Virus record (IMG/VR): IMGVR_UViG_3300032080_000005
Span: 1 to 63,647 of that record
Strand: one strand, 5' to 3'
Origin: a virus
Length of the DNA: 63,647 nt
A program made the position numbers and the translations under genes. This document shows, piece after piece, positions 1 to 63,647 of the stretch (position 1 is the first letter of the stretch; each line of letters opens with the position of its first letter). The notes beneath the pieces are model-generated. The model saw nothing but the letters and a program-made list of their open reading frames with translations. It searched no databases and was not told the origin of the DNA.

Positions 1-171
1 GAACAACTGTCTCCTCTCGTCAGAGGTCTTATCGCGATTGTGCTTATCGTTCTAGGCACGTCTGTTTGGATCGGCTTCACGGGTGCCTGGACGCTTAGCG
101 GCCTGGCCCTCAACGTCGCCGGAGGCTTGATGCTCGGCCGCATTTTCGCTGAAGCTGAAGGCTACAAGTAG
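1..171 (+). CDS. 3' part of a small membrane protein
   Basis: The reading frame is open from the first base of the window and stops with TAG at 169-171, so the start lies outside. The visible 56 residues are mostly hydrophobic, with one segment rich in Ile, Val and Leu (residues 10-25) and a second Gly/Ala/Leu-rich segment (about 30-48), then a charged end. It looks like the tail of a small integral membrane protein. No family is recognised. Its stop codon overlaps the -35 box of the next promoter. Confidence 0.6.
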   Translation, partial: EQLSPLVRGLIAIVLIVLGTSVWIGFTGAWTLSGLALNVAGGLMLGRIFAEAEGYK

Positions 172-197
172 ACAAACACGCACAAACGCAGTAAGCT
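169..197 (+). promoter_or_regulatory. sigma70-type promoter before the 92-aa gene
   Basis: TAGACA at 169-174 and TAAGCT at 192-197 are separated by 17 bases. The repeated 10-mer TGAGCTATCC follows at 203-212, about where transcription would start, so it could act as an operator. Confidence 0.5.
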
Positions 198-202
198 TTA
201 CA

Positions 203-212
203 TGAGCTATCC
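203..212 (+). repeat. TGAGCTATCC repeat, possible operator or stoperator
   Basis: First of nine exact copies, all read on the + strand: 203, 1154, 1945, 5571, 57558, 57930, 58112, 58625 and 59418. One-mismatch copies lie at 7329 and 60498. Copies at 203, 58112 and 58625 are intergenic next to gene starts, and the copy at 57930 begins in a stop codon and ends one base into the next start codon. Several coding copies force the codons GAG CTA TCC (Glu-Leu-Ser), using the Leu codon CTA, which is rare here. The pattern recalls stoperators of mycobacteriophage L5, but no binding protein is identified. Confidence 0.55.
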
Positions 213-236
213 ACTACCAAGGAGGTTGATCCATAT

Positions 237-515
237 ATGGCACGTCCGACTCTGGTCGTGAAGAACATTGCCGATGCAGGCAAGCGGTACACGAAGGTCG
301 CGAAAGACGGCCGCAAGGCAGTCCGCACGGAGTTCGGCATTCCGTTCGCGCTTCAGGACATCATCGCCGCGAAGCCGCGGGCCAAGAGCGCCATCCTGGG
401 CGTCCTGAGCAACGGCGACCGCTTCAACGGGCAGAAGCTCGTGCGGCTGCTGGCGCGGACCCCCGACCTGACGGTCAAGGAGGTCGTGAAGGGCGTCGAG
501 AAAGCCGCGCTCTGA
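237..515 (+). CDS. conserved-looking basic protein of unknown function
   Basis: A 92-residue protein with many Lys, Arg and Val residues and no membrane segment. An AAGGAGG element (220-226) precedes the ATG. The C-terminal half has alternating charged and aliphatic residues, consistent with helices. The next gene starts on the last base of its stop codon, so the two are translationally coupled. I do not recognise a family. A nucleic-acid-binding or structural role is possible but unsupported. Confidence 0.7.
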   Translation: MARPTLVVKNIADAGKRYTKVAKDGRKAVRTEFGIPFALQDIIAAKPRAKSAILGVLSNGDRFNGQKLVRLLARTPDLTVKEVVKGVEKAAL

Positions 516-736
516 TGTTCGCCGTTGGCATCGGTGTCATCCTCTCGGTCATCATCAAGGCGCTGCTCGTCATCGCCCTCGTACTCGGCGGTGCCTACGC
601 ACTGACGACCTACGTCGAGCTGCCGGGCCTCGTGGATACGTTGATCTGGATCGGCGCCGGTGGTTACGCGCTGCTCTGCGTGATTGGCGTGTTCACGGTC
701 ATCGGCGCACTTGCCGAGGCCGGGCGCCGCTTTTAG
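515..736 (+). CDS. small integral membrane protein
   Basis: 73 residues with two strongly hydrophobic segments: about residues 3-30, rich in Val, Ile and Leu, and about 43-66, after a short polar turn with TYVELPG. It ends in a basic Arg-Arg-Phe tail. ATG overlaps the preceding TGA by one base. The stop overlaps the stop of the convergent gene at 733-1473. The two-helix hairpin would suit a holin or other membrane protein. No specific family is recognised. Confidence 0.7.
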   Translation: MFAVGIGVILSVIIKALLVIALVLGGAYALTTYVELPGLVDTLIWIGAGGYALLCVIGVFTVIGALAEAGRRF

Positions 737-1473
737 CGCGGACAGTTAATGCTGAGGACTCCCGGCACGCAGGCTTGTGCCGGGAGTCCCGACGCCTCTA
801 CTTCAACGATAGGAGGAACAGAAATTGGCGATTCCTGAGCAGGCTTTGGAACTTGACCTCCCGACGATCCTGATTGGTTCTGCGGGGAAGGTGAAGGGGT
901 TGGCCCCGCCTGGGGTGGAGGAGTATGGTTTCCTTTCGGTGCCGGGGACGCTTCGGGTTGGCCTCCGGCTTGATTGCCCGGATTCGGACCCGACCCACCT
1001 TCAGGTGCTGCTTCGTTTGCTGGAGGCTCGTTACGAACCCCCGGCTGATTGTCCGCCCGCCGTTTTGGAGACGATCCTGAATCTGAATTCTGCGTTGAAC
1101 GACCGGCTTCTTGGTCAACAGCGCGACGATCTTCCGCGCGCTGCTTAGCTTCCTGAGCTATCCGCCGACAGTCAACGTCATCAACTCTAGTGATGTCGGG
1201 GCGCTTAGCCAGCAATTCACAGAGCTGGTAGTCGGTGATGGAGTCAATGGCCGCCTGGAAGGATTCCTGACACTGCCGAGATTCTGAGCCATAGCGCAGG
1301 CAGGGCGATTCGATTTTGGTGATGCGCTCATTCTGCGCCACATCCGCCTGGTTGTTCAGCACGAACGTCACTGCAATGGCCAAAACCGCAACAACGCCGA
1401 GAACGAACCGCAGCCGGTCGATGTAGACCTGTAGGCGCGTGGGTGGGTGGGGGGTCTTCGTCCGCGAGTACAT
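733..1473 (-). CDS. membrane-anchored protein with long proline-rich tail
   Basis: 246 residues. A short basic N-terminus is followed by one transmembrane helix (about residues 22-40), then a Cys-containing, predicted helical exposed domain (about 45-110 with Cys at four positions) and a low-complexity stretch rich in Pro, Gly, Asn and Ser (about 115-215). A short C-terminal piece has two more Cys. This is the architecture of a single-pass protein with its bulk outside the membrane. It is the last gene of a leftward operon and overlaps the 31-aa gene by TGATG. A role in lysis (spanin-like) or superinfection exclusion is a guess. Confidence 0.65.
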   Translation of the reverse strand: MYSRTKTPHPPTRLQVYIDRLRFVLGVVAVLAIAVTFVLNNQADVAQNERITKIESPCLRYGSESRQCQESFQAAIDSITDYQLCELLAKRPDITRVDDVDCRRIAQEAKQRAEDRRAVDQEAGRSTQNSDSGSSPKRRADNQPGVRNEPPANEAAPEGGSGPNPGNQAGGQPEASPAPKGNHTPPPQAGPTPSPSPQNQSGSSGGQVPKPAQESPISVPPIVEVEASGLPAQACVPGVLSINCPR

Positions 1474-1568
1474 CAGATTCCGTAGGCCATGATCGACAGC
1501 ATAAGCGCCTGCGCCCAGACGAAGCAGACCGCGCTCGTCAGCGGAAACTTCACGGCTGCCGTGAGCAT
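1473..1568 (-). CDS. 31-aa hydrophobic peptide
   Basis: The short frame starts on the last base of the upstream stop (TAATG) and its TGA overlaps the ATG of the downstream gene (TGATG). It encodes one membrane-spanning segment rich in Ala, Val and Leu. Tight coupling at both ends is the main evidence that it is real. Function unknown; a holin or antiholin-like peptide is possible. Confidence 0.5.
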   Translation of the reverse strand: MLTAAVKFPLTSAVCFVWAQALMLSIMAYGI

Positions 1569-1750
1569 TATCCCCTCAAGTCCCATTTGAGCGAAATGCA
1601 GGCGGCCGCCAGGCCAATGGCCGCGATGACGATGGTTGGGTCCGGCTCTTTCCCGTTCGAAGGCCCGATTATGAACTCGTATACGAGGATGCCGAGGGCG
1701 GCGATGAACAGTATCAGGCGCCCTACCTGGGACCACGACGACGGCCTCAT
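1568..1750 (-). CDS. 60-aa membrane protein with two helices
   Basis: Two hydrophobic segments, about residues 10-26 and 40-54, are joined by a charged loop with GPSNGKEPDP, and the protein ends in a basic tail. This is the size and topology of small phage holins. The start overlaps the stop of the upstream 11-codon frame by ATGA. Together with the 31-aa peptide and the proline-rich anchored protein it forms a three- or four-gene leftward operon separate from the endolysin genes at 31.8-33.2 kb. Confidence 0.6.
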   Translation of the reverse strand: MRPSSWSQVGRLILFIAALGILVYEFIIGPSNGKEPDPTIVIAAIGLAAACISLKWDLRG

Positions 1751-1782
1751 TCATCGGCGGGGGTCTGATCGGCGGTAGGCAT
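1747..1782 (-). CDS. 11-codon leader peptide at the head of the leftward operon
   Basis: ATG at 1782-1780 lies 6 bases after a TAGGAT hexamer (1794-1789 on the minus strand), the spacing of a leaderless transcript, and its TGA overlaps the next ATG. The peptide is acidic and Pro/Thr-rich. It may serve only to load ribosomes on a leaderless mRNA. Confidence 0.35.
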   Translation of the reverse strand: MPTADQTPADE

Positions 1783-1797
1783 GAAGCTATCCTACCA

Positions 1798-1834
1798 TTG
1801 ACAGATCAGTTGCGCACGCGCTACAGTTCTGTCT
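1798..1834 (+). promoter_or_regulatory. consensus promoter for a leaderless gene
   Basis: TTGACA at 1798-1803, an 18-base spacer, TACAGT at 1822-1827, then 7 bases to the ATG at 1835. Transcription should start at or next to the A of ATG. This is the best example in the window of a full -35/-10 promoter joined to a leaderless start. Confidence 0.7.
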
Positions 1835-2104
1835 ATGCCTGCGCGCCACTTCACCTACACCGTTCCTTCGAGCATCGAAGGCGAACCCGACGAGGTCGTG
1901 GCAATCGCGATCCAGCAGATTCAGTCGCTCGCGGCCGTGGTCGCTGAGCTATCCACCGATACCTTCGTCCAGCTACGCGCCGCCGGGATCGACCCGGACG
2001 CCGACGAGGCTGTCTCGAAGTGGCTGGCATCCGAGGGCGGCGCCAAAGCGCGCGACATCGTCTACGCAGCACGTCACTTCGTCGAAGCGACGAAGGCACT
2101 CTAA
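1835..2104 (+). CDS. 89-aa soluble protein of unknown function
   Basis: The start is fixed by the promoter directly upstream, which leaves no room for a ribosome-binding site. The protein is acidic and mostly helical, with a repeated Ala-rich pattern and a C-terminal stretch ending HFVEATKAL. It contains one copy of the TGAGCTATCC repeat in its coding sequence (1945-1954), read as Glu-Leu-Ser. It sits alone between two promoters, so it may be expressed early. No family recognised. Confidence 0.65.
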   Translation: MPARHFTYTVPSSIEGEPDEVVAIAIQQIQSLAAVVAELSTDTFVQLRAAGIDPDADEAVSKWLASEGGAKARDIVYAARHFVEATKAL

Positions 2105-2661
2105 AACTGCTGTCTATCCACTCGTAGCCTTCAACAGCAGTACAACTGGCGCCCGCACATCTAACCGGATCGGGACCATAGTCCACTGGTATGCACATGC
2201 GGCACTGGGACCAGCTCACTATGAGGCGTCCAGCGGTGGAGAACATCCCGGCGGCTCAGGTCTAGAAATCCCTGCCCCGGCTACCACGTAGCCCGCCTCA
2301 CAACCAGTGTGGCAGCCGTGTCAAGTCCTACCCGGCCGCCCTCTCCAGGGTGACGTGGCCCGACGCCGCTGCTACCCCCTCCGGGGTCGCGAGGCGTCGA
2401 GCGTACACGTTCAAATTTCATTTGTCAAAACAGGCTTATTTGCAGGGCTTTTGCGGGTTCGGGGCGTAAGGAAATGAAAGGCCGATTCAAAGGCTTTGGC
2501 CCTCTTGAAGGGCCTGATTTGGCTCTGTAAGCGGGATCGCGGCGTTTTGGTTTCCGTTTTAGGGCGCGAAGGCTTTGGCCCTCTAACTGAAGCTGCTCCA
2601 TCCTTGACGGCGGCTATATCGTGAGTTCCGTGAGTACGAAACCCCGAGCAAAGGAGGAGTC
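2105..2661. other. 557-base region without a convincing gene
   Basis: No frame with coding character was found. The region holds AT-rich patches (about 2408-2450), two copies of GGCTTTGGCCCTCT (2492-2505 and 2571-2584) that can fold as small hairpins with a TTTG loop, and a second hairpin GGCCCT/AGGGCC at about 2498-2514. The same element occurs near 52689 and 53985, so it is likely a shared control site. The downstream gene has an AAAGGAGGAG ribosome-binding site. Confidence 0.5.
2492..2505 (+). repeat. GGCTTTGGCCCTCT element, copy 1 of 4
   Basis: Copies at 2492-2505, 2571-2584, 52689-52702 (last bases GT rather than CT) and 53985-53998. All lie in noncoding control regions. The core can pair as GGC/GCC around TTTG. 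Confidence 0.6.
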
Positions 2662-3243
2662 ATGTTTCATCGAGTAGGCGTCATCCTAGCAGTCCTGATC
2701 CTGGTGGCCTTCTACGCCATATCTGTTGGCGAACTTGCGGCCAAGCCGGTCCCCGAGCGCTGTACCACGGCTGCCTTCCAGTCGTTCGCGGCCGACGTGT
2801 GGGATGCGCGCTGGCAGCGCGGTGCCCCCGCCCCGGCGGCCATCCGCGCCAAGCGGAAGCGCGTCGCGTGTGCCCCGGTCGCCCATCGTCGGGCCATGAT
2901 CCGCATCTGGGATCGGGAGCGCGACCACTACTACAGCGTGCGCCGCACGAAGCTCTGGCAGGCGCGCGTCACTCCCTATCCCGGCGGCGGCCGTCTGTGG
3001 GCGATCCCCTACTACATCGTTGCCTGCGAGTCGGGAGGCCGCGCCAACTCTCCGGCCGCCCCCAATGGCGCCTACTCGCTGCTGACCGATCCCCTCCAGG
3101 GAGTTCCGACGTGGGAGACTTGGCGGCCGGATTGGGCGGATGGCTATGCGGCGCCGTATCAGGCGCCGAAGCGCGCCCAGGACATCGCCGCCCATCGGCT
3201 GTGGGTCGCCTACGGCACGGAACCGTGGGTAGAGTGCGCATAA
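2662..3243 (+). CDS. secreted Rpf/lysozyme-like muralytic protein
   Basis: 193 residues with an N-terminal hydrophobic segment (about 4-26) that would act as signal or anchor, a Cys/Arg-rich middle, and a C-terminal domain (about 112-193) resembling the resuscitation-promoting factor/lysozyme-like fold: IVACESGG at about 119-126 supplies the catalytic-Glu position, followed by NGAYSLL and a terminal WVECA with a paired Cys. In Rpf proteins this domain cleaves peptidoglycan glycan strands. A strong SD (AAAGGAGGAG) precedes the ATG. It is not near the endolysin genes, so it may act during infection or modify the wall rather than cause final lysis. Family assignment is by motif only. Confidence 0.7.
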   Translation: MFHRVGVILAVLILVAFYAISVGELAAKPVPERCTTAAFQSFAADVWDARWQRGAPAPAAIRAKRKRVACAPVAHRRAMIRIWDRERDHYYSVRRTKLWQARVTPYPGGGRLWAIPYYIVACESGGRANSPAAPNGAYSLLTDPLQGVPTWETWRPDWADGYAAPYQAPKRAQDIAAHRLWVAYGTEPWVECA

Positions 3244-3279
3244 GCCCAGAGCTAATATCGGCCCTCATATAAGGGAATA

Positions 3280-3345
3280 GCTGATACCCACAACCCCACG
3301 CCGTTGTAGGGCCGGGTCACAACGGCGTGGGGTTGTGGGGTCAGC
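3280..3345 (+). terminator. long GC-rich hairpin terminator
   Basis: About 22 base pairs can form between 3286-3307 and 3319-3341, extended by GCTGA/TCAGC at the base, with an 11-base loop. There is no T-run, as is usual in GC-rich actinobacterial phages. It separates the Rpf-like gene from the next promoter. Confidence 0.7.
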
Positions 3346-3371
3346 CTCTAGGGTGCTTTATCAGGCTGGCT

Positions 3372-3400
3372 TTGAGTGTTGCCATGCTCGGTAGTATAGT
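3372..3400 (+). promoter_or_regulatory. sigma70-type promoter
   Basis: TTGAGT (3372-3377), 17-base spacer, TATAGT (3395-3400). It fires toward the HNH gene and lies just after the hairpin at 3280-3345. About 180 bases of leader would precede the ATG at 3579. Confidence 0.6.
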
Positions 3401-3441
3401 GGGCTTGGTTATCAGCCGTTTGAGGGGGACTCCCTCATCAT

Positions 3442-3505
3442 ATGTCAAGCCGCCATATCGCACCCGACATCCATTGACAGGGCGCGGCTTGACATGCGCT
3501 ATACA
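3442..3505. promoter_or_regulatory. inverted-repeat operator with overlapping promoter boxes
   Basis: ATGTCAAGCCGC (3442-3453) and its exact reverse complement (3484-3495) flank 30 bases. The right arm contains TTGACA (3489-3494), another TTGACA lies at 3474-3479, and a TATACAT segment is at 3500-3506. The arrangement suggests a regulator that binds both arms and controls the promoter of the HNH gene. The 335-base gap 3244-3578 holds nothing else that I can support. Confidence 0.55.
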
Positions 3506-3578
3506 TTGGTTTTGAGAGGGCGCCACACTTCAAACGAAGCCCAACACGCTGTCGCGTCCCACAACGAAAGGAAATCAC

Positions 3579-4517
3579 ATGTCAATTTCAGAATTTACTC
3601 CGGCCGAGAATCCCCCGGTAACCAAAGGCGCGGCGCCGGACGACGATGTAGCGGCTGCCATCCAACGTCCGGTTCCCACCGCGCTCGCGCAACCGCTGCA
3701 TCGTCAAATCTTCTTGGACACCCATCCCGGCAGTCCGTGGGATTGCTATTTCTGCGGCGGTGCGGTCGAGGAGCTTCACGTCCATCATCGTGATGGCGAC
3801 CATGACAACAACGCCCCGGACAACCTTGTGGCGACGCATGGCGACTGCCACGCGCATCATCACCGCTCCGGGCTGGAATCATTCGAGCGGCCGCCTGCGG
3901 CAAGTCGGCTTCGGATCGCGGCCGGTAGCCTCGATGACATCGAAGGGCTGCGGAAGTCCGTGGCGAATCAGCGTCGGGGACTAGTGGCACATCAGCTACT
4001 TGACGCGAAAGCGGAAAAGCTGATTGATGCTCAGCTAGAGCACATCAAAGCAATGGAGCGGGCGGCGACGCTGGCACTCAAACACGCGGTGCGCGAGCAC
4101 CCGCTGGCGGACTGGATTAAATCCACGCATGGGATCAGCGAAAAGGGTGTCGGCCGCCTTCTTGCTGCCATTGGCGAGCCAGCCTACAATGCCGCCGAGG
4201 ATCGCCCACGGCGTGGTCCCGCAGAGCTGTGGGCCTACTGCGGCTATGCGCCAGGGCAGAAGCGGCGGCGTGGACAGAAGTCGAACTGGAATGCGGAGGC
4301 CAAAATGCGCGCCTACGTTGTCGCCGAGACGGTGGTCAAGGTCGGTGGCCCATACCGCGAAGTCTACGATCAGGCGCGTGCTTCGTGGGCTGATCGCGAC
4401 ACGAGTGACGGCCACAAGCACAACCACGCGCTGCGGCTCGTTGCCAAGGCGATTCTTCGCGACATCTTCGTGCGGTCCATTGAAGTGCCGACACCCAGGA
4501 GTCATGCGGCCGTATGA
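3579..4517 (+). CDS. HNH nuclease fused to IS110-type (Transposase_20) C-domain
   Basis: 312 residues. An HNH-like zinc site occupies about 54-100: CYFCGG, HVHHRDGDHDNN, then DNLVATHGDCHAHHH. After a predicted coiled coil (about 125-175) a helix-hairpin-helix region resembles the C-terminal domain of IS110/IS116/IS902 transposases: HGISEKGVGRLLAAIG, then LWAYCGYAP and a basic stretch. The N-terminal DEDD domain of IS110 transposases is absent and appears replaced by HNH. SD ACGAAAGGAAA precedes the ATG. I infer a DNA-cutting or structure-recognising enzyme of replication or recombination, or a stand-alone homing-type nuclease. The catalytic serine of IS110 enzymes is not obvious. Confidence 0.7.
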   Translation: MSISEFTPAENPPVTKGAAPDDDVAAAIQRPVPTALAQPLHRQIFLDTHPGSPWDCYFCGGAVEELHVHHRDGDHDNNAPDNLVATHGDCHAHHHRSGLESFERPPAASRLRIAAGSLDDIEGLRKSVANQRRGLVAHQLLDAKAEKLIDAQLEHIKAMERAATLALKHAVREHPLADWIKSTHGISEKGVGRLLAAIGEPAYNAAEDRPRRGPAELWAYCGYAPGQKRRRGQKSNWNAEAKMRAYVVAETVVKVGGPYREVYDQARASWADRDTSDGHKHNHALRLVAKAILRDIFVRSIEVPTPRSHAAV

Positions 4518-4521
4518 ACTT

Positions 4522-4575
4522 GCTCCCGCCCACCAAATACCCCGCGTGCTCCTTCCCTCGCCCGTGGGCGGGAGC
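4522..4575 (+). terminator. hairpin terminator after the HNH gene
   Basis: GCTCCCGCCCAC at 4522-4533 pairs perfectly with 4564-4575 around a 30-base loop. It lies directly after the stop codon at 4517. Confidence 0.6.
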
Positions 4576-4604
4576 TTGATCGGTTTTGACGATCATGGTA
4601 GGCT
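4576..4604 (+). promoter_or_regulatory. promoter of the main replication operon
   Basis: TTGATC (4576-4581), 17-base spacer, TAGGCT (4599-4604), immediately after the hairpin. Genes from 4687 to at least 10735 follow with very short gaps or overlaps. Confidence 0.5.
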
Positions 4605-4686
4605 GGTTACGTGATCGGTAGGCCATTCCAGCTTCGCATCCCATTGACTCGGCGCCGCCGGTCATTCAAACTTCAGAGGAGGACTT

Positions 4687-5907
4687 TTGAGTAAGATCGC
4701 CCAGGCAAAGAAACTGATCGAGGGAGGTATGTCCCAGCGCAAGGCGGCTGCCGAGGTCGGTATAGCGCAGTCCACGCTCAGCGAGGCACTGAAGCGCGAA
4801 GGCTTCGAGCCGCCTACGCTTTCATCTGGTCCGACTCCCGCGGGGATCGAGGTTGACGATCAGGATGCCTCCATTACGTCGAAGCCGCTGACTGACCCAC
4901 GCGGCGTTACCCCCGATCAACTGCTGGAGAAACACGGCCTTGATCCCGAGGACTGGATCGTCACGAGCATTCGCGTTTCCGAGTGGGGAAAAACTGACGA
5001 GCCGATGTTTCAGTTGCGCGTCAACGCGACCCGCCGCGAGGGCCTTCTGGTGGTCCCCGACCTTGGCGATGACTTCGTGCCGTGGGAGTACGGCCAGGTG
5101 GAGGAGTACAGCGAGCGCCGCGTGGCGCTGATCCCCGACCTGCACGCGCCCTTCCATGACGAGCGTGCTCTGCGGGCGGTCTGCGATCTTCTCGCCGTCG
5201 AGGAACCGGCGCAGGTCATCTTCTTGGGCGACGTGGCCGACAACTCCATGCTCTCCAAGCACCGGACGCATCGCCGCTTCGGCGCCCTGCTCAACGAGAC
5301 GAACGACGCCGTCGTCGCGAACTTCCGCCGCGTGCGTGAAGCCGTGCCAAACGCGCAGATCATCCTGCTGCCGGGCAACCACGACGACCGCGTTCTCTAC
5401 TACGCCCAGGATATGGCGCCCGAGTTCGAAGCGCTGCGGCCGGGGAAGCTCTCGGACGACGAGGAGACGCCGGAGTCGAGCATCGGCTTCCGCACCCTCT
5501 GGCGGCTGGACGAGCTTGGCATCGAGCTGGTGGACGAGGACTGGAAACTCGCGCAGTTCGGCATCACGCCTGAGCTATCCGCCCGCCACGGCTACTTGAC
5601 CGGGAACAACTCCGAGCGGAAACTGTTGGAGAAGCACGGCCGCTCGCAGATACACGGCCACGACCACCGCGGCAGCCTGATCTATCGCACGAAGCACGAC
5701 CCCCTCGACATTCGCGTTGCGATGTCCTGCGGGACGCTCTGCGAGATTAAACCGGACGGTCTGGGCTACGAGCCGGACCCCGACTGGACCCCCGGCATGG
5801 GCTGGTGCCAGGTCTGGGATGACGGGCTGTTCCAGCTCAGCTTCCTGCCTTACGTCAAGAACAAACTGCTGACGCCCTGGGGCGCAGCCTTCGAGGGGAA
5901 GGAGTAA
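4687..5907 (+). CDS. calcineurin-like metallophosphoesterase with N-terminal helix-turn-helix
   Basis: 406 residues starting at TTG with GAGGAGG a few bases upstream. Residues 1-40 form a Hin/resolvase-like helix-turn-helix (MSQRKAAAEVGIAQSTLSEAL). The catalytic domain spans about 150-370 with metal-binding motifs: PDLHAPFHD, FLGDVADN, LPGNHDD, SARHGYLTG and HGHDHRG. These are the five motifs of the Ser/Thr phosphatase, Mre11 and cyclic-nucleotide phosphodiesterase superfamily. The DNA-binding domain suggests it acts on DNA ends or is tethered to phage DNA. First gene of the replication operon. Substrate unknown. Confidence 0.85.
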   Translation: MSKIAQAKKLIEGGMSQRKAAAEVGIAQSTLSEALKREGFEPPTLSSGPTPAGIEVDDQDASITSKPLTDPRGVTPDQLLEKHGLDPEDWIVTSIRVSEWGKTDEPMFQLRVNATRREGLLVVPDLGDDFVPWEYGQVEEYSERRVALIPDLHAPFHDERALRAVCDLLAVEEPAQVIFLGDVADNSMLSKHRTHRRFGALLNETNDAVVANFRRVREAVPNAQIILLPGNHDDRVLYYAQDMAPEFEALRPGKLSDDEETPESSIGFRTLWRLDELGIELVDEDWKLAQFGITPELSARHGYLTGNNSERKLLEKHGRSQIHGHDHRGSLIYRTKHDPLDIRVAMSCGTLCEIKPDGLGYEPDPDWTPGMGWCQVWDDGLFQLSFLPYVKNKLLTPWGAAFEGKE

Positions 5908-5911
5908 AGAT

Positions 5912-6151
5912 ATGACGAGCGAGCGTAAACCATTCATCTGGGAGGTAAAACTCCAGGCGTCCAACGGCGAAACCGTCATCGAGAAGGTCAGCGCCTTCTG
6001 GTCGCCGGTCTTCGACGGCGTCAAGGAAAGCATCGCCCTCGCGGCGCGCTGCAAGGCGACGATCCGCAACAAGAAGGACGGCCTCCAGTTCCAGGCCATC
6101 GGCGAGCCGAAGCTGTTGGGTCGTCTGGGTGACGAGGGAGTGGCCGCCTGA
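5912..6151 (+). CDS. 79-aa hypothetical protein
   Basis: A small soluble protein following the phosphoesterase by 4 bases, with GGAAGGAG overlapping the upstream end. The first half reads like a beta-rich domain (FIWEVKLQASNGETVIEKV), followed by a helix with Ala and Lys. Its last stop base is the first base of the next ATG. No family recognised. Confidence 0.65.
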   Translation: MTSERKPFIWEVKLQASNGETVIEKVSAFWSPVFDGVKESIALAARCKATIRNKKDGLQFQAIGEPKLLGRLGDEGVAA

Positions 6152-6498
6152 TGGGCGACACCGCAGCCATCCTGGAGCCGCCGAGCGACGAGGCGGCGGC
6201 CGCCGCGCCCGCCGAGGAGACGGCGCCGGAGGAAGTGCCTAGCGTCTTCTCCGTCACGAACCGCTATCTCGTCGGCGCCGCTGAGGTTTCCGACGTAGGG
6301 GAGGACGGCAGCCAGATCATCCGGCTCGCGTCCGCCTCCGGGGGAGCCGTCATCGAGGCCAACCTCTCGCCGCAGCTTTGCGTGTTCATCAAAGGCAAAC
6401 TCGGGGCGGTCAAGGTGGTCAGCGAAGACGACGAGGAGCAGGTCGTTGACGCGGAGGTCGTCGAGGAGGAGGAGAACGATGGATCAGGGTCGGCCTAA
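6151..6498 (+). CDS. acidic 115-aa protein
   Basis: The N-terminal 30 residues are Ala/Glu/Pro-rich and look disordered. The centre (about 35-88) resembles a compact beta-rich domain, and the last 25 residues are almost all Glu, Asp and Val. It overlaps the next gene by 20 bases. The acidic tail resembles those of phage ssDNA-binding proteins, but the core shows no recognised motif, so no function is assigned. Confidence 0.6.
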   Translation: MGDTAAILEPPSDEAAAAAPAEETAPEEVPSVFSVTNRYLVGAAEVSDVGEDGSQIIRLASASGGAVIEANLSPQLCVFIKGKLGAVKVVSEDDEEQVVDAEVVEEEENDGSGSA

Positions 6499-6862
6499 CA
6501 GCGCCACCCAGGTTTCCTCGATGGGGGAGACTCCTGCTGAAGCGCGCCGCCGGATGGCTTCGTCCGGCGGCGCCGATGGCGCGAGCGCGGAGGCAACTCC
6601 GCCGCTTGGCAAGGAGGTCGATGGCCCGCTCCAGCCGCAGCACCTGGCCGCCATCGAGGCAGCCGAGGGTGGATTCTCCGGTGGCGCGGTAGACGGCGGA
6701 ACCACCGAGGACGCGCCCGACGAGATTGAGCCGCCGACGCCGTCGAAAGCGATGGAGACGATTCGCCAGCTCAGCCAGGACAAACTCCAGCTTCAGACGG
6801 AACGGGACGCCGCTCTCGCCAAGCTCGACCGCTATGAGGCGAAGTTCGGGGAGCTGGACTGA
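6479..6862 (+). CDS. 128-residue class protein with C-terminal coiled coil
   Basis: I chose ATG at 6479, inside the end of the previous gene, because AGGAGGAGGAG lies just upstream and the earlier in-frame ATG has no such site. The 127 residues have a low-complexity N-terminal two thirds rich in Ala, Gly, Pro and Glu, and a C-terminal predicted coiled coil (about 88-125, with Arg/Gln/Leu heptads). The stop overlaps the next ATG (TGATG). Likely an oligomerising accessory protein; function unknown. Confidence 0.6.
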   Translation: MDQGRPNSATQVSSMGETPAEARRRMASSGGADGASAEATPPLGKEVDGPLQPQHLAAIEAAEGGFSGGAVDGGTTEDAPDEIEPPTPSKAMETIRQLSQDKLQLQTERDAALAKLDRYEAKFGELD

Positions 6863-7383
6863 TGCTGGTCTACTTCATCGGCGGCCCGGCTGACGGGCGC
6901 ACGGAAGCCATCCAGAATCCTCACCCGACCTACCGCATGGTCGAGTTGAAATCGCTGGCGATCTACAGGGCGTTCGACGTTGAGGACGCATTCCCTCCGG
7001 CGGCCGTCACTGATTGGGACGGGGACGAGCACGAGTATCGCGTCACGCGCCGGTCGCCTCGCTACGCCATCGCGGAGTGGATTGCGCCGCCTGCGGACGT
7101 GCGCTTCGAGGTCCGCGTGGATGTCGATCCATTCGACCAGGCTGCCAGCGAGACGCTGCGGCGGTTGTTCCTGGAGCGCGCGAGCGAGAAGGGCGGCGTC
7201 CGCTGCTTGGGCGCGAGCCTCACGAACGGCATCGAGGCGGAGTTGCAGTTCCTCGTGCGGGTCGAAGGCCCGGAGGACGCCGTCGCCATTCAGCTTGCGA
7301 GCGAGAAGGTCCAGCACTACATCGACGCTGAGCTATCTGCGCTGAAGCGCGGGATTCGTCAGGTCGCGGCGGTGACTACCTGA
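6862..7383 (+). CDS. 173-aa hypothetical protein
   Basis: The start overlaps the previous stop by one base and the same happens at its end. The N-terminal 75 residues form a small domain with MLVYFIGGPADGRTE, a pattern seen in short phage proteins of unknown role. The remainder is mixed alpha/beta with Arg and Glu, including VRVDVDPFDQAASETLRRLF and a C-terminal helix. A one-mismatch copy of TGAGCTATCC (7329-7338) lies near its end. Confidence 0.65.
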   Translation: MLVYFIGGPADGRTEAIQNPHPTYRMVELKSLAIYRAFDVEDAFPPAAVTDWDGDEHEYRVTRRSPRYAIAEWIAPPADVRFEVRVDVDPFDQAASETLRRLFLERASEKGGVRCLGASLTNGIEAELQFLVRVEGPEDAVAIQLASEKVQHYIDAELSALKRGIRQVAAVTT

Positions 7384-7781
7384 TGGAGGAGACGACCACC
7401 CCACTCGGCGACGACCTGGAGGTCGTCTTCGAGAAACACATCGCTGTCTCGCTGACGACTATCAACCCTGAGCTGCTTCACGATGCGAAGCTGGAGCAGT
7501 CGGCGTTGACCAACTTCGTCGCGGGGCAGCTCGTCTACCGGCTGGAAAAGCTGATCTACGCGCACCCGCTCGGCCGCATGGTGGTCGAATACCCCGCCAC
7601 GCCGTGGGAGCATTTCCGGGAGACGTACTTCCCGAAGACCGCAGTCGGCCGCTGGTTCCTGAAGCGCAAGCCGGTACGGAAGACGGCCGTCGTGAAATCG
7701 GCGTTCGCCTCCTTCCCCGAGGCGCACATCGCCTGGCCGCCGTCGTTGGGTCCGGTTACGATCCAGCTCCGCGACCTCTAA
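7383..7781 (+). CDS. 132-aa hypothetical protein
   Basis: A soluble protein with an acidic N-terminal 30 residues and a basic C-terminal half (FLKRKPVRKTAVVKSAF). The segment with LVYRLEKLIYAHPLG looks helical. It lies between two overlapping genes of the operon and directly precedes the helicase, from which it is separated by 2 bases. A helicase accessory role is suggested only by position. Confidence 0.6.
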   Translation: MEETTTPLGDDLEVVFEKHIAVSLTTINPELLHDAKLEQSALTNFVAGQLVYRLEKLIYAHPLGRMVVEYPATPWEHFRETYFPKTAVGRWFLKRKPVRKTAVVKSAFASFPEAHIAWPPSLGPVTIQLRDL

Positions 7782-7783
7782 GT

Positions 7784-9571
7784 ATGGCCGCACGCCTGAT
7801 CCAAGGGGACGATGTCCTCCTCGTCAAACTCGGTGGGACGAAAGACGAGTTCGCCGCCCAACTTGCCCGCGTCAAATCTATGGCGGGCAAGCGGTACAAC
7901 CCCAACCACCCCGAGCACGGGAAGGTCTGGGAAATCCCGGACGACGACACCGCCCTGCTGAAGCTCGTCTCGACCGTTGAGCCGGACATGCCGCCGGGGC
8001 TGCTGGCGCGCGTCCGCTCGGCGCGGCAGGAGCAGGCCAGCGAGCTGGTCACGCAGATTCCCGACGACGCGGAGCTGTCTGTGCCGTGGGCCGACCGGAT
8101 GGCGGGGAAGCAGCGGGCGGGCGTCAACTTCATGCTGGAGACGGCGCAGGGCCACGCGATCCTCGCCGACGACATGGGCGGCGGGAAGACCGTGCAGGCC
8201 ATCAGCGCGGTCTACGAGTCGTGGGCGCGCGAAAACGGTGATGCCCCCTTCACCGGCCGCGTCCTGGTCATCGCTCCGGCGTCCGTGCTTGACCACTGGC
8301 GCCGCGAGCTGAAGAAGTGGGCGGACGTGCCCGACGAGAAGATCGTCATCGTGGATGCCTCCGGCTCGAAGGCCGCCGAGAAGCGCGCCGAGCAGATCGC
8401 CGCCGTCCCCGAGGGCGGCTGGTGCCTCGTGAATTGGGAGAAGCTACAGAAACGGGTGAAACTCGCGGGCGCCTCCGCGAAGAAAAAAGGCCCGATAGAC
8501 AAAGTCAAATGGTACGGCGTCATCGCTGACGAGGCGCACCGCGCCAAGAACCACGACTCCCAGCAGAGCAAAGCTCTCCGGCGCCTGCGGGCGCCAATCC
8601 AGATTGCGGCCACCGGCACGCCGGTCATGAACAACCCCGGCGAGCTGTACGCCCTGCTTGCCTGGCTGCGGCCGGAGCAGTACACGTCCTATTGGGCGTT
8701 TTACTACTCCTACACTGAGTTCTACAAGGGCTTCCAGAACCGCGACGTTATCATCGGCGTCAAGAACGCCGACGAGTTGCGGTTCGAGCTGTCGGACAAG
8801 ATGGTGCGCCGGACGAAGCGGGAGATTCACCCGGACATCCCGGAGCCGCTGGACCCCATCATCTACGAACCGCCGATGGGAGCGAAGCAGGCGAAAATCT
8901 ACGCGGAAGCCGAAAAAGACTTCTGGTTCGAGATTGCGCAGGCGCCAGACATCAGCAAGGAGCAGAAGCTCCAGATGGTCGAGGCGCTGGAAGACGAGGC
9001 CATCAGCATCGAGACGGTGAAGATGATGATCCCGAACGCGGCCGCCCGCACCATGCGTCTGCGGCAGGTCGCCACGTCGCCCGCCATCCTTGGCGGCGAG
9101 GACGTGTCGTCCAAGCTGGACGAAGCGGAACAGATCGTCCTCTCCAACGGCATCGACCAGCCGTTCGTCTGGTTCGCGTGGTTCAAGGACACCGTCGATC
9201 TTCTGGTGCATCGCTTCAAGGAACTCGGCGCCGACGCGCGGGGCTTCCACGGCGGAAACTCCTCGCGGGAGGACCGCGCCGAAATGGCGGCCGCCTTCCA
9301 GGCCGGGGAGTTCTCCATCATCGCGGCGACCATCAAGACGGGCGGCACGGGCATCGACCTGTTCCGCGCGGCCGACTGCGGCTTCATCGAGGAGGATTGG
9401 GTGCCGGGCGAAAACCAGCAGGCATTCGACCGCGTTGACCGGAAGGGTCAGACCTTCCACCCACAGCGCCATATCCTTCGCGCGCCTGATACCGTGGATG
9501 TAGGAAAGATAGCGCCCAAGCTGGCGACCAAGCAACTGATCGTCGAGACGATTACGGGAGGTATGGAATGA
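7784..9571 (+). CDS. SNF2-family DNA helicase/translocase
   Basis: 595 residues counted from the ATG at 7784, which is preferred over an upstream in-frame ATG inside the previous gene. Motif I (Walker A) GGGKT is at about residue 135, motif II DEAH at about 251, motif III TATGTPVMN at about 275, and the C-terminal RecA-like lobe carries the motif V-like TGGTGIDL and motif VI-like FDRVDRKGQ. SNF2 proteins use ATP to translocate on duplex DNA and remodel complexes or forks. The N-terminal 100 residues are unlike other families I know, and may bind DNA or phage partners. It belongs to the replication operon. Confidence 0.88.
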   Translation: MAARLIQGDDVLLVKLGGTKDEFAAQLARVKSMAGKRYNPNHPEHGKVWEIPDDDTALLKLVSTVEPDMPPGLLARVRSARQEQASELVTQIPDDAELSVPWADRMAGKQRAGVNFMLETAQGHAILADDMGGGKTVQAISAVYESWARENGDAPFTGRVLVIAPASVLDHWRRELKKWADVPDEKIVIVDASGSKAAEKRAEQIAAVPEGGWCLVNWEKLQKRVKLAGASAKKKGPIDKVKWYGVIADEAHRAKNHDSQQSKALRRLRAPIQIAATGTPVMNNPGELYALLAWLRPEQYTSYWAFYYSYTEFYKGFQNRDVIIGVKNADELRFELSDKMVRRTKREIHPDIPEPLDPIIYEPPMGAKQAKIYAEAEKDFWFEIAQAPDISKEQKLQMVEALEDEAISIETVKMMIPNAAARTMRLRQVATSPAILGGEDVSSKLDEAEQIVLSNGIDQPFVWFAWFKDTVDLLVHRFKELGADARGFHGGNSSREDRAEMAAAFQAGEFSIIAATIKTGGTGIDLFRAADCGFIEEDWVPGENQQAFDRVDRKGQTFHPQRHILRAPDTVDVGKIAPKLATKQLIVETITGGME

Positions 9572-9915
9572 GCGATTTCTCTACGCAGCAGGACGCCGCT
9601 TACCGCGTTGCGCAGGAGGGCCTGGCCTACGCGGTGCAGGACTACTGCGACCCGGAGACGTTCGCCGCCGACCCGAAGCTCGAACAGCTTTGGCGCGCGG
9701 CCGCCCTCGCCTGCAACGAACTGGAGTCCTACCTGGCGCCCTTCGCGCCGGACGAGCTGAGCGACCGGGCCGCCGACATCAAGAAGCTGAAGAAGGACGT
9801 GGCCTACACGATCCAGCCGGACGACATCGCCGAGCTGGAGCAGACTGGATTCGTCACGCTGAAGATGCTGGACGGATCGGAAGTCTCGCTCTCACTAGAC
9901 AAGGAGGGAAAATGA
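9568..9915 (+). CDS. 115-aa acidic helical protein
   Basis: ATGA overlap with the helicase stop. The protein is mostly helical with many Asp, Glu and Ala residues and one Trp-Arg-Ala-Ala segment, and ends in a short beta-like stretch. It overlaps the next gene by ATGA as well. No family recognised. Confidence 0.6.
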   Translation: MSDFSTQQDAAYRVAQEGLAYAVQDYCDPETFAADPKLEQLWRAAALACNELESYLAPFAPDELSDRAADIKKLKKDVAYTIQPDDIAELEQTGFVTLKMLDGSEVSLSLDKEGK

Positions 9916-10157
9916 ATCCGTTTGACCGCGTCCTCGCGTTCTCACAGTTCTTCATGCTGGCCGCCTGGGAGGCGCTGGGCGTCTTCGGCTTCGGCTGGAG
10001 CGGCTGGCTGATCTTGGCCGCCTGGGCTGTGGGGCTGTTCAGCTTCAACATCCTGACGGCGACCGCCGTGCGGACCTACTACAAGCTGGTCCAGCCTCCG
10101 GCGCCTGAGAACATCGTCAACATCGCGCCGAGCGCGGAGGAGGACATTGGTGAGTAA
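9912..10157 (+). CDS. 81-aa membrane protein
   Basis: Start at ATG 9912, overlapping the previous stop, with AAGGAGGG upstream. Two hydrophobic segments (about residues 8-27 and 30-50) rich in Ala, Leu, Phe and Trp are followed by a soluble acidic C-terminus. Function unknown. Confidence 0.65.
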   Translation: MNPFDRVLAFSQFFMLAAWEALGVFGFGWSGWLILAAWAVGLFSFNILTATAVRTYYKLVQPPAPENIVNIAPSAEEDIGE

Positions 10158-10326
10158 CCTCCCGGTTTACGTCACGCGGAAGACGGCCGCCGGACAGACG
10201 GGTGACTTCTCGTTGTCGCCTGGTCTGGCTGTGTCGGTCTTCCTCCTCATTCTGCTGAACGTCGTGGGCTGGAGCATTTTCGGCCTCGTGGCGCTCGTCG
10301 TGAAGGCGGTGGAGTTCGTTGGCTGA
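10150..10326 (+). CDS. 58-aa membrane protein
   Basis: GTG at 10150 lies 8 bases inside the previous gene. After a polar N-terminus of about 25 residues comes one transmembrane helix (about 27-50) with Leu, Val and Phe. It overlaps the next gene, which starts with TTG at 10319. The frame is too short for routine gene calling but has coding bias and coupled ends. Confidence 0.55.
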   Translation: MSNLPVYVTRKTAAGQTGDFSLSPGLAVSVFLLILLNVVGWSIFGLVALVVKAVEFVG

Positions 10327-10735
10327 GGAGCTGCTGGAGACGTTGGCGCGGAGGGTAATCGACCTCCGCGCCAACTACGAGAAAAAGCGGAAGGCGAAGG
10401 TCAGCGCGGAAAAAGACATGAAGCGCGCTGAAGCCGACATGAACGACGCGATGCTGAAAGCCAAGCTGCCGGGTGCCACGCTGGCGCTGGGTGAGGGCTA
10501 CGGCAACGTGCAGTTCAACCGCGAACAGAAGGTCAACTCGTCTGTCTTCGACGAACCGGCCGCGATCAAATACTTCGAGGAACAGGGCCTGCGCGCTGGG
10601 TACGTGGACGAAAAGGTCCGCAAGAAACCCGTCAACCAGCTTGTCCGTGAAGCGCTGGAGAACGGCCAGGAGCTGCCGCCGGGGATCGAGCCGCGCGTTA
10701 CCAAATTCGTCAAGGTCACGAAACGCGGCAAATGA
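10319..10735 (+). CDS. 138-aa protein with N-terminal coiled coil
   Basis: Starts at TTG overlapping the previous stop, with GGAG-type SD in the upstream gene. Residues 1-50 form a strongly charged helix with Lys, Arg and Glu heptads. The C-terminal 85 residues (YGNVQFNREQKVNSSVF and QLVREALENGQELP) form a compact domain seen next to ssDNA-binding proteins in several phages, for which no biochemical role is known to me. It is directly followed by the SSB-like gene, supporting a link with recombination or replication. Confidence 0.65.
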   Translation: MAEELLETLARRVIDLRANYEKKRKAKVSAEKDMKRAEADMNDAMLKAKLPGATLALGEGYGNVQFNREQKVNSSVFDEPAAIKYFEEQGLRAGYVDEKVRKKPVNQLVREALENGQELPPGIEPRVTKFVKVTKRGK

Positions 10736-10809
10736 CTTCTTGACAGCAGCGCTAAGCTGTACCTGAGAACAGATTAACTGGTTAACTGATTCACTGAAGG
10801 AGGTAGTAC

Positions 10810-11655
10810 GTGTCTGATTCAACCGCAGTAGAGGAGCGCGCACCAGGCGGAGAGGTAGCAGTTTCCGCCGAGCAGGAAGCCGCGCTCGCGAAGCGCGTCA
10901 AGGGCCAGGTGGACCGGAGCAAACTTCAGCTCCCGGCCATCAAGGTCGTCAACGGCCTGAGCAAGGAGGCGTCCGAGGGCGTCCCGCAGGGCACGCTGGT
11001 CAACTCGCTGACCGGGGAGCAGTACGGGGAGTCCGTGGAGGTCGTCATCAGCGACTTCTACTACGGGCGCTTCTACGCCCCGAAAGGCGGCGGCAAAGCC
11101 TACACCGCTCGCGGTGAGGTCGTGCCGGACAACTGGCCGGAGGAGTACGCCGGGCAGCGGTTCACCGAGCTGGACGACGCCGAGGAGCAGTGGAAACTCG
11201 CCGTCAACAACAACGAGCACCCCTGGGGATCGGGTCCGCCCATCCAGACGACGATTAACTTCGTCGTGACCCTCGCCGAGGCACCGGGCTACCCGCTGCG
11301 GCTCAGCATGAAGTCGAGCGATACCCCGACCGCCAACAAGGTGCTCCAGATGATCGACATGGCGCCCACGCCGTGGGCCTACGTCTACACGATCAGCTCC
11401 GATGGGCGTCAGACGCCCAACGGTTCCGGCACCTACTACGGCTTCAAGGCCGAGCAGGGCGGCACCGCGTCGGACGAGCAGCGCCAGGCGGCGGTGAAAA
11501 TCGCGCTGGCCTTCCAGAGCGCCATCGACTCCGGCGACGGGATCGAGGAGGCGGGCACGGACGACGCCGACGCGAAGTCGCAGGAGAAAGCCGCCAAACG
11601 GGCGAAGGCGGCTGCGAAAGCGAAGGACGACGAGGGGCTGGGGTCCGACATCTGA
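10810..11655 (+). CDS. putative phage ssDNA-binding protein
   Basis: 281 residues from GTG, with GGAGGTA upstream after a 74-base gap. The core (about 35-225) is rich in aromatic and Gly residues (FYYGRFYAP, GSGPPIQT, PTPWAYVY), consistent with an OB-like or ssDNA-binding fold. The last 45 residues are disordered, first Lys/Ala-rich then acidic (DDEGLGSD), like the acidic tips of gp2.5- and SSB-type proteins that recruit partners. It lies between the helicase block and the DnaQ-like exonuclease. The assignment rests on context and tail shape, not on a firm family motif. Confidence 0.5.
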   Translation: MSDSTAVEERAPGGEVAVSAEQEAALAKRVKGQVDRSKLQLPAIKVVNGLSKEASEGVPQGTLVNSLTGEQYGESVEVVISDFYYGRFYAPKGGGKAYTARGEVVPDNWPEEYAGQRFTELDDAEEQWKLAVNNNEHPWGSGPPIQTTINFVVTLAEAPGYPLRLSMKSSDTPTANKVLQMIDMAPTPWAYVYTISSDGRQTPNGSGTYYGFKAEQGGTASDEQRQAAVKIALAFQSAIDSGDGIEEAGTDDADAKSQEKAAKRAKAAAKAKDDEGLGSDI

Positions 11656-11713
11656 TCCAGCTACACTGAGCACAACTGGTAGAGCTTCGCGGCCCTGTAC
11701 TCAGGGAGTGAAA

Positions 11714-11803
11714 GATGCGGAGCGGGACGGTGGGTCGTCGGAGGGGACGCCACCACAAACTTAATCGCGCAACATTGGGTAAGGAGGCCGGATGCCAAAG
11801 ATA
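11714..11803 (+). CDS. possible 29-aa basic peptide
   Basis: ATG follows GGGAGTGAAAG and the frame runs into the exonuclease gene by 12 bases. The peptide is Arg/Gly/His-rich. The 136-base gap 11656-11791 otherwise shows only TACACT (11664-11669) as a possible -10 box. Confidence 0.25.
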
Positions 11804-12415
11804 GTGAGCGTGGACCTGGAGACGACGGGTCTGCTTGATACGCATGAGGTATGGGAGGTCGGGATCGTTCCCGTGGACTCCGGCCGCGAGCCGCTGCACT
11901 ACCAGTTCCAGCCGACCGAGCTGGAGACGGCAGAAGCGGCCGCCCTGAACGTCGGCAAGTTCTACGAACGCTTCGACTGGATCGGCGACCCGCGTCTCGC
12001 GCGGGACATGCTGGTCGAGGGCGTCATCGTGGAGGAGGACGAGGAGACGGAGAAGAAATCCGAAAAGCCCTCCGGCCACAAGGCCGTCACTGGCGCCGCC
12101 GAAGCCTGCTGGAAGATTTGCAAGGAGCTGGAAGGCGCCACCCTGCTCGGCCTCAACGTCGGCAGCTTCGATGCGCCCTTCCTCGCCCGCCTGCTGCGCA
12201 AGTACGGCCACAACCCGACGTGGTCGCATCGCTTCCTCGACCTGGGAAGCTACGCCGCGGGGGCGTGGGGTTCCAAGAACGTCCTCTCCGGCCGCGCCAT
12301 CTGCGACCGCCTGGAGGCGCACGGCGTCGAGAACCGCGAGGCGCACAACGCCTTCGCCGACGCGCAGTGGAACGTGGACGCCTACAACGCGATCCTGGAA
12401 GGGATCGGCGGATGA
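11792..12415 (+). CDS. DnaQ-like 3'-5' exonuclease (DEDD family)
   Basis: 207 residues. ExoI motif VSVDLETTGLLD at about 4-15, ExoII-like LLGLNVGSFDAPFLARLL at about 113-130, and ExoIII HNAFADAQWNVDAY at about 188-200 supply the four acidic metal ligands and the His of the DEDDh type. The family degrades single-stranded DNA ends or proofreads. The genome's own polymerase already has an exonuclease domain, so this enzyme may trim DNA or RNA ends. GTAAGGAGG precedes the ATG. Confidence 0.85.
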   Translation: MPKIVSVDLETTGLLDTHEVWEVGIVPVDSGREPLHYQFQPTELETAEAAALNVGKFYERFDWIGDPRLARDMLVEGVIVEEDEETEKKSEKPSGHKAVTGAAEACWKICKELEGATLLGLNVGSFDAPFLARLLRKYGHNPTWSHRFLDLGSYAAGAWGSKNVLSGRAICDRLEAHGVENREAHNAFADAQWNVDAYNAILEGIGG

Positions 12416-12546
12416 ATTGGGAAGGCTTCACCAACCGCGAGCTGAATATCCTGTTGGGCTGTCAGGAGTATTCTGACGGCGAGACGGCCGCCGAAATCCG
12501 GGGAGTGCTCTCGTGGCGCGGCGGCCGGGATCGGGACGAGTGCTAA
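12412..12546 (+). CDS. 44-aa small soluble protein
   Basis: ATGA overlap with the exonuclease stop and a TAATG overlap with the next gene. It is charged, with the segment NRELNILLGCQEYSDGETA. First of four short overlapping frames. Confidence 0.55.
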   Translation: MNWEGFTNRELNILLGCQEYSDGETAAEIRGVLSWRGGRDRDEC

Positions 12547-12647
12547 TGAACATCGACCCCAACAACATCACGCAGGGCGACCTCTGGTTCGCCCGCTTCG
12601 TCTGGCTGTGGATCGGCATCATCATCGGTCTGGTGGCTGGCGGATGA
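12546..12647 (+). CDS. 33-aa membrane peptide
   Basis: One transmembrane helix with Trp, Ile and Gly (about residues 14-31), starting on the last base of the previous stop and ending in an ATGA overlap with the next frame. Unknown function. Confidence 0.5.
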   Translation: MNIDPNNITQGDLWFARFVWLWIGIIIGLVAGG

Positions 12648-12748
12648 ACGACTGGATCGACAACCGCACGGGGTTCCAGATTTACATGTTTGGCCTGATT
12701 CTCGGCATCCTGCTGGGTTTCTGTGTCGCGATGGCGGTCGCCGGATGA
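12644..12748 (+). CDS. 34-aa membrane peptide
   Basis: One transmembrane helix (about residues 12-33) with GLILGILLG. ATGA overlaps at both ends. Similar in size and layout to the 33-aa peptide before it, so the pair may form one membrane complex. Confidence 0.5.
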   Translation: MNDWIDNRTGFQIYMFGLILGILLGFCVAMAVAG

Positions 12749-12960
12749 AATCGAACCTAGAAAAGCAGCTCTGCGAGGAGCGCGAATCAGCGGAGACGCT
12801 GGTCAACGACACGCACGGCGATGACGTGGTCGAGATTATTTGTTCATTCTCTGACCGGGACTGCATCGCGGACGTGAAACTGAAGGGCGTCGGGTGGATT
12901 CGCTACGAGCTGATTCTCAACGGTGACGACGAGGAGAACGAGTTGCGGAGGATTAGCTGA
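12745..12960 (+). CDS. 71-aa acidic hypothetical protein
   Basis: Coupled by ATGA to the previous peptide and by TGATG to the next gene. Helical N-terminus with Glu and Lys, then a beta-rich C-terminal half. No family recognised. Confidence 0.6.
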   Translation: MKSNLEKQLCEERESAETLVNDTHGDDVVEIICSFSDRDCIADVKLKGVGWIRYELILNGDDEENELRRIS

Positions 12961-13196
12961 TGGGCGCACTAGCAGATCATCTTGATGGTGAGGGGAAGAC
13001 CCTCGCAGACAATTTCTGTCACGGGTGCAACATTCCGGTCAACGCAATTGGCGCGGAGTATGCTTACGGCAGTCCCGAGCGCTACGACGGTATCAGCGAG
13101 TATCAGTGTCCCGAATGCGGCCGCCGCGAGGGGCGCTGGACCGGCAACGTACTCCAGGACGGCGAGGCAGAGCCGCGGTTTGGAGGGCAGCCGTGA
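12960..13196 (+). CDS. zinc-ribbon protein, paralogue 1
   Basis: 78 residues with two CxxC knuckles: FCHGCN at about 19-24 and CPECGRREG at about 49-57, a treble-clef or zinc-ribbon pattern. The segment after the second knuckle (GRREGRWTG, then VLxxGxxEPxFG) is repeated almost exactly in the next gene, so the two arose by duplication. Nucleic-acid or protein binding is likely. Confidence 0.65.
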   Translation: MGALADHLDGEGKTLADNFCHGCNIPVNAIGAEYAYGSPERYDGISEYQCPECGRREGRWTGNVLQDGEAEPRFGGQP

Positions 13197-13534
13197 GCGA
13201 AGGCATGTTCGACGGACTCGCCAACGCCCAGCGCCCCCAGCGCAAGCACGAGCCTGCGAAGAAAGACGCCGGGCTGGCTGACGGCTACTGCGCCCGCTGC
13301 GACCAGGCGGTCATGCCGGAGGGCATCTGCTACCCAGAGGGTCATCCCGAGGCGCGCGCTGACGGTGTTCATGAGGTCAGCGAGTGGAAGTGCCTCCGCT
13401 GCGGCCGCCGTGAGGGGCGCTGGACCGGCGCCGTGCTGACGGGCGGCGCCAGCGAGCCGCTGTTCGGTGAGGAAGACGAGTCGAAGATCGCTACCGAGCA
13501 GGCGCAGTTTTATCCGGGGAGCCAGCCGCGGTGA
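13193..13534 (+). CDS. zinc-ribbon protein, paralogue 2
   Basis: 113 residues from GTG at 13193 (GTGA overlap with the previous stop). CARCDQ and CLRCGRREG give two CxxC knuckles about 44 residues apart. The C-terminal GRREGRWTG motif matches the upstream protein. It carries extra N- and C-terminal extensions. It is coupled to the primase gene by GTGA, which suggests a role near primase, for example template binding. Confidence 0.65.
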   Translation: MSEGMFDGLANAQRPQRKHEPAKKDAGLADGYCARCDQAVMPEGICYPEGHPEARADGVHEVSEWKCLRCGRREGRWTGAVLTGGASEPLFGEEDESKIATEQAQFYPGSQPR

Positions 13535-14523
13535 GGGAGGCAAGCAACGGAGAGCTGCTGGCCCGCCTGTTCGACGGCCGCCGCGACATCTACGGCATCA
13601 ACAAGGGCCGCGTCGAGCGCTGCCAGACCGGCGACTGGACGAGCACGCATTGGGAAACGCTGTTCGACGCCCACGTCGAAGGCAAGGAGGAGGCCGACCT
13701 TGGTGTCTACCTCGTGCGCGACGACGACACCGTCACCTTCGCGGCCATCGACATTGACGAGCCGAACTTCCCGCTCGCCCTGGAGGTCGCCCAGACCATG
13801 CCCGATGCCGTCCCGTGGATCGAGCAGTCGCGCTCTGGTAACTACCACGTCTTCGTCTTCTTCGATGAACCGCTGGAGGCGTACTACGCCCGCGCCGTGC
13901 TGCGCGGAGTCATCATTCACTGCGGCCGCCCGGACCTGGAGATTTTTCCCAAGCAGGACGGCCTACGCGAGGGGATGGTCGGCAACTACATCAGCCTCCC
14001 TTGGCACGGTCACGCGCGGCCCATCGTCTCGTGGCTGCCGGACGCGAAGGACGAGGACGGCCGCCCACGGCCGATCATCGACTCTGAGCCGGAACCGCGC
14101 GAGTGGATGCTGGAAGCGCTGAAGGACCGCACGTCCGCTGAGGCATGGCGCCGCCGCGGCCGCGCGCTCGGTGGCAAGCCGCGGGCGGAAGTCCGCGCTG
14201 GGGAGTTCGGGGAGCGCAACTCGCTCCACGTCTGCGCCAGCCACATCTTCGAGCACCGCCACGACAACCCGCTGGCGGAGGGCCATCGCGCCACGGTGTT
14301 GTTCAACCTGGCGAAAATGTACGCGAACTGTAAGCATTACAGTCAGGAGGAGGCCGAGCGCTTTGTGGAAGCCGTGAACCAGGCCGGGACGAATCCCGTG
14401 CCGACGCGCGAAGTGCAGCGCTTCGTCAACAACGCCTACGAGGGAGGCTTCACCAGCACCGGATGTGACGACCCACTCATGACCCCCTACGTCTCACCTG
14501 ACTGCAAGATCGCCCAGGGCTAA
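13531..14523 (+). CDS. primase of the TOTE/archaeo-eukaryotic type
   Basis: 330 residues from GTG. The catalytic domain (about 15-170) shows FAAIDIDEP, with the Asp pair of archaeo-eukaryotic primases, then SRSGNYHVFVFFDEPL, which matches the Ser-Gly-x-His strand of the TOTE-conflict primase branch, and DLEIFPKQDGL with the third acidic residue. The C-terminal 150 residues are helical (HATVLFNLAKMYANC, EEAERFVEAVNQAG) and resemble primase C-terminal domains that contact helicase. It is followed after 3 bases by the RecA-like ATPase, so the pair probably makes primers and opens the fork. Confidence 0.8.
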   Translation: MREASNGELLARLFDGRRDIYGINKGRVERCQTGDWTSTHWETLFDAHVEGKEEADLGVYLVRDDDTVTFAAIDIDEPNFPLALEVAQTMPDAVPWIEQSRSGNYHVFVFFDEPLEAYYARAVLRGVIIHCGRPDLEIFPKQDGLREGMVGNYISLPWHGHARPIVSWLPDAKDEDGRPRPIIDSEPEPREWMLEALKDRTSAEAWRRRGRALGGKPRAEVRAGEFGERNSLHVCASHIFEHRHDNPLAEGHRATVLFNLAKMYANCKHYSQEEAERFVEAVNQAGTNPVPTREVQRFVNNAYEGGFTSTGCDDPLMTPYVSPDCKIAQG

Positions 14524-14526
14524 TAC

Positions 14527-15672
14527 GTGGATCGCGACTTCGAGAAACAGGCGGCGGATTACTTCGCCGCGCTCCCCGCTGACGACCGCAAGGAGGCGTT
14601 CTCGCGTGTCAACGCGGGCATCAAGCTGACGGCGCCAGTTGAGGAGATAGACCCGCCGCCGCCCATTCACAACCTGAACGAATACTTCGCGATGGACCTC
14701 AAAGAGCCGCCGAGCCTTATCTCGGATTGCCAGGTGGTCCGGGGCGAAATCACGGCGACGATTTCCCGCGCGGGGCTGGGGAAGACGACCCTCCTCACGA
14801 ACCGGATGATGCGGTGGTCGGCCGGGCTGCCGCTGTTCGATGACCAGCCCGACGTGCAGGCGCCCGAGCAGCCGCTCCGGCAGCTCCTGATCGAGAACGA
14901 GGGAAGCGGCTACTACATGCGGGAAAACATGGAAAAGCTCTACGAGCATATCGCCATCACGGACGCGAAGAAAAAACTCTCCGGCGAAAACCTGATGGTG
15001 TGGGGCGACGGTGGCTACACCGGCCTGAAGGTGGACCGCGACGAGGACATCGAACTGATCGAACGGGCGCTTCGCGAACACCGTCCCGACATCCTCTACC
15101 TGGAGCCGTTCCGCGGTATCTGGACGGGCGACGAGAACGACAACTCTGCGATGGAGGAGGTTCTGGACCGGCTTGTCGCGCTGGCAAATGACTTCGAATG
15201 CGGCATCATGCTCAGCCACCACTCCAACAAGGCGCCCGTCGAGGGCGACTGGATGGGCGCCTCCCGCGGCGCCACCGCGCTGGAGGGAAAAGTAGCTGCG
15301 ATGGAGGTCTTCTACGCCGTCCACAACGAAGAATACCGCGAACTTCGTTGGGCCAAGAAGCGCTACGGCAAAAAGCACCGCCCGGCACCGATCCGCATGG
15401 AGTACAAATTCGAGACGCGGTCCCTGGAGCGCATCCCGGACTCCGAGATTGAGCAGGAAGTTCTCAGCTTCCTGAACGCGGAGAACCCGCCCATGTGGTG
15501 GGGCAAGGCGCAGATTGCGGAGGAAGTACAGGAGACGCAGGACCGCATCGACAAGAAAGCTCTACGGCCGCTGCTGGAGCAGGGGCGTATAGTAAAGAAG
15601 AACAAAGAAGGGGAAACGAAGTACCGTTACAAAATCGGCGATGACGACAAGGGAGAGGAGCTTGACTTCTAA
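14527..15672 (+). CDS. RecA-fold helicase/ATPase (RepA/AAA_25-like)
   Basis: 381 residues from GTG. Walker A AGLGKTT at about 83, Walker B-like ILYLEPF at about 196-202, and LSHHSNK at about 229-235, the conserved sensor strand of the RepA/DnaB-like hexameric group. A C-terminal winged-helix-like region (about 305-375) has IAEEVQETQDRIDKKAL. The family unwinds or loads at replication forks. Directly follows the primase gene. Confidence 0.8.
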   Translation: MDRDFEKQAADYFAALPADDRKEAFSRVNAGIKLTAPVEEIDPPPPIHNLNEYFAMDLKEPPSLISDCQVVRGEITATISRAGLGKTTLLTNRMMRWSAGLPLFDDQPDVQAPEQPLRQLLIENEGSGYYMRENMEKLYEHIAITDAKKKLSGENLMVWGDGGYTGLKVDRDEDIELIERALREHRPDILYLEPFRGIWTGDENDNSAMEEVLDRLVALANDFECGIMLSHHSNKAPVEGDWMGASRGATALEGKVAAMEVFYAVHNEEYRELRWAKKRYGKKHRPAPIRMEYKFETRSLERIPDSEIEQEVLSFLNAENPPMWWGKAQIAEEVQETQDRIDKKALRPLLEQGRIVKKNKEGETKYRYKIGDDDKGEELDF

Positions 15673-15941
15673 TGGATGACAAACAGCCCGACAAGGCACC
15701 TGACAACCTGACCAACGAGTTCAAGGAGCAGATTCAGAAGGCGACGGAGGCGGTCGCCAAGCAGGTCGCATTCTGGAAAGAGTTTTGGAAGGTGTGGATT
15801 CCGGGCGGCCTGCGGAAACGCAAGCGGTATCGGACCCCCGGCCACGGCAAGCGCAAGGGCATTCGGCGCCGGAAGAATAAGGCCGCCAGGATCGCGCGCC
15901 GCGCAAATCGTCGGCCCAAAAAGAAGGGAAGGCGCAAGTGA
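15672..15941 (+). CDS. 89-aa protein with very basic C-terminus
   Basis: TAATG overlap with the ATPase. The first 45 residues are an amphipathic helix region, and the last 40 contain about 25 Arg or Lys (RKRKRYRTPG and RARRANRRPKKKG patterns). It is probably a nucleic-acid-binding accessory of the replisome. Confidence 0.6.
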   Translation: MDDKQPDKAPDNLTNEFKEQIQKATEAVAKQVAFWKEFWKVWIPGGLRKRKRYRTPGHGKRKGIRRRKNKAARIARRANRRPKKKGRRK

Positions 15942-16624
15942 GCGTTGGAGAACAGGCGGCCGCCGCACAGCGGGAAGACCGCCCGACTGCCCCACGGAGC
16001 GACGCGCCGTCCCCACACGAGGACGGCCGCGATCCCTGGAGCAAGGCGGTCGGCAACATCGAGACGGCGTCGGGGCTGCGCTACGACTTCGAGAATCCCA
16101 AGGCGGAGACGATCCTGCTGGAGGACATCGCGCACGCGCTCTCGAACGTGTGCCGCTTCGCCGGGCACATCCGGCGCTTCAACTCCGTGGCTGAGCATTC
16201 GGTCTTGGTCAGCCGGATCGTGGAGGCGTGGGCTGGCGAGGAGTTTGAAGACAGCCAGGCGAATCGTCACGGCATCGTCCGCGCGGCGCTGCTCCACGAC
16301 GCTCACGAGGCGTACATCTGGGACGCGCCGTCGCCGGTCAAGCCGTTGCTCGGTGACACCTTCAAGCATCTGGGGCGCATCGCCGACGAAGCCATCGCGG
16401 CGAAGTTCCTGCGGGAAGGCTATTCGGCCGACACGTTCAAAAATCCCATTATCAAGGCGGCCGACCGTACCGCCCTCGTCGTGGAAGGCCGCGCGCTGCT
16501 GCCGGTCGGACCCACCGATGATGAATGGGAGCCGCTGCCGCCGGGCGTGCAGTGGGACGGCGGCCTGACGCCCCACGAGGCGAAGACTCTATTCCTGCAA
16601 CGTGCAAAGGAGCTGGGACTATGA
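15938..16624 (+). CDS. HD-domain phosphohydrolase (YfbR-like)
   Basis: 228 residues. The HD signature appears as FNSVAEHSVLVSRI at about 83-96, LLHDAHEAYIWD at about 119-130 and a downstream Asp in IIKAADRTALV at about 171. This matches 5'-deoxynucleotidases and phage HD hydrolases that act on dNMPs. The N-terminal 35 residues are disordered. It is coupled by ATGA to the kinase gene, so the two may balance nucleotide pools. Confidence 0.75.
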   Translation: MSVGEQAAAAQREDRPTAPRSDAPSPHEDGRDPWSKAVGNIETASGLRYDFENPKAETILLEDIAHALSNVCRFAGHIRRFNSVAEHSVLVSRIVEAWAGEEFEDSQANRHGIVRAALLHDAHEAYIWDAPSPVKPLLGDTFKHLGRIADEAIAAKFLREGYSADTFKNPIIKAADRTALVVEGRALLPVGPTDDEWEPLPPGVQWDGGLTPHEAKTLFLQRAKELGL

Positions 16625-17265
16625 AAATCATCGGACTGACGGGACGCGCCCGCGCCGGGAAGGACACGGCCGCCGGAATCGTGATGGAGTGGGTTGAGGC
16701 CCACGGCGCTGACTTCACTATTCGCCAGGGCTTCGCTGACCTGCTGAAGCTCTCGGCGTATCGGGCGCTCGGCGGCTCGCCGGACACTCCACTCGCGGAG
16801 GCCGTGCGGTTCTGCGACGAACTGAAGCAGGACGGCGGCGAGTTGGAGATTACGCTCCCGACTCTCCCGCTGTCGCCGATTCGCTCCTACGCAATCACCG
16901 GGCGGGAATTCCTCCAGCGCTACGGCACGGAGGCCCACCGCGACGTGTTCGGCACGAACTTCTGGGTGGAGGCTCTGTTCGACCACGTAGAGGCCAACGG
17001 ACCCGATTTCGGGTACGACGTGTTGGTCATCCCCGACTGTCGGTTTGACAACGAGGCGGCGGCCGTCGTGGAGCGGGGCGGAGAAGTTTGGGAAGTTACG
17101 CGCCCACGGCACGAGGACGAGTTGAAGTCAGGTGTCGGGCATACCAGCGAGGCGGGCGTCAACCCGGACCTCGTCGCGGCACAGATCGAGAACAACGGAA
17201 CCCTGGATGACTTGACGGCCGCGATAGGCTCGTTGTGCCAGGAGAAATTGGAGGGAGCAGAGTGA
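16621..17265 (+). CDS. deoxynucleoside monophosphate kinase
   Basis: 214 residues counted from the ATG overlapping the HD gene stop. P-loop GRARAGKDTAA at about 7-17, and the mid part has REFLQRYGTEAHR (about 97-109) with the conserved TExxR of phage dNMP kinases such as T4 gp1. DVLVIPDCRFDNEA at about 134-147 is the second acidic motif. It should phosphorylate dNMPs to dNDPs, feeding replication. Confidence 0.8.
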   Translation: MKIIGLTGRARAGKDTAAGIVMEWVEAHGADFTIRQGFADLLKLSAYRALGGSPDTPLAEAVRFCDELKQDGGELEITLPTLPLSPIRSYAITGREFLQRYGTEAHRDVFGTNFWVEALFDHVEANGPDFGYDVLVIPDCRFDNEAAAVVERGGEVWEVTRPRHEDELKSGVGHTSEAGVNPDLVAAQIENNGTLDDLTAAIGSLCQEKLEGAE

Positions 17266-17477
17266 GCAGGGCAATCATCTTCACGGATCAACACGCGCCA
17301 GATGGGCGGACGATTCGCTTCAACGTGGACGAAGGCACCAGGGCGGCCGCCGCTCGGGTGAAGGAAGCCTTCGAGGGCGGCGACATGCTGGAAATCCCAA
17401 ACGAGGTTGAGGGCGAGGAACCCATCTTCGTAAACCCCGAGCGCGTGGCGACCGTTTCGCCGCAGAAGGAGGACTGA
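17262..17477 (+). CDS. 71-aa hypothetical protein
   Basis: I chose GTG at 17262 (GTGA overlap) over the earlier in-frame ATG inside the kinase gene, since GGAGGGAG lies a few bases before it. Beta-rich, acidic, with the segment FVNPERVATVSP, which resembles small phage proteins of unknown role. One base separates it from the RNA ligase gene. Confidence 0.55.
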   Translation: MSRAIIFTDQHAPDGRTIRFNVDEGTRAAAARVKEAFEGGDMLEIPNEVEGEEPIFVNPERVATVSPQKED

Positions 17478-17478
17478 C

Positions 17479-18150
17479 ATGGCAGAGTTCCAGGCGTGGC
17501 CCAAGATTCCACGGCTCAATCGCAACTGCATCGTCACCGAGAAGATCGACGGCACCAACGCGGCCGTGGTCATCGAGAAAGTCGGTCCTGGCTGGCCGAA
17601 ACATGAGTTCGAGCTGGCCCGCGTGGACCTCGACCTGACGGACGCCAGCGAGCTGGCCGTCTTCGCGCAGTCGCGCAAACGGCTGCTTCAGACCAACGAG
17701 GACGGCGGCAAGGGGAGCGACAACTTCGCCTTCGCGGCGTGGGTGAAAGAGAACGCACTCGAACTGGCGGCCGTGCTTGGCGAGGGACGCCACTTCGGCG
17801 AGTGGTGGGGCGCCGGTATCCAGCGGGCCTACGGCTTGACGGAGCAGGATAAGCGCTTCTCTCTATTCAACGCGGGACGCTGGCACGACCGTGCGGCTAA
17901 CGGCATCGGCAAGGAGGTTTGCCCGGACTGTTGCAGCGTGGTTCCGGTCGTCGCACTCGGCAAGGTGGGCGAAGCTCCTTGGCTGAAAGCGATGAACGAC
18001 CTCGCCGAGAACGGCAGCGCCGCGGTGCCGGGCTTCGACAATCCCGAGGGAATCGTCGTCTACCACACGGCCGCGCGTACGTCGTTCAAGGTCACGTTCG
18101 ACCAGGACGACCTGCCCAAGTCTGTCGCTGAAGCACAGGCGGCTGCATGA
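17479..18150 (+). CDS. Rnl2-like RNA ligase
   Basis: 223 residues. Nucleotidyltransferase motif I VTEKIDGTNA at about 20-29 holds the lysine that becomes adenylated. Motif III FGEWWGAGIQ is at about 98, motif IV NPEGIVVY at about 188, and motif V FKVTF at about 201. The set fits the T4 Rnl2 branch of ATP-dependent RNA ligases, which seal 3'-OH/5'-phosphate nicks, including in tRNA anticodon loops. A pair of Cys (CPDCC, about 150) is an unusual insert. It is the first of two unrelated RNA ligases in this genome (the other is RtcB at 22677). Confidence 0.82.
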   Translation: MAEFQAWPKIPRLNRNCIVTEKIDGTNAAVVIEKVGPGWPKHEFELARVDLDLTDASELAVFAQSRKRLLQTNEDGGKGSDNFAFAAWVKENALELAAVLGEGRHFGEWWGAGIQRAYGLTEQDKRFSLFNAGRWHDRAANGIGKEVCPDCCSVVPVVALGKVGEAPWLKAMNDLAENGSAAVPGFDNPEGIVVYHTAARTSFKVTFDQDDLPKSVAEAQAAA

Positions 18151-18368
18151 AGCTCTGGCTGATCCACATCGCGTCCCTGGTGGCGGTGAGCGTTGCGTTC
18201 GTCGCCATCGGGAAGGCTGACTTGGAGAGTGGTCAGCAGCTCGTTGCCACGTTTGCGGCGCTCCTGCTGTTTCAGGCGCTCTACGTCCCACGCTGGCCGC
18301 GGTGGTACGCGCTGAAACGTCTCCTCAAACTGAAGCCTGGACAGAAAGTGACGGTCGAAGGAAAGTGA
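18147..18368 (+). CDS. 73-aa membrane protein
   Basis: ATGA overlap with the RNA ligase. Two hydrophobic segments (about residues 2-21 and 28-50) and a basic C-terminus ending PGQKVTVEGK. Unknown function. Overlaps the next gene by GTGA. Confidence 0.6.
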   Translation: MKLWLIHIASLVAVSVAFVAIGKADLESGQQLVATFAALLLFQALYVPRWPRWYALKRLLKLKPGQKVTVEGK

Positions 18369-18508
18369 GCCTCCGCACTAGCATCGTCTGTCTTCAGGCG
18401 GCGACGTTCGTGGCCTTGTTCGTCCTCCTGCTGGTGCAGGGGGACGACTGGCGCCTCGCGCTCGCTCAGGGCCTGCTCGCCATCATCACCGTGCTGGTGT
18501 ACGTCTGA
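18365..18508 (+). CDS. 47-aa membrane protein
   Basis: GTG start at the overlap with the previous stop. Two short hydrophobic stretches separated by QGDDWRLALAQG. Ends on the first base of the next ATG. Together with the preceding gene it may form a membrane pair. Confidence 0.5.
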   Translation: MSLRTSIVCLQAATFVALFVLLLVQGDDWRLALAQGLLAIITVLVYV

Positions 18509-18768
18509 TGACGGTGCGCGAGTTCATCAGCCAGCTTCAGGAAGCGATGGATCGGGCGGCCGCTCGGGCGCTCCCCAACCGGGAGGTCATCGTGTCCTTC
18601 ATCGCGCCCAGCTCTGGGTTCTGTGGGCCGACCATCCGGCCCAAGTACCTGGGCGAGACGAGTCACCCCGACTACCCTGGGTCGTGGGCGCGCTACGGCC
18701 TCACGCGGATGCAGGTCGAGCGGGTGCTCGAAGCCTTCGACGTGACTCTGCCGCCGGAGCACGCATGA
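18508..18768 (+). CDS. 86-aa soluble protein
   Basis: Starts on the last stop base of the 47-aa gene. Basic N-terminal helix, then a Gly/Pro-rich middle (FCGPTIRPKYLGETSHPDYPG), then a C-terminal helix with MQVERVLEAF. No family recognised. Confidence 0.55.
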   Translation: MTVREFISQLQEAMDRAAARALPNREVIVSFIAPSSGFCGPTIRPKYLGETSHPDYPGSWARYGLTRMQVERVLEAFDVTLPPEHA

Positions 18769-18983
18769 CCGACGACCAGGCTGCCGACACTCCGACCGCG
18801 CGGCGGTGTACCATCTGCGCACTCTCGCTTCCCAGCGACGAGAAGTGGAAGGAGTGCCCGCAGTGTGGGGAGGGCACGAGTATCATCGGGAACGCCGAAC
18901 CGAACATCACTGACGAGGAGGCGACGAAGGTACTCCGCGCTCGGGAATTCGAGGAATACCTTGAGGAGCAGGGGATTAAATGA
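18765..18983 (+). CDS. zinc-ribbon protein
   Basis: 72 residues from ATG 18765. CTICAL at about 15-20 and CPQCGEG at about 32-38 form a rubredoxin-like zinc knuckle pair. The rest is an acidic helix ending in EEYLEEQGIK. Overlaps the next gene by ATGA. Role unknown. Confidence 0.6.
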   Translation: MTDDQAADTPTARRCTICALSLPSDEKWKECPQCGEGTSIIGNAEPNITDEEATKVLRAREFEEYLEEQGIK

Positions 18984-19747
18984 GTGAATGTTACCCAACG
19001 TGGGATAAGGTACAAGAAGAACTAGAGGAGGAGTTAGAAGGTAGACGCGACCCGTGGATTTGGAGACATGCGTTGACGTATCTCAGAATGGCTGCCGAAG
19101 CGAACTATCGCCCTGCGGCGCCAAGTGATGGTTTGGGTAATATACAATTAGATGATAATACGCTTGCACTTCGGGATCAGCTTGAGCGCGAGGCATTTAT
19201 GTTTGGTATTCGGTGTGTTGCAGAGGAAAAGAAATTAACGGTACATTATGGTTGTGTTGACTGTAGAACTGGAGAAGCGTCCCGGCTTGCAGTTGAGGCC
19301 GCTAAGTGTCTGAACGCCGGAGAAGATATAAACAAGACTGGCGTGTTGCTTCTTCGGATGGCGCTTCGCGCTGCTGAACGTGAAGCAACCAAGCTTGAAG
19401 TAACGCCTGACGAGAGGGAGCGGGCAATCGCGCAGGCACTATATCGTGTCAAAATACACACGTCCCGTCCGCCGAAAGACAAAAAGGATAAGGTGTACTT
19501 CATTTTAGGACATGATTCGTTCAAGATTGGACACGGACTTGATCCGGCTCAGCGGTTACGCGATATGCAAACGGGAAATCCAGACACCTTAGAGCTACTT
19601 GGTTGGATATATAGCGATGTTGCTAGTGAGCCTGCTTGCTGGGCGGCAGCAGAAAAATGTGGGTTCAAGAAAATACGCGGGGAGTGGTTCGATGGCGTTA
19701 TATCAATTGGTGATATGTATCGCGTCGTATATGAGGCTGCGAAGTGA
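18980..19747 (+). CDS. T5orf172/GIY-YIG-like nuclease, AT-rich
   Basis: 255 residues. The C-terminal 95 residues carry the T5orf172 pattern of the GIY-YIG superfamily: VYFILGHDSFKIGHG, then DPAQRLRDMQTGNPDTLELL, with the conserved Lys-Ile-Gly, Arg and Gln-Thr-Gly-Asn-Pro. The N-terminal half is helical, perhaps a target-binding domain. Third codon positions are much richer in A and T than in neighbouring genes, so it is probably a recent arrival. It is coupled to the preceding gene by ATGA and to the LAGLIDADG-like gene by GTGA, directly before the DNA polymerase, a favoured site for homing nucleases. Confidence 0.65.
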   Translation: MSECYPTWDKVQEELEEELEGRRDPWIWRHALTYLRMAAEANYRPAAPSDGLGNIQLDDNTLALRDQLEREAFMFGIRCVAEEKKLTVHYGCVDCRTGEASRLAVEAAKCLNAGEDINKTGVLLLRMALRAAEREATKLEVTPDERERAIAQALYRVKIHTSRPPKDKKDKVYFILGHDSFKIGHGLDPAQRLRDMQTGNPDTLELLGWIYSDVASEPACWAAAEKCGFKKIRGEWFDGVISIGDMYRVVYEAAK

Positions 19748-20124
19748 AGAACGCTGATTTATATTGGCTCGCTGGGTGGCTGGAGGGTGAGGGCAGCTTC
19801 CGCGCGCAAATTCAACGGCGGCCTACGGGCGAGTATCCACGGTTTCATATCGTGGCGCATTCAGTTGACGAGGACGTGGTTCGGCGGGCAGAGCAAATCG
19901 CTGGATACGTCAGTGGTCCGTATGGACCATACACTGAGAATCGTCAAGCTTTCTGGGTGTGGCAAGAGAAGCAACGCGATAAGGTATTCGAGCTAATTAC
20001 GCTTTTGTACCCGCTAATGGGTGAGAGACGGCAGAAACAAATGGACGCGATGTTGTCAGTTAGCGTGAAGTATCCAGCCCGCTACACCGGGCGTCAAACT
20101 GTAAGGAGGAAACGCGGTGCCTGA
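19744..20124 (+). CDS. LAGLIDADG-like homing endonuclease, single-motif
   Basis: 126 residues from GTG. WLAGWLEGEGSF at about 7-18 is a good match to the LAGLIDADG helix with its Gly-Glu-Gly metal-binding end. The following beta-rich region and Arg-rich end fit a small half-enzyme that would act as a dimer. AT-richer than most neighbours. It overlaps the 5' end of the DNA polymerase by 8 bases, so insertion respected the polymerase's own ribosome-binding site (AAGGAGGAAA). Confidence 0.72.
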   Translation: MKNADLYWLAGWLEGEGSFRAQIQRRPTGEYPRFHIVAHSVDEDVVRRAEQIAGYVSGPYGPYTENRQAFWVWQEKQRDKVFELITLLYPLMGERRQKQMDAMLSVSVKYPARYTGRQTVRRKRGA

Positions 20125-22015
20125 GAAACTTAGCGAGCGGCGTGTAGTCGAGTTTGACGTAGAGACTTCAGGTCTACAGTGGTACGCCCACGAACTCTTT
20201 ATGGCTCAGTTCTTCGACCCCACCGACGAGGAGTGCCTAGAGTGGGAGGAGTACGCAGAACCCGGCGACGAGGAAGTTGTCGAACGTACGCCGCAGGCGG
20301 TCATCCTCCGTCACCCCGAGGACAAAGAGGAAATCCAGCGCTGGCTGGACAAGGACGCCTACTTCCGCGCCTGGAACTCCAAGTTCGACCTTCACCACCT
20401 GGAGTCGGCCGGGTATCGCATCCCGCCGCGGGACCGCTGGGAGGACGGGATGCTCGTCGCCCACATCCTGGACGAGCGGCGCAGCGTCGCCCTCCAGGCG
20501 GTCGGCGACAAGATGTTCGGCACGGAGAGTCCGTGGCCGGAGGGCGCGGGCATCGAGTTGGAGAAGGCCGTCAAGGCGTGGATCAGCGCCGAGAACAAGA
20601 AACGTCGGAAACACAGCAAGGACACCGGAGAGAAATTCGTCATCGCGAACTACTCCGACGTGCCCGCCGACATCATGGTCCCCTACGCGGGCCACGACGT
20701 GGAACTCCAGCGCCGCATCTGCGACGCCATCGTCCCGCAGTTGGAGTCGAACCCCGACCTCGTCGGCGTCTACGAGTTGGAGCGCAAAGTGCTGTCGGCA
20801 CTCTTCGACGTGGAGGCGCTGGGGATGGGGATTGACGAGGCGGGCGCGCGCAAGCTGGAGGTCGAACTCGAAAACGAACTGACCAAAATCCGCCTCGACC
20901 TGTTCGAGCTGGCGGGCGACGACGAGTTCAACCCGAACTCCCCGATCCAGCTCGCGGCCGCCTTCGAGCGGCGCGGCGTGGACCTGAGCCACATCGAGAA
21001 GTCGGGCAAAACCGGCCGCCGCTCGATGGCCGCCGACGTGCTGGAAGGCTTGGACGACGACCTCGCGCGGCGCATCGACGACTTCCGCGGCGCCGACAAG
21101 ATGATGTCCACCTACGTCTGGCCGCTGCTGCACGACCAGCCGGACACTGACAAGGGCTACGTCCACGCGAGCCTGCACACGGACGGCCGTCTCCACACGG
21201 ACCTCCGCCAGGTCGGCGCCCGCACCGGGCGTATGTCCTCCAGCCCGAACGTGCAGAACTGGCCGCGCGACGACCTGCGGATGCGCCATCTGGTCGTCGC
21301 CGACGAAGGCAAGAAACTCGTCGCCGTTGACCTCGACAGCATCGAGCTTCTGATCTTCGCCGCCTTCCTGGGGTCGGAATCCATCATCCTTGACATGATG
21401 AAAGACCCCGACGCCGACATGCACACCCACACCGCGAACATGATCGGGCTGAAACCGCGCGACCGTGGTTTGGGTGTGGTGGAATCGCCTCGCCAGCGCG
21501 GCAAGAAGTTCAACTACGAACGCATCTACGGCGGCGGCATCAAAGCCATCAAGAAGTGGCACGGTGTGGATTCGCCCACGGCGCGCAAGTGGCTGAACCG
21601 TTACTACGAGGCGTACCCGGAAGTCGAAGAATTCCAGGACATGATCGAGCTGCGTCTCGAAGAACGTGGGTTCGTCAAGACGCCGTGGGGTCGGCGCCAC
21701 CGCGCGTGGAACCCACAGTTCGCCGACCGCGAGGCGTACAAATTCGTCAACTACCTCGTACAGGGATCGGCGGCCGACTTGTTCAAGGAAGCCGTCGTGC
21801 GGACGCACGAAGCGGGCATCCCGATGATTGCCCTGACGCACGACGAGATTCTGGCTGAAGTGGATGCCGCGGAGGCGGAGGAAGCGAAAGTCATGATCCA
21901 GGGCTTCATGTGTGACTTCCCCAAAATCAACAAACTGATCCAGGTGTCGGCCGAGGGCGATGTCGTGGACCGCTGGTCGCAGGCCAAAGACCCCAAGTTC
22001 GATCCGGGGTGGTAG
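20117..22015 (+). CDS. family A DNA polymerase with 3'-5' exonuclease domain
   Basis: 632 residues from GTG with TAAGGAGGAAACGCG upstream. Exonuclease domain: EFDVETSGL at about 12 and AWNSKFDLHHL at about 86. Polymerase domain: RQVGARTGRMSSSPNVQNWP (O-helix approach, about 365-384), motif A VAVDLDSIELLIFA (about 399), motif B RQRGKKFNYERIYGG (about 459-473), and motif C IALTHDEI (about 572). No 5'-3' exonuclease domain, as usual for phage replicative enzymes of this class. A family A polymerase beside primase, RecA-like helicase and ligase genes forms a self-contained replisome. Confidence 0.95.
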   Translation: MPEKLSERRVVEFDVETSGLQWYAHELFMAQFFDPTDEECLEWEEYAEPGDEEVVERTPQAVILRHPEDKEEIQRWLDKDAYFRAWNSKFDLHHLESAGYRIPPRDRWEDGMLVAHILDERRSVALQAVGDKMFGTESPWPEGAGIELEKAVKAWISAENKKRRKHSKDTGEKFVIANYSDVPADIMVPYAGHDVELQRRICDAIVPQLESNPDLVGVYELERKVLSALFDVEALGMGIDEAGARKLEVELENELTKIRLDLFELAGDDEFNPNSPIQLAAAFERRGVDLSHIEKSGKTGRRSMAADVLEGLDDDLARRIDDFRGADKMMSTYVWPLLHDQPDTDKGYVHASLHTDGRLHTDLRQVGARTGRMSSSPNVQNWPRDDLRMRHLVVADEGKKLVAVDLDSIELLIFAAFLGSESIILDMMKDPDADMHTHTANMIGLKPRDRGLGVVESPRQRGKKFNYERIYGGGIKAIKKWHGVDSPTARKWLNRYYEAYPEVEEFQDMIELRLEERGFVKTPWGRRHRAWNPQFADREAYKFVNYLVQGSAADLFKEAVVRTHEAGIPMIALTHDEILAEVDAAEAEEAKVMIQGFMCDFPKINKLIQVSAEGDVVDRWSQAKDPKFDPGW

Positions 22016-22017
22016 GG

Positions 22018-22110
22018 ATGATGTGGAGCGAATTGCTTTGTCTGCTGCGCATTGCTCGCTGGGCGTTCCTAGCAGCTTGGGACGCACCCCGCGGGCCGTG
22101 GGTGCCTTGA
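22018..22110 (+). CDS. possible 30-aa amphipathic peptide
   Basis: Double ATG two bases after the polymerase stop, Leu/Trp/Ala-rich, ending WVP. No clear SD. The end overlaps the -35 of the next promoter. It may be coincidental. Confidence 0.3.
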   Translation: MMWSELLCLLRIARWAFLAAWDAPRGPWVP

Positions 22111-22134
22111 CGTGGACGATACGCTGAATATGCA
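22107..22134 (+). promoter_or_regulatory. promoter for the HD/RtcB gene group
   Basis: TTGACG (22107-22112), 16-base spacer, TATGCA (22129-22134), then a short leader with ACGAAAGGAAA before the GTG at 22153. Confidence 0.55.
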
Positions 22135-22152
22135 GACGACGAAAGGAAACTG

Positions 22153-22674
22153 GTGAACCGCTACGACGCACTACAACATGCAGTTCGCGCTCACGGTGGC
22201 GACACCGATTGGGGCGGCCAGCTCTATGTGCTGCACCCGATGGCGGTCGCCGACCGGATCGACGCGAACTGGCAGCCCCTCGCGGAGGAGGCGGCATACT
22301 GGCTGACCTCCGGTGTGGATGTTGAGGATGCCGTCATCGTGACGCTCCTGCACGACGTACTAGAGGACACGGACTACTTCCTCGCGCCGACCGACTTCAC
22401 CAGCGCGCAGTGGGACGCCCTCGACCGCGTCACGCGCTGGCCCGACGAAACCTACCGCGAGTACATCGAGAAGGCCGCGGGTAGCCCACTCTCCATCGTC
22501 GTCAAGCTGGCCGACCTCTCCCACAACATGAGCGACGAGCGCAAGGTGGGGCTGACGGAGAAGCAACTGGAAGCCGCCGCTGGCCTTCAGGAGAAGCGCT
22601 ACGAACCGTCGCGCGACCGCCTTTGGGAAGCACTCGGCCGCGAGTGGTGGCCGACCGAACAGACTGGAGACTGA
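22153..22674 (+). CDS. HD-domain hydrolase, MESH1/SpoT-like
   Basis: 173 residues from GTG. QLYVLHPMAVADRID at about 22-36, VTLLHDVLEDTDYF at about 62-75, and VVKLADLSHNMSD at about 115-127 follow the order of the HD hydrolase domain of SpoT and MESH1, which removes pyrophosphate from (p)ppGpp. Phage enzymes of this kind could reset the stringent response. Substrate cannot be told from sequence alone. NADPH or a (d)NTP are alternatives. Two bases before RtcB, in the same short transcription unit. Confidence 0.7.
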   Translation: MNRYDALQHAVRAHGGDTDWGGQLYVLHPMAVADRIDANWQPLAEEAAYWLTSGVDVEDAVIVTLLHDVLEDTDYFLAPTDFTSAQWDALDRVTRWPDETYREYIEKAAGSPLSIVVKLADLSHNMSDERKVGLTEKQLEAAAGLQEKRYEPSRDRLWEALGREWWPTEQTGD

Positions 22675-22676
22675 CT

Positions 22677-24008
22677 ATGTACATGATGACCACGCCGTAT
22701 CGAGACTTGACGATCTTTGGAGAGGCCGACGACAACACGGTCGAGCAGATGAACAACTGCCTCGATGTGCAGTCCGGCTCTAAAGGTGTTCTTTGCGCGG
22801 ACAACCATTTGGGCTACGCGCAGCCGGTCGGTGGGGTCGTTGCGTACAGAAACCGCATCAGCGTCAGCGGTGTGGGGTACGACATCGGCTGCGGCAACAA
22901 GGCCGTGAAAACCAACCTGAAGGCGGCCGACGTGGACATCGCCGCCATCATGGACGAGATTGAGCGGCGCATCGCCTTCGGCATCGGGCCGAACCCCGGC
23001 GAGAAGGCGCCCGACCATCCGGTTCTCGACTCCATCCGCGATGCGGACTTCGCACCGCAGCGCGCGCTGCTCGACAAGGCAGCCAACCAGCTCGGAACGG
23101 TCGGCGGCGGGAACCACTACGTGGACCTGTTCGAAGACGAGGATGGCTGGCTTTGGATCGGCGTCCACTTCGGCAGCCGCGGGTTCGGGCACACGACCGC
23201 CAACGGCTTCATGTGGATGTCGCGTGGCAAACCGTTCCAGACGAAGGCAGAGTTCAAGGAGGACTTGATGGCGGACCCCATCACCTTCCGTACGGACTCC
23301 GCCGAGGGCGAAGGCTACATCGCCGCAATGCAGCTCGCGGGAGAATACGCCTACGCTGGCCGCGATGTGGTCGTGGACCGCGTCCTGGAGATTCTGGGCG
23401 CGGAGGCTGTCTGGGGCGTCCACAACCACCACAACTACGCTTGGGCCGAGGAGCACTTCGGCGAGAGCTGGCACGTCGTCCGCAAGGGCGCGACCCCCGC
23501 GTGGCCGGGCCAGTACGGCTTCGTTGGTTCCACGATGGGCGAGAACTCCGTCATCCTGCGCGGCGCGGAGGATCAGGCGGGAAAGACGCTCGCCTACCAG
23601 GAGGCCGCGCTGTACTCGACGGTCCACGGCGCTGGCCGCGCGATGTCGCGTAGCCGGGCGGCCGGGAAGCAGAAGAAGCGCTGGACCTGCAACAACCGTG
23701 ACTGCGACTGGTTCCAGCCGCCGCATACGCACAAGCCGGAAGACGAGAAATGCCCGAAGTGCGGACATCCCAAACTCTCGAAGCAGTGGGTTCAGATGGA
23801 GCAGGGCGAGATTGACTGGACCGTCGAACGCAACTTCGTGCGCAACAACGGCGTGGAGCTACGGGGCGCGGGCGCCGAGGAGGCACCGTTGGCGTACAAG
23901 CGCCTGCCGAAGGTTCTGGAGGCGATGCACGACACCATCGAAGTCGTCCACACGCTGCGCCCGGTCGGCGTGGCGATGGCGCCGAACGGGGTGCCTGCCG
24001 ATGACTGA
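22677..24008 (+). CDS. rtcB: RtcB RNA ligase with inserted zinc ribbon
   Basis: 443 residues. All RtcB landmarks are present in order: DNHLGYAQPVGG (about 42), GVGYDIGCGN (about 65), LGTVGGGNH (about 139), GVHFGSRGFGH (about 160), HNHHNYA (about 248) and TVHGAGRAMSR (about 317), the last carrying the histidine that forms the GMP adduct. Between this motif and the C-terminal strands lies an extra segment with two Cys pairs (CNNRDC and CPKCG, about 339-364) that is a zinc-ribbon insert not part of the standard family. RtcB joins 2',3'-cyclic or 3'-phosphate RNA ends to 5'-OH ends, as produced by anticodon nucleases. The gene overlaps the ATP-dependent ligase by 8 bases. Confidence 0.9.
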   Translation: MYMMTTPYRDLTIFGEADDNTVEQMNNCLDVQSGSKGVLCADNHLGYAQPVGGVVAYRNRISVSGVGYDIGCGNKAVKTNLKAADVDIAAIMDEIERRIAFGIGPNPGEKAPDHPVLDSIRDADFAPQRALLDKAANQLGTVGGGNHYVDLFEDEDGWLWIGVHFGSRGFGHTTANGFMWMSRGKPFQTKAEFKEDLMADPITFRTDSAEGEGYIAAMQLAGEYAYAGRDVVVDRVLEILGAEAVWGVHNHHNYAWAEEHFGESWHVVRKGATPAWPGQYGFVGSTMGENSVILRGAEDQAGKTLAYQEAALYSTVHGAGRAMSRSRAAGKQKKRWTCNNRDCDWFQPPHTHKPEDEKCPKCGHPKLSKQWVQMEQGEIDWTVERNFVRNNGVELRGAGAEEAPLAYKRLPKVLEAMHDTIEVVHTLRPVGVAMAPNGVPADD

Positions 24009-24885
24009 TTTCAAGCCGATGTTGGCGCACTCAAAGTCGCCCGACCCGGAATCACTTGCCTACCCGGTGCTGGTGCAGCCCAAGCTGGATGGCATCCGGG
24101 CCGTCGTGCGGGGCGGCCGCTTGCTCTCGCGGACCCTGAAGTCAATCCCCAACGCCTCGATCCGCGCGGTGCTGGAGGACGCCGCCTACGAGGGACTGGA
24201 CGGCGAGTTGATTGTCGGCGACCCCACCGCGGACGACTGCTACCGGCGGACTTGCTCGTTCGTGATGGCGGAAGACAAGACTGACGAGCCGTGGACGTTC
24301 TACGTGTTCGACAAGCACAACTCCGCCGCAGCCGTTGAGGACCGCATCGCGTCCCTGGTGGCCTTTGGGCGTGTGGTGCCGGTGACGACCATGTCCGCCG
24401 GAGGCGCCGACGAACTGGCAGAGCTGGAGGCACAGTACCTCGCGGCCGGGTTCGAGGGCGGCATCATTCGCACGCTCGGCAGCGCCTACAAGTTCGGGCG
24501 CTCCGGCAAAAAAGGACCGCTGCTGAAGCTGAAGCGCTACATCGACTACGAGGCCGAGGTCGTGGGGGTTGTCGAGGAGCTGCACAACGGCAACGAGGCG
24601 CGCACGAACGAGCTTGGCCGCACTGAGCGGTCGTCCCACGCCGAGAACAAGACGGGCAAGGGAACGCTGGGCGCGCTGATCGTTCGGGCACTCAACGGCC
24701 CGCACGAGGGCGTTGAGTTCAAAGTCGGGACCGGCTTCACGGCCTCCCAGCGGGAGGAGTTGTGGGACGACCACGCGACCCTCATAGGCTACGTCGTCAA
24801 GATCAAGTCGTTTCCGGTCGGAACGAAAGACCGGCCGCGGCATCCGGTCTGGTTGGGCTGGCGCGACCTGGAGGTAGACGGCTGA
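24001..24885 (+). CDS. ATP-dependent DNA ligase
   Basis: 294 residues from ATG 24001. Motif I VQPKLDGIRA at about 23-32 holds the adenylated lysine, LLSRTLK follows as motif Ia, GLDGELIVG at about 63-71 as motif III, GFEGGIIR at about 154-161 as motif IV, and PLLKLKRY at about 174-181 as motif V. The C-terminal 100 residues form the OB-fold with VKIKSFPVGTKDRPRHPVWLGWR. The enzyme seals nicks in duplex DNA. No extra domains. Confidence 0.88.
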   Translation: MTDFKPMLAHSKSPDPESLAYPVLVQPKLDGIRAVVRGGRLLSRTLKSIPNASIRAVLEDAAYEGLDGELIVGDPTADDCYRRTCSFVMAEDKTDEPWTFYVFDKHNSAAAVEDRIASLVAFGRVVPVTTMSAGGADELAELEAQYLAAGFEGGIIRTLGSAYKFGRSGKKGPLLKLKRYIDYEAEVVGVVEELHNGNEARTNELGRTERSSHAENKTGKGTLGALIVRALNGPHEGVEFKVGTGFTASQREELWDDHATLIGYVVKIKSFPVGTKDRPRHPVWLGWRDLEVDG

Positions 24886-25076
24886 TGGCCGTCAGCAAGG
24901 CGCACAAGAAACTGATAAAAGACGCGGAAGCCGCTGGCGGCCGCATCGTCAAAAAGTCCAAGGGCATCATGATCCACGGCCCGGAGGGGAGCGCGATGAT
25001 TCATCTTTCGACCTCAGACACCAGGGCACTCGCCAACGCGCGGGCTGACCTTCGCAGGGCGGGGCTGGATATATGA
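24885..25076 (+). CDS. HicA-like small dsRBD-fold protein
   Basis: 63 residues starting on the last base of the ligase stop. HKKLIKDAEAAGGRIVKKSKGIMIHGPEG then HLSTSDTRALANARADLRRAGL matches the alpha-beta-beta-beta-alpha layout of HicA and similar phage proteins. The classical catalytic His of HicA (in GSH) is replaced by SKG, so mRNA interferase activity is doubtful. No HicB-like partner follows. Confidence 0.5.
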   Translation: MAVSKAHKKLIKDAEAAGGRIVKKSKGIMIHGPEGSAMIHLSTSDTRALANARADLRRAGLDI

Positions 25077-25285
25077 GTCACGCTTCGACGCCGCCGTACA
25101 AGGTGGTCAAAGTCAAGAGCATCGTCAAAGGGCCGTTCTGCTCGCCCTGGCGGCACCCGATCTGGTGGTGGAAGATGCGCCACCTTCGCGCCGACATCAA
25201 GGTGCTCGACAAGATCAACCCGGACCTGTCGTCCAAAATGCGGGAACTCGAAGACGACGCCTTCCTGAACGGGAGCGGCAAATGA
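25073..25285 (+). CDS. 70-aa hypothetical protein
   Basis: ATGA overlaps at both ends. Lys/Trp-rich first half (KSIVKGPFCSPWRHPIWWWK), acidic helical second half. No family recognised. Confidence 0.55.
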   Translation: MSHASTPPYKVVKVKSIVKGPFCSPWRHPIWWWKMRHLRADIKVLDKINPDLSSKMRELEDDAFLNGSGK

Positions 25286-25758
25286 AGCACTGGCTCTGCG
25301 TTGATCCCGGCGAGACGACCGGCTACTCCATCTGGGACGAGAAAGGGAACTTGGTCTACGCCGACCAGCTCCCGATGTGGAACTTCATCGACCTCGTATA
25401 CGAAACGGCCGCGCGCCAGGATGACGACAACGACTTCCGCAAAGCGGTGACGTGGGGTGACGTGGAGGTCGAGGACTTCGAGGCCGTCATCTGCGAGGAG
25501 TGGCAGCTCTACCCCTGGGAGTTGCAGAACCTGGCCTGGGACAAATGCCGGACGGCTCGCGCCATCGGGGCGCTGACGCTGATCTGCCGCCGGTTCGGAA
25601 TCAAACTGGTCTTCCAGGGCGCCGACATTAAGGAGGCAGCCAAGCAGGCTGGCGCGGAGGCGCTGTACCTGGAGCCGGTCCACGAGAACCGCCACGCCAA
25701 CGACTCCATTCAGCACGGTGTTTTCTACGTCGCAAAGAACGGTGGGGCACCCGTATGA
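25282..25758 (+). CDS. RuvC-like Holliday junction resolvase
   Basis: 158 residues from ATG 25282. LCVDPGETTGYSIWD at about 5-19 is the first acidic motif of the RNase H-fold resolvases, AVICEEWQLYP at about 69-79 supplies the Glu motif, and HANDSIQHGVFYV at about 139-151 gives the terminal His-x-x-Asp pair. RuvC-type enzymes cut four-way junctions and branched DNA before packaging. Coupled by ATGA to both neighbours. Confidence 0.8.
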   Translation: MKHWLCVDPGETTGYSIWDEKGNLVYADQLPMWNFIDLVYETAARQDDDNDFRKAVTWGDVEVEDFEAVICEEWQLYPWELQNLAWDKCRTARAIGALTLICRRFGIKLVFQGADIKEAAKQAGAEALYLEPVHENRHANDSIQHGVFYVAKNGGAPV

Positions 25759-25925
25759 CTTCAGCTTTCGGACAGAAGCGGGAGCCGCTGGCACAGAACC
25801 AGCTCATAAAGAAACTAGAGGCCGAAGGTAAAACTGACACGGATGAATACCGTGAGGTCATCGAGGAACGGCGGGAGTACGAACGCATGGATTATGACCT
25901 TTACCTAGACGCGAAGCTCGGCTGA
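25755..25925 (+). CDS. 56-aa charged helical protein
   Basis: Coupled to the resolvase by ATGA and to the next gene by one base. Nearly all helix-forming charged residues with LIKKLEAEGKTDTDEYREVIEE. Function unknown. It is too short for many gene callers. Confidence 0.5.
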   Translation: MTSAFGQKREPLAQNQLIKKLEAEGKTDTDEYREVIEERREYERMDYDLYLDAKLG

Positions 25926-26284
25926 TGGAGGTACAAGCAAACCCGGAGAGTCTGCCGCGTCTGATTGCGATGCTGCTCGGCGGTTCTGCGCCACCGCGGC
26001 CCAAACGCTGGTGGCAATTCTGGCGCCGCCCGCGCCACTACACGCACATCTGGAGGCGCCCACACGACCCGGATGGTGACGGTGAAGGGACGTGGTATCG
26101 GCCCTTCGCTGATTCGAAAGGCTGGTGTTGGCGGCCGCCGGACATCGCTCCCGAGGATCGCTGCACTTCCGAGGAGTGCCTGTTCGGGCGCGAATGGATA
26201 CAGTGCAAGAAGCGGCGCGGGCACAAGGGCTGCCACCGCAACTGTGAAACGTGGGGTTGGGACGAAGGAGACGAGCGGGCATGA
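25925..26284 (+). CDS. Cys/Trp/Arg-rich 119-aa protein
   Basis: Starts on the last base of the previous stop. Contains a striking Arg/Trp stretch (PKRWWQFWRRPRHYTHIWRR) and six Cys in the C-terminal half (CWRPP, CTSEECLFG, CKKRRGHKGCHRNCETW), which looks like a metal-binding or disulphide-rich module. No family recognised. The positively charged face suggests nucleic-acid binding. Confidence 0.55.
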   Translation: MEVQANPESLPRLIAMLLGGSAPPRPKRWWQFWRRPRHYTHIWRRPHDPDGDGEGTWYRPFADSKGWCWRPPDIAPEDRCTSEECLFGREWIQCKKRRGHKGCHRNCETWGWDEGDERA

Positions 26285-27519
26285 CGGACACTTATGCAAC
26301 GGGGACCGTCAAGGTCAGCGCGAACAACGGCGGCGCCCTCGCAGCGCAGGCTCTCGCCGGACAGTTCGGCGGGAAGTGGGGCAAGCGCGCCGTCACGGCG
26401 GCCGCGCTGGCGCAGATGGCTTGGCCTGCATACAAAACGGCGCGGGAGTGGTACCGCAACCGGAACGGCGACTACAAGCTGACGATCCACGGCGAAGACA
26501 TGATCTACGCCGACGTACACGCTTGGGTGCTGAAAGAAATGGCGGAGGAAGACCGTCGCTCCATGTCCGCCAGCACGGAAATCACTTACGACGCGGACGA
26601 CAACGAGATTCCGCACATCAAGCTCGGCTTCGACGGCAGCGTCGAACAGCAGATTACGGTCGCCGGGCACCCGGTGGTCGTGAAGGTCAGCCGGGAGCAG
26701 CTTCCCGACCGCATCAGTCTCTCGTCGGACAACTGGCGCCTGAGCATGGAGAAAATCCTGTTCACCACGGAGACGCTGGAGGCTCGGGCGGCCGTGGTCG
26801 AGGCGCTGGAAGCCGTCGCCACCGAGAAGTACAAGAGCGACGATCCGCCCGCGCTGATGATGCCGTCGCGTTGGGGCGGAGGCTGGCAGAAGCGTGCTGA
26901 CCTCCCGACCCGCGGCCTCGACTCCGTCATTCTGAAGGCAGGCCAGTTGGAGCGGCTGTCCGACGACCTGGGCGACTTTCTCGCCAGCGAGGATCGCTAC
27001 GTCAGGATGTCGCAGCCCTGGCACCGCGGCTACCTGCTGCACGGGCCTCCGGGGACCGGCAAGACGAGCCTGGCGCGCTCTCTCGCCACGGAGTACAACC
27101 TGCCGACGTACTACCTGCCCCTGGGCGACATCGCGAAAGACTCCGACCTGATGCAGCTCGTCGGCGGCATCAAGCCGCGGTCGGTCCTGCTGCTGGAGGA
27201 CGTGGACAGCTTCCACGCGGCCACCGACCGTAGCGACGAGAAGGACCACGCCTCCGTGGCGACGCTGCTGAACGCCCTCGACGGCGTCTGGACGCCCCAC
27301 GGCCTGATAACCATCATGACCACGAACAACAAGGAGGCGCTTGACCCCGCGCTGATTCGCGCCGGTCGCATCGACGTTGACGAGGAACTGAGCAATCTCG
27401 ACGAGGATCAGGCTGTCCGCCTCGCGGAGCGTTTGCGGCCGGGTGGATTGACGGACGCAGTATCCTTTGTAGGACAAGCACCATCTGAGCTGATCGAGCA
27501 CATCCGCAACAACACGTAA
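26281..27519 (+). CDS. BCS1-like AAA+ ATPase
   Basis: 412 residues from ATG 26281. N-terminal hydrophobic Ala-rich segment (about 15-50), then a beta-rich domain similar in position to the BCS1-specific region, then AAA core: Walker A HGPPGTGKTSLA at about 255, Walker B LLLEDVDSF at about 304, sensor 1 IMTTNNKE at about 348 and an arginine-finger-like LIRAGRIDV at about 359. Phages commonly carry BCS1-like AAA proteins of unknown role; in bacteria some work in defence systems. Followed by a chain of small genes. Confidence 0.82.
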   Translation: MTDTYATGTVKVSANNGGALAAQALAGQFGGKWGKRAVTAAALAQMAWPAYKTAREWYRNRNGDYKLTIHGEDMIYADVHAWVLKEMAEEDRRSMSASTEITYDADDNEIPHIKLGFDGSVEQQITVAGHPVVVKVSREQLPDRISLSSDNWRLSMEKILFTTETLEARAAVVEALEAVATEKYKSDDPPALMMPSRWGGGWQKRADLPTRGLDSVILKAGQLERLSDDLGDFLASEDRYVRMSQPWHRGYLLHGPPGTGKTSLARSLATEYNLPTYYLPLGDIAKDSDLMQLVGGIKPRSVLLLEDVDSFHAATDRSDEKDHASVATLLNALDGVWTPHGLITIMTTNNKEALDPALIRAGRIDVDEELSNLDEDQAVRLAERLRPGGLTDAVSFVGQAPSELIEHIRNNT

Positions 27520-27528
27520 GGAGGCACC

Positions 27529-27633
27529 ATGCGTAAAGCTGCATTCCAAATCGGCTTCAACCTGTTGGTCATCTTCGCAGCGGAATTCGCTGTGCGGGAG
27601 GTCTTCCGGGCCGTCACCAGGCGGGCACGTTGA
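27529..27633 (+). CDS. 34-aa membrane peptide
   Basis: TAAGGAGGCACC precedes the ATG. A single hydrophobic helix (about residues 8-22) is flanked by basic residues. Ends in an overlap with the TTG of the next gene. Confidence 0.5.
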   Translation: MRKAAFQIGFNLLVIFAAEFAVREVFRAVTRRAR

Positions 27634-27830
27634 TCGTCCGCGCCTTCGACGCGATGCAAGCGGCGGCCGCCGCGCTGGACGATTGGTCGCCCGGTGATAC
27701 TGCTCGCGAGGAGGCGCGCATGGTCTACAGCGCGGCGGCACAGATGCACGTTGCCGCGCAGGCTGCCTACAAGGTTCAGTTGGACGACCGCATCCCGGTC
27801 CCCGACTGGATCGAGAGGTACCTGCCGTGA
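27630..27830 (+). CDS. 66-aa Ala-rich soluble protein
   Basis: TTG start in an overlap with the previous stop. Two amphipathic helices rich in Ala, ending with DWIERYLP. GTGA overlap to the next gene. No family recognised. Confidence 0.55.
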   Translation: MIVRAFDAMQAAAAALDDWSPGDTAREEARMVYSAAAQMHVAAQAAYKVQLDDRIPVPDWIERYLP

Positions 27831-28039
27831 GGCAATCCGGCGACACGACGGAGGTCACGCAAGAGCCGCCGAAGGTGGAGGTCAACGGCGTGATGATGAC
27901 GCGGCAAGAGTGGCGCGAATTCATGAAGGAATGCCCGCACGAGAGCTTCAGTCACCCCGGCGTCGAACTGATGGACGGCAGCCGATGTCGATTTGCGACC
28001 GCTGCAAGTTCATCCAGCACGAGGAGATTGCAAAAATGA
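27827..28039 (+). CDS. 70-aa hypothetical protein
   Basis: GTG start overlapping the previous stop. Polar and acidic, with VNGVMMTRQEWREFMKECP as the only notable helix. Its last 55 bases overlap the 24-codon frame at 27985, so the true end or reading could be different. Confidence 0.45.
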   Translation: MRQSGDTTEVTQEPPKVEVNGVMMTRQEWREFMKECPHESFSHPGVELMDGSRCRFATAASSSSTRRLQK

Positions 28040-28059
28040 TCGAAGGGGAGGCAAACTGA
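27985..28059 (+). CDS. 24-aa CxxC peptide
   Basis: ATG at 27985 with a CDRCKF knuckle close to its N-terminus, stop overlapping the next ATG by one base. Coupling supports it, but overlap with the preceding frame makes one of the two uncertain. Confidence 0.4.
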   Translation: MSICDRCKFIQHEEIAKMIEGEAN

Positions 28060-28292
28060 TGCTGACGGAGGAGCGCAAGCTGGGACTGATGGGTCTGGCG
28101 ACGTTGGGGATTACCGAACGTGTCCGGCTCAATCGCACGGAATCCGCGATCTGCGGCGTGCTCAAACTCTGCGGCATCGAGGAACAGTCTGCCGAGAATT
28201 GGGCCAGCGAACTGGTCTACAACGAGGGCGACGAACCCTTGGAGGCTGTGGAGCGGATGCTGAAGGCGCTCGACCTGGAGGTCGGCGAGTGA
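28059..28292 (+). CDS. 77-aa helical protein
   Basis: Start on the last base of the previous stop, with AGGGGAGG upstream. Predicted all-helical, with two Cys and the stretch SAICGVLKLCGIEEQSAENW. Overlaps the next gene by GTGA. Function unknown. Confidence 0.55.
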   Translation: MLTEERKLGLMGLATLGITERVRLNRTESAICGVLKLCGIEEQSAENWASELVYNEGDEPLEAVERMLKALDLEVGE

Positions 28293-28591
28293 TTCGCGTC
28301 AAAGTCGAAATCGTCCCTCACGGCCGCGTTGATGCGTCGGAGGTTCTGCACGACATCTGGATCGAAAACGACGGAACCAGCATCGCTGGCGTCGGCCCGG
28401 ACGAGGGCGGGATCGGCAACTACAACATCTTTCCAGACGGCGAGACGCTGTCGCATCTTCACGTCGTGGACTACCCGAGCATCGTTCGGGAGTGGAACGA
28501 GCAAGTCAAGGCGGCCGAAGCCGAGCCGGGATTCGACCGCGCACGCGCGCCCGTCCCGCCGAAGATCGAGCGCGAGTTCGAGGTCGCGTGA
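28289..28591 (+). CDS. 100-aa beta-rich hypothetical protein
   Basis: GTG start overlapping the previous stop. The N-terminal 60 residues alternate hydrophobic and polar residues (IRVKVEIVPHGR, DIWIENDGTS), suggesting a beta sandwich. The C-terminus is helical and ends acidic. No family recognised. Confidence 0.55.
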   Translation: MIRVKVEIVPHGRVDASEVLHDIWIENDGTSIAGVGPDEGGIGNYNIFPDGETLSHLHVVDYPSIVREWNEQVKAAEAEPGFDRARAPVPPKIEREFEVA

Positions 28592-28818
28592 TGCTGCTCC
28601 GGCGCCGTATCCGCAAGCTGAACGAGCGCGCCCGCGCAGCCTGGGAGAAGGGCCTGGCCGACGCGGCGCCCACGAAGAAGGTCTACCAGTTCGACGGCGG
28701 CCCTGAGCGCCACGCCTACAAGGCGGCCGTCGAAGCCGCGCGCAACGGCGAAGCGACGCGCTACCTCCCGCTCGACGTGTGGGCCATCGTGCTCGCCGAG
28801 GACGCGAGGGGCTGGTGA
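28591..28818 (+). CDS. 75-aa basic protein
   Basis: Starts on the last base of the previous stop. Arg-rich N-terminal helix, followed by HAYKAAVEAARNGEATRYLPLDVW. Probably a small helical protein. Function unknown. Confidence 0.5.
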   Translation: MLLRRRIRKLNERARAAWEKGLADAAPTKKVYQFDGGPERHAYKAAVEAARNGEATRYLPLDVWAIVLAEDARGW

Positions 28819-28898
28819 TTCGCCTCGTGTGGACGTGGGTCAACCCCGTCGAGTGGGCGAAGGCCGTTGGCGAGGCACTGTGGCGGGGGTCGTGGTGA
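28815..28898 (+). CDS. possible 27-aa Trp-rich peptide
   Basis: GTG in a GTGA overlap with the previous stop and GTGA with the next gene. Five Trp in 27 residues. Accepted only for its coupling. Confidence 0.35.
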   Translation: MIRLVWTWVNPVEWAKAVGEALWRGSW

Positions 28899-29218
28899 GC
28901 CTGCCCGACCAAGAAGCCGCGGCGACGCGCAGGGCCTGGAACTTCCTGCTGCACCTGTCGAGCGGAGAGATTCGCGTCTCCGGCCGCGTGACGGACCTCC
29001 GCGCCGAAGCCCGCGACATCGTCAAGCACTTCCCGCTGGGCGGCGACCTGGCGGAGGCCGCGAAACGCTACGCGCCAGAGCTGCTGGGGAAAGTCGAACG
29101 TGAAGCAGACGCACTGGCGCAGGAAGCCGCTAGGGAATCAGCTCGCGCCGACGCCGCGGAGACGCGCGTGGAGGAACTGGAACCGACGATCCCGCCGGAC
29201 TTCCTCAACATGCCTTAG
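28895..29218 (+). CDS. 107-aa helical protein ending the rightward operon
   Basis: I prefer GTG at 28895 (GTGA overlap) to an earlier GTG at 28829 in the same frame. Long helices rich in Ala, Glu and Arg (about 60-100) suggest a coiled coil. Its last codons overlap the stop of the convergent large terminase gene by four bases, so no terminator separates the two arms here. Confidence 0.55.
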   Translation: MSLPDQEAAATRRAWNFLLHLSSGEIRVSGRVTDLRAEARDIVKHFPLGGDLAEAAKRYAPELLGKVEREADALAQEAARESARADAAETRVEELEPTIPPDFLNMP

Positions 29219-30708
29219 CCGCCGAAGAACCCCCGGCCGCCGCCTGGACCGTGAAGCGCGAAGTCCACCAGGCCGGAGTTGTCCCACGCGCTTTCGCGCG
29301 CCATGATGGCGCCGGGGGAGTCGGGGTCGCCCGCGGGCGTCGGCGCCAGGATAATCTCGCGCAAGGCGGCCTCCGCAGCCGGGTCGTCGCGTTCGATGGA
29401 GACGATGTCGATGCCCTGGCCGCCCTCGTGAACGCGACCCCAATGGGCCAGCATCTTCGCGGCGACCATGTCGTCGTGCCCGGTGGCCGCCTCGAACTGG
29501 TAGCGCCCGGATTTCGTCAGCGTGAACTCGTAGCTCTCGAACTCCTCGCGCATGTCGCTGAGGATGCGCGCGCGGCCGTGCTCCATGTCGGCGGCCAGCA
29601 GCCGGGCCATCTGCTCCTTGCGGCCGCCGTTGAAGTCGATGGGCGTCACGTCCACGCCCGCGGCAATCAGGTTGTCGTGGACCACGTCGCCGAGGCCGGT
29701 GGAGTCGATCATCGCCGTGACGCCGTCTACCCCCGGCGCATCTTCCAGCTCCTGGATCGCGTAGCCGATGCGTTTCTGCTGCGTCGGCCAGTCCAAGTCC
29801 TGGAAGCGCTCGAAGTAGCAGGGCATCCCGTCAGATTCCCGGTCGGCGGTGATGACGGTGAAGTCCTGCTTCTTGGCGAGGTCGATGCCGACGAAGATGT
29901 TGCCCCGCGGCTCGACAATCTCGTCGATGACGGAGCCGTCGCGCTCCAGGCCGAGGCCGAAGATCGAGGCGCCCGCGGCCAGGAATTCGGCCATAATCTC
30001 TTGGCGGAAGATAATCTCCGGGAGTTCGTCCTTCGCGGCTTCCGTCTCCGCCAGCGGGACGTAGGGGTTGTCGGTCTGGGCGAAGCGCCAGCTCTCGTAG
30101 CCGCGCTTGTTTTCCTGGCCGAGCTTCCACATCTGCCAGAACCAGTTGTGACCACGCGGCGTGCTGATGATGAACGCCTCGCCCCCGGTGTCCATGAGGG
30201 TCGGGCGGATAAGCTGCTGCCAGACGTTGTCCGGGATCAGGGCGGCCTCGTCCACGACGACGAAGTCCACACCCTCGCCCGCGAGGGAGTCCGGCGAGCC
30301 GCCGGAGTAGAACTCAATCATCGTCCCGTCCTTCAACTGGAGAATCTTCGTGGTGGACGTGTAGGCGGGCGCCGGTTTGGCGAGCCAGGAAGGCGGGAGC
30401 TGGTTGACGACCTCGCGGTATCCACGGGAGACGTTTTTGTACGTGTTGGCGATCCACCAAATCATCTTCGGCTTGCCGCCGGGGACCGGCCGCGCCCGGC
30501 GCACGATTTCGTGGGCGGCGACCTTCGTCTTGCCCCAACGCCGCCCGGCGGCGAGGGTGCGGAAGCGGGCCTGCGAGTCGAGGATGACCTGCTGGCCGCC
30601 GGGGTGGGGGATCAGGAGGCGCGATGCGAGTTCGTGGCGCGCGCGAGACAGCGCCTCCGGGTTGTCGCGCCCTAGAGCTTCAGCGCGAGCGCGGTCACTC
30701 CCCGACAT
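29215..30708 (-). CDS. terL: terminase large subunit
   Basis: 497 residues from ATG 30708, which overlaps the small-subunit gene by 14 bases; an upstream in-frame ATG inside that gene is less likely. ATPase domain: Walker A AAGRRWGKTK at about 53-62, Walker B VDFVVVDEAA at about 150, and a coupling motif ISTPRG at about 185. Nuclease domain: FVGIDLAKKQDFTVI at about 273, AMIDSTGLGD at about 335 and GHDDMVAAKMLA at about 430 give the three acidic residues of the RNase H-like nuclease. It pumps and cuts DNA during packaging. Position after the lysis genes, at the very end of the leftward region, is unusual. Confidence 0.93.
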   Translation of the reverse strand: MSGSDRARAEALGRDNPEALSRARHELASRLLIPHPGGQQVILDSQARFRTLAAGRRWGKTKVAAHEIVRRARPVPGGKPKMIWWIANTYKNVSRGYREVVNQLPPSWLAKPAPAYTSTTKILQLKDGTMIEFYSGGSPDSLAGEGVDFVVVDEAALIPDNVWQQLIRPTLMDTGGEAFIISTPRGHNWFWQMWKLGQENKRGYESWRFAQTDNPYVPLAETEAAKDELPEIIFRQEIMAEFLAAGASIFGLGLERDGSVIDEIVEPRGNIFVGIDLAKKQDFTVITADRESDGMPCYFERFQDLDWPTQQKRIGYAIQELEDAPGVDGVTAMIDSTGLGDVVHDNLIAAGVDVTPIDFNGGRKEQMARLLAADMEHGRARILSDMREEFESYEFTLTKSGRYQFEAATGHDDMVAAKMLAHWGRVHEGGQGIDIVSIERDDPAAEAALREIILAPTPAGDPDSPGAIMARESAWDNSGLVDFALHGPGGGRGFFGG

Positions 30709-31144
30709 CGGCCGCTTCGCCAGCGATTTTCTTCGCCAGCTCGGGGTCGTCCATCGCGGCACCGAACAGGTCGGAGGCAGCATCGCCGGGGTCTACACGC
30801 TCGTTCTCGTCCAGCACGTCGCGCGCTGGGGCAATCTCTTTGCGGATGTCGATAATCTCTTTGACCGTCAGCTCCTCCGCGCTTTCGAGCCGGGAAATCA
30901 GCTCGGAGTCGGTGCGCCGGACGATGCGGGAGACGCGCTCGCGCATGATGGCGTGGATTTTGTTTTTGACCTGCTCGTCGTGGCGCCAGTTGATGATCGT
31001 GTTCTTGACCGGCACGTCCTCGATTTCGGCGAACTCGCTATGGACCGTCTCAGCGATGGTTTTGTTGGAGGCGCCGTCCGCCCACAGCTCGGCGACGCGG
31101 TCCCGGAGGCCGTCTACGCGGTCGAGGGTGCTGATTCCGCTCAT
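30695..31144 (-). CDS. terminase small subunit candidate
   Basis: 149 residues. N-terminal helix-turn-helix-like region (LWADGASNKTIAETVHSEF), then helical segments with coiled-coil character (SRLESAEELTVKEIIDIRKEI) and an acidic C-terminus, the usual layout of small terminases that recognise packaging sites and oligomerise. Directly upstream of and overlapping the large subunit. The ATG is 6 bases after TATACT, so it is probably translated from a leaderless mRNA. Confidence 0.7.
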   Translation of the reverse strand: MSGISTLDRVDGLRDRVAELWADGASNKTIAETVHSEFAEIEDVPVKNTIINWRHDEQVKNKIHAIMRERVSRIVRRTDSELISRLESAEELTVKEIIDIRKEIAPARDVLDENERVDPGDAASDLFGAAMDDPELAKKIAGEAADVGE

Positions 31145-31156
31145 TCAGCCAGTATA
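31145..31156 (-). promoter_or_regulatory. leaderless promoter of the terminase operon
   Basis: TATACT (31156-31151 read on the minus strand), then 6 bases to the ATG at 31144. It lies between the tRNA-Thr gene and the small terminase gene. Confidence 0.6.
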
Positions 31157-31163
31157 CCAAGGA

Positions 31164-31236
31164 AGCCCACTGCCGGGGTCGAACCGGCGACCTCTCCATT
31201 ACGAAAGGAGCGCTCTGTCATCTGAGCTAAGCGGGC
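31164..31236 (-). tRNA. tRNA-Thr (anticodon CGT)
   Basis: Cloverleaf with acceptor GCCCGCT/AGTGGGC, D-arm GCTC...GAGC, anticodon loop TTCGTAA and T-arm GCCGG/CCGGC with TTCGACC. The inner anticodon-stem pair is a T-T mismatch. No encoded CCA. It is isolated from the other tRNA genes, between the holin candidate and the terminase operon. Confidence 0.85.
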
Positions 31237-31260
31237 GAAGCTAGGGTAACACGAAGAAGG

Positions 31261-31292
31261 ACCGCCCCTATCCCGCGGCGCTTGGGGGCGGT
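31261..31292 (-). terminator. hairpin terminator 1 after the lysis genes
   Basis: ACCGCCCC (31261-31268) pairs with GGGGCGGT (31285-31292) around 16 bases. Confidence 0.5.
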
Positions 31293-31432
31293 GATGCTGG
31301 TGGGGATGCCCACGTTGACGTGTAGACAACTCCGGTCTTGGGACCAGCGGCAGCCGGATCGCGGCGCGGCTCTAGAAGCCGCGGAGGTTTAGCCTGCCCT
31401 CCAGAACCAGAGTATCACAGAGGGCAAGGGAA

Positions 31433-31461
31433 ACTCCCCCTATTCCGCATTTCGGGGGAGT
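31433..31461 (-). terminator. hairpin terminator 2 after the lysis genes
   Basis: ACTCCCCC (31433-31440) pairs with GGGGGAGT (31454-31461) around a 13-base loop. Confidence 0.55.
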
Positions 31462-31522
31462 GTACTAGCCGGGCGGTTGCGGAACCGACCTAGTGCCTTA
31501 ATCGGTTGGGATCAGCAGTGTA

Positions 31523-31759
31523 TCAGGCCGTGTCCTCGAAGTCAATGACCTTTAGGCCAAGGCGCTCGGCGGCGTAGTCGAGGAACTTCACTGCCTCCGG
31601 GACAGCGACGCCAGCGGCGAGACCGGAACCTACCGTCAGCCAAGTCTCCCATTCGTCCGGCAGATCAACGACACCGAGCTGGGCAAGGCCAGCCACGATA
31701 AGACCTACGGCGCCCTGGGCGACAACCTTGCGGCTGATGGGGAAACGATACTTGGGCAT
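31523..31759 (-). CDS. putative holin
   Basis: 78 residues. Basic N-terminus, one or two hydrophobic segments (about 13-32 and 40-57) rich in Ala, Val, Gly and Leu, and an acidic C-terminal end. GGAAGGAGGAAG lies directly before the ATG. It follows the amidase gene in transcription order by 19 bases, which is the usual place of holins that release endolysins. Assignment by size, hydrophobicity and position. Confidence 0.6.
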   Translation of the reverse strand: MPKYRFPISRKVVAQGAVGLIVAGLAQLGVVDLPDEWETWLTVGSGLAAGVAVPEAVKFLDYAAERLGLKVIDFEDTA

Positions 31760-31778
31760 TCTTCCTCCTTCCTGGGGG

Positions 31779-32417
31779 TTAGGCGATGGGCTTCAGACCA
31801 AAGTGCTTGCGGCGCCCGTTGACCTCACGGCGGGCCTTCTCCTGGGCCTTCCGGTTGCCGGTCTGCTGGGCCTTGTAGTAGCGAGCCAGCCACAGGACGT
31901 ACTCCATCGGGTAGTTGTCCCCTGGATCGACGTGCCCGCCGCCGGAGGCGCCGAGCTGCTTGTGCGTCGCGACGCCGGAGCGCGCGACCACGCCCGACCC
32001 GGGGGTCCACGCCCGGCGGATGGGGATGTTATGCTCGATGCTCCAGTAGGCGATCCACTTGGCGGTGTTGGCGAGCTGGTGCGAGGAATCCCGCATCCAC
32101 TCGCGCCGCGACGTGGTCGCCGAGAAGTGAATCTGCTCGATGGACAGCGCTGGAGCGTTGTACGCCGACTGCGTCCACGCCTTGCGAGAGTCGGGGACGA
32201 GGCGAGCATCGTGGCCCTCGCTGTCGTTGACGATGTGCGAGGAGGCTTCGTTGCTGGGCTGGTTGAAAAAGCTGATGATGCCGTCGATGTCCGACAGACC
32301 CGGCCGGTTATGGCTGACCGTGATGTGCAGGACCATGACGCTCGGCTTGACGCCAAAGCGAGACGACTGGTTAGCGACGTTCGTGGTGCGCTCGGGAGCG
32401 GGGAAGTTCTTAGCCAT
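31779..32417 (-). CDS. N-acetylmuramoyl-L-alanine amidase endolysin
   Basis: 212 residues. SVMVLHITVSHNRPG at about 26-40 has the first zinc-binding His of the amidase_2/PGRP fold, SSHIVNDSEG at about 59-68 the next strand, QIHFSATTSRREW at about 94-106 the middle segment, and SGVATHKQLGASGGGHVDPGDNYP at about 146-168 carries the second His and the conserved His-x-Asp-Pro-Gly. These residues match zinc amidases that cut the glycan-peptide bond. No clear wall-binding domain beyond the basic end. The ATG is 6 bases after TAGACT (leaderless). Confidence 0.88.
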   Translation of the reverse strand: MAKNFPAPERTTNVANQSSRFGVKPSVMVLHITVSHNRPGLSDIDGIISFFNQPSNEASSHIVNDSEGHDARLVPDSRKAWTQSAYNAPALSIEQIHFSATTSRREWMRDSSHQLANTAKWIAYWSIEHNIPIRRAWTPGSGVVARSGVATHKQLGASGGGHVDPGDNYPMEYVLWLARYYKAQQTGNRKAQEKARREVNGRRKHFGLKPIA

Positions 32418-32429
32418 AGACGTAGTCTA
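32418..32429 (-). promoter_or_regulatory. leaderless promoter of the amidase gene
   Basis: TAGACT then 6 bases to the ATG at 32417. It begins right after the stop codon of the upstream peptidase gene. Confidence 0.6.
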
Positions 32430-32434
32430 GCGCG

Positions 32435-33163
32435 TCAGGGCCGCAGGCGGACCACGTCGCGCGCGAGGCGCTTGCGGCCGCCGCGCTGGATGGTGAGGCC
32501 GCCCTCCGCCTTCACGAGGCGGCGCCGCTTGTTGCGGTTGACGTACTGGCGGTGGAAGACCGCGGAAATCCGGTGCGCCGTCTTTTCGCCGATGACGCCA
32601 TCGTCTTTGAGGCCCTGGTCGCGCTGGAACTCGCGGACGCCTGCCTTGACCTTGCGGTCGAAGGTCCAGCGCCAGCTTCCGAGGTAGCCGTGGTTCTTGC
32701 CCTTCGGATGGATGAAGGCTAGACGTTTCGTGTACCAGACAACGCGCTTACCCTCGCTGCCCTTCTTCAGCGGGACGAACGGCGGCGGGAAATCGCCATC
32801 CTCCGCGAGGCAGTTGACGTGCCACCACTCGCTGAAGGCTTCCGTCTTGAAAATCTTGTACCGGCGGCCGTGGTCGTCCACCCAGGAGCGCATCCACGGT
32901 TCCTTCAGGTCGATGGCGCGGCCGCAGCCGTGCTCAGACGTGCCTGGGACGGCGGCAACCGGGCCGCCAGCCTGGAAGGTGGCCCACGTCCGTTCCTGAC
33001 CCTCGATGTCGCGGTAGGTGCTCAGTTCCGGCCCGGTCGGTTCGAGGCCCGCGGGCGCCGGTCCAGCTTCCCAAGCCGCTGCGCAGGGCTTCAGGAGGCG
33101 GCCGTAGGGCTTGATGGGCGCTAGAGCGCTATCAAGGAACCGACCGTTGTTGGAACAAGGCAT
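32435..33163 (-). CDS. M15-type peptidase (D-Ala-D-Ala or L-Ala-D-Glu endopeptidase)
   Basis: 242 residues from ATG 33163, chosen because TAGACT lies 7 bases upstream; earlier in-frame starts (33187, 33208) would read through that promoter. SEHGCGRAIDL at about 76-86 holds the His and Asp ligands and EWWHVNC at about 110-116 the second His of VanY/M15 zinc peptidases. The C-terminal 120 residues resemble a peptidoglycan-binding or repeat helical domain (KAGVREFQRDQGLKDDGVIGEKT) with a basic tail. It likely acts with the amidase as a second endolysin, giving a two-enzyme lysis cassette. Confidence 0.82.
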   Translation of the reverse strand: MPCSNNGRFLDSALAPIKPYGRLLKPCAAAWEAGPAPAGLEPTGPELSTYRDIEGQERTWATFQAGGPVAAVPGTSEHGCGRAIDLKEPWMRSWVDDHGRRYKIFKTEAFSEWWHVNCLAEDGDFPPPFVPLKKGSEGKRVVWYTKRLAFIHPKGKNHGYLGSWRWTFDRKVKAGVREFQRDQGLKDDGVIGEKTAHRISAVFHRQYVNRNKRRRLVKAEGGLTIQRGGRKRLARDVVRLRP

Positions 33164-33176
33164 GGCTTTCAGTCTA
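33164..33176 (-). promoter_or_regulatory. leaderless promoter of the peptidase gene
   Basis: TAGACT (33176-33171 on the minus strand), then 7 bases to ATG 33163. A terminator hairpin lies just upstream at 33208-33230. Confidence 0.6.
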
Positions 33177-33207
33177 GCACTTCGCATGATCCTGCGAGAA
33201 CGACTCA

Positions 33208-33230
33208 AAACGTTGCAAAATGCAACGTTT
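33208..33230 (-). terminator. hairpin terminator after the tail fibre gene
   Basis: AAACGTTGCA (33208-33217) and its exact complement (33221-33230) flank a 3-base loop. With T residues following on the minus strand it is the most classical terminator of the window. Confidence 0.7.
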
Positions 33231-33247
33231 CAAAGCGCCATACCGAG

Positions 33248-34606
33248 TCATCCGACACGAATAGGATCTACCCAGAGCCGCCGCCGTGCGGCGCGCACTT
33301 CGTAAGCGCCGTCGCTTTTCATTTTCTCAACGATACTGGCGGCGGCCGCGAGTCCGGTATGCCGAGTCGCCAGCGTTTGTCCAGTTACCAGAATCCCAGC
33401 GGTTGATCCTAGTTGCGTTATTGCCCATGCGTCCGCAGCAGCAACTGCGCCTACAGCGTAACTGAGCCGGGCAACTTGGTTACTTACTAGGCTAGTTAGT
33501 GCGCCAGCAATCGTAATCGTATAATCACCTTTCAGGGGTGCCGTAATGCTTAGCGGATCAGTCGGCAAACTGTTATAGGCGCCCGCGGTGTTTATCGTAC
33601 GTTCTGAATCAGAGCGCGCGAATAGTGGAGGGCCACCAATCTTCTTCCACGGAAATTCACCTTCGCCATCGTAACGAAGCTCCCAAATTATTCCATCAGT
33701 TTTATTTGCGACGAAAGAGCAGCGATCATTTTTCACGGCTTCCGTAGTCGGCAGCGCTTCCACAATCCCGAAGTCCTTGAAACCAAGCTGTTGATATTCA
33801 TGTGCGGTAGTGCCGGGAGTAATATTACCGGGAGTGATGATCTGGAAAGTCCGGCGCTTATTGCGCGTACCTTCTTCGACATAGATAGTTGAACCACCAG
33901 ACAACTCAGCAGCGGCGTCCGCGTCAAGAGCCCGCGAAGGCGTTGCTTTTACAATCCAAATACCATTTTGTGATTTCGTGGTCTGATCCTTAACCAGAAC
34001 GCGATCATTTTCGACAAGCGTTACACCATCTAGCGCATCACCGGGATTGAGTGCGGTTGCCGTGGCGATGTTTGCAGTCGTTGCAACGCGAACGGAGTTC
34101 TTCCAGTCAATGTTTTCGGATGATCCAGCCGGACCTTCTTTTCCATTAGCCCCCTTGAGATTCGCAATGATGCCCCATACGCCGCCTTCCTTTTTGTATA
34201 CATCGCTGGTTTCCGTGCGGAAGTAATAATCGCCATTCACACCCGTTCCACCGGCGGGTTCTTCAGTACCGCTGAACCAAGTTGAACCATTCGTGCCAGT
34301 TGCGCCCGTTGCACCTTTGATGTTGACTTCAAGCGACCACACTGCGGGCGCGGTCTTCTTGTAGATGTCTTGCGTGGTCGTCCGCAGGTAGAAATCACCG
34401 TCGCTGCCTAACCCCGTACTCGGAACAGTCGTACCACTGTGCCACGTCGCGCCCGCTTTCCCTTCTTTACCTTCGGCACCGGAGGTCGCCTGACCGAATA
34501 CACGCGAGCCGCCGCGGGCGGCGTCCTCGTTTTCCAGGATGCGCCGCGTCTGCTGCTCGGGCGCCGAGAGACTGATATCGCGTGGGTCACGCGGCAAGAG
34601 ATTCAC
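33248..34606 (-). CDS. tail fibre protein with collagen-like and repeated modules
   Basis: 452 residues from GTG. Two copies of a module of about 45 residues (about 45-150) share the pattern WxSGT, GDxYxRT and DxYKK and are joined by collagen-like Gly-x-y stretches (GATGATGTNG, GANGKEGPAG), typical of phage fibres. A middle region with DGVTLVENDRVLVKDQTT is a known tail-fibre motif found in many phages. The C-terminal 130 residues form an unrelated domain that may bind the host. Third-position AT content is higher than in head genes, suggesting exchange of tail-tip genes. Confidence 0.75.
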   Translation of the reverse strand: MNLLPRDPRDISLSAPEQQTRRILENEDAARGGSRVFGQATSGAEGKEGKAGATWHSGTTVPSTGLGSDGDFYLRTTTQDIYKKTAPAVWSLEVNIKGATGATGTNGSTWFSGTEEPAGGTGVNGDYYFRTETSDVYKKEGGVWGIIANLKGANGKEGPAGSSENIDWKNSVRVATTANIATATALNPGDALDGVTLVENDRVLVKDQTTKSQNGIWIVKATPSRALDADAAAELSGGSTIYVEEGTRNKRRTFQIITPGNITPGTTAHEYQQLGFKDFGIVEALPTTEAVKNDRCSFVANKTDGIIWELRYDGEGEFPWKKIGGPPLFARSDSERTINTAGAYNSLPTDPLSITAPLKGDYTITIAGALTSLVSNQVARLSYAVGAVAAADAWAITQLGSTAGILVTGQTLATRHTGLAAAASIVEKMKSDGAYEVRAARRRLWVDPIRVG

Positions 34607-35678
34607 CTTCTTCGTCTAGAAGCACAGGAGTCACCGTGCTCGTGCCCTGCTCATTGATATTGAATTTAACCTGATAGACGCGAGCCTGACCATTAAACAG
34701 CGTCACGTTGTCGTTGATAACTGCGCGGGCCGTGACGAGGTCGCCAAGGTTAAAGTCAACGCCGTACTGCGGAACGCGGCCGGTCCCGTCGTCAAAGTCC
34801 AACGTCATTGCGGCGACATAGCGCGGGTTCTTACGTACACGGACGACCTCCTCCAACCATTTTTCCCGAAACGTCGAGTCAGTAAGTCCGTAACCATCGA
34901 CCACCGTTTCGAAGCGGCCGCGGTGCGCCTCGCTGGCGGCGTCGTTCTTTACTTTGACGCTGGCACCTTCAGATTCAAGGCCCTGGTCGGGCAAATGGAA
35001 GGCGCGGTTCGTCAAGCCACTGAGGTCGCGGACATAGGACATCTGCCGAACGTTCTTCTGCCCCCAGCCGCGCTCAAACACCGCGCTCGACGTGCCACCG
35101 ATAGTCGTTTTGCCGATGAAGGTCACCGTTTTCGTTGCGAGTTCCCCGGTGTACGGTTCCATCCGCCAGTCGAAGCCGTCAAAGCCATGTGCGAGGTCGT
35201 TGATACAGCCAAGGACAGGCTTGTATGGCCCAGCGACGTAGGTGCCGGACCCAGCCGCGCTGTATTCGGCTTCGGCAAGCACGCGCACGCCGGAGTCGCC
35301 TTCGCCGTTGGCTTCGTTGATGATTTTCCGCGCCGATTTCGCCTTGTCACCTTCGTATTTGGTGCCGCCTGCGGACTTCCCGGCCAAACGGCGCGACAGC
35401 TTCCAAGCTGCATCTGCCGAGTTGATTTTGACCAGCGTGGATTCGCCCTCACCGAACTCGCAGGACGTAACGTAGCCAAAGTACCGAAGGGTTTTGTCCT
35501 CCCAGACTTTCAGTTTGGTGTCATCTTCGAACAGGGGCACGAGGATGTCGTTATCAGCGCGCACCTGAAAGCTCGCCGTACAAGCCCGATTGATCGCCAA
35601 CGCTAGACTGCGCTGCGTCGCGTTACGCACCTCCGCGATGGGAGTACCATCAAGTTTACAAAGTTCAAACGTCCACAT
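34587..35678 (-). CDS. tail protein, Siphovirus ReqiPepy6 Gp37-like
   Basis: 363 residues starting at the ATG in a TAATG overlap. WTFELCKLDGTPIAEV at the N-terminus and the segment GYVTSCEFGEGEST resemble the Gp37-like family first described in Rhodococcus phage ReqiPepy6. The centre has LGCINDLAHGFDGFDWRMEP and the C-terminus a long beta-rich part. In that family the protein belongs to the tail tip or baseplate, working with Dit. Position after the distal tail protein agrees. Overlaps the fibre gene by 20 bases. Confidence 0.7.
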   Translation of the reverse strand: MWTFELCKLDGTPIAEVRNATQRSLALAINRACTASFQVRADNDILVPLFEDDTKLKVWEDKTLRYFGYVTSCEFGEGESTLVKINSADAAWKLSRRLAGKSAGGTKYEGDKAKSARKIINEANGEGDSGVRVLAEAEYSAAGSGTYVAGPYKPVLGCINDLAHGFDGFDWRMEPYTGELATKTVTFIGKTTIGGTSSAVFERGWGQKNVRQMSYVRDLSGLTNRAFHLPDQGLESEGASVKVKNDAASEAHRGRFETVVDGYGLTDSTFREKWLEEVVRVRKNPRYVAAMTLDFDDGTGRVPQYGVDFNLGDLVTARAVINDNVTLFNGQARVYQVKFNINEQGTSTVTPVLLDEEGESLAA

Positions 35679-36979
35679 TACAACCACGCGCTTTTAGAAG
35701 TTATAACGAACCCCGCCGCCGGGGTTGCTAAAGAGGAACTCGTTAAGCGAATGGCGTTCGGGCCAGGTACGAGTTCCCACCAGTCTGATGCAGTGAACGA
35801 CAATGCGCTATATTTACTCACGCCTGCTTCATCTTTCACAGTTTTATTGAGAAAATCAATGGTCCAAAATTTACCAGCCGCAATCGTTCCAGTGAAGTTC
35901 AGTTTCTTCCCAGTCGTTATATTTTCAATTACAGGATTGACAAGTTCACCAGAAATTTTTATGCTAGGAAACGTATCTACCGTACCTTTATTTTCGATGA
36001 TCAAATCTGGAACTGAATACCAGACATACGTATCCATGTAATCAACTTTTAGCGTGCCGCCGCTGCTCCCGGCGAATACAGCCAACCGAACCCCAAACTG
36101 TGCATGTTTAACATCAGAAACCGTTAGCGTGGTTCCCCAAAGAGAGGTCGAAAACCCGTAGCTCTTAGTTACCTCAGCTTCGCCCCATTCTTCGGCGCTT
36201 TTTTTATTTTCGCCTACAGCTACACCAGCCTTCTCTAGTTTAACTTCAGTGTCTTTCGGGCCAAAGCCTCCAAAAAAATATCCCGAACGCTCGATATGCG
36301 CTTCGACGCCTAAAATCGTAGCGTTTGATGGAATACTTGAATGCGGGGTATTCACCTTAATTACATTAGTGTTTAATTCAGCAGCAACAGCATTTTCCGC
36401 GCGCGTATTATCGCTGATTTTCACATTGTTTATATTCGTCCACGGCTCGGCGCCGCCCTTGTCTTCGACCGTGGCTGGCGCAGCAATTGAACGCGCATTA
36501 CTAGCTCCATTAGATAGTTCAATCGTAGTGCCGTATATACGTGGATCAGCCGACACCATCGCAGCCTGAAAGTCCTTCACGAACCCTTTGGTTATACGTA
36601 GCGGCTGCTGGCGGCGAAGCTGAAGTTCAACTTCTTCAACTGCGCCCGTTGGTTTCCATTTAAGCGTTGCATTACCGCGCATAGCATTCGTTGCCCGCAT
36701 CAATTTTTCGATGCGTTCAGCGCGCACCGTCTCCGTGGACGCGATAATCGTCCCCTGAAGAACCACCGGCCGGCGGCCGTAGTAGAAATTGCCATGAATG
36801 CCACCGTCGTCTTCCGTGCGATCTTGCGCATCCTCACGCACATCTGGTGAATCAAGGCCAGAGCTTTCAGGACTGAGTACGCCAACGAAGTTAGGATCAG
36901 CCGAATCGTTGAACACTACGATAGTGCCGTCTGGTCCCGTGAGGGTATACTTTGCGCCCCATTCGACTCCGAGTGACAT
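35678..36979 (-). CDS. distal tail-like protein
   Basis: 433 residues from ATG in the TAATG overlap with the tape measure gene. The N-terminal 150 residues match the distal tail/phage tail family in layout (FNDSADPNFVGVLSPESSGLDSPDVRE, then FYYGRRPVVLQGTI with RIEKLMRATNAMRGNATLKW). The remainder is beta-rich and contains a galectin-like jelly-roll candidate with carbohydrate-binding potential. AT-rich codons compared with the capsid genes. It would form the ring that joins the tail tube to the fibre. Confidence 0.68.
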   Translation of the reverse strand: MSLGVEWGAKYTLTGPDGTIVVFNDSADPNFVGVLSPESSGLDSPDVREDAQDRTEDDGGIHGNFYYGRRPVVLQGTIIASTETVRAERIEKLMRATNAMRGNATLKWKPTGAVEEVELQLRRQQPLRITKGFVKDFQAAMVSADPRIYGTTIELSNGASNARSIAAPATVEDKGGAEPWTNINNVKISDNTRAENAVAAELNTNVIKVNTPHSSIPSNATILGVEAHIERSGYFFGGFGPKDTEVKLEKAGVAVGENKKSAEEWGEAEVTKSYGFSTSLWGTTLTVSDVKHAQFGVRLAVFAGSSGGTLKVDYMDTYVWYSVPDLIIENKGTVDTFPSIKISGELVNPVIENITTGKKLNFTGTIAAGKFWTIDFLNKTVKDEAGVSKYSALSFTASDWWELVPGPNAIRLTSSSLATPAAGFVITSKSAWL

Positions 36980-39900
36980 TAGAGATTGCTCAACTCCCAC
37001 TCCTGCTGCTTCGTCCACGTCATCGGATCAGGCGGCGGCGCCGCAAAGTTGTTCACGACCTGAATGTTAGCGCCTTCAGACCCACTTGACGAACTGCCAT
37101 TCAACATCGGCGTCGCCGCCGCGAGAGCCGTCATTCCGCCAGGTGCGTACGACGGCTCTCCACCGGAAGCTCCGATAGCGGCCGCCCCAGGGCGTGCCGT
37201 AGGCGTTAACTGCCCGATGATGTTCGATGCGAACTGCTGGTAGAGCTGTTCACGCGCTTCGTTGTAGGAGGCAGTCTGCTCACCAATCGTGCCCTTGCCA
37301 CCGTTCCCGGCCGCTTCTTCACGTAGCTGTTTGAGCTGTTCCCCTTTCTCAACATCATCAGATGGCGAAGGCGTACTCAATGCAGCGTTGTATTCCCGTT
37401 CGGCAACTTCAACCATCTGTTTACGTGCCGCTTCTTCAGCGCCGGCATTGCCTTCCAGTTCGGCACGCACAAGGGCAGCTTTCGCATATTCCATTTCCGG
37501 CGTCGTTTCAGCGCCTTCGGCATAGGGAGCATCAACAACGCCAGTTTCTACATCCGTGATGTACTGAAGTTCTTCTTCGGAGCGTTCCGCGCTCACTTTC
37601 GCTTCATTCATCTTGCGAGCGCCAGTAATTTCCGAAAGCTCCTGCTTCGCTTCCGCACGAATCGCAATTAGACGAGCGCGTTCTTTTTCCTTCTTACGCT
37701 GTTCTGCCTCCATTTTGGTGATGGACTGCTCATGCGGGCGCTTCCGCTTCGCAAATGCAGCATCGGACTCATTTTTGCCCTGCTTCAGGTTGCCGAGCTT
37801 CGCTTTCTCTTTACTGATTCCCCGACCGAGATTGCGAATGGCTTTCTGAGAGAATTCACCTTTACCATCAACCAAGCCATGGATACGGCCGAGTTCTTTA
37901 TTGACCGTCGTCCGAATCTCCGGCACAAGCGTCGTGAGTTTGCGGTACTCAGCCGCCTGTTCGGAGAGCAATCCGCGGAGGCGGCCGAATTCCCACTGCT
38001 CCATACGGCCAGCGCGAATCTCGGATTCGTTGTGGTTGAAGACCTGACCGTAGACTTCTTCCTTGATACCAGCAGCCGTTTCGGCAGCGTTGTAGGCCGC
38101 GACCGGACCCCATTTTTCGACTTTCGCGATCTTATGGGGGCGGTTCTTCGGTTTCGGCGGGTGGTTCGCCAGCGTCTCCGCCGTCGATTTGCCGGTGCGC
38201 GCTGCTTTGCCGGATTTTTTGGCTTTCCCTCTCCCCTTTTTGTACGCGGGAATCAGCTCGTAACCAAACTCACCGGCCGCATCCTCCAGGTACCGTTCGT
38301 TGTCCGACTGGTAGGCCGGATTGGTCGCGATGACATACTCCGGGTGGCTCGGCGCCTGCTCGCCGACCAGCATCGTCGGCCGAGTGACGCGGAAGCTCGG
38401 GCCGGAGCGCTGCGTGACTGCCTTTTCGTTTGCGCGCTGGATTTCGCGGTCATTGATGCCGCCCGTCGCGAAATTGGAATAGTACATCGCGGCCGGGCCG
38501 CCGGAGAAGCCGCCGGACTTGCTCGTGACGACGTTGACGTGGACCGTCTTGTCCTGGAGGCCCGCCAGCGCACCCTGCACGGCGCTGATGGCGCCGAGGG
38601 CCTGCGCGTTGCTGGCCGTGATGTTGATTTTCGGCTTCGCGCGACCGGCAGCGTCCGCGTTCTGTTTAGCGGTCTTCGCCTTCGCGCTCGCGTCGTCAAT
38701 GGCGGTGATGCGCGCCTGGTACTTTTTCGATGCGACGCCCTGAATGCGGTGGTGGAAGTTACTTGCCGTCTGTCCTGACTTGTCTTCGGCTTTCAGTTCC
38801 GCTTTGTACTGCTTCGTGACGAGCCGCGTGAGGTTGGCTTTGAGACGCTGGATCGCCTGCTCGGCGTTCTCCGAGCGTGCCAGGATGTGAACAGTGCTTT
38901 TGGTTCCAGCAATACGCTGCGAGAGTGCCCCAAGGCGTTTAAGTTTCGACTGCGCCTGCGAGTCATTCGCCCCAACTTTGATGGTGGCACGAGCAGATTC
39001 GACGCGGTTGGTCTGTTTCTGGAGGCGCTGAAGTTTAGCGATGGTCTGGTCCGCACCCTGCGATTTGACTGCGACCGATTTGACCTGCCCACCGCGGCCG
39101 AGTTGCGTGAGTTTGTTGCCCAAGTCCGTGACACGCTGGACATCCTTCGGATCAACGAATTTTCCAATCTTCCGCGTGGCGGTGATGCCGATGGTGTCTG
39201 CCAATTTACGCAGACCGTTCGCAGCCTGCTGGCTAATGGGCGCTAGTCCTTTGAGCTGCCGTTCGTACGGGATCGCGGTGACGGCCTCCTGCTTCTGCGC
39301 GGCGGCAACGTCACGGGAGGCGGTCGCCAGGTCGCGTTTGGCGCGAGCCAGTTCCTTGTACTTGTCCTCGTCGGCCCACCCTTCGGAGTCCGAGCCAACT
39401 ATGCCTTTGCGCGCCCACTTCTGGTTCTTGATGGCGAGTTCGGCGGCGCGAATCTCCTCCTTGGCGGTAGCGACGCGCTGTTTGGCACCCGCGACGAGCT
39501 GGCGCTGATCCTGAATCTGCTGCCGGTTGACCGTCGCACGGCGGTAGGAGGTCGCAGTCTGGCGCGATTCCGCCGCCGCCAGGTCTTCGACAGCAGTCGT
39601 AACCTTTTCCGCAGGAGCGTTTTCCTTCTGGAGCTTAATCAGCCGGGCGCGGGCCGAGGCGGCAGCGTTGTTTGCTTTGATGCTGCGGTGTTGGGAGGCA
39701 ATGAACTGGTCAACGTGACTCGCCGATTCGGTCATCGAGGTTTTGATCTGCTGGCCTGCGGCGCGGAACTCCTCGCGAATGTCCTCCACCGTGCGACGGT
39801 CTTCCTTCAGCAAAATGCCGAGGCCAATTAGCCCAGCAGTAACGCCGACTGGAATCAGAACCGCAGGGCTCAAGGCGGCACCCAATACTCCTGCACTTCC

Positions 39901-42066
39901 AGCCAAGCCGAAGGAAGCAGCCTCAGCAGCGCCCGCGGCGCCACCAAATAACGCGATCTGTTTCGCAGCGCGCGCGGCATCGTCTCCAGCAGAAGCAACA
40001 GTCGTCATCTTCTTACCACGGCCGAACCCGCTGAACATCCCAGCGAAATCCCCGGCGCGGGCGGCTGCGGCCGCAGCAGCGGAGGCGGCAGCGAAGCCGT
40101 AGAGTGCTTTCGAGGCGGCGCTGACGCCGGAGGCGAATGCCATCGCCTTGCTTCCGACCCAGAGGCCCGCGAGGGTGATACCGAGGGCCTGGAAAATCTG
40201 CTTGATGCCGACGAGGTCGTTGGCCGTCTGCACGAAGTCGCCGATGAAGGTTGCGATCTTCAGTAGGCCGCTGGCAACCGGGGAGGTCGCGCGCGAGAAC
40301 TGAAACAGGAGCTGCGTCAGATGCCCCAGCGTGGACATGAAGTTCTTGCTCGTTTCCTCCGAGTCCTCGAAGAATTCGTTAAGGCCGCGTTTGCCCTCCG
40401 TCGTCTGCGTCCACTTGTCCCAGCGCTGGATGACGCCGTCGAGCGATTTGACGAGGTCGTTGCCCGAATCCGAGGAGGCATCGAACAGATGGACGAGGAA
40501 GGAGCCGGTGCTCTGCGACAGGTGGCCGAGGTCGCGCATCTGACCCACGAGTCCGCCCACGTCGCGCTCCAGCGCTTTGCCGCCGCCGACTGCGCTCTCC
40601 AGGTTGTCGGCCCAATCAGCGAAGCCATTGGAGAGGCCCGGCAGGAAGCTTGCGCCCGCAGCCGAGAGGCGGCCGAACATCGCGATGAGCGAGCCGAGGC
40701 CGTCCGTGAGGCCGGGGATCGACGCGCGGAAGTCGGACATGATGCTTTTGAGGACGCCCTGTGCCTCGCCGGAGCGCAGCGACTTCATCCAACCGGACCA
40801 CGCGCGCGAAGCAACCTGCGTGGTTTTCACCGATTCGCTGGCGAAGGCGGGCAGCAGCGTCTGGACCGTCTTCAGGCTTTCGCCGAAGGCATCGAAGGCG
40901 GCGGGCCGCGCGGCGGCCGTCAGCTCCTTCCAGCGGTCTTTGATGCCGCCGTAGGTCGTGAACGCCTCGCGCGCGCCCGCGCTGACGCCGTGAAGCTGGT
41001 GGTTGAGTTTTTCGGTGGCGGTGGCCGCCTCCGTGCTGCCTTTACCGTATTTCAGCTCGGCTTTGTGCAGCGCCTCCGAGGCGGCCGTGACTTCCTTGAA
41101 TTCCCCGATCATCGGGCCGACGATGAAGCCGACGCCCGCGGCGGAGAGGGCCAGGCCGGACAGCGCGCCCGCGCTGACCGTGGCGGCGCCAGCCAGGCCC
41201 TCGCCGAGGGTGCCGACCAGAGAGACGAGGCCGCCGCCCAGCTCGAAGATCAGCGGCCCGAGCAGGCCGAGGCCGACCCCCAGGCCCTTGATGGAGGTCG
41301 TGATGGGTCCGATGCGGATGGACGTGTCGCCGAGGCGGTCCAGCCAGCGACCAAGGATCGTGTTGTTCCGCTGGATCGCGGGGTCGAGGTCGGCGACCGA
41401 GCCGCCCAATTTCTCGATGCGGTGCTTGACGTAGTCGGCTTCCGTGCCGACGCGCTCCAAGGCACGGCCCTCCTTGGTCGCCACCGCGACGGAGCGCGAG
41501 GAGAAAATGCCGCGGGCAGACTTCTGGAGCGCGATCTGGCGGCCGCGAAGTTTCTCGTACTCGGCCGAGAGCTTCGCCAGCTCGGCGCGCTCTTTGATGG
41601 CACGCGTGACGGCCTTGTCGCGTTCGATAGAGAGCCGCTTCTCGGCTTTCGCCTGCTGGAGGGCGGCGCGTTCGCTGAGGCCGCGCTCTTTCGCCAGTAG
41701 CCGCTCCTGGGCGGCAGCCGCGCGCAGCTCTTTCGTGTCGATGCGAATCGTTGCACGCTGCTTGTCGAGGTCTTTGAGCTGCGCTTTCGCGGTAGCGATC
41801 TTCTCGTCAAAGTGTTTCTTGGCAAGGTCAACGGTGGCGCGCGCACGCCGCGTGTTCAGGTAGTCAAGTTCGTCCTTCGCCTCCTTTACCTTGCGGTCAA
41901 ACGCAGCGGATTTAAGGTTAAGCTGGGCCGCCGCTTTCTGGCGGCCCAGCTCATCAAAGTCACGATCAACTTTTGCCTTGAAGGCGGCCAGCTCGGCTTC
42001 GCCGGGGGCAGCGTTGACGTGAATGTCAACGTGCGCGCTTCCTACCTGCTCTCCCGGACCAGCCAT
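36979..42066 (-). CDS. tape measure protein
   Basis: 1695 residues, the longest gene, from ATG 42066 in a TAATG overlap. Long helical, Ala/Lys/Glu-rich coiled-coil segments dominate residues 25-230 and 800-1150; hydrophobic stretches with Gly, Leu and Ala (about 265-330 and 640-760) are candidates for membrane insertion during DNA entry. The length sets the tail at roughly 250 nm if 0.15 nm per residue holds. No lytic domain is evident. The 3' third is more AT-rich than the 5' part, joining the distal tail and fibre genes in base composition. Confidence 0.92.
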   Translation of the reverse strand: MAGPGEQVGSAHVDIHVNAAPGEAELAAFKAKVDRDFDELGRQKAAAQLNLKSAAFDRKVKEAKDELDYLNTRRARATVDLAKKHFDEKIATAKAQLKDLDKQRATIRIDTKELRAAAAQERLLAKERGLSERAALQQAKAEKRLSIERDKAVTRAIKERAELAKLSAEYEKLRGRQIALQKSARGIFSSRSVAVATKEGRALERVGTEADYVKHRIEKLGGSVADLDPAIQRNNTILGRWLDRLGDTSIRIGPITTSIKGLGVGLGLLGPLIFELGGGLVSLVGTLGEGLAGAATVSAGALSGLALSAAGVGFIVGPMIGEFKEVTAASEALHKAELKYGKGSTEAATATEKLNHQLHGVSAGAREAFTTYGGIKDRWKELTAAARPAAFDAFGESLKTVQTLLPAFASESVKTTQVASRAWSGWMKSLRSGEAQGVLKSIMSDFRASIPGLTDGLGSLIAMFGRLSAAGASFLPGLSNGFADWADNLESAVGGGKALERDVGGLVGQMRDLGHLSQSTGSFLVHLFDASSDSGNDLVKSLDGVIQRWDKWTQTTEGKRGLNEFFEDSEETSKNFMSTLGHLTQLLFQFSRATSPVASGLLKIATFIGDFVQTANDLVGIKQIFQALGITLAGLWVGSKAMAFASGVSAASKALYGFAAASAAAAAAARAGDFAGMFSGFGRGKKMTTVASAGDDAARAAKQIALFGGAAGAAEAASFGLAGSAGVLGAALSPAVLIPVGVTAGLIGLGILLKEDRRTVEDIREEFRAAGQQIKTSMTESASHVDQFIASQHRSIKANNAAASARARLIKLQKENAPAEKVTTAVEDLAAAESRQTATSYRRATVNRQQIQDQRQLVAGAKQRVATAKEEIRAAELAIKNQKWARKGIVGSDSEGWADEDKYKELARAKRDLATASRDVAAAQKQEAVTAIPYERQLKGLAPISQQAANGLRKLADTIGITATRKIGKFVDPKDVQRVTDLGNKLTQLGRGGQVKSVAVKSQGADQTIAKLQRLQKQTNRVESARATIKVGANDSQAQSKLKRLGALSQRIAGTKSTVHILARSENAEQAIQRLKANLTRLVTKQYKAELKAEDKSGQTASNFHHRIQGVASKKYQARITAIDDASAKAKTAKQNADAAGRAKPKINITASNAQALGAISAVQGALAGLQDKTVHVNVVTSKSGGFSGGPAAMYYSNFATGGINDREIQRANEKAVTQRSGPSFRVTRPTMLVGEQAPSHPEYVIATNPAYQSDNERYLEDAAGEFGYELIPAYKKGRGKAKKSGKAARTGKSTAETLANHPPKPKNRPHKIAKVEKWGPVAAYNAAETAAGIKEEVYGQVFNHNESEIRAGRMEQWEFGRLRGLLSEQAAEYRKLTTLVPEIRTTVNKELGRIHGLVDGKGEFSQKAIRNLGRGISKEKAKLGNLKQGKNESDAAFAKRKRPHEQSITKMEAEQRKKEKERARLIAIRAEAKQELSEITGARKMNEAKVSAERSEEELQYITDVETGVVDAPYAEGAETTPEMEYAKAALVRAELEGNAGAEEAARKQMVEVAEREYNAALSTPSPSDDVEKGEQLKQLREEAAGNGGKGTIGEQTASYNEAREQLYQQFASNIIGQLTPTARPGAAAIGASGGEPSYAPGGMTALAAATPMLNGSSSSGSEGANIQVVNNFAAPPPDPMTWTKQQEWELSNL

Positions 42067-42248
42067 TACCGACCACCCCCACCGTCGAGCAGACCGGACT
42101 CCTTCGCCCAATCTTTATGCGACTTCATCCAGTCCTGCCGCTCACGGTCTTCGTTCGCTTTCGTACGTTCGACCGCCGCCTTCGTGACCAGCGCCTCGAC
42201 CACGAGGAAATTCGTCACCTCGTCTTCGCTGAACTTAGGCAGGGGCAT
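42066..42248 (-). CDS. tail assembly chaperone, second frame (T-like)
   Basis: 60 residues if started at ATG 42248 with AAGGAGTCT upstream. The frame stays open upstream and overlaps the end of the 156-aa gene, in the +1 frame relative to it, which is the arrangement used for programmed frameshifts in tail assembly chaperones. I do not see a strong slippery sequence, so independent initiation is equally possible. The sequence is a charged helix (TKAAVERTKANEDRERQDWM). Directly before the tape measure gene, as expected. Confidence 0.65.
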   Translation of the reverse strand: MPLPKFSEDEVTNFLVVEALVTKAAVERTKANEDRERQDWMKSHKDWAKESGLLDGGGGR

Positions 42249-42258
42249 TCCAGACTCC

Positions 42259-42729
42259 TTACACGTCCAGAATATCCTCGTCGCCACCGTCGATTCCACG
42301 AAACTTGCGGAAGACGGCGGAAGCCTCCAGCCCGCCAATGTGGTGCCCGGTCGCATCCATGTCGCGGCGCCGCGAGGCGAGTTCCACGAGCACTTCGAGG
42401 TCGGGGGTTGGGACGGTTGGGATAACCTCCTCTGGGGTCAGCTCCGGGGCGACGAGGGTCTGGCTGACGAGCCAAGCGTGGAAGTCGGCCAACTTCGCCA
42501 GGTTCTCCTTCTTCTGCTCGGGCGTCTTCTCCTCCGTCTCGTCAGCGCGGTTGCCGGGGATGGCGTACTGGAGCAGGTCGTTGTCCAGTTCGCCGGCCTT
42601 CGCCATCTGAGCGAGGTTGGGGATGCGAATCTCGGCGACGAACCCCGAGGGGAGCGTCACGGTGTGGACGCCTGCTTTCTTCCAGGCACTTTTGTTGCCC
42701 GGTTTAGGTGCGGTGCTGGTCTGGCTCAC
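42259..42729 (-). CDS. tail assembly chaperone, first frame (G-like)
   Basis: 156 residues from GTG with CAAGGAGGACACAA upstream. The first domain is beta-rich (TVTLPSGFVAEIRIPNL), the second helical and acidic with ETEEKTPEQKKENLAKL. This agrees with the tail assembly chaperones found upstream of tape measure genes. Its end overlaps the open frame of the next gene in the +1 frame. The start overlaps the 58-aa gene by 26 bases. Confidence 0.75.
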   Translation of the reverse strand: MSQTSTAPKPGNKSAWKKAGVHTVTLPSGFVAEIRIPNLAQMAKAGELDNDLLQYAIPGNRADETEEKTPEQKKENLAKLADFHAWLVSQTLVAPELTPEEVIPTVPTPDLEVLVELASRRRDMDATGHHIGGLEASAVFRKFRGIDGGDEDILDV

Positions 42730-42880
42730 TTGTGTCCTCCTTGGACTGTAGTTGGTCGATGCGGTCGCGGAGTGCGGCCGACTGCTGGTTTACGAACCGC
42801 GCGTCGCGATACAGCTTCTTGGCACAAGCGGCCAGGGCTGCGGCATCGTCGCGGAGCGTGTCGAGAGTGACTGCCTCCAT
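42704..42880 (-). CDS. 58-aa helical protein, leaderless
   Basis: ATG 42880 lies 6 bases after TATGCT. The product is one amphipathic helix rich in Ala, Asp and Arg (LRDDAAALAACAKKLYRD). It begins a new transcription unit after the hairpin at 42907-42926 and overlaps the G-like chaperone start. It may be part of the tail chaperone unit. It is too short for many automatic calls. Confidence 0.6.
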   Translation of the reverse strand: MEAVTLDTLRDDAAALAACAKKLYRDARFVNQQSAALRDRIDQLQSKEDTSEPDQHRT

Positions 42881-42892
42881 TCATCTAGCATA
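42881..42892 (-). promoter_or_regulatory. leaderless promoter of the tail chaperone/tape measure unit
   Basis: TATGCT, 6 bases, ATG 42880. The segment TTGACT lies just before it on the same strand, too close to be a normal -35. Confidence 0.6.
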
Positions 42893-42906
42893 GCAGTCAA
42901 GAGAAA

Positions 42907-42926
42907 GGGCGCCTCCCCAGGCGCCC
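42907..42926 (-). terminator. hairpin after the major tail gene
   Basis: GGGCGCCT (42907-42914) and AGGCGCCC (42919-42926) pair around CCCC. It separates the tail tube gene from the next leaderless promoter. Confidence 0.6.
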
Positions 42927-42951
42927 CGTACTGCACGAATGTCAGGTCTAT

Positions 42952-43923
42952 TTATTTTTCGACGTTGTTTTTGACGGTGGCCTGGACGAAGCCTTCGGCA
43001 TGGCGCTGTGCAGCGCCGCGGACGGCGGCCGTGACGGGGGCGCCACCGGCATCCGGCTCCACCGGGAACTCGGTGTAGGCGGTTTTCGGGACCACCAGTT
43101 TCAGGCTGTTATCGGCGTCGTGACCGGCGAATTCGAAGGTCAGGTTTTCGGTCGTGAAGATGTCTGCGCTCTGCGTGGTGCCAGCTTCGCCGCCGTAGTG
43201 AAACTTGTTGTACTCTTTCAGGTCTTCGACGATGAAGTCGAACCCGAGGGTGACGGCCAGCGGACCCTCGACGATGTCGAAGGGGACGGAGTCGTCCGTC
43301 TGCTGGACGGTCAGGTTGTTACTGATCGTCATTTCGAACGAGCTGACGAGGCGAGTTTCCGCGCCGCCGATTTTGACGGTCGCTTTGTTGAAGTTGAGAG
43401 GCGGCAGGGTGCTCGTCGCCGGAGGCGCGAGGGCTTCTTTCCACTGTTCCGTTTTGCGGACGGCGGAGCGGCCCATGACAGAGAGTCCGACCGTGCCCGG
43501 CTGGCCGGTGCTCCAGTTGAGCGACAGCTCGTCCACTTTGCAGTCGTTGAACTGCTCGAACAGGGTGGCGCCCTGGCCCTTGCCGAGGGTGATGTACGGC
43601 AGGGAGGCCGCCGAGCTGACTTTATGGGTGAATTTTTCTGCGGCTCCTTCATGTGCTGCCGTCCCGAGGGCGTACTCCAGAAGGTGGTGAATGGATGCGG
43701 TGCGAGCGTAGGCGGAGGGCGAACCCTCCGAGCCGGTCTGCGTGACGAAGAAGTCGCCTGCGTTACGGCTGGCGTCCGTCTCGGAGAGCTGATCCGTCTG
43801 ACGCGACGGCGCGACGTTGCCGTCCGTAAAGAGGTAGGTGTCCTCCCATTTCGTCGGTTCGACCGCCTTCGCCGTCTGTTTGGCGATGACGAAAAATGCC
43901 TGGTTTCCGCGTAAACCGGCCAT
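42952..43923 (-). CDS. major tail (tube) protein
   Basis: 323 residues starting in a TAATG overlap. Features fit siphovirus tail tube proteins: an N-terminal arm (MAGLRGNQAFFVIAKQ), a beta-rich centre with FEMTISNNLTVQQTDDSVPFDIVEGPL, and a length in the normal 200-350 range. The position between the head-tail connector genes and the chaperones is diagnostic. A hairpin at 42907-42926 follows, which may raise the level of this transcript relative to downstream genes. Confidence 0.82.
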   Translation of the reverse strand: MAGLRGNQAFFVIAKQTAKAVEPTKWEDTYLFTDGNVAPSRQTDQLSETDASRNAGDFFVTQTGSEGSPSAYARTASIHHLLEYALGTAAHEGAAEKFTHKVSSAASLPYITLGKGQGATLFEQFNDCKVDELSLNWSTGQPGTVGLSVMGRSAVRKTEQWKEALAPPATSTLPPLNFNKATVKIGGAETRLVSSFEMTISNNLTVQQTDDSVPFDIVEGPLAVTLGFDFIVEDLKEYNKFHYGGEAGTTQSADIFTTENLTFEFAGHDADNSLKLVVPKTAYTEFPVEPDAGGAPVTAAVRGAAQRHAEGFVQATVKNNVEK

Positions 43924-44246
43924 TACTCGGCGACCTCCACGACCGGGCTGTACGCGATCTGCTCGGCGACCTCCGGCGTGACCTCGACGATCGCGCTCTC
44001 ACTCTCAAAGACCAGCGGCTCGCTGCCGACGAGGGTGACGGTCAGGGGGTACTGCTCCACGTTGACGGAGCGCAGCGTGACCTGCGGCCGCGTGTCGGCG
44101 ATGGGAGCGTCAGAAGTCTCGTCCACGACTGGAGCGTTAGAAGTCTCGCCTGCGGCGGCCTGCTCAACAGCGGCGGCAATCTCAGCCTGCTTCGCGACCT
44201 CAGCGTCGTGCTCAGCGTCGAGGCGCGCGGTAGGAGAATCAGCCAT
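43923..44246 (-). CDS. 107-aa head or tail accessory protein
   Basis: ATG 44246 is 7 bases after TACTAT; an ATG three codons upstream lies in the promoter itself. The first half is Ala/Glu/Thr-rich and probably disordered, the second half beta-rich (VTLRSVNVEQYPLTVTLVGSEPL). It overlaps the tail tube gene by TAATG. A decoration or connector role is possible. Confidence 0.6.
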   Translation of the reverse strand: MADSPTARLDAEHDAEVAKQAEIAAAVEQAAAGETSNAPVVDETSDAPIADTRPQVTLRSVNVEQYPLTVTLVGSEPLVFESESAIVEVTPEVAEQIAYSPVVEVAE

Positions 44247-44259
44247 GCCCTGCATAGTA
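44247..44259 (-). promoter_or_regulatory. leaderless promoter of the tail tube operon
   Basis: TACTAT, 7 bases, ATG 44246. Confidence 0.6.
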
Positions 44260-44284
44260 GCAGATTCGTCAATGGGCGGCCGGA

Positions 44285-44749
44285 TTAGCCGGTCGTCTCG
44301 ATCAGCGCCGGGTTCTGTGCCTTGCCGACCACCGTTACCAGCAGACGGCTGATGTTGCCGCTGGGGTCGGGCGGGTAGTCCACGCGCGAGACGGTGTAGT
44401 ACCACAGGTGTTCGTCGCCGTCCGTGGTGCCCTGGTTGCCGTCTTTGTGGCAGGCCCGGCGGATACGTTCCGCCCATTCCTCGATGGGCGTGGGGTCGAT
44501 GGTCCGGTCGGGGTCCACGACGGCCTCCCACTTGTGGAAAAGCTGGATGAAGGCGGTCGGTTCGAGAATCAGCTCGTTGCTGACGGGGACGTTGCTCGGG
44601 CCGGGGTAGACCGCGCCGATGTGTCCCTCGCGGCCTTTGGAGTCGTGGAGCTTGTCGTTGAGGAATTTGATCCCCTCCGCCGCGAACTCCGCCGTGAGGG
44701 CGGCAATCAGGCGCTCGCGGAGGCGCGTCTCTGGGGCGGTTGCGGCCAT
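44285..44749 (-). CDS. tail terminator-like protein
   Basis: 154 residues. ATRLRERLIAALTAEF at the N-terminus and FIQLFHKWEAVVDPDRT in the centre, with a mixed alpha/beta pattern, resemble tail terminator or minor tail proteins (gp U-like). Location between the HK97 gp10-like gene and the tail tube gene matches the usual order. Starts on the last base of the previous stop. Confidence 0.6.
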   Translation of the reverse strand: MAATAPETRLRERLIAALTAEFAAEGIKFLNDKLHDSKGREGHIGAVYPGPSNVPVSNELILEPTAFIQLFHKWEAVVDPDRTIDPTPIEEWAERIRRACHKDGNQGTTDGDEHLWYYTVSRVDYPPDPSGNISRLLVTVVGKAQNPALIETTG

Positions 44750-45159
44750 CAGGGCATGTTACTACGGATGATGCCCATGATGCGCTGGTTGACCATCCGC
44801 AGGGCGTTTTTCATGAAGTGCGTCGCCGGGTTTCCAGGGTGGACCACCGGACCCATCACCGGCCCGAAGCCCTCCGCCTCGTTGACGAGCGTCGAGCCGA
44901 AGGTGGCGCCGATAAGGTGCGGCGCCGCGCCCTTCTCCTGCGCGAGCGCGTAGGCGGTGCCGACCATGAAGCCCGAGCCGGTCGAGCGAATCGTCCCCGC
45001 CATCAGGCCGGAGCGCTTCGGCGCGAAGGCGGCCGCGAGTACGGCGCCGACCTGGCTGGCCTCCTCCTGGCTGCGCTGGGCGCCTACGTCGAGCGCCTGC
45101 GCGAAGCGGCCGAACTCGTCACGCCACTGGACGCGCGTCTCGAAGCCGATGTTCCCCAT
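44749..45159 (-). CDS. HK97 gp10-like head-tail connector
   Basis: 136 residues from ATG 45159, 2 bases after the previous stop. The sequence has the features of the gp10 family: VQWRDEFGRFAQAL, then AAAFAPKRSGLMAGTIRS, VGTAYALAQEKGAAPHLI and a C-terminal HPGNPATHFMKNALR. These are the known conserved motifs, with the tyrosine/alanine strand and the final PxxFM helix. It joins head to tail. Confidence 0.78.
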   Translation of the reverse strand: MGNIGFETRVQWRDEFGRFAQALDVGAQRSQEEASQVGAVLAAAFAPKRSGLMAGTIRSTGSGFMVGTAYALAQEKGAAPHLIGATFGSTLVNEAEGFGPVMGPVVHPGNPATHFMKNALRMVNQRIMGIIRSNMP

Positions 45160-45161
45160 CG

Positions 45162-45824
45162 TCAGAGCGCAATGCGCCGGTATGGGTCGAGGAGCGTGAT
45201 GACGCGCGCCGGGAGCGAGTTTTCTTCGCTGATCCGCTGGTAGACGTAGCTGAGGTTGGCGATGGCTTCCGCCTGGATGTCTCCCTGCGTGCCTTCCTTT
45301 TTGAAGAACTCGTCCACGAGCCACACAACGGCCTGCTTGACGCTCGCGGGGGAATCCCCCGGCCAGCCGAATTTGGCCGTGACCTTCGCCGTCACGGCGT
45401 CTGGGGCACCACCCTGGCCGAAGTAGGTGTCCAGGTTGCGCGTGAAGCCCATCGCGCCCATGCTGGACCCAGCGAGGCTGCCGCCCGCGGGCGTGAAGTC
45501 GATGTAGTAGTGCGTCGGACCCTCACGCGGGCCGACCCAGAAGGCGCCGGAGGGGAAGGGGACCGCGCTGCCCGCGCCGGGCACTTCGAAGCTGATGGAG
45601 GACGGTTTGCCGACGAAGTCGTCCGTCTCCAGGATCGTGGTGTGGATTTCCCAGGGGAACTCGCGCGTTTCGTCCGACTGCGCGGTGGTGAAGTCGCGGC
45701 CGGTGTACTGGAGGACGGCGTCTTCCGCCGAGAGGATGGCCGCCTCGATGGCTTCGTCGCGCTCTGCCGACGCTTCCGTGAGCTGACGCCGCGTCTTAAA
45801 TTCGTCGAGGGTCAGAATGCTCAT
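45162..45824 (-). CDS. head-tail connector, gp6-like
   Basis: 220 residues. TLDEFKTRRQLTEASAERDEAIEAAILSAEDAVLQYTGRDF at the N-terminus fits the phage gp6-like/DNA-packaging connector family, where a helical N-terminal bundle assembles a ring below the portal. The ATG lies 6 bases after TAGACT. Follows the capsid and decoration genes in transcription order. Confidence 0.72.
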   Translation of the reverse strand: MSILTLDEFKTRRQLTEASAERDEAIEAAILSAEDAVLQYTGRDFTTAQSDETREFPWEIHTTILETDDFVGKPSSISFEVPGAGSAVPFPSGAFWVGPREGPTHYYIDFTPAGGSLAGSSMGAMGFTRNLDTYFGQGGAPDAVTAKVTAKFGWPGDSPASVKQAVVWLVDEFFKKEGTQGDIQAEAIANLSYVYQRISEENSLPARVITLLDPYRRIAL

Positions 45825-45836
45825 GAGGACAGTCTA
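45825..45836 (-). promoter_or_regulatory. leaderless promoter of the connector operon
   Basis: TAGACT, 6 bases, ATG 45824. A terminator hairpin at 45852-45874 precedes it on the same strand. Confidence 0.6.
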
Positions 45837-45851
45837 CACCCCAGAACGAAG

Positions 45852-45874
45852 ACCGGCCGCACTAGGCGGCCGGT
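45852..45874 (-). terminator. hairpin after the capsid unit
   Basis: ACCGGCCGC (45852-45860) pairs with GCGGCCGGT (45866-45874) around 5 bases. Confidence 0.6.
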
Positions 45875-45900
45875 GTAGAGGGTGGATAGGGAAGGTTGGA

Positions 45901-46398
45901 TCAGGCGTCGCCGTAGTTGGCTTTGTTCGCCGCGCGGTCCTCAGCCGGGCTGTCGCCGGTCAGCGGGGAAACCTCGCCGGTGCGGTCAGCATCGCCCTCG
46001 CCGACCACGACGGCCGGAGGGCCTTCGTTATCGACGCCAGCGTTGACGACGGTCACGACCGGGGCAGCGCCTTCGGCTGCGGCCGCCGTGAGGGCGGGCA
46101 CGTCGGCGTCCTCGAAGGACTCCGCGTCGAAGACGACGGTGTACGGGCCGCCGACCGAGCCGGATACTGCGACTCCGCCATCGGGGATCGTCTCCAGGTC
46201 TTCCAGGGCCTGCTGAATTTCCGCGGCCGTGAGTTCGGCCTTGGCTTTCAGGTTGCCCGTCGTGTCACCATCGAAGGTGAGCGTGGTCGTTTTACCGGCG
46301 GTGACGCCAGCGTAGTCCAGTTTCTGGACCTCGTTCGACCCCGCCGGGGAATTGATGTTGACCGGCGTGTCGAGAATGGTGGTTGGGGTATCGCTCAT
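45901..46398 (-). CDS. capsid-associated protein with Ig-like or decoration pattern
   Basis: 165 residues, directly downstream of the capsid gene and preceded by AAGGAGAG. The central segment (TLTFDGDTTGNLKAKAELTAAEIQQALEDL, then GGVAVSGSVGGPYTVVF) is a known repeat-type pattern of phage structural proteins in which a beta sheet alternates with one helix. The acidic C-terminal 60 residues look disordered. Possibly a capsid decoration protein. Confidence 0.6.
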   Translation of the reverse strand: MSDTPTTILDTPVNINSPAGSNEVQKLDYAGVTAGKTTTLTFDGDTTGNLKAKAELTAAEIQQALEDLETIPDGGVAVSGSVGGPYTVVFDAESFEDADVPALTAAAAEGAAPVVTVVNAGVDNEGPPAVVVGEGDADRTGEVSPLTGDSPAEDRAANKANYGDA

Positions 46399-46413
46399 AA
46401 GTCTGCGCTCTCC

Positions 46414-47844
46414 TTAGTGGCCCTTCAGGCCGTCGCCCTGGATGACCGAGAAGGCGTTGGGGTAGCGACCGGCGGTGAAGCCCAGGCGCTCCTCCGAGCG
46501 GAACACGGTCTGGTTGCTGGTGAAGAAGACGTGCTGGCTCGTGTCCGTCACGATGCCTTCGCGGTCGAGCACGAGGCCCTGCGAGAAGTCACCGATGATG
46601 ACAGCGCTCTCGTCGTCTGCGTCACCGAGGTTGGTGGGGATGTTGGGCGTGCAGTAGACCGGCAGTCCGAACAGTTCACCGCGGGGCAGCGTGCCACCGT
46701 TGTAGCCGGGGATCGGCTCGTTCGGCTTGCGGACGGTGCCGTTGGCGCCAGACCCGAGGATGTACTTCTCGTCGGTGCCGCGGCCTTTCGCCAGCCAGCC
46801 CCAGGTGCGGGGGTGCATGACGATGGCGTCCGGGAACCCGAGGTACTTGGTCTGGACTTCGGTGATGCCGTCGCTGATCTTGTCGAGCAGTTCGATCTGT
46901 TTCGGCGAGGCGGCCGTGAAGGGAATGCTGGTCACGCCGGGCGTGTTCAGGATGCCGAGCGGCTGTCCTGCGCCGGAGCCGTTGATGAACGCCTGCTCCT
47001 CCAGGTGGACGAAGCGCTTTGCCAGGTCTTTGGTGACGAGGCGGTCCACGCTCCACTTTGCGTCTTTCAGGAGCTGGTTCGACACGACGGCCATACCGGC
47101 GGCGGTGTAGACATGCGCCTCGAACTCCGAGAAGCTGAGGTCGTTCTTGATCTTCTCCGCGAACTCGGCGGTCCATGCGACTGCCAGACCCGAGTCCTGG
47201 GCGATGAAGCGAATGGTGTCGCTCCCGACCGGCTGCGAGGTAAAGAGCTGGCGCAGGACGCTCACGCTGTCCCGCAGCGGGATCAGCTCGTCGCTGACCT
47301 CCGGCGGAACCAGGAAGCCTCCGGCGGCGTCGGTGCCCTCGCCCATCGCCTTGCCCTCGAAGTAGTCGTCGATGCGCTGGCGGGCCTTCGGGTCGCCCCC
47401 GCGGGCCAGGCGCACGTCGTTGAAGTAGGAGTGCTCGCCGTGCTCACCGTAAACGTCCGGGTCGGAGGCGGCCTGTGAAGTGAAGAAATCAGCCGGGAGC
47501 GCCTTGCCCGCGACCTTCTCGACTGCGCCACCCAGCGTCTCGACCCGACCGATCAGGGCCTTGCGCTCCAGGGCGACTTCCTCAGCGGCGCGCGCCTGGC
47601 TCAGGCGCTCCAGCTCAGGAGCCAGCTCGTCGAACTTCGAAAGCATGTCGCTGACGGCCTTGCCGTCCAGCTCGTCTGCACCCTCCGTGATCTTGGTGCG
47701 CAGCTCACCGACCTCTCCGGTCAGCGTCTCGAACTGCGTATTGATGTCGGCGAGAGCAGCCTCGTCGAGGGCCTTGCCCTCCAGCTTGGCCGAAAGCTCT
47801 CCGACGCGGTCGGTGAGGGCAGTAATCTGCTCGGTGAAGTCCAT
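46414..47844 (-). CDS. HK97-type major capsid protein
   Basis: 476 residues from ATG 47844, which lies 7 bases after TACTAT; the ATG three codons upstream falls too close to the promoter. Residues 1-115 form a helical scaffold (delta) domain with EQITALTDRVGEL heptads. The mature part starts with the region FFTSQAASDPDVYGEHG. The HK97 fold shows in LRQLFTSQPVGSDTIRF, FSEFEAHVYTAAGMAVVSNQLLKD, and the C-terminal FGLPVYCTPNIP and VFFTSNQTVFRSEERLGF. Cleavage of the delta domain by the downstream-listed protease gene is expected. Confidence 0.93.
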   Translation of the reverse strand: MDFTEQITALTDRVGELSAKLEGKALDEAALADINTQFETLTGEVGELRTKITEGADELDGKAVSDMLSKFDELAPELERLSQARAAEEVALERKALIGRVETLGGAVEKVAGKALPADFFTSQAASDPDVYGEHGEHSYFNDVRLARGGDPKARQRIDDYFEGKAMGEGTDAAGGFLVPPEVSDELIPLRDSVSVLRQLFTSQPVGSDTIRFIAQDSGLAVAWTAEFAEKIKNDLSFSEFEAHVYTAAGMAVVSNQLLKDAKWSVDRLVTKDLAKRFVHLEEQAFINGSGAGQPLGILNTPGVTSIPFTAASPKQIELLDKISDGITEVQTKYLGFPDAIVMHPRTWGWLAKGRGTDEKYILGSGANGTVRKPNEPIPGYNGGTLPRGELFGLPVYCTPNIPTNLGDADDESAVIIGDFSQGLVLDREGIVTDTSQHVFFTSNQTVFRSEERLGFTAGRYPNAFSVIQGDGLKGH

Positions 47845-47857
47845 GCGCCGCATAGTA
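47845..47857 (-). promoter_or_regulatory. leaderless promoter of the major capsid gene
   Basis: TACTAT, 7 bases, ATG 47844. Confidence 0.62.
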
Positions 47858-47899
47858 CCACACTCGTAAAGGGAACCGACCTAGGCGGCCGGAAACGGC

Positions 47900-48634
47900 T
47901 TAGTTAAGCCACTCCGCGGGGATCAACACCATGCAGTCGTGCGCTTCGGCCTCACGAATGAGGTATTCACGCAGGGCCTTCGCGTCCTCCACGTTACCCG
48001 CCGCGCGGTCAACTGCCTTCGCGATGTCGCCGGGAGTGTGGATGGTCGGCCGCTCGGTGCGGAGGTAGCCACCTTCATAAGCCTTACCCTCGAACGTATC
48101 CAGCGCGGCGTCGAGTCCGGCGATGGCGGCGGCCAGGTTTGGCTCGCTACCGAACGCCTTGCCCGCGATAGCGAACAGGCTGCCGGGTTCCATCGGGACA
48201 GGAGTTACGCTTATCTCGGCCACGTCGGCTTCGTGGATGCGCGGGCCGTGTGGGGTCATTTTGCGCTTGAAGATGCCGCCGACGCTGAAGCCCTTGATGG
48301 TGCCGGATTTGACCTTGTTGTACACGTCGGCCAGCGGGGAGGCTGGGTGGGGGTCGTCCAGGCGGGCCTTCACGAACAGGCCCTTGCCGTCCAGCTTGGC
48401 CTCCTCGACTACGCCGAGAGCCTGGTCAGTGTGGTGGTGGTAACAGAGGACGGGGTTACGCCGGAAGTATTTTTCGAGGCCCTTGTCGAAGACTCCCGGC
48501 ATGAAAGCCTCGCCCTCGCGGTCACGGTCAAAGCCCGCGGCGTACCCTTCGATGCGCAGCGCCTTACCGTCCAGCTCGACACGAGCGTCCGCGTCGAGCG
48601 CGAAGTCAAGCTGGAACGGTGCCTGCTCTTTCAC
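47900..48634 (-). CDS. HK97-family prohead protease
   Basis: 244 residues from GTG 48634, 7 bases after TACACT. RIEGYAAGFDRDREGEAFMPG at about 27-47 opens the S78/U35 protease domain, NPVLCYHHHTDQALG at about 60-74 has the catalytic His region, and KSGTIKGFSVGGIF at about 109-122 has the Ser-Val-Gly-Gly active-site strand. It removes the capsid delta domain during maturation. Lies just before the capsid gene in transcription order. Confidence 0.88.
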   Translation of the reverse strand: MKEQAPFQLDFALDADARVELDGKALRIEGYAAGFDRDREGEAFMPGVFDKGLEKYFRRNPVLCYHHHTDQALGVVEEAKLDGKGLFVKARLDDPHPASPLADVYNKVKSGTIKGFSVGGIFKRKMTPHGPRIHEADVAEISVTPVPMEPGSLFAIAGKAFGSEPNLAAAIAGLDAALDTFEGKAYEGGYLRTERPTIHTPGDIAKAVDRAAGNVEDAKALREYLIREAEAHDCMVLIPAEWLN

Positions 48635-48647
48635 GCTCCGCAGTGTA
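48635..48647 (-). promoter_or_regulatory. leaderless promoter of the protease gene
   Basis: TACACT, 7 bases, GTG 48634. Confidence 0.55.
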
Positions 48648-48654
48648 GCGCAAT

Positions 48655-49257
48655 TCAGCGGAGCAGATGCGTTAGCAGAGAAGCATTATGCTTACCGCTA
48701 TTACATGACGGGCAAAGCCCCGCGAAGTTCTCCCAGCCATGTTCGCCACCCGTCGACAGTGCTTCAATGTGGTCAACGTGGATAGGACCATGAGCGCCAC
48801 AGAGTTCGCAGATGCCCTGACGCAGCATCTCCGCGAAGGCGGCCGCATCTACTGAGTCGCCCTGTGGGGCATTGGCTTTCAGGCCGCGATAGCGACTCGC
48901 CGCTGGGCGCTGATGCGCGCGATACTTCTCTGGATTCGCCGCGCGCCATGTATCGCGCCAGACCGCTGCTTGCTCAGGATTATCCCGATAGCGCGCCGCT
49001 GACCTGGCGGCAATCTTATCTGGATACCGCGCACGATAGCGCCGCTGACGAGCCTGCGCCGCCGCACGATTACGGCGATACTTTGCGCGATCATTCGCGC
49101 GGCATTTGTCGAGATTATTCTTCCGTCGCGCACGTTCTGCCAACCTTTCTCCACGGCGAACGCAAGCTCTACACACGCCACGGCGCCGCCCTGAATCAGT
49201 CCGCAAGGCAAAATCTTCAAGCGGCTTTTCCTCACCGCACTTTGAGCAGCGCTTCAT
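48655..49257 (-). CDS. HNH endonuclease
   Basis: 200 residues from ATG 49257 in an ATGA overlap. N-terminal zinc knuckle CSKCGEEKPLEDF with CRACVRRGE at about 3-33, a long basic helical region, then the HNH domain: CELCGAHGPIHVDHIEALSTGG at about 150-171 and LCPSCNSGKHNASL at about 180-193. It matches free-standing HNH nucleases that are inserted next to capsid genes. The sequence lies between the protease and a set of tail-less accessory genes, a common landing site for intronless homing nucleases. Confidence 0.82.
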   Translation of the reverse strand: MKRCSKCGEEKPLEDFALRTDSGRRRGVCRACVRRGERLAERARRKNNLDKCRANDRAKYRRNRAAAQARQRRYRARYPDKIAARSAARYRDNPEQAAVWRDTWRAANPEKYRAHQRPAASRYRGLKANAPQGDSVDAAAFAEMLRQGICELCGAHGPIHVDHIEALSTGGEHGWENFAGLCPSCNSGKHNASLLTHLLR

Positions 49258-49403
49258 TCGCCCCACGGCGTGACGTGAAGCTGCATCATCCAGAACCAGG
49301 CGTATTTCGGCCTGCCCTTCCGGTCGTGGTAGCGACCCCAGACCCACCCGTCATCGCAGTCGCCGATGACCTTGACCGGCTCGTCGGTGAACCAGAGAAT
49401 CAC
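49254..49403 (-). CDS. 49-aa Trp-rich protein
   Basis: GTG at 49403 in a GTGA overlap with the previous stop. The segment GDCDDGWVWGRYHDRKGRPKYAWFWMM is aromatic-rich and beta-like. Overlaps the HNH gene by ATGA. Unknown function. Confidence 0.5.
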   Translation of the reverse strand: MILWFTDEPVKVIGDCDDGWVWGRYHDRKGRPKYAWFWMMQLHVTPWGE

Positions 49404-49774
49404 GCCGCGCGGATCGAGGCGTTGGGCCACAGGTGGACGGCGTCGCAGACGACGCACACCTTCAGCGGCTCGATGTTGTCGCGCGGTGGGGTGTCGGCGG
49501 CCGGTTCCGTATCTGGCGCCAGTGGCGTCATGATCTGAGCTTGACGGCGGCATTCAGCGCGGTTCACCTGTTTGCGGATGCGCGTACCGGACATGGCCGC
49601 GTTGGCGAAGTCCATCGTGACGCTGCGGTCGGCGTGCGCTTCCTTGATGGCACGGCCGCCGTTGAGGACGACGGTCTTCCCCAGCGCCTCGACCTCCGCG
49701 GGGCTGGGATTCGACACGACCGGCCACTCGTAGTCCTCGTGACTCCAATCGTCGTCCCAAAACAGCGTCTCCAT
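49400..49774 (-). CDS. 124-aa hypothetical protein
   Basis: I use ATG 49774, which follows GAAGGGAGG; the longer frame upstream crosses the tRNA-Ala gene. Acidic, aromatic N-terminus (METLFWDDDWSHEDYEW), central VLNGGRAIKEAHADRSVTMDF, C-terminal CVVCDA knuckle. No family recognised. Confidence 0.55.
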   Translation of the reverse strand: METLFWDDDWSHEDYEWPVVSNPSPAEVEALGKTVVLNGGRAIKEAHADRSVTMDFANAAMSGTRIRKQVNRAECRRQAQIMTPLAPDTEPAADTPPRDNIEPLKVCVVCDAVHLWPNASIRAA

Positions 49775-49796
49775 GCGCCTCCCTTCAGTTCGTAAG

Positions 49797-49869
49797 TGGA
49801 CAAGGCGGGGTTCGAACCCGCGACCTCCTGCTTGCAAAACAGGCGCTCTGCCAACTGAGCTACTCGCCC
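49797..49869 (-). tRNA. tRNA-Ala (anticodon TGC)
   Basis: Acceptor GGGCGAG/CTTGTCC with G-T pairs, D-arm AGCTC...GAGC, anticodon loop TTTGCAA, T-arm GCGGG/CCCGC with TTCGAAC. No encoded CCA. First of six genes in the 49.8-50.4 kb leftward cluster. Confidence 0.88.
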
Positions 49870-49946
49870 ACAACCAGTCTATCGCGAAGGTCAAGACGAC
49901 GAGTTAGTGCCACGGAGTGTCCCTAATCTGCATCCTTGACGCACGA

Positions 49947-50021
49947 ATCCGGGGGCAGGGTTCGAACCTGCACTTCGAGGTTCAGGGCCTCGCTGGCTGC
50001 CAGTTACCTTATCACCCCGGA
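49947..50021 (-). tRNA. tRNA-Gln (anticodon CTG)
   Basis: Acceptor TCCGGGG/CCCCGGA, anticodon stem CGAGG/CCTCG with loop CCCTGAA, T-arm GCAGG/CCTGC with TTCGAAC. Position 33 is C instead of the usual T, which is rare. D-arm is atypical. Confidence 0.72.
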
Positions 50022-50022
50022 G

Positions 50023-50110
50023 TGGACGTGCCGGGAGTTGAACCCGGATCGCCGCCTGGCAGGGGTGTCCCTCGCTGTGCAGGCGGCCGTGACCTTTCAC
50101 GCCCACGTCC
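50023..50110 (-). tRNA. tRNA-like gene with expanded anticodon domain (Cys-GCA?)
   Basis: Acceptor GGACGTG/CACGTCC, D-arm CGTG/CACG and T-arm CCGGG/CCCGG are perfect. Between D and T arms lie about 40 bases instead of 23. An 8-pair stem GCCGCCTG/CAGGCGGC can form with a 21-base loop, or a shorter stem CGC/GCG with loop CTGCACA (anticodon GCA). Either it is a type II-like or defective tRNA, or it holds an insert of about 18-20 bases near position 37. Length 88 bases. Confidence 0.55.
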
Positions 50111-50134
50111 AGTATAGAGGGAGCGTCAATCGAG

Positions 50135-50208
50135 CACCGCTGACGGGACTTGAACCCGCAAGGTCCGGCCTGAGAAACCGGCGGCTCTACCAATTCGCCT
50201 ACAGCGGC
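50135..50208 (-). tRNA. tRNA-Glu (anticodon CTC)
   Basis: Acceptor GCCGCTG/CAGCGGT, anticodon stem CCGGT/GCCGG with loop TTCTCAG, T-arm GCGGG/CCCGT with TTCAAGT. Discriminator G. Confidence 0.78.
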
Positions 50209-50221
50209 ACATCCAAGTATA

Positions 50222-50296
50222 TCGGGCGAGCGGGATTCGAACCCGCGGCCTCTCGGTCCCGAACCGAGCGCGCTGACCAGACTGCGCTACCGCCCA
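50222..50296 (-). tRNA. tRNA-Pro (anticodon CGG)
   Basis: Anticodon stem CTCGG/CCGAG with loop TTCGGGA, T-arm GCGGG/CCCGC with TTCGAAT, acceptor closed by T-G and G-T pairs at its ends. Discriminator A as expected for Pro. Confidence 0.82.
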
Positions 50297-50297
50297 A

Positions 50298-50369
50298 CGC
50301 CGCACCTGGAGTTCGAGTCCAGAACCTCCCGGTCACAAGCCGAGGCTCTACCAATTGAGCTAGAGCGGC
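50298..50369 (-). tRNA. tRNA with anticodon TGT (Thr) or GTG (His)
   Basis: Acceptor GCCGCTC/GTGCGGC, D-arm GCTC/GAGC, T-arm CTGGA/TCCAG with CTCGAAC. Best pairing of the anticodon stem (CTCGG/CCGGG) gives loop CTTGTGA and anticodon TGT, but this leaves no base 26; the register with base 26 gives GTG with a poorly paired stem. A separate clear His-GTG gene exists at 53458, which favours Thr. Confidence 0.6.
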
Positions 50370-50378
50370 GGGTTGAAG

Positions 50379-50534
50379 TTACCGCGAGGTAGGCTTGGCG
50401 CGGCGGTATGAGTCCACCCGCACTTTGCCTTTGCCGCGGTTCGCCCCGCGTGGGGACCGCGAATGCTTCTTGACGCCGACTGCGCTACCCGAGCCAGCCC
50501 GACGACGCCGCTTTCCGCGCCCCCGCGTCGCCAT
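50379..50534 (-). CDS. 51-aa very basic protein
   Basis: ATG overlaps the preceding stop by TGATG. About 22 of 51 residues are Arg or Lys, with Gly and Ser (GKRRRRAGSG, RGANRGKGK). It probably binds nucleic acid, perhaps packaged DNA or capsid. Lies just upstream of the tRNA cluster on the same strand, so it may share the tRNA transcript. Confidence 0.55.
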   Translation of the reverse strand: MATRGRGKRRRRAGSGSAVGVKKHSRSPRGANRGKGKVRVDSYRRAKPTSR

Positions 50535-50605
50535 CAGGCGGCCGCCGTGGTCTGCGGGCGAAAGCGCCGCGCGAAACCGAAAATCGTGTCGAGAACGTCA
50601 ATCAC
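50534..50605 (-). CDS. 23-aa leaderless peptide
   Basis: GTG at 50605 lies 6 bases after TAAGCT. Amphipathic, with FGFARRFRP. Its TGA overlaps the ATG of the 51-aa basic protein. The promoter-to-start spacing supports it despite its length. Confidence 0.5.
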   Translation of the reverse strand: MIDVLDTIFGFARRFRPQTTAAA

Positions 50606-50617
50606 AGGGACAGCTTA
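50606..50617 (-). promoter_or_regulatory. leaderless promoter feeding two peptides and the tRNA cluster
   Basis: TAAGCT, 6 bases, GTG 50605. The tRNA genes 50369-49797 lie downstream on the same strand without an obvious terminator. Confidence 0.55.
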
Positions 50618-50620
50618 GCA

Positions 50621-50698
50621 TCAGTCGTCGCCGTTGGCGAGCCAATCCGCGTAGTAGTCCTCGTCATCTTCCGCCGCCTCGACGAACTCGTCGAACAC
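50621..50698 (-). CDS. 25-aa acidic peptide
   Basis: GTG follows the stop of the preceding gene directly (TGAGTG). Fourteen residues of 25 are Asp, Glu or Tyr (FDEFVEAAEDDEDYYADW). Coupled end of the portal operon; function unknown. Confidence 0.45.
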   Translation of the reverse strand: MFDEFVEAAEDDEDYYADWLANGDD

Positions 50699-50944
50699 TC
50701 AGCGCCGCCGCGGGCGCGTCGGAAGGTGGCCGGTCGGCGGAGGCACCGGGTGGCCGCCAGTCGAGGGAAGCTCCTGCTCCTGCTCCACGACTTGCATGAG
50801 GCGGGCGCCGAGCAGAACTGCCGGTGGAAGGTCGCCGTTGACGCGGGCGTCCTCGATGTCGAAGCCGTCCACCTTGAAGCTGACCTCCACGCAGCCGTCT
50901 GGGGCGTCGTCTTCCGTGATGGTGATGGTCATCGACGCGCTCAT
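50699..50944 (-). CDS. 81-aa protein after the portal gene
   Basis: ATG 50944 with AAAGGGAAGGG upstream. Beta-rich start (ASMTITITEDDAPDGCVEVSFKVDG), then a helical part with MQVVEQEQEL and a Pro/Arg-rich end. It may be a portal-associated structural protein. No family recognised. Confidence 0.55.
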   Translation of the reverse strand: MSASMTITITEDDAPDGCVEVSFKVDGFDIEDARVNGDLPPAVLLGARLMQVVEQEQELPSTGGHPVPPPTGHLPTRPRRR

Positions 50945-50963
50945 GGCCCTTCCCTTTCGCCGC

Positions 50964-52373
50964 TCATGCCTCGACGACCTCGTCCAGGTTCGGGACGTTC
51001 TCGCCTTTCGGCGGACGGCCGCCGCCATCGCCGGGGAGCGGCCGGTCGGCGGTGCCGCCTTCCTTCGTGTTCGTGGGGTCGGGCATGTTGAGGACGGTTT
51101 CTTCGATCCGCTGTGCCTTCTTTTCGTCCTCCATTTCCTCGCGCAGAGGCTTCAGGTTGAACTGGCGCCGGACCTCCTTGACGAGGACGCCGGGGACGGC
51201 CGCGAATTCCCCACCGAGCTTGAACTGATCCTCGATGGGCATCTGGTATTCGTAGTCGATCTTCAGCTTCAGGCCGAAGTCGGCGGTGAGTTCTTTCGTC
51301 AGCAGCGTCTGGAGCGTGTTGAGGATCGGCCGCATCCGCTTGTTGTCGAAGTTGCGGCGTTCTTCGGCGGGCGTGGTGGTCGAGGAAGTTTCGTTGCCGA
51401 GGCCGAGCATCACCTTCGGGACACGGAACAGCGCCAGGATGCGGTCGCGGCTCTGGTCGGACATCAGCCCGAACTCGGCCTTCGTCGCGTCGGACTGGAT
51501 CGGCTTGTAGGTGAGGCCGCGGCCGAGGACGGCGACCTGGAACGCCTGCTTGGCGCCAGCGTAGATGCCAGCGAACTGGCGGCGCAGCTTCGCCGCGTTC
51601 GACTCGGAAATCGCCTGCTCGGCCTCCAGCACGCCCTCCAGGCGAGCGCCGTTTTCGTAGTAGGACGCCTTCGTCTCGGTAAGCGCAATCTCCCCGTCGA
51701 AGATGCGCGGACCCATCGCGATGATGCCCGCGCCGCGGTAGGAGTCGTGGGGGTTGGCGCCCTTCCAGTGAATGACCTTCTCGGGCGGAATCTCGACGGC
51801 GACCTTGCCGGGCGCCTTGTACTCGTAGTGCTTGACGAGTTCGCCCTTGTCGCCGGGGACGACCTCGACGTGCTGGGGCGGGAGCCGCAGAAGCTGGAGC
51901 GGCCGACCGCGGCCGTCATCCCCGCGCTTGTAGAGGAACCCGTCTCCGGTGATGTAGCGGTCGATGACGAAAAGTTCGATGACTTCTTCCCAGCTCTGGT
52001 AGCCGTTCGGTTCCTCCAGGAGCTGGACGAGCCAGGGGTCCGCAAGGCGGGCACCGGGTTCCGCCTCCGCGCGAGAGCGCGGGACGGTCTTGCCGTCGTA
52101 GTCCTCCAGGTGCCACTCGGCGTGGGCGGCCGTCTCGGCGATGACGCCCATGCAGTCGGCGACCCAATCCATCGCCTTGTCGGTGCCCGATCCGTAGGCT
52201 TCGAGCTGGCGCTTCGCGGAGGAGGCGGCGAAGCGGGAGCCGCTGGTGCGTCCCATGTGTGCGCCGTAGACCTCCGGCGCATCCTTGCGCGAGCCGGGGA
52301 TGACCGCGCGGCCCGGCGCAGCCTTCCCTTCTAGAGAGAGCGCGCCGAGGAAGGTGGAGAGGGGGTTCGCCAT
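50964..52373 (-). CDS. portal protein (HK97 type)
   Basis: 469 residues. The portal family pattern is clear: DWVADCMGVIAETAAHAEWHL near residue 70, PWLVQLLEEPNGYQSWEEVIE at about 113-133, FVIDRYITGDGFLYKR at about 135-150, LLRLPPQHVEVVPGD at about 160, VIHWKGANPHDSYRGAGII at about 202-220, and SQSRDRILALFRVPKVMLGLGNETSS at about 300-325. It forms the dodecameric DNA entry ring. First virion gene in the leftward transcription order. Confidence 0.92.
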   Translation of the reverse strand: MANPLSTFLGALSLEGKAAPGRAVIPGSRKDAPEVYGAHMGRTSGSRFAASSAKRQLEAYGSGTDKAMDWVADCMGVIAETAAHAEWHLEDYDGKTVPRSRAEAEPGARLADPWLVQLLEEPNGYQSWEEVIELFVIDRYITGDGFLYKRGDDGRGRPLQLLRLPPQHVEVVPGDKGELVKHYEYKAPGKVAVEIPPEKVIHWKGANPHDSYRGAGIIAMGPRIFDGEIALTETKASYYENGARLEGVLEAEQAISESNAAKLRRQFAGIYAGAKQAFQVAVLGRGLTYKPIQSDATKAEFGLMSDQSRDRILALFRVPKVMLGLGNETSSTTTPAEERRNFDNKRMRPILNTLQTLLTKELTADFGLKLKIDYEYQMPIEDQFKLGGEFAAVPGVLVKEVRRQFNLKPLREEMEDEKKAQRIEETVLNMPDPTNTKEGGTADRPLPGDGGGRPPKGENVPNLDEVVEA

Positions 52374-52389
52374 CTAGGGAGCCAGTCTA
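52374..52389 (-). promoter_or_regulatory. promoter of the portal gene
   Basis: TAGACT (52389-52384 on the minus strand), 10 bases to ATG 52373, giving at most a leader of a few bases and no SD. Confidence 0.5.
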
Positions 52390-52818
52390 GCAGCGAAACT
52401 GCCTCCCGTATAGCACATCGCGCAAGGAAGCGGCGTCACATAAGGTGGGGTCGTGTGGAGGTTTCGTTCCAGCGCGCCCACAAGGCAGCGTCGAATCGGA
52501 GAGGGCGGCCAGGGAAGTAGAGGCGTGGGTTTGTGTTAAATGGCGGCCGAGGGCGTGTGCCGCACCCCGCGCTGCTCCGCCCAGCGGGCTGCGCGAGCGG
52601 GGTGAGCGTAGCACATCGAAAATTTTGGGGTGAATTTGGCTTTATAGGCTGGTTTGCGGCGAGGATTTGTGTTCTTGCGAATTTGCGGGCTTTGGCCCTG
52701 TTCTAGGCACGAATATCGCGAATTTCCTTGTTTTTCGTATACGAAACGTCAAAACTCGTGCCTCATATAGGGCCAAATCCCGAATTTAGGGGTGGTGAAT
52801 GGGGCCAAAGACGTGTGC
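52390..52818. other. divergent control region between the virion and right arms
   Basis: About 430 bases without a gene. It contains one GGCTTTGGCCCTGT element (52689-52702), an inverted repeat AGGCACGA/TCGTGCCT (52705-52712 and 52756-52763), and inside it the 14-base palindrome TTTCGTATACGAAA (52733-52746). The portal promoter fires leftward and the 97-aa gene promoter rightward, so this is a likely switch between the arms. Confidence 0.6.
52705..52763. promoter_or_regulatory. nested palindromes, probable operator
   Basis: Outer inverted repeat AGGCACGA/TCGTGCCT encloses the perfect palindrome TTTCGTATACGAAA. AT-rich surroundings. Regulator unknown. Confidence 0.55.
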
Positions 52819-52830
52819 TATGCTTGCTTC
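52819..52830 (+). promoter_or_regulatory. leaderless promoter of the 97-aa gene
   Basis: TATGCT (52819-52824), 6 bases, GTG 52831. Same spacing as on the minus strand, so the rule is not restricted to virion genes. Confidence 0.6.
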
Positions 52831-53124
52831 GTGAAGACTTCTCCGACTGCCCAGGACATCCGGGACGCAATCGGCGCTGGGCGCTATGCAGTGTCCTACG
52901 CAAAACAGACTCGCGGGCGCTTCCGCCGCCGGAAGACGAAAACTCGGCGGCCGCTGTTGGAGGCTGCGAAGGTGAAATGTGAACTAGCTGCTGTTCCGCT
53001 GCGCTCATACATCGGCATGATTGCTTGGGACAAGCATGAGATTACGGTGGAGCAAGAGATTGAAATGAAGAAGATCATGGAAGACCTCCGCTACGAGCGG
53101 CGGCAGATCACCAAGATGCTCTGA
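52831..53124 (+). CDS. 97-aa basic protein
   Basis: GTG 52831 is chosen because it lies 6 bases after TATGCT; the longer frame (ATG 52792 region) would begin upstream of the promoter. N-terminal QDIRDAIGAGRYAVSY, central Arg/Lys-rich RGRFRRRKTKTRR, and a C-terminal helix ending YERRQITKML. It lies between the operator region and the second tRNA cluster, on the opposite strand to both portal and tRNA genes. It may be a DNA-binding regulator, though no helix-turn-helix is obvious. Confidence 0.55.
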   Translation: MKTSPTAQDIRDAIGAGRYAVSYAKQTRGRFRRRKTKTRRPLLEAAKVKCELAAVPLRSYIGMIAWDKHEITVEQEIEMKKIMEDLRYERRQITKML

Positions 53125-53234
53125 TGGACGCCGCCATCGAAATCTGCACCATCATCTTCGTCTCGGCCTGGCTGCTGTACCTGGCCGCCCGCGGTGGTTG
53201 GAACGCATACTGGTCCCTGACCGGCCGCCGCTAA
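53124..53234 (+). CDS. 36-aa membrane peptide
   Basis: ATG overlaps the previous TGA by one base. A single transmembrane helix (about residues 4-23) with Trp and Leu, then GGWNAYWSLTGRR. Its stop abuts the 3' end of the tRNA-L 53235 gene on the other strand. Confidence 0.5.
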   Translation: MDAAIEICTIIFVSAWLLYLAARGGWNAYWSLTGRR

Positions 53235-53307
53235 TTGCCCCGCCGGGAGTCGAACCCGGAACCTTGCGGTTAAGAGCCGCCTGCTCTACCAGTTGAGCTA
53301 CGGAGCA
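53235..53307 (-). tRNA. tRNA-Lys (anticodon CTT)
   Basis: Acceptor TGCTCCG/CGGGGCA, D-arm GCTC/GAGC, anticodon loop CTCTTAA, T-arm CCGGG/CCCGG with TTCGACT. Outer anticodon-stem pair is not Watson-Crick. Confidence 0.85.
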
Positions 53308-53308
53308 A

Positions 53309-53381
53309 TGGAGCCGGTCGGGATTGAACCGACGACCTCCCGCTTATCAGGCGGGTGCTCTAACCGCTGAGCTACGACTCC
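53309..53381 (-). tRNA. tRNA-Ile (anticodon GAT)
   Basis: Acceptor GGAGTCG/CGGCTCC, anticodon stem CCCGC/GCGGG with loop CTGATAA, T-arm GTCGG/CCGAC with TTCAATC. Canonical throughout. Confidence 0.92.
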
Positions 53382-53383
53382 AG

Positions 53384-53456
53384 CTCCCCACCCAGGGCTT
53401 GAACCTGGAACCTCCCGGTTAACGGCCGGGCGCTCTGCCAATTGAGCTAGTGAGGA
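53384..53456 (-). tRNA. tRNA-Asn (anticodon GTT)
   Basis: Acceptor TCCTCAC/GTGGGGA, anticodon stem CCCGG/CCGGG with loop CCGTTAA, T-arm CCAGG/CCTGG with TTCAAGC. Discriminator G. Confidence 0.9.
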
Positions 53457-53457
53457 A

Positions 53458-53531
53458 GGCGACCCGCGGGGATCGAACCCGCATTTGCCAGGATCACAAC
53501 CTGGAGCCATTTCCTATTCGGCCAGGGTCGC
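53458..53531 (-). tRNA. tRNA-His (anticodon GTG)
   Basis: Acceptor GCGACCC/GGGTCGC, anticodon stem CCAGG/CCTGG with loop TTGTGAT, T-arm GCGGG/CCCGC with TTCGATC. Position 73 is C as in bacterial His tRNAs. The base before position 1 is T, so the extra G-1 is not encoded. Confidence 0.85.
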
Positions 53532-53533
53532 AA

Positions 53534-53620
53534 GCGCCAGACCAGGGGTCGAACCTGGACCGCCAGCGCCCCCGATCCCGCTTTGAGGCGTCGGCTCTCT
53601 ACCAGTTGAGTTACCTGGCG
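53534..53620 (-). tRNA. tRNA-like gene with enlarged anticodon domain (Leu-CAA?)
   Basis: Acceptor CGCCAGG/TCTGGCG, D-loop with AACTGGTA, T-arm CCAGG/CCTGG with TTCGACC. About 37 bases separate D and T arms. The segment CGC-CTCAAAG contains CAA preceded by T, but no canonical 5-pair anticodon stem forms; a stem GACGC/GCGGT across a 24-base loop is possible. Either a poorly folding type II tRNA (Leu) or a gene with an insert. Confidence 0.5.
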
Positions 53621-53627
53621 CGGTGAG

Positions 53628-53707
53628 TAGCGGGGGCGGGATTCGAACCCGCGTCTCCAGGTTATGAGCCTGACAAGGTGGCTTGCGCCCCACTCCTCCA
53701 CCCCGCT
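53628..53707 (-). tRNA. tRNA-Met (anticodon CAT)
   Basis: Acceptor AGCGGGG/CCCCGCT, anticodon stem TCAGG/CCTGG with loop CTCATAA, T-arm GCGGG/CCCGC with TTCGAAT. The D-arm GTGG/CCAC has a 16-base loop, longer than usual. The fully paired first acceptor base argues for an elongator rather than initiator role; tRNA-Ile2 (lysidine) is another reading. Confidence 0.82.
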
Positions 53708-54271
53708 ATACCGACATCGTATCGCGTCCGTCAAGCGGGCATTCCATATTCCAGAATCTGGAATGAACTCCAAATTCTGGAGCAATTTGGACTTCGCTTG
53801 GAGTTGGCGCCGCGACTCCGGCCGCGTCAGTCGGATCGGGGACCATTTGGCAAGTTTTTCCGCTAGAAAACTTGTCACTTGACGCCCATGCTAGGGAAAG
53901 GAAACTGAGCGCTATCACGCTTGTCAAATGTGAGGAAACTAAGCGCTACACCATCTGTCAAGCAGGGCCATAGCCTACATATAGGGCTTTGGCCCTCTTA
54001 CTTTTCGTCCTTGCACCCGTGCAAGCCCCGCCCCTACATCCCCACAACCCCTCAATTTTGGGGTTTACGGCTTGACAATGGGGCTGGGATGTGGTAGTGC
54101 GCGGGTCGATGGTTGACAGGGAAATGATTAGGTAGGCGCAAGGGTCTGTGGGGTTGCGGGGCGTTACCACAACCCTACAATCCTGTCTGTGATGGATCGC
54201 ACACAACGTAAGGTAATCGCCTGCTAGGTTTGTGGGGTCGCAGTAACCAAACAACCCGAAAGGAACGCGAC
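53708..54271. other. control region with palindromes and tandem repeats
   Basis: 564 bases without a gene. Visible elements: palindrome ATTCCAGAATCTGGAAT (53748-53764); inverted repeat CCAAATT/AATTTGG (53770-53776, 53784-53790); CAAGTTTT/AAAACTTG (53851-53858, 53867-53874); two imperfect direct repeats of 29 bases (53899-53927 and 53933-53961); one GGCTTTGGCCCTCT element (53985-53998); and TTGACA boxes at about 54073-54078 and 54114-54119. It may combine early promoters, repressor sites and perhaps a replication origin. Confidence 0.6.
53899..53961 (-). repeat. tandem 29-base repeats with TTGACA-like ends
   Basis: The two copies share AGGAAACT-AGCGCTA and TGTCAA ends; 22 of 29 bases agree and the period is 34 bases. 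Read on the minus strand each begins TTGAC(A). They look like paired operators or iterons. Confidence 0.55.
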
Positions 54272-54703
54272 ATGAACACGCACCGACCCAATCACGCCTG
54301 GACCGTACGCCTTGCTGAATCGGTATACGTCCACCGCGCACACGTCGTCATCACCACTGCATTGCTGGCACTCGTCGCCATTGGCTGTATCGCTTGCGCT
54401 ACCGCGCAAGGTGCAGTCACCACGGATCGAGAGTGCTTCCCCGCAGACAGTTGGAGTCCGGCACCCGATAGCGTCCGACCCTGCGTCACCATCAAAGCCA
54501 ACGCACCGGAAGCGGGCGCAGTCCGCTACACGGTAGCCGATGGCTCTGGCATCGTGCGCTATGCCGGGTACATCAACACTCCCTATCGACAGATCATCCA
54601 CGTCCGCATCGTGAGGGTGGCTGAGGACGGGTCATTCACCTGGAAGGCACGCAGCCGAGACGGGCGCACCACCACGGCCAGCGTTGGCAACCTGGAGGAC
54701 TGA
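54272..54703 (+). CDS. membrane-anchored or secreted protein
   Basis: 143 residues from ATG 54272, with CCGAAAGGAACGCGAC upstream. After NHAWTVRLAESVY (residues 7-19) comes one hydrophobic helix (about 25-45), then a Cys-containing beta-rich domain probably outside the cell. The HAWTVRxAE motif is shared with the C-terminus of the 93-aa protein at 55117. Function unknown. Confidence 0.6.
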   Translation: MNTHRPNHAWTVRLAESVYVHRAHVVITTALLALVAIGCIACATAQGAVTTDRECFPADSWSPAPDSVRPCVTIKANAPEAGAVRYTVADGSGIVRYAGYINTPYRQIIHVRIVRVAEDGSFTWKARSRDGRTTTASVGNLED

Positions 54704-54706
54704 CCA

Positions 54707-54901
54707 ATGCGGATAACGAACACCCGCACCGGCAAGACCACCGCCGCCAAGGACGGCGCAGACCTGGCCCTCATGGTCAAGGTGGAGTTGGACCGGCGTA
54801 CGGGTATCGAACTGGCAGGGCCGCCCACGCGGCAGACTCCCGCAGAGCGGGCGGGGGACATGCACGAGGCCAACCGCATACAGCGGGAGGCAATCGCATG
54901 A
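54707..54901 (+). CDS. 64-aa hypothetical protein
   Basis: Begins 3 bases after the previous stop. Basic N-terminus, central helix (DGADLALMVKVELDRRTG) and a Pro/Thr-rich end. Coupled to the next gene by ATGA. Confidence 0.5.
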   Translation: MRITNTRTGKTTAAKDGADLALMVKVELDRRTGIELAGPPTRQTPAERAGDMHEANRIQREAIA

Positions 54902-55017
54902 AGGGCCACCAGAAGAAGCCGAGTTGGGCGCGCAGTCACAGCGCCAAGCCCAAACGAGTCGGCGGCCGCCGTGAGAGGTCGAAGCTCCGAGACATCAAGC
55001 GCGCCCGCTACGCCTGA
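54898..55017 (+). CDS. 39-aa very basic peptide
   Basis: ATGA overlap. Over a third of residues are Lys or Arg. Likely binds nucleic acid or is a leader to the downstream terminator. Confidence 0.45.
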   Translation: MKGHQKKPSWARSHSAKPKRVGGRRERSKLRDIKRARYA

Positions 55018-55023
55018 TCCCAC

Positions 55024-55067
55024 AACCCCGCCCCATGTGTGCGCAACATCACACATAGGGCGGGGTT
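55024..55067 (+). terminator. hairpin terminator with embedded TGTG...CACA arms
   Basis: AACCCCGCCC and GGGCGGGGTT close the stem, and ATGTGTG/CACACAT extends it. The inner part is related to the repeated TGTGACCAACGTCACA element. Confidence 0.6.
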
Positions 55068-55116
55068 ACTGTGCTTTGATGGTCCCATGAAGTCAACCCG
55101 AACGAAAGGCACCACG

Positions 55117-55398
55117 ATGTTTGACAAGCGAATCAAGAAACTCCGCATCTTCGAGGCGCTGCCGGGCTGGCAGTCAATCGGAATCGACCTGATAACGCCG
55201 CATGGCCCGCTGATCCTGGCCGGACGAGGCCGGGAGACCTGGAAGCCCTCATTTGCCAGCACCGGCGAGCGCGGGATGCGCTGCTACAGCGTCGGCCTTG
55301 GTCCGGTCTTCGCGTGCATCTGCTGGAAGCGGCGACCCGGCCACGCTTGGACCGTCCGCGCGGCGGAAGCCCTCAACCGAGGTCTGACCCGTGCGTAG
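55117..55398 (+). CDS. 93-aa hypothetical protein
   Basis: I chose ATG 55117 because ACGAAAGG lies just before it; ATG 55087 in the same frame is an alternative. Beta-rich centre (SIGIDLITPHGPLILAGRG), then FACICWKRRPGHAWTVRAAEAL. The HAWTVRxAE ending resembles the N-terminus of the protein at 54272. It overlaps the next gene by 8 bases. Confidence 0.55.
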   Translation: MFDKRIKKLRIFEALPGWQSIGIDLITPHGPLILAGRGRETWKPSFASTGERGMRCYSVGLGPVFACICWKRRPGHAWTVRAAEALNRGLTRA

Positions 55399-55852
55399 GC
55401 TCGCCATCGTTACCGCCGTCCTGGCGGCGCTTATCGCTCCCGGCTTGGTCAGTGGTGCGGCGCCCTCCCCCGCGCCGCCCGCTGAGGGCTGGGGCGCCGC
55501 TGAGTTGCGGATTGCGGCCGCCTATTGGGGCGTCCCTACGCCGCCGCTGTGCGGGTCAACGGCGGTTCAATTCGACGTACCCCTACCGCCCGAGGTCGCG
55601 GGCGAAGCGACCATCCCGGCGCAGGCGGGTACGGCCTGCTGGATGAAGATCGCCCCGGCGCGGACCATCGGCACGCTGTACGAGCATTGCCTAACCGTCG
55701 TCCACGAGTACGGCCATTGGCTCGGCCTGTCACATTCAGGGGACGTATCGTCCCCGATGGCGGCGGAACTGAATCCGACGATCCACGTACGCGGCTGCGC
55801 CCGCCTGGCTAGTGTGACGAAGCGCACACACAAACCGGCGAAGACGCGCTAG
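55391..55852 (+). CDS. secreted metzincin-like zinc protease
   Basis: 153 residues from GTG. A classical signal peptide covers residues 1-23 (AIVTAVLAALIAPGLVSG, cleavage after GAA likely). The active-site motif HEYGHWLGLSHSG at about 110-122 has the three His ligands and Glu of HExxHxxGxxH, and SSPMA at about 125-129 gives the Met-turn of metzincins. Three Cys outside the motif may form disulphides. A phage-encoded exported protease is unusual: it may act on a cell envelope protein or on competitors. No precedent in a specific phage is known to me. Confidence 0.72.
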   Translation: MRRLAIVTAVLAALIAPGLVSGAAPSPAPPAEGWGAAELRIAAAYWGVPTPPLCGSTAVQFDVPLPPEVAGEATIPAQAGTACWMKIAPARTIGTLYEHCLTVVHEYGHWLGLSHSGDVSSPMAAELNPTIHVRGCARLASVTKRTHKPAKTR

Positions 55853-55861
55853 GGTCTGTTC
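55849..55861 (+). promoter_or_regulatory. promoter of leaderless spacing before 55892
   Basis: TAGGGT (55849-55854) and 7 bases to an ATG at 55862. Ten codons downstream in frame ATG 55892 carries the ACGAAAGG-like SD, so either ATG could be used. Confidence 0.5.
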
Positions 55862-55891
55862 ATGGAGTCAACCACGCGAAAGGGAAACGAA

Positions 55892-56152
55892 ATGCGAACC
55901 CGCACCTACAAGATCAGGGACCACCGCGAAGCGGACAACGTGAAGATTCATAAGGACCACGACAAGCGCTACGCAATGGCGAAGGTCAACGCGATCCTGA
56001 ATGAGCGCCACGGCTCGCTATACGCGCCGCTGGAGCAAGAGCGCGCTACGGAAGACCTTGTACACGCCGCTGAAGCGGTGCCCGGCTTCATCGTCTCTGA
56101 CCCGGCCATCCCCAACCTGACGGTTCAACTGGACGAAGGGTGCGACGACTAA
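55892..56152 (+). CDS. 86-aa hypothetical protein
   Basis: Start chosen at 55892, with GCGAAAGGGAAAC before it; ATG 55862 in frame is the leaderless alternative. Charged, with long helix (KRYAMAKVNAILNERHG) and an acidic C-terminus. No family recognised. Confidence 0.55.
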   Translation: MRTRTYKIRDHREADNVKIHKDHDKRYAMAKVNAILNERHGSLYAPLEQERATEDLVHAAEAVPGFIVSDPAIPNLTVQLDEGCDD

Positions 56153-56170
56153 GCAGCGGGCGCTACGGCG

Positions 56171-56232
56171 CCCCGCCAAGCGGCAGGGATCGCGCGGCTG
56201 ACCGCCGACCCATCCTGAGCCGCTTGGCGGGG
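56171..56232 (+). terminator. strong hairpin terminator
   Basis: CCCCGCCAAGCGGC (56171-56184) pairs with GCCGCTTGGCGGGG (56219-56232) around 34 bases. Confidence 0.65.
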
Positions 56233-56270
56233 AATCCTCCCCGACAATCTGAACGAAAGGGTACAAAGCA

Positions 56271-56594
56271 ATGAGCGAGTTCTACGCGAGAATCCAAGGC
56301 AGCCGAGGCGAGGCGACCCGCTGCGGGTCCAAGTCAAGCGGTATCGAGGCGACGGCGGAGACGTGGCATAGCGTCATCCGCGCGGAGCAGCACTGCTCCA
56401 GCACGGCGGCCAGCGGCCACGAGGCGACCGTCTCAGTGTCCGGCAAGCACGGCGGCAGCGCGCTAACGCTGCGGTTCGACGCGGACACGCTGTACGCACA
56501 GAGCGACGATCCGAAAGTACGCGCCGCGCTGGACAAGGTCCGGGACGCGATGCGGGCGGCAGACGAGGCGGCACAGAAGGCGGCCAAAGCATGA
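56271..56594 (+). CDS. 107-aa hypothetical protein
   Basis: ATG 56271 with ACGAAAGGG upstream. Rich in Ser, Ala, Thr and Gly in the first two thirds, then a helix (VRAALDKVRDAMRAADEAAQK). It starts a gene string 56271-58074 after the hairpin at 56171-56232. Function unknown. Confidence 0.55.
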   Translation: MSEFYARIQGSRGEATRCGSKSSGIEATAETWHSVIRAEQHCSSTAASGHEATVSVSGKHGGSALTLRFDADTLYAQSDDPKVRAALDKVRDAMRAADEAAQKAAKA

Positions 56595-56791
56595 ACGGCG
56601 GCCCGGTACTGATTCGGCGCAACCCGCGCGACGTTGAGGCGTCTGGAGCGGGCGCACCTGAGCGCATCATCAAGCGCGGTACGCGCTCTGTGGTCCCGCT
56701 GCCATGCCTGAACTGCGGCAGTAGGAACCGCAAGCCCAACCGGCTGAAGTGCGGCACGCTGGAATGCCAGAACTGCGGGGACGGTGGATGA
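56591..56791 (+). CDS. 66-aa zinc-ribbon protein
   Basis: ATGA overlap. CLNCGSRNRKPN and CGTLECQNCG give two CxxC-type knuckles in the last 30 residues. Arg-rich N-terminal half. Nucleic-acid binding is likely. Confidence 0.55.
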   Translation: MNGGPVLIRRNPRDVEASGAGAPERIIKRGTRSVVPLPCLNCGSRNRKPNRLKCGTLECQNCGDGG

Positions 56792-57063
56792 CTCCCGCGA
56801 AGCCCTGGCCGAAGGATGGCATTCCGGCTGGCTACGTGAAGCGCATTCACGTTGACCAGCACGTCATCAAGCGGAACCGCAAACACGGCCGCAACGATCC
56901 GCCGCTGACGCTCCAGACCAGTCGCGGCGCCATCAAGGCGCACACCGTCAACATCGACGGCGCGTCCCGGCTCGTCAACACGCCGGACAAGCCGCTAAGC
57001 TGCGGCGCCGTCATCTACATCGAAACCCGCTCTGCGGTTTCCTACCGAAGGGAGGCGCTATGA
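56788..57063 (+). CDS. 91-aa basic protein
   Basis: ATGA overlap at the start, another at the end. HVDQHVIKRNRKHGRNDPPLTL is the most notable stretch and is followed by beta-like strands (VNIDGASRLVN, AVIYIETRSAVSYRRE). Unknown. Confidence 0.5.
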   Translation: MTPAKPWPKDGIPAGYVKRIHVDQHVIKRNRKHGRNDPPLTLQTSRGAIKAHTVNIDGASRLVNTPDKPLSCGAVIYIETRSAVSYRREAL

Positions 57064-57230
57064 TGCACGACAAGCCACGCCGCTACAGCGTCGGCGCGCT
57101 GCTGACCACGCAAGGCGGCCGCGAAGTGCGGAAACGCATCGAGGTTATGGCGCGCTCCCCGCAGGGTGCCCGCGCTGAGGTTCGGCGGAAGCATCCCGGC
57201 TGGCGTCCCTACAACCCGAGGGCGATATGA
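57060..57230 (+). CDS. 56-aa basic protein
   Basis: Starts in an ATGATG overlap with the previous stop; the second ATG is an alternative. Mostly Arg- and Gly-rich. ATGA overlap with the next gene. Confidence 0.5.
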   Translation: MMHDKPRRYSVGALLTTQGGREVRKRIEVMARSPQGARAEVRRKHPGWRPYNPRAI

Positions 57231-57433
57231 GCGAGTGGCGCTGTACCTGCAAGGGCGACACGGGCAACGATCCAACGTGCCCGGCACACGGTGGAGCAGC
57301 ACCGCAACCGCGCCACGAGTTCGCGGGCGAATACACCGGGCCACCTGAGATAGTCACGCTCAGCGATGGCCGCCAAGGTGTCGCGCCCGCATGGATGGCT
57401 GACGTTCTCCGCTGTGCTGGGATGGCATCGTGA
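57227..57433 (+). CDS. 68-aa Cys-containing protein
   Basis: ATGA overlap. CTCKGDTGNDPTCPAH in the N-terminus could bind zinc, followed by a helical C-terminus. GTGA overlap with the next gene. Confidence 0.5.
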   Translation: MSEWRCTCKGDTGNDPTCPAHGGAAPQPRHEFAGEYTGPPEIVTLSDGRQGVAPAWMADVLRCAGMAS

Positions 57434-57615
57434 CGCCGCCCCGTGCCTACCCTGGCCGCGACAACGCGCGCCTACTGCGCCGCGCTAGGTCGCTGACGCG
57501 CAATCAGTCGGCCGCAACGAATCAGCGCTCGCGCTGCTGCGACCAGCCAAGACACATTGAGCTATCCAACCGTCCGCTAGTGACGGGCTGCGCAAACTGT
57601 GGGGCGGTAGTATGA
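57430..57615 (+). CDS. 61-aa Arg/Cys protein
   Basis: GTG start in a GTGA overlap. CCDQ and CANCG close the C-terminal half as a likely zinc knuckle. Contains a TGAGCTATCC repeat (57558-57567) read as Glu-Leu-Ser. Confidence 0.5.
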   Translation: MTPPRAYPGRDNARLLRRARSLTRNQSAATNQRSRCCDQPRHIELSNRPLVTGCANCGAVV

Positions 57616-57932
57616 ACCGCATGGTTGTGCCAACGCTCGCCGAAACCAGCCGCGATTTCATCGGGCCGCTGAATCCCCACGTTGGCAGCCTTGCGCGGCT
57701 GGTACCTGGAGCGCGCGCCATCGCATCGAGGCGGTCCTACGTCCGCATTCATCGACACGAACGCGGACCCCGCGTCTACCTAGTCGGCCGCCGCGTGCAT
57801 CATGGTCCGGCGTTTGGTCTGGCCGCCGTCCTGTGCTGGCGGTTCCGCTGGCGCACGTTGGCCGCCGCTCTAGGCGCATACGCCGCGACGGACTGGCGGG
57901 ATTTCCCTTTCACTGACGGATGCAACCATTGA
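57612..57932 (+). CDS. 106-aa protein with hydrophobic C-terminal half
   Basis: ATGA overlap with the previous gene. Basic central part (RRSYVRIHRHERGPRV), then AFGLAAVLCWRFRWRTLAAALGAY that may be membrane-associated. Its stop codon is the start of a TGAGCTATCC repeat. Confidence 0.5.
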   Translation: MNRMVVPTLAETSRDFIGPLNPHVGSLARLVPGARAIASRRSYVRIHRHERGPRVYLVGRRVHHGPAFGLAAVLCWRFRWRTLAAALGAYAATDWRDFPFTDGCNH

Positions 57933-57939
57933 GCTATCC
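57930..57939 (+). repeat. TGAGCTATCC repeat between two genes
   Basis: The TGA is the stop of the 106-aa gene and the ATG of the next gene follows directly at 57940. Confidence 0.55.
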
Positions 57940-58074
57940 ATGAGCGGAATCCAATCATGCCCTCATTGCGGCAGCGCCGACATAGTCGCGGTCGAGTTGG
58001 CCGAGGAGGAGCGCGACTGTCTCTATGAGTGCGAAGACTGCGAGGAGCAATTCAACGGCGACGAGTTTGTGTGA
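57940..58074 (+). CDS. 44-aa zinc-ribbon peptide
   Basis: CPHCGSADI at residues 7-15 and CEDCEEQF about 23 residues later form a classic zinc ribbon of the kind seen in small phage and ribosomal proteins. Acidic overall. The TGTGACCAACGTCACA element overlaps its stop. Confidence 0.6.
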   Translation: MSGIQSCPHCGSADIVAVELAEEERDCLYECEDCEEQFNGDEFV

Positions 58075-58085
58075 CCAACGTCACA
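58070..58085. promoter_or_regulatory. TGTGACCAACGTCACA palindrome, copy 1
   Basis: Matches the CRP/GlxR consensus TGTGA-N6-TCACA exactly and can also form an RNA hairpin with loop CAAC. Same 16 bases at 58606-58621 and 61779-61794. Confidence 0.55.
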
Positions 58086-58111
58086 CACTACACCCCCACA
58101 ATCTGATAGCG

Positions 58112-58121
58112 TGAGCTATCC
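58112..58121 (+). repeat. TGAGCTATCC repeat upstream of 58142
   Basis: Lies in the 67-base gap, 12 bases before the ACGAAAGGA element of the next gene. Confidence 0.55.
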
Positions 58122-58141
58122 CCTCACGAAAGGACATTACA

Positions 58142-58339
58142 ATGCGTATCCGAATGATCTTGCTTCAAAATATGCTTGACCAAGCATATTGCGACGGCAT
58201 GAAGCACGAACGGGAAAATCCGCTGCGTAACAAGAGCCTGACGCGCACCGTTGCTGGGTGCTATGCCCGGAATCAAATGCGCAGACACTTCACGGCGCGT
58301 AAAGGTCCGGGCTGGGAGCATGAGGAGGAGGCACCGTGA
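58142..58339 (+). CDS. 65-aa charged protein
   Basis: ATG with ACGAAAGGACATTACA upstream. Helical, basic, with MLDQAYCDGMKHEREN. GTGA overlap with the next gene. Confidence 0.55.
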   Translation: MRIRMILLQNMLDQAYCDGMKHERENPLRNKSLTRTVAGCYARNQMRRHFTARKGPGWEHEEEAP

Positions 58340-58605
58340 CCGGCTCATTCATCGGTAAATGCCATCCAACCGATGGCATCGAGCGCGTCCCCATCAACAT
58401 TGACCCCGCCGTGCGGAAGCGGCTGCGTGACCTGCTGGAGGATTTCCCAGAGTTCCATGCAGTCGGCTACAGCGCATTCATCAACCGCGCCATCGAGCTT
58501 GCAGAAGGCGAGGCGATGGTGGCGCGGCGCGAATGTAAGCATTCATGCGCTGATGTAGCCGCAACTCTCTGTCCAAGTTGCGGCGCTGACCTAAGCCGTC
58601 CCTAG
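58336..58605 (+). CDS. ribbon-helix-helix-like regulator with zinc knuckle
   Basis: 89 residues from GTG. Residues 19-56 (VPINIDPAVRKRLRDLLEDF, then SAFINRAIELAEG) follow the beta-strand/helix/helix order of the MetJ/Arc ribbon-helix-helix fold. A C-terminal C-x3-C...CPSCGAD adds a probable zinc site. It sits just upstream of the RIIA gene and its control repeats, so it is a candidate binder of TGAGCTATCC or TGTGACCAACGTCACA. Assignment is moderate. Confidence 0.55.
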   Translation: MTGSFIGKCHPTDGIERVPINIDPAVRKRLRDLLEDFPEFHAVGYSAFINRAIELAEGEAMVARRECKHSCADVAATLCPSCGADLSRP

Positions 58606-58621
58606 TGTGACCAACGTCACA
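58606..58621. promoter_or_regulatory. TGTGACCAACGTCACA palindrome, copy 2
   Basis: Follows the stop codon of the RHH-like gene by 1 base and precedes TGAGCTATCC at 58625-58634. The promoter box TAGTCT (58652-58657) lies behind, so the palindrome could regulate RIIA or end the previous transcript. Confidence 0.55.
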
Positions 58622-58624
58622 CAC

Positions 58625-58657
58625 TGAGCTATCCAACCCTGCTAGTCTGCCCGTAAC
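58625..58657 (+). promoter_or_regulatory. RIIA promoter with TGAGCTATCC in the spacer
   Basis: TAGTCT (58652-58657) preceded by TGC fits an extended -10. TGAGCTATCC (58625-58634) lies in the -35/spacer region, an obvious place for repression. Confidence 0.45.
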
Positions 58658-58679
58658 GTAAGTAAGCAAACGAAAGGAA

Positions 58680-58691
58680 CCCCCCCCCCCC
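58680..58691 (+). repeat. C12 homopolymer before the RIIA start codon
   Basis: Twelve C residues lie between the ACGAAAGGA ribosome-binding element and ATG 58694, so the spacing from SD to start is about 15 bases, longer than optimal. Slippage here would tune translation. Confidence 0.7.
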
Positions 58692-58693
58692 TC

Positions 58694-60742
58694 ATGATTC
58701 CAGAGCGAACCGGCGTAACCACTGTGAGCACCGTGCAAGGCGAGGACGTGAAAATGTCCATCGACCAGTCGGCGTTGGCCCACATCATGAACGTCTTGAC
58801 GGACCTGTACGCCGATCCCGAGTTGGCCTGCATCCGCGAGTACCTGACCAACGCGCTCGATTCACATATCGAGGCAGGCCAGACGCGGCCGGTTGAGATA
58901 ACCACGCCTACGGCTCTGCGGCCGCTGCTGACGATCCGGGATTACGGAGTCGGGCTAGACGCCGATGGCATCCGGGACATCTACTCCCGCTACGGCGCGA
59001 GCACGAAGCGCGAGACGAACGATGCGGTCGGAATGCTCGGCCTTGGCTGCAAGTCGGCGCTGTCCTACGTGGACCAGTTCACGCTCGCCGGAATCAAAAA
59101 CGGCCATCGCATCGTTGTGAGCATCGGCCGCGACGAAACCGGCGCGGGCACGATGACGGTCCTAGAGACTGAGGACGAATGCACCGAGCCGGATGGCGTC
59201 GAAATCTGCATCCCCACGGATGACGAGTACGCGCTGTCCCGCAAGGCTGCCGATTTCCTCTCCTATTGGGAACCGGGCCTGGCGCTGCTGAACGGCGCGG
59301 TGCCCGCCCCACTGGAGGGCTACGAAGTCGGCGACTACATCGTCGCCGACCGGAACCGCTCATACTCCGCGCTGGGGCGCTTCGACGGCCACCCGCTGAC
59401 TATCGTTATGGGGAACGTGAGCTATCCGCCGCCCGATGACTTCACTAGCGAGGTAGTGGACTCCCTGCCGGACTCTAAGCGACTCGTGGTCCGCGTCCCC
59501 ATCGGGGCGGTCCACTTCACGCCTTCGCGTGAGGGGTTGCAGGACTCCACCCGCACGCGGGAGGCCATCCACACGGCGCTGGAGGATTTCCAGGGCTTGG
59601 TCGCGACCGCCGTCACCGACGCCGTCACGAACGCGCCGGATCGACCGGCTGCCGCCAAAGCGCTGATCGAAGCTCGCGCGGCGTTCGGCAAAAAGAACAT
59701 TCCAGAGTTGAAGTGGGAAGGTGAGGAGATTCCGGTTGTCCTGTCGGCGGAAGACTTGGACCCGATCCCGCTGGGCGACGGCAAAGTGAAGGACGCCGCG
59801 CTCTGGAAATCGAAGTCACGCACTGGCGGCCAGCGTACCGCCGCAGGGCAAATCACCCTTGACGAGGCGGGCGAATGTCCCTGGATTCTCGGCTACAACA
59901 ATACGAAATGGTCGAAAACGCAGCGGACCAAGCTCGACCGCTACATGGAGCACCACAACCTGAGCGAAAACGCGAGCGAGGAGAATTATCTCGTCACGGA
60001 CGCGAAGGCTGTACCCCGGCCCGAATGGATCGACGGTGCGGTGCTCGCGGTGGACTGGCAGGACGTGAGGGCATGGAAAGATCCCGCGAAGGTACGCGCT
60101 GGCAGTAGCGGTGGCGGCATCAAGTACGCGGGCACCTACCCGACCTACACGAACGGGCGGCGCCTTCATGAGCACTTCCCCGCTGACAACCTGCCGAAGG
60201 TCGGGCGCAAGCTCTACTACGTCGTCATCCACGATAAATACGATTGGCGCGCTCATGAATGCGCCGACCTGCTGGCCGAAGACGCCTACGTTGTCTGTCT
60301 CACTGGATCGCGGGCGGCCAAGTTCAAACGGCTCTTTCCCCACGCGCGTCCGGCTATGGAGGCGGCCAAGCGCGCTGCGCAGGGCTGGTACAAATCCCTG
60401 AGCGACGATTCCCGGCTCGCTATCGCAATCGGCCCGGACCTGGGCGGCTCATACCCTGGCCCGTCTGCGCTCCCGGCTGACAAGGTAAACGATCCCGAGC
60501 TATCCAGACTCTGCGCCATCCGGCAGCTATGGGAGGGCGACACGCTGGAGGCGCGCTGGCGGGCACGCAAGGATTTCATTACGGTGCCAGAGGACTACAC
60601 GCCGGACATCGACCCGGCGACGGTCTGTGAGCGCTACCCCTTGATCGAGGAAATGTACTACGGTACGATAAACGGAAACCTTGACCACGCCGTACTTTAC
60701 GTCAATGCGGTCTACGCGGCCGCCAACAAAGGAGGTAAGTAA
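58694..60742 (+). CDS. RIIA-like GHKL ATPase protein
   Basis: 682 residues. N-terminal GHKL (Bergerat) ATP-binding domain: CIREYLTNALDSHIEAG at about 47-63, IRDYGVGLDADGIRDIYSRYG at about 78-98 and AVGMLGLGCKSALSYV at about 105-120 are the N, G1 and G2 boxes. This matches RIIA proteins of T4-like and many actinobacterial phages. The central part (about 230-290) resembles the transducer domain, and the C-terminal 300 residues are unlike T4 RIIA. RIIA/RIIB act at the membrane and let T4 escape RexAB exclusion. Likely anti-exclusion or membrane function. Confidence 0.85.
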   Translation: MIPERTGVTTVSTVQGEDVKMSIDQSALAHIMNVLTDLYADPELACIREYLTNALDSHIEAGQTRPVEITTPTALRPLLTIRDYGVGLDADGIRDIYSRYGASTKRETNDAVGMLGLGCKSALSYVDQFTLAGIKNGHRIVVSIGRDETGAGTMTVLETEDECTEPDGVEICIPTDDEYALSRKAADFLSYWEPGLALLNGAVPAPLEGYEVGDYIVADRNRSYSALGRFDGHPLTIVMGNVSYPPPDDFTSEVVDSLPDSKRLVVRVPIGAVHFTPSREGLQDSTRTREAIHTALEDFQGLVATAVTDAVTNAPDRPAAAKALIEARAAFGKKNIPELKWEGEEIPVVLSAEDLDPIPLGDGKVKDAALWKSKSRTGGQRTAAGQITLDEAGECPWILGYNNTKWSKTQRTKLDRYMEHHNLSENASEENYLVTDAKAVPRPEWIDGAVLAVDWQDVRAWKDPAKVRAGSSGGGIKYAGTYPTYTNGRRLHEHFPADNLPKVGRKLYYVVIHDKYDWRAHECADLLAEDAYVVCLTGSRAAKFKRLFPHARPAMEAAKRAAQGWYKSLSDDSRLAIAIGPDLGGSYPGPSALPADKVNDPELSRLCAIRQLWEGDTLEARWRARKDFITVPEDYTPDIDPATVCERYPLIEEMYYGTINGNLDHAVLYVNAVYAAANKGGK

Positions 60743-61756
60743 ATGCACCCCTACACCCACGTCAAAACGGAGGGCGGCCGCGAGAGCTTGATGATTTTCA
60801 CGCCGAGCGGTTCCCCCATCGTCGCCACCGGGGACCATCCGCAGTTCGCGGACCTGCTGGCGGGCGCCGAGTCGGGCGCACCGCTGGATGACCTGCGGGC
60901 GCTGTCCGACCTGTCCACCGCCGTCGCACAGCGTTTCGAGACGCTGAGCGAGCGCGTATCCGTCGCACACGGCCGCGTGTTCTTCGACGGTGACGAGGTC
61001 GATTCCACCATCACCGCGCAGATCATCCGCTGCCTGGACGATCCGAGCGCTGGCGACTGGAAGCCGCTCGTGCTGTTCATGGAAAACGTCGCCGCCAACC
61101 CCAACGAGCACTCGCGCGAACAGTTGTTCGATTGGCTGCGGGACCGCGAGTTCACCATCACCACGAACGGCTGCTTCATCGCCTATAAGGGCGTCCACAT
61201 CCGCACCGAGGATGACAACTACCCCTACCAGTCGAGCAGCCGTGGTGAGGCCATCGTCAACGGGGAGCGCTTCACCGGCAACATCCCCAACGGCGTCGGC
61301 GCTACCGTTGAAATGCCGCGCGCTGAAGTCCAGCACGATCCCGCCGTTGGCTGTCACACCGGCTTGCACGTCGGTACCTACAGCTACGCGCAGGGTTGGG
61401 CGCAGGGTGCGCTGCTGACGGTGATGGTCAACCCGCGCGACGTGGTTTCCGTGCCGACCAGTTGCAGCGCCCAGAAGATGCGCGTCTGCCGCTACGTCGT
61501 CTCGGATGACGAGCCGACCGCACCGGAGGCGTCGCCCGCCATCGCTGAGGCGAAGGTCTATACCGAGCTGGTAAACAACTGCCCGGAAGACTTCGACCAC
61601 CACGCGGCGTTCGTGCTGACGGGCGAACAGCGGGCGCCGTTGAAAGACGAGTTCTACACGCCGCTGGAGGACGCAGGCGCATTTTTCATCGGAAAGGTAC
61701 ACCGCGCGATGGACGACCAGACCACTCCCGCGAAAATCTTGGTCCCGCAGGACTAG
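60743..61756 (+). CDS. RIIB-like protein
   Basis: 337 residues with AGGAGGTAAGTAA before the ATG. DWLRDREFTITTNGCFIAYKGV at about 131-152 and GNIPNGVGATVEMPRAEVQHDPAVGCHTGLHVGTYSYA at about 175-212 are the RIIB signature, including the beta-helical-like Gly/Asn segment. Follows RIIA in the T4 order, which supports both calls. The protein works with RIIA. Confidence 0.85.
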   Translation: MHPYTHVKTEGGRESLMIFTPSGSPIVATGDHPQFADLLAGAESGAPLDDLRALSDLSTAVAQRFETLSERVSVAHGRVFFDGDEVDSTITAQIIRCLDDPSAGDWKPLVLFMENVAANPNEHSREQLFDWLRDREFTITTNGCFIAYKGVHIRTEDDNYPYQSSSRGEAIVNGERFTGNIPNGVGATVEMPRAEVQHDPAVGCHTGLHVGTYSYAQGWAQGALLTVMVNPRDVVSVPTSCSAQKMRVCRYVVSDDEPTAPEASPAIAEAKVYTELVNNCPEDFDHHAAFVLTGEQRAPLKDEFYTPLEDAGAFFIGKVHRAMDDQTTPAKILVPQD

Positions 61757-61770
61757 GGACCAGAGGGACG

Positions 61771-61802
61771 CCCCGTAGTGTGACCAACGTCACACTACGG
61801 GG
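61771..61802 (+). terminator. 14-pair hairpin after RIIB with embedded TGTGA...TCACA
   Basis: CCCCGTAGTGTGAC (61771-61784), loop CAAC, exact complement (61789-61802). It contains the third copy of TGTGACCAACGTCACA (61779-61794) and lies after the RIIB stop, so a terminator role is very likely here. Confidence 0.7.
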
Positions 61803-61930
61803 CGGGGGCTTCTGATACAGTAACCCAACTTGACCGGGGCACTCTCCCACAAAGCGAGAGCACACAGGCAGCACCCGCCCCGCGCATAATGAAGTGACTA
61901 CCACCGGCCGATCAAGCGACGGGGTAGGGC

Positions 61931-61964
61931 GGGCGGAGAGTCCGTAAACCTTGACTCTCCGCCC
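61931..61964 (+). terminator. 12-pair hairpin before the rightward tRNA
   Basis: GGGCGGAGAGTC (61931-61942) and GACTCTCCGCCC (61953-61964) flank a 10-base loop just before the tRNA at 61970. It could end an upstream transcript or be a processing signal for the tRNA. Confidence 0.55.
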
Positions 61965-61969
61965 CACGC

Positions 61970-62043
61970 GCCGCTCTAGCCCAATTGGCAGAGGCGTCCG
62001 ATTCAAGATCGGAAGGTTGCAGGTTCGAGTCCTGCGGGCGGCA
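61970..62043 (+). tRNA. type I tRNA with anticodon CAA (Leu)
   Basis: Acceptor GCCGCTC/GGGCGGC, anticodon stem TCCGA/TCGGA with loop TTCAAGA, variable loop only AGGTT, T-arm GCAGG/CCTGC with TTCGAGT. Leu tRNAs in bacteria are type II with a long variable arm, so a CAA anticodon on a type I body is atypical. It is the only rightward tRNA. Confidence 0.85.
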
Positions 62044-62071
62044 TGTTCACACAAAACACGAAAGGAGCACG

Positions 62072-62689
62072 ATGACCAAGCGCCAGAGACAAGCCAAACA
62101 CGCCGCAGAGCACCGCCACATGCGCGACCGTCTGCTGAGAATCTTCGACGCAGCGGACGCCGACGTGACGGAAGCAGGGCGACTCTGGTACCCCGGCGCG
62201 GAAAACGTCATCGCCGACCTGAGCCGTGAGTTCTCGCTAGGCCGCCCGCGTGTGGCCGCCGTCGTGGCGGTCCTATCGCCCCGGCAGCGCTGGCGCAAGA
62301 ACATCGAGGGTGCCCGCCACGTCCTGGAGGGGGAACCGTGGCGGGCACCCGGCTACGATCCCAACCGGGCGAAGGCGGTAGCCCTCGCTGAGGGAGCACC
62401 GCTGGAGCAGATCATCGGCGGCGACAAGGTCACGAGCTTTTGGGCCAACCTGATTGGCTCGCGCACCGCCGTCACGGTGGACGTGTGGGCGCAGCGTGCG
62501 GCCCTGGGGCACTACCACCGCCATCAACCAAAGCACGGCCGGTACGGGCGGCTCGTCTCGATCTACCGTGCCGCCGCTGAGGCAGCCGGGGAGACGCCCC
62601 GCGAGTTCCAAGCCATCGTCTGGAACGCGATCCGGCCCGCCGTCGAACATCAACGCGATTGGAGCGCCATCTATGGCACCGCATCTTGA
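62072..62689 (+). CDS. 205-aa phage protein, possible helical DNA-processing enzyme
   Basis: ATG 62072 with ACGAAAGGAGCACG upstream. The sequence VAAVVAVLSPRQRWRKNIEGA, GGDKVTSFWANLIG and TVDVWAQRAALG followed by EFQAIVWNAIRPA occurs in many actinobacterial phages as an uncharacterised family, with a helix-hairpin-helix look. Asp in TVDVWAQR and Lys in GGDKVTSF are at positions reminiscent of HhH-GPD DNA glycosylases (Lys then Gly/Pro then Asp), a tentative parallel. Located next to the tRNA, opening the last operon. Confidence 0.6.
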   Translation: MTKRQRQAKHAAEHRHMRDRLLRIFDAADADVTEAGRLWYPGAENVIADLSREFSLGRPRVAAVVAVLSPRQRWRKNIEGARHVLEGEPWRAPGYDPNRAKAVALAEGAPLEQIIGGDKVTSFWANLIGSRTAVTVDVWAQRAALGHYHRHQPKHGRYGRLVSIYRAAAEAAGETPREFQAIVWNAIRPAVEHQRDWSAIYGTAS

Positions 62690-62933
62690 CTCCGCAGAGC
62701 TAGTGACCCGCGCCACGGCCGCCGAGTTGGCCCGCAAGGCACGGATCGAGGCTGACCGGACGGAGAACGGCGCTCGCATCCGCGAGCAAGTCGAACGGGA
62801 GGCACCCGCGCACATCACGGACGAAGACGCCGCAGAGCAACGGCGCTTTGAACTGGAAGACGAAATGCGCGACAAGCTGTCTCCCGAGGAGCTTTACCCA
62901 GAGCACTTCCCGGATGACGGGGAGGACTCATAA
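62673..62933 (+). CDS. 86-aa charged helical protein
   Basis: ATG inside the end of the previous gene, 17-base overlap. Long helices with Ala, Glu and Arg (TRATAAELARKARIEADRTE) and an acidic C-terminus. TAATG at its stop. Confidence 0.55.
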   Translation: MAPHLDSAELVTRATAAELARKARIEADRTENGARIREQVEREAPAHITDEDAAEQRRFELEDEMRDKLSPEELYPEHFPDDGEDS

Positions 62934-63043
62934 TGCAGCGCATCCATTATTTCGTGTTACACGAGACGGTGGAACCGTATATACGGCAACTGCTCGAAAC
63001 CAAGGAACAATTGGTAGAGAGCATACTGAAAGGAGTATCACCT

Positions 63044-63538
63044 ATGGAACCCAATCTAGTGACGCTGGTTGTTCAGAATCCGGGGGAGCAGGCGGAGGTC
63101 ATCGCCCGCGACTACGGTCTGACGCCGGGAACCGCCATCGAGCAGTACGGCGGCCAGATCAAACACGGAGCGTTCGTTTCCCTGTCGGGCGACGGCGTAC
63201 AGCTTCTTGTCGCTGACCGCGAAGTTGACGGCATCCTGTACCTCCAGAACAACGAGCACCTGATCGACGGTCAGGGCGCGGACATCGACCTCATTGGCAG
63301 CGTCGTCGCCAGCGGTGACGTTCCCTGCGAGCCGGACGAGGCCGACCTGGAGACGTTCACCGTCTACGGCGTGAACGACAACCACGAGACGTTCACCGCC
63401 GTCGTCTCCGCCACCGAGGACACCATCGCGGACGTTGCCGTCAAGGCAGGCACCGTTGACGAGGGCTTCGAGCACCTTGTCAAGATCGTCGCCATCCTCA
63501 AAGGCGACCAGACGGACCTGGAGTCGGTCGAGGTCTAG
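63044..63538 (+). CDS. 164-aa acidic beta-rich protein
   Basis: I prefer ATG 63044 with GAAAGGAGTATCACCT upstream to ATG 62933 in the same frame, because the intervening 111 bases are AT-rich, contain the palindrome CCGTATATACGG and look like a control region. The longer start would add 37 residues and be coupled (TAATG). The product is acidic, with FTVYGVNDNHETFTAVV and a C-terminal VKIVAILKGDQTDLESVEV. No family recognised. Confidence 0.6.
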   Translation: MEPNLVTLVVQNPGEQAEVIARDYGLTPGTAIEQYGGQIKHGAFVSLSGDGVQLLVADREVDGILYLQNNEHLIDGQGADIDLIGSVVASGDVPCEPDEADLETFTVYGVNDNHETFTAVVSATEDTIADVAVKAGTVDEGFEHLVKIVAILKGDQTDLESVEV

Positions 63539-63551
63539 TCCCTGTCACGGA

Positions 63552-63587
63552 GGGGGGGGGGGGGGGGGGGGGGTTACCACCCCCCCC
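63552..63587. repeat. G22 homopolymer followed by C9
   Basis: Twenty-two G residues (63552-63573), the short segment TTACCA, then nine C residues. A run this long is rare in a phage genome and is either a genuine slippage-prone element or a sequencing or assembly artefact at the contig edge. Confidence 0.7.
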
Positions 63588-63647
63588 CACAGTGAAAAAC
63601 AAACAAACAAAACCACAAACCAAAACGAGCAAAACAAATGAAAAACA
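63588..63647. other. A-rich, nearly T-free end of the window
   Basis: About 57 bases made almost only of A, C and G with repeated AAAC and AAACA. No coding signal that I can support; if the genome is joined to position 1, no continuous frame links the two. Confidence 0.5.

What the first reader, a model, noticed from the sequence alone, without database searches (positions are those of the whole stretch)
203..59427. One-direction 10-mer TGAGCTATCC occurs nine times and forces a rare Leu codon
Exact copies at 203, 1154, 1945, 5571, 57558, 57930, 58112, 58625 and 59418 all read on the + strand; for a 64-kb sequence one would expect well under one. Near copies at 7329 and 60498. Intergenic copies sit next to promoters, at 203 just after a -10 box and at 58625 in a promoter spacer. 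Three exact coding copies (plus the near copies at 7329 and 60498) read Glu-Leu-Ser with CTA, a codon otherwise avoided. The orientation bias and spread resemble L5 stoperators.
Basis: partly seen in the sequence, partly recalled or inferred. Interest (0 to 1): 0.85.

Follow-up and report, generated by a model that had tools for sequence, protein, structure and literature searches.

The report
Strict one-way 9-base phage control motif
Three related uncultured phages carry 38 perfect copies of the nine-letter word GAGCTATCC, all pointing the way the early genes are read, some placed on promoters and some inside genes, which looks like a set of binding sites for an unidentified factor that controls transcription of the early genes.

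Summary
The real unit is the 9-mer GAGCTATCC. The window has 10 exact copies, and two relatives (IMG/VR, about 80% aa identity) have 16 and 12. All 38 lie on the early-gene sense strand; one-mismatch variants are not enriched. In the circularly permuted genomes the copies form one early block; replication and late genes have none. A synonymous-codon shuffle gives 0.1-0.2 in-gene copies per genome against 4-6 seen. CTA codons inside the motif are conserved in 7 of 8 comparisons, other CTA codons in 15 of 85.

Several copies overlap predicted start sites of promoters with a TAGACA-17-TAAGCT or CRP-type (TGTGA-N6-TCACA) architecture. About half lie in coding DNA, in all three frames.

Best explanation: an orientation-dependent transcription-control site working like cluster A operators/stoperators. 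It is not a member of that family: 9 invariant bp, no cluster A repressor homologue, no integrase found, half coding, early block only. The reader protein is unknown. The RHH-like 58336 protein is excluded as the shared reader, having no homologue in the relatives. RNA-level recognition is the main rival.

The parts
204..212 (+). GAGCTATCC at the predicted +1 of a TAGACA (169-174) - 17 bp - TAAGCT (192-197) promoter, upstream of gene 237-515
   Evidence: aligned exact copy in G1 7139; same promoter and motif seen in G2 9871 by eye
1155..1163 (+). GAGCTATCC just after the stop codon of ORF 825-1148
   Evidence: copies in the corresponding gap in G1 8125 and G2 10428, flanks not alignable
1946..1954 (+). 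GAGCTATCC in coding DNA (Glu-Leu-Ser) of gene 1835-2104
   Evidence: conserved in G1 8926 and G2 11321
5572..5580 (+). GAGCTATCC in coding DNA (Glu-Leu-Ser) of the metallophosphoesterase gene 4687-5907
   Evidence: conserved in G1 11031 and G2 14103
7330..7338 (+). One-mismatch variant GAGCTATCT (Glu-Leu-Ser) in gene 6862-7383; may be chance or a decayed site
   Evidence: variants are not enriched
57559..57567 (+). GAGCTATCC in coding DNA (Glu-Leu-Ser) of ORF 57430-57615
   Evidence: absent at the aligned place in G1 and G2
57931..57939 (+). GAGCTATCC at a gene junction: overlaps the TGA stop of 57612-57932 and directly precedes ATG at 57940
   Evidence: conserved in G1 64114
58070..58121 (+). 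CRP-type palindrome TGTGACCAACGTCACA (58070-58085), extended -10 TGATAGCGT (TAGCGT at 58107-58112), GAGCTATCC directly behind it (58113-58121)
   Evidence: same arrangement in G1 64290 and G2 68320
58606..58648 (+). rIIA promoter: CRP-type palindrome (58606-58621), GAGCTATCC (58626-58634) between it and the extended -10 TGCTAGTCT (TAGTCT at 58643-58648)
   Evidence: in G1 64829 and G2 68815 the motif lies behind the -10
59419..59427 (+). GAGCTATCC in coding DNA (Val-Ser-Tyr-Pro frame) of the rIIA-like gene 58694-60742
   Evidence: absent at the aligned place in G1 and G2
60497..60505 (+). GAGCTATCC in coding DNA (Glu-Leu-Ser) of the rIIA-like gene
   Evidence: conserved in G2 1278
4687..5907 (+).
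   Evidence: HTH_psq E 1.3e-5, above cut-off; clade comparison

Best explanation
GAGCTATCC is a double-stranded DNA recognition site for one sequence-specific factor, phage- or host-encoded and not identified here, that controls transcription of the early-gene block. Copies on promoters (about -6 to +9 around the start site, or between the CRP site and the -10) act as operators on initiation. Copies inside the transcribed block, coding or intergenic, act on passing RNA polymerase in one orientation only, most likely as polar roadblocks or terminators that shut early genes off, in the manner of cluster A stoperators. Shown: the copies, strand bias, strictness, selection against drift, block confinement, overlap with predicted promoters. 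Inferred: protein binding, repression, roadblock action, timing.
For: 38 exact copies in three genomes, none on the other strand, variants not enriched. Confined to one early block. Not due to codon usage; motif CTA codons conserved 7/8 against 15/85 for other CTA. Overlap with predicted start sites: directly behind the -10 in five CRP-type promoter cases, and at +1 of the 204 promoter. CRP-class promoter copies would not be transcribed whole, and in the rIIA promoter the motif lies on different sides of the -10 in different genomes with the same orientation; both point to DNA-level reading. Coding copies in all frames. Precedent: L5-type sites act on initiation and elongation and fail when inverted (PMC9283540, PMC6550527).
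Against: No reader identified; no cluster A repressor homologue. The -10s and start sites are predictions. An exact 9-mer without degenerate members is unusual for a protein-DNA site. Only three genomes carry it, and several of the promoter cases are orthologues of one another. No lysogeny genes found, so the need for silencing is unexplained unless it is early-gene shut-off.
Confidence: 0.52

Rival explanations
1. The motif acts in RNA: GAGCUAUCC in early mRNA is cut by a sequence-specific endoribonuclease (as T4 RegB does at GGAG) or bound by an RNA-binding protein that silences or destabilises early transcripts.
For: Always on the sense strand, position-tolerant (untranslated, coding, gene junctions) and strict; confined to early transcripts; overlaps a ribosome binding site in G1 614 and G2 4321.
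Against: CRP-class promoter copies span the predicted start and would not be in that transcript whole. The motif is not more unpaired than when planted at random (0.379 against 0.433). No perfect complement GGATAGCTC is encoded in any of the three genomes, which argues against a phage antisense RNA.
Confidence: 0.2
2. The motif is read in the non-template strand of the transcription bubble by an elongation factor (as RfaH reads ops), giving antitermination or pausing along the early block, so it promotes rather than silences early transcription.
For: Strict, strictly oriented, repeated along the transcribed block and present in the region of promoter opening.
Against: Copies upstream of the CRP site (G2 6789, 68265) and between CRP site and -10 (window 58626) are outside the open region of that promoter. 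No NusG- or RfaH-like phage protein appeared among the families scanned, though not every ORF was scanned.
Confidence: 0.12
3. The motif serves replication, packaging, DNA entry or recombination (a priming, nicking or Chi-like site), not gene expression.
For: Short strict one-strand motifs are typical of such signals; the block could be the first DNA to enter.
Against: Confinement to the early block, repeated overlap with promoters and enrichment at gene gaps are not predicted by these roles. Spacing is not regular.
Confidence: 0.06
4. By-product of codon usage or of a repeated Glu-Leu-Ser peptide.
For: Most coding copies read Glu-Leu-Ser.
Against: Synonymous shuffles give 0.11-0.21 in-gene copies, never more than 2, against 4-6. 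Copies occur in all three frames and about half are non-coding. CTA is rare (3.7-7.1% of Leu codons).
Confidence: 0.01

Closest known systems
Operators/stoperators of cluster A mycobacteriophages (L5, Bxb1, TipsytheTRex) and related Gordonia A15 and Rhodococcus CA phages
   Same: About 20-30 short asymmetric sites, oriented with transcription, some in promoters, others in the transcribed region (PMC9283540, PMC6550527, PMC5559632, PMC5721134).
   Different: Those are 13-14 bp with variable positions (RedRock: only 4 of 21 sites within two mismatches are exact), mostly intergenic or at gene ends, spread over structural and early arms, read by a cluster A repressor, in temperate phages. Here: 9 invariant bp, about half coding, one early block, no repressor homologue, no lysogeny genes found.
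Start-Associated Sequences (SAS) of cluster K mycobacteriophages and Microbacterium cluster EF phages
   Same: Short asymmetric repeat, mostly one orientation, unknown reader (PMC3203893, PMC7302621).
   Different: SAS are 13 bp immediately upstream of start codons; here only a few copies (G1 614, G2 4321, 57931) lie at a start codon.
18-bp repeats of virulent Microbacterium cluster EC phages
   Same: Asymmetric, same orientation, in phages without repressor or integrase (PMC7302621).
   Different: All intergenic, 21-30 bp upstream of start codons and degenerate; here half are coding, and the word is exact and shorter.
17-bp repeats of cluster O mycobacteriophages (Corndog)
   Same: More than 30 copies per genome, one third in coding regions, no stable lysogens recovered, function unknown (PMC4351075).
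   Different: Palindromic and not oriented with transcription.

Membership tests
Cluster A-type operator/stoperator system | Multiple asymmetric sites predominantly co-oriented with transcription | tested here: met
   38 of 38 on the sense strand of the early block
Cluster A-type operator/stoperator system | Some sites overlap early promoters (operators) | tested here: met
   promoters are predicted, not mapped
Cluster A-type operator/stoperator system | 13-14 bp site with invariant and variable positions | tested here: not met
   9 bp, exact; one-mismatch variants not enriched; RedRock and Bxb1 run as comparison
Cluster A-type operator/stoperator system | Sites in short intergenic spaces or at gene ends | tested here: not met
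   About half of the copies lie inside genes
Cluster A-type operator/stoperator system | Sites spread over the genome, structural genes included | tested here: not met
   One early block only
Cluster A-type operator/stoperator system | Encodes a cluster A-type monomeric repressor | tested here: not met
   tblastn with RedRock and Bxb1 repressors: best E 0.94
Cluster A-type operator/stoperator system | Temperate: integrase or parABS, plus repressor | tested here: inconclusive
   None among proteins scanned, but not every ORF was scanned and the window lacks part of the genome
Cluster A-type operator/stoperator system | Orientation-dependent repression of initiation and elongation | not testable with these tools
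   Needs reporters
Start-Associated Sequences (SAS) | Immediately upstream of start codons, over the ribosome binding site | tested here: not met
   Only G1 614, G2 4321 and the 57931 junction fit; most copies do not
Cluster EC-type 18-bp repeat | Intergenic, 21-30 bp upstream of start codons | tested here: not met
   Half of the copies are coding

The most novel reading that the evidence does not exclude
A previously undescribed polar transcription-control system in phages with no recognised lysogeny genes. An exact 9-bp site, tolerated inside genes in any frame, is read by a new class of factor that acts on both initiation and elongation, independently evolved from the cluster A repressor and used to shut off, or sustain, the early block rather than to maintain lysogeny.
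Probability: 0.35. Interest if true: 0.75.

Novelty: new variant of a known kind. Interest (0 to 1): 0.55.

Why it matters
Orientation-dependent sites that act on both initiation and elongation are, as far as I know, well documented only for the cluster A repressor family. Here an unrelated phage group shows the same layout with a shorter, invariant word that is also written into genes, which gives a clean system for asking how a bound factor acts on RNA polymerase from one side only. The motif is exact enough to use as a pull-down bait for its unknown reader.

Tried and rejected
Codon-usage or peptide origin: rejected. RHH-like protein 58336 as reader: no homologue in the relatives. Cluster A repressor homologue: none; the sub-threshold Bxb1 hit near 63083 falls in gene 63044-63538, which is poorly conserved and does not look HTH-like in the alignment. 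The 92-aa neighbour 237-515 as reader: AlphaFold model weak (pLDDT 57), no fold, Pfam or PDB match. tRNA link: GGATAGCTC resembles a tRNA D-arm, and the single copy in phage Lyell lies in a tRNA gene, but the motif copies here are not in tRNA genes. Promoter-plus-motif patterns in IMG/VR hit only chance single copies outside the two relatives. More distant syntenic phages: none has the strict motif; G15/G13 has three copies, but within a loose GAGCTATC[C/T/G] bias. No relatives found in GTDB genomes, and none by DNA in named phages beyond an 87-base match in an RNA ligase gene. A last scan with the clade-specific 92-aa protein gave no further members. Regular spacing: not supported.
Full report
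Observation. TGAGCTATCC occurs nine times in the window, all on +, where 0.05 are expected. Comparison with relatives shows that the conserved word is the 9-mer GAGCTATCC. The base before it is T in only 19 of 38 copies, the base after it is never T (A 19, G 13, C 6), and no nearby flanking column is strongly conserved. The window holds ten exact 9-mers; the 'near copy' at 60498 is one of them.

Relatives. The window is an IMG/VR virus record of 63,647 bases. A metallophosphoesterase query found two relatives at about 80% aa identity: IMGVR_UViG_3300005438_000006 (G1, 69.9 kb) and IMGVR_UViG_3300045391_002292 (G2, 69.1 kb). They hold 16 and 12 exact copies: 38 in all with the window, none on the opposite strand. 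One-mismatch variants are few and not enriched on the sense strand over the other strand (3, 5 and 3 against 0, 4 and 7). In unbiased word counts GAGCTATCC and its overlapping words are at or near the top in each of the three genomes, apart from poly-G in the window and a separate repeat in G2. Gene order shows that the three records are circularly permuted and that the window lacks roughly 6 kb present in G1 between its two ends. Unrolled, the copies form one contiguous early block (about 18 kb in G1) read on +. The replication genes and the leftward late genes have none.

Beyond the clade. A terminase query found syntenic phages at lower identity. Clade B (G15/G13/G14, G18, G12) and clade C (G16, G17) lack the strict motif. 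G15/G13 has three copies, but its GAGCTATC words are followed by C, T or G alike, so this is a looser composition effect. The motif was not found in Clavibacter phage CN1A; Microbacterium phage Lyell has one copy, in a tRNA gene.

Selection. Shuffling synonymous codons within each genome gives means of 0.11, 0.21 and 0.12 in-gene copies, never more than 2, against 4, 6 and 4. At Leu codons conserved between two genomes, CTA inside the motif keeps the whole 9-mer in 7 of 8 comparisons, while CTA elsewhere is kept in 15 of 85. Where one genome has a site and the aligned place in another does not, the latter usually differs by several bases (GAGTTGGCC, GAGCAGCGC, GGCCATTCC), so turnover is mostly all-or-none; 59419 against G1 (CAGCTACCC, two changes) is the closest to an intermediate. 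Coding copies occur in all three frames, so no peptide drives them.

Anatomy at promoters. The copy at 204 starts at the predicted +1 of a TAGACA-17-TAAGCT promoter, and the same hexamers stand before the motif in both relatives. A second promoter class carries an exact CRP-type palindrome, TGTGA-N6-TCACA (3, 7 and 5 exact copies in window, G1 and G2; 0 in shuffles), with an extended -10 TGNTAGNNT. The spacing puts the palindrome centre near -41.5, as in class II CRP promoters (the latter from general knowledge). In five of these the motif begins 35.5 or 36.5 bases after the centre, directly behind the -10, and would span the start site. In the rIIA promoter the window has the motif between palindrome and -10, while both relatives have it behind the -10. 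In G1 614 and G2 4321 it overlaps the ribosome binding site downstream of a TACACT -10. Others abut stop codons (1155, 57931). My hand classification gives about 18-19 of 38 copies non-coding or at gene junctions, more than expected if, as I judge from the gene calls, most of the block is coding; I did not test this formally.

Mechanism. Because promoter copies of the CRP class would not be transcribed whole, and because the motif can sit at different places in the same promoter with the same orientation, a DNA-level site is more likely than an RNA-level one. RNA folding shows no tendency of the motif to stay unpaired. Absolute co-orientation with copies inside the transcribed block calls for a polar effect on polymerase. 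L5-type sites are the documented precedent: they act on initiation and elongation and fail when inverted (PMC9283540; PMC6550527). I therefore favour operator/stoperator-like control of early genes (0.52), with RNA-level action (0.20) and bubble-reading antitermination (0.12) as rivals. Binding, repression and timing are inferred.

Reader. Not identified. No homologue of the RedRock or Bxb1 repressor is present. The RHH-like 58336 protein is private to the window. The N-terminal HTH_psq domain of the metallophosphoesterase 4687-5907 is the only significant HTH found in the block; the corresponding region differs in clade B but is similar in clade C, and both lack the motif. It is a lead, not a finding. 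A host protein is also possible.

Membership. The layout features of cluster A stoperators are met: asymmetric, co-oriented, partly on promoters. Site length and strictness, intergenic location, genome-wide spread and repressor homology are not. It is filed as working like a stoperator system, not as a member. SAS, cluster EC and cluster O repeats were considered and do not fit.

Limits. Three genomes only, and several promoter cases are orthologues of one another, so independent cases are fewer than copies. Host unknown; promoters predicted; gene calls made with a simple scorer; not every ORF was scanned for lysogeny or regulatory genes.

Noticed in passing
58070-58085, 58606-58621, 61779-61794 (+); also G1 and G2: Exact CRP-type palindromes TGTGA-N6-TCACA (15 in three genomes, 0 in shuffles) head early promoters at class II spacing to an extended -10; absent from the clade B and C loci. 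Suggests that these phages use host CRP/GlxR to start early transcription.
   Followed up: partly
61767-61800: One CRP palindrome lies inside a longer inverted repeat (GCCCCGTAGTGTGACCAACGTCACACTACGGGGC) between genes 60743-61756 and 62072-62689, so terminator-like hairpin and activator site may be combined; similar in G1 68791 and G2 2546.
   Followed up: no
58681-58692; also behind G1 64829 and G2 68815: Poly-C tract between the ribosome binding site and the start of the rIIA-like gene in the window and G2, with a C tract at the corresponding promoter in G1; possible slippage-type switch.
   Followed up: no
63540-63600: Long poly-G then poly-C run close to the right end of the record; G1 and G2 have poly-G at the corresponding place upstream of the motif at 614/4321. 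The window record breaks here and lacks about 6 kb found in G1.
   Followed up: partly
17479-18150 and 22677-24008: RNA ligase and RtcB-type tRNA-splicing ligase genes together with a dozen tRNA genes; looks like a tRNA-repair kit.
   Followed up: no
L004:4925-5188 and L008:8567-8824: WYL-domain-only protein with a motif copy inside its gene in G1 and G2; the region is missing from the window.
   Followed up: no
L008-L011 (G2): About 16 strand-biased copies of a separate word (around ACAGCACCGCCACGCT) in G2 only.
   Followed up: no
L059-L061 (G18): Eight copies of overlapping words around TTCCCCATTAGGGGACA, strand-biased, plus a tRNA T-arm-like repeat (GGTTCGATTCC).
   Followed up: no
3579-4517: ORF matching both an HNH endonuclease family and a transposase-labelled PHROG, with no homologue called in G1 or G2: likely a mobile insertion in the early block.
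   Followed up: no
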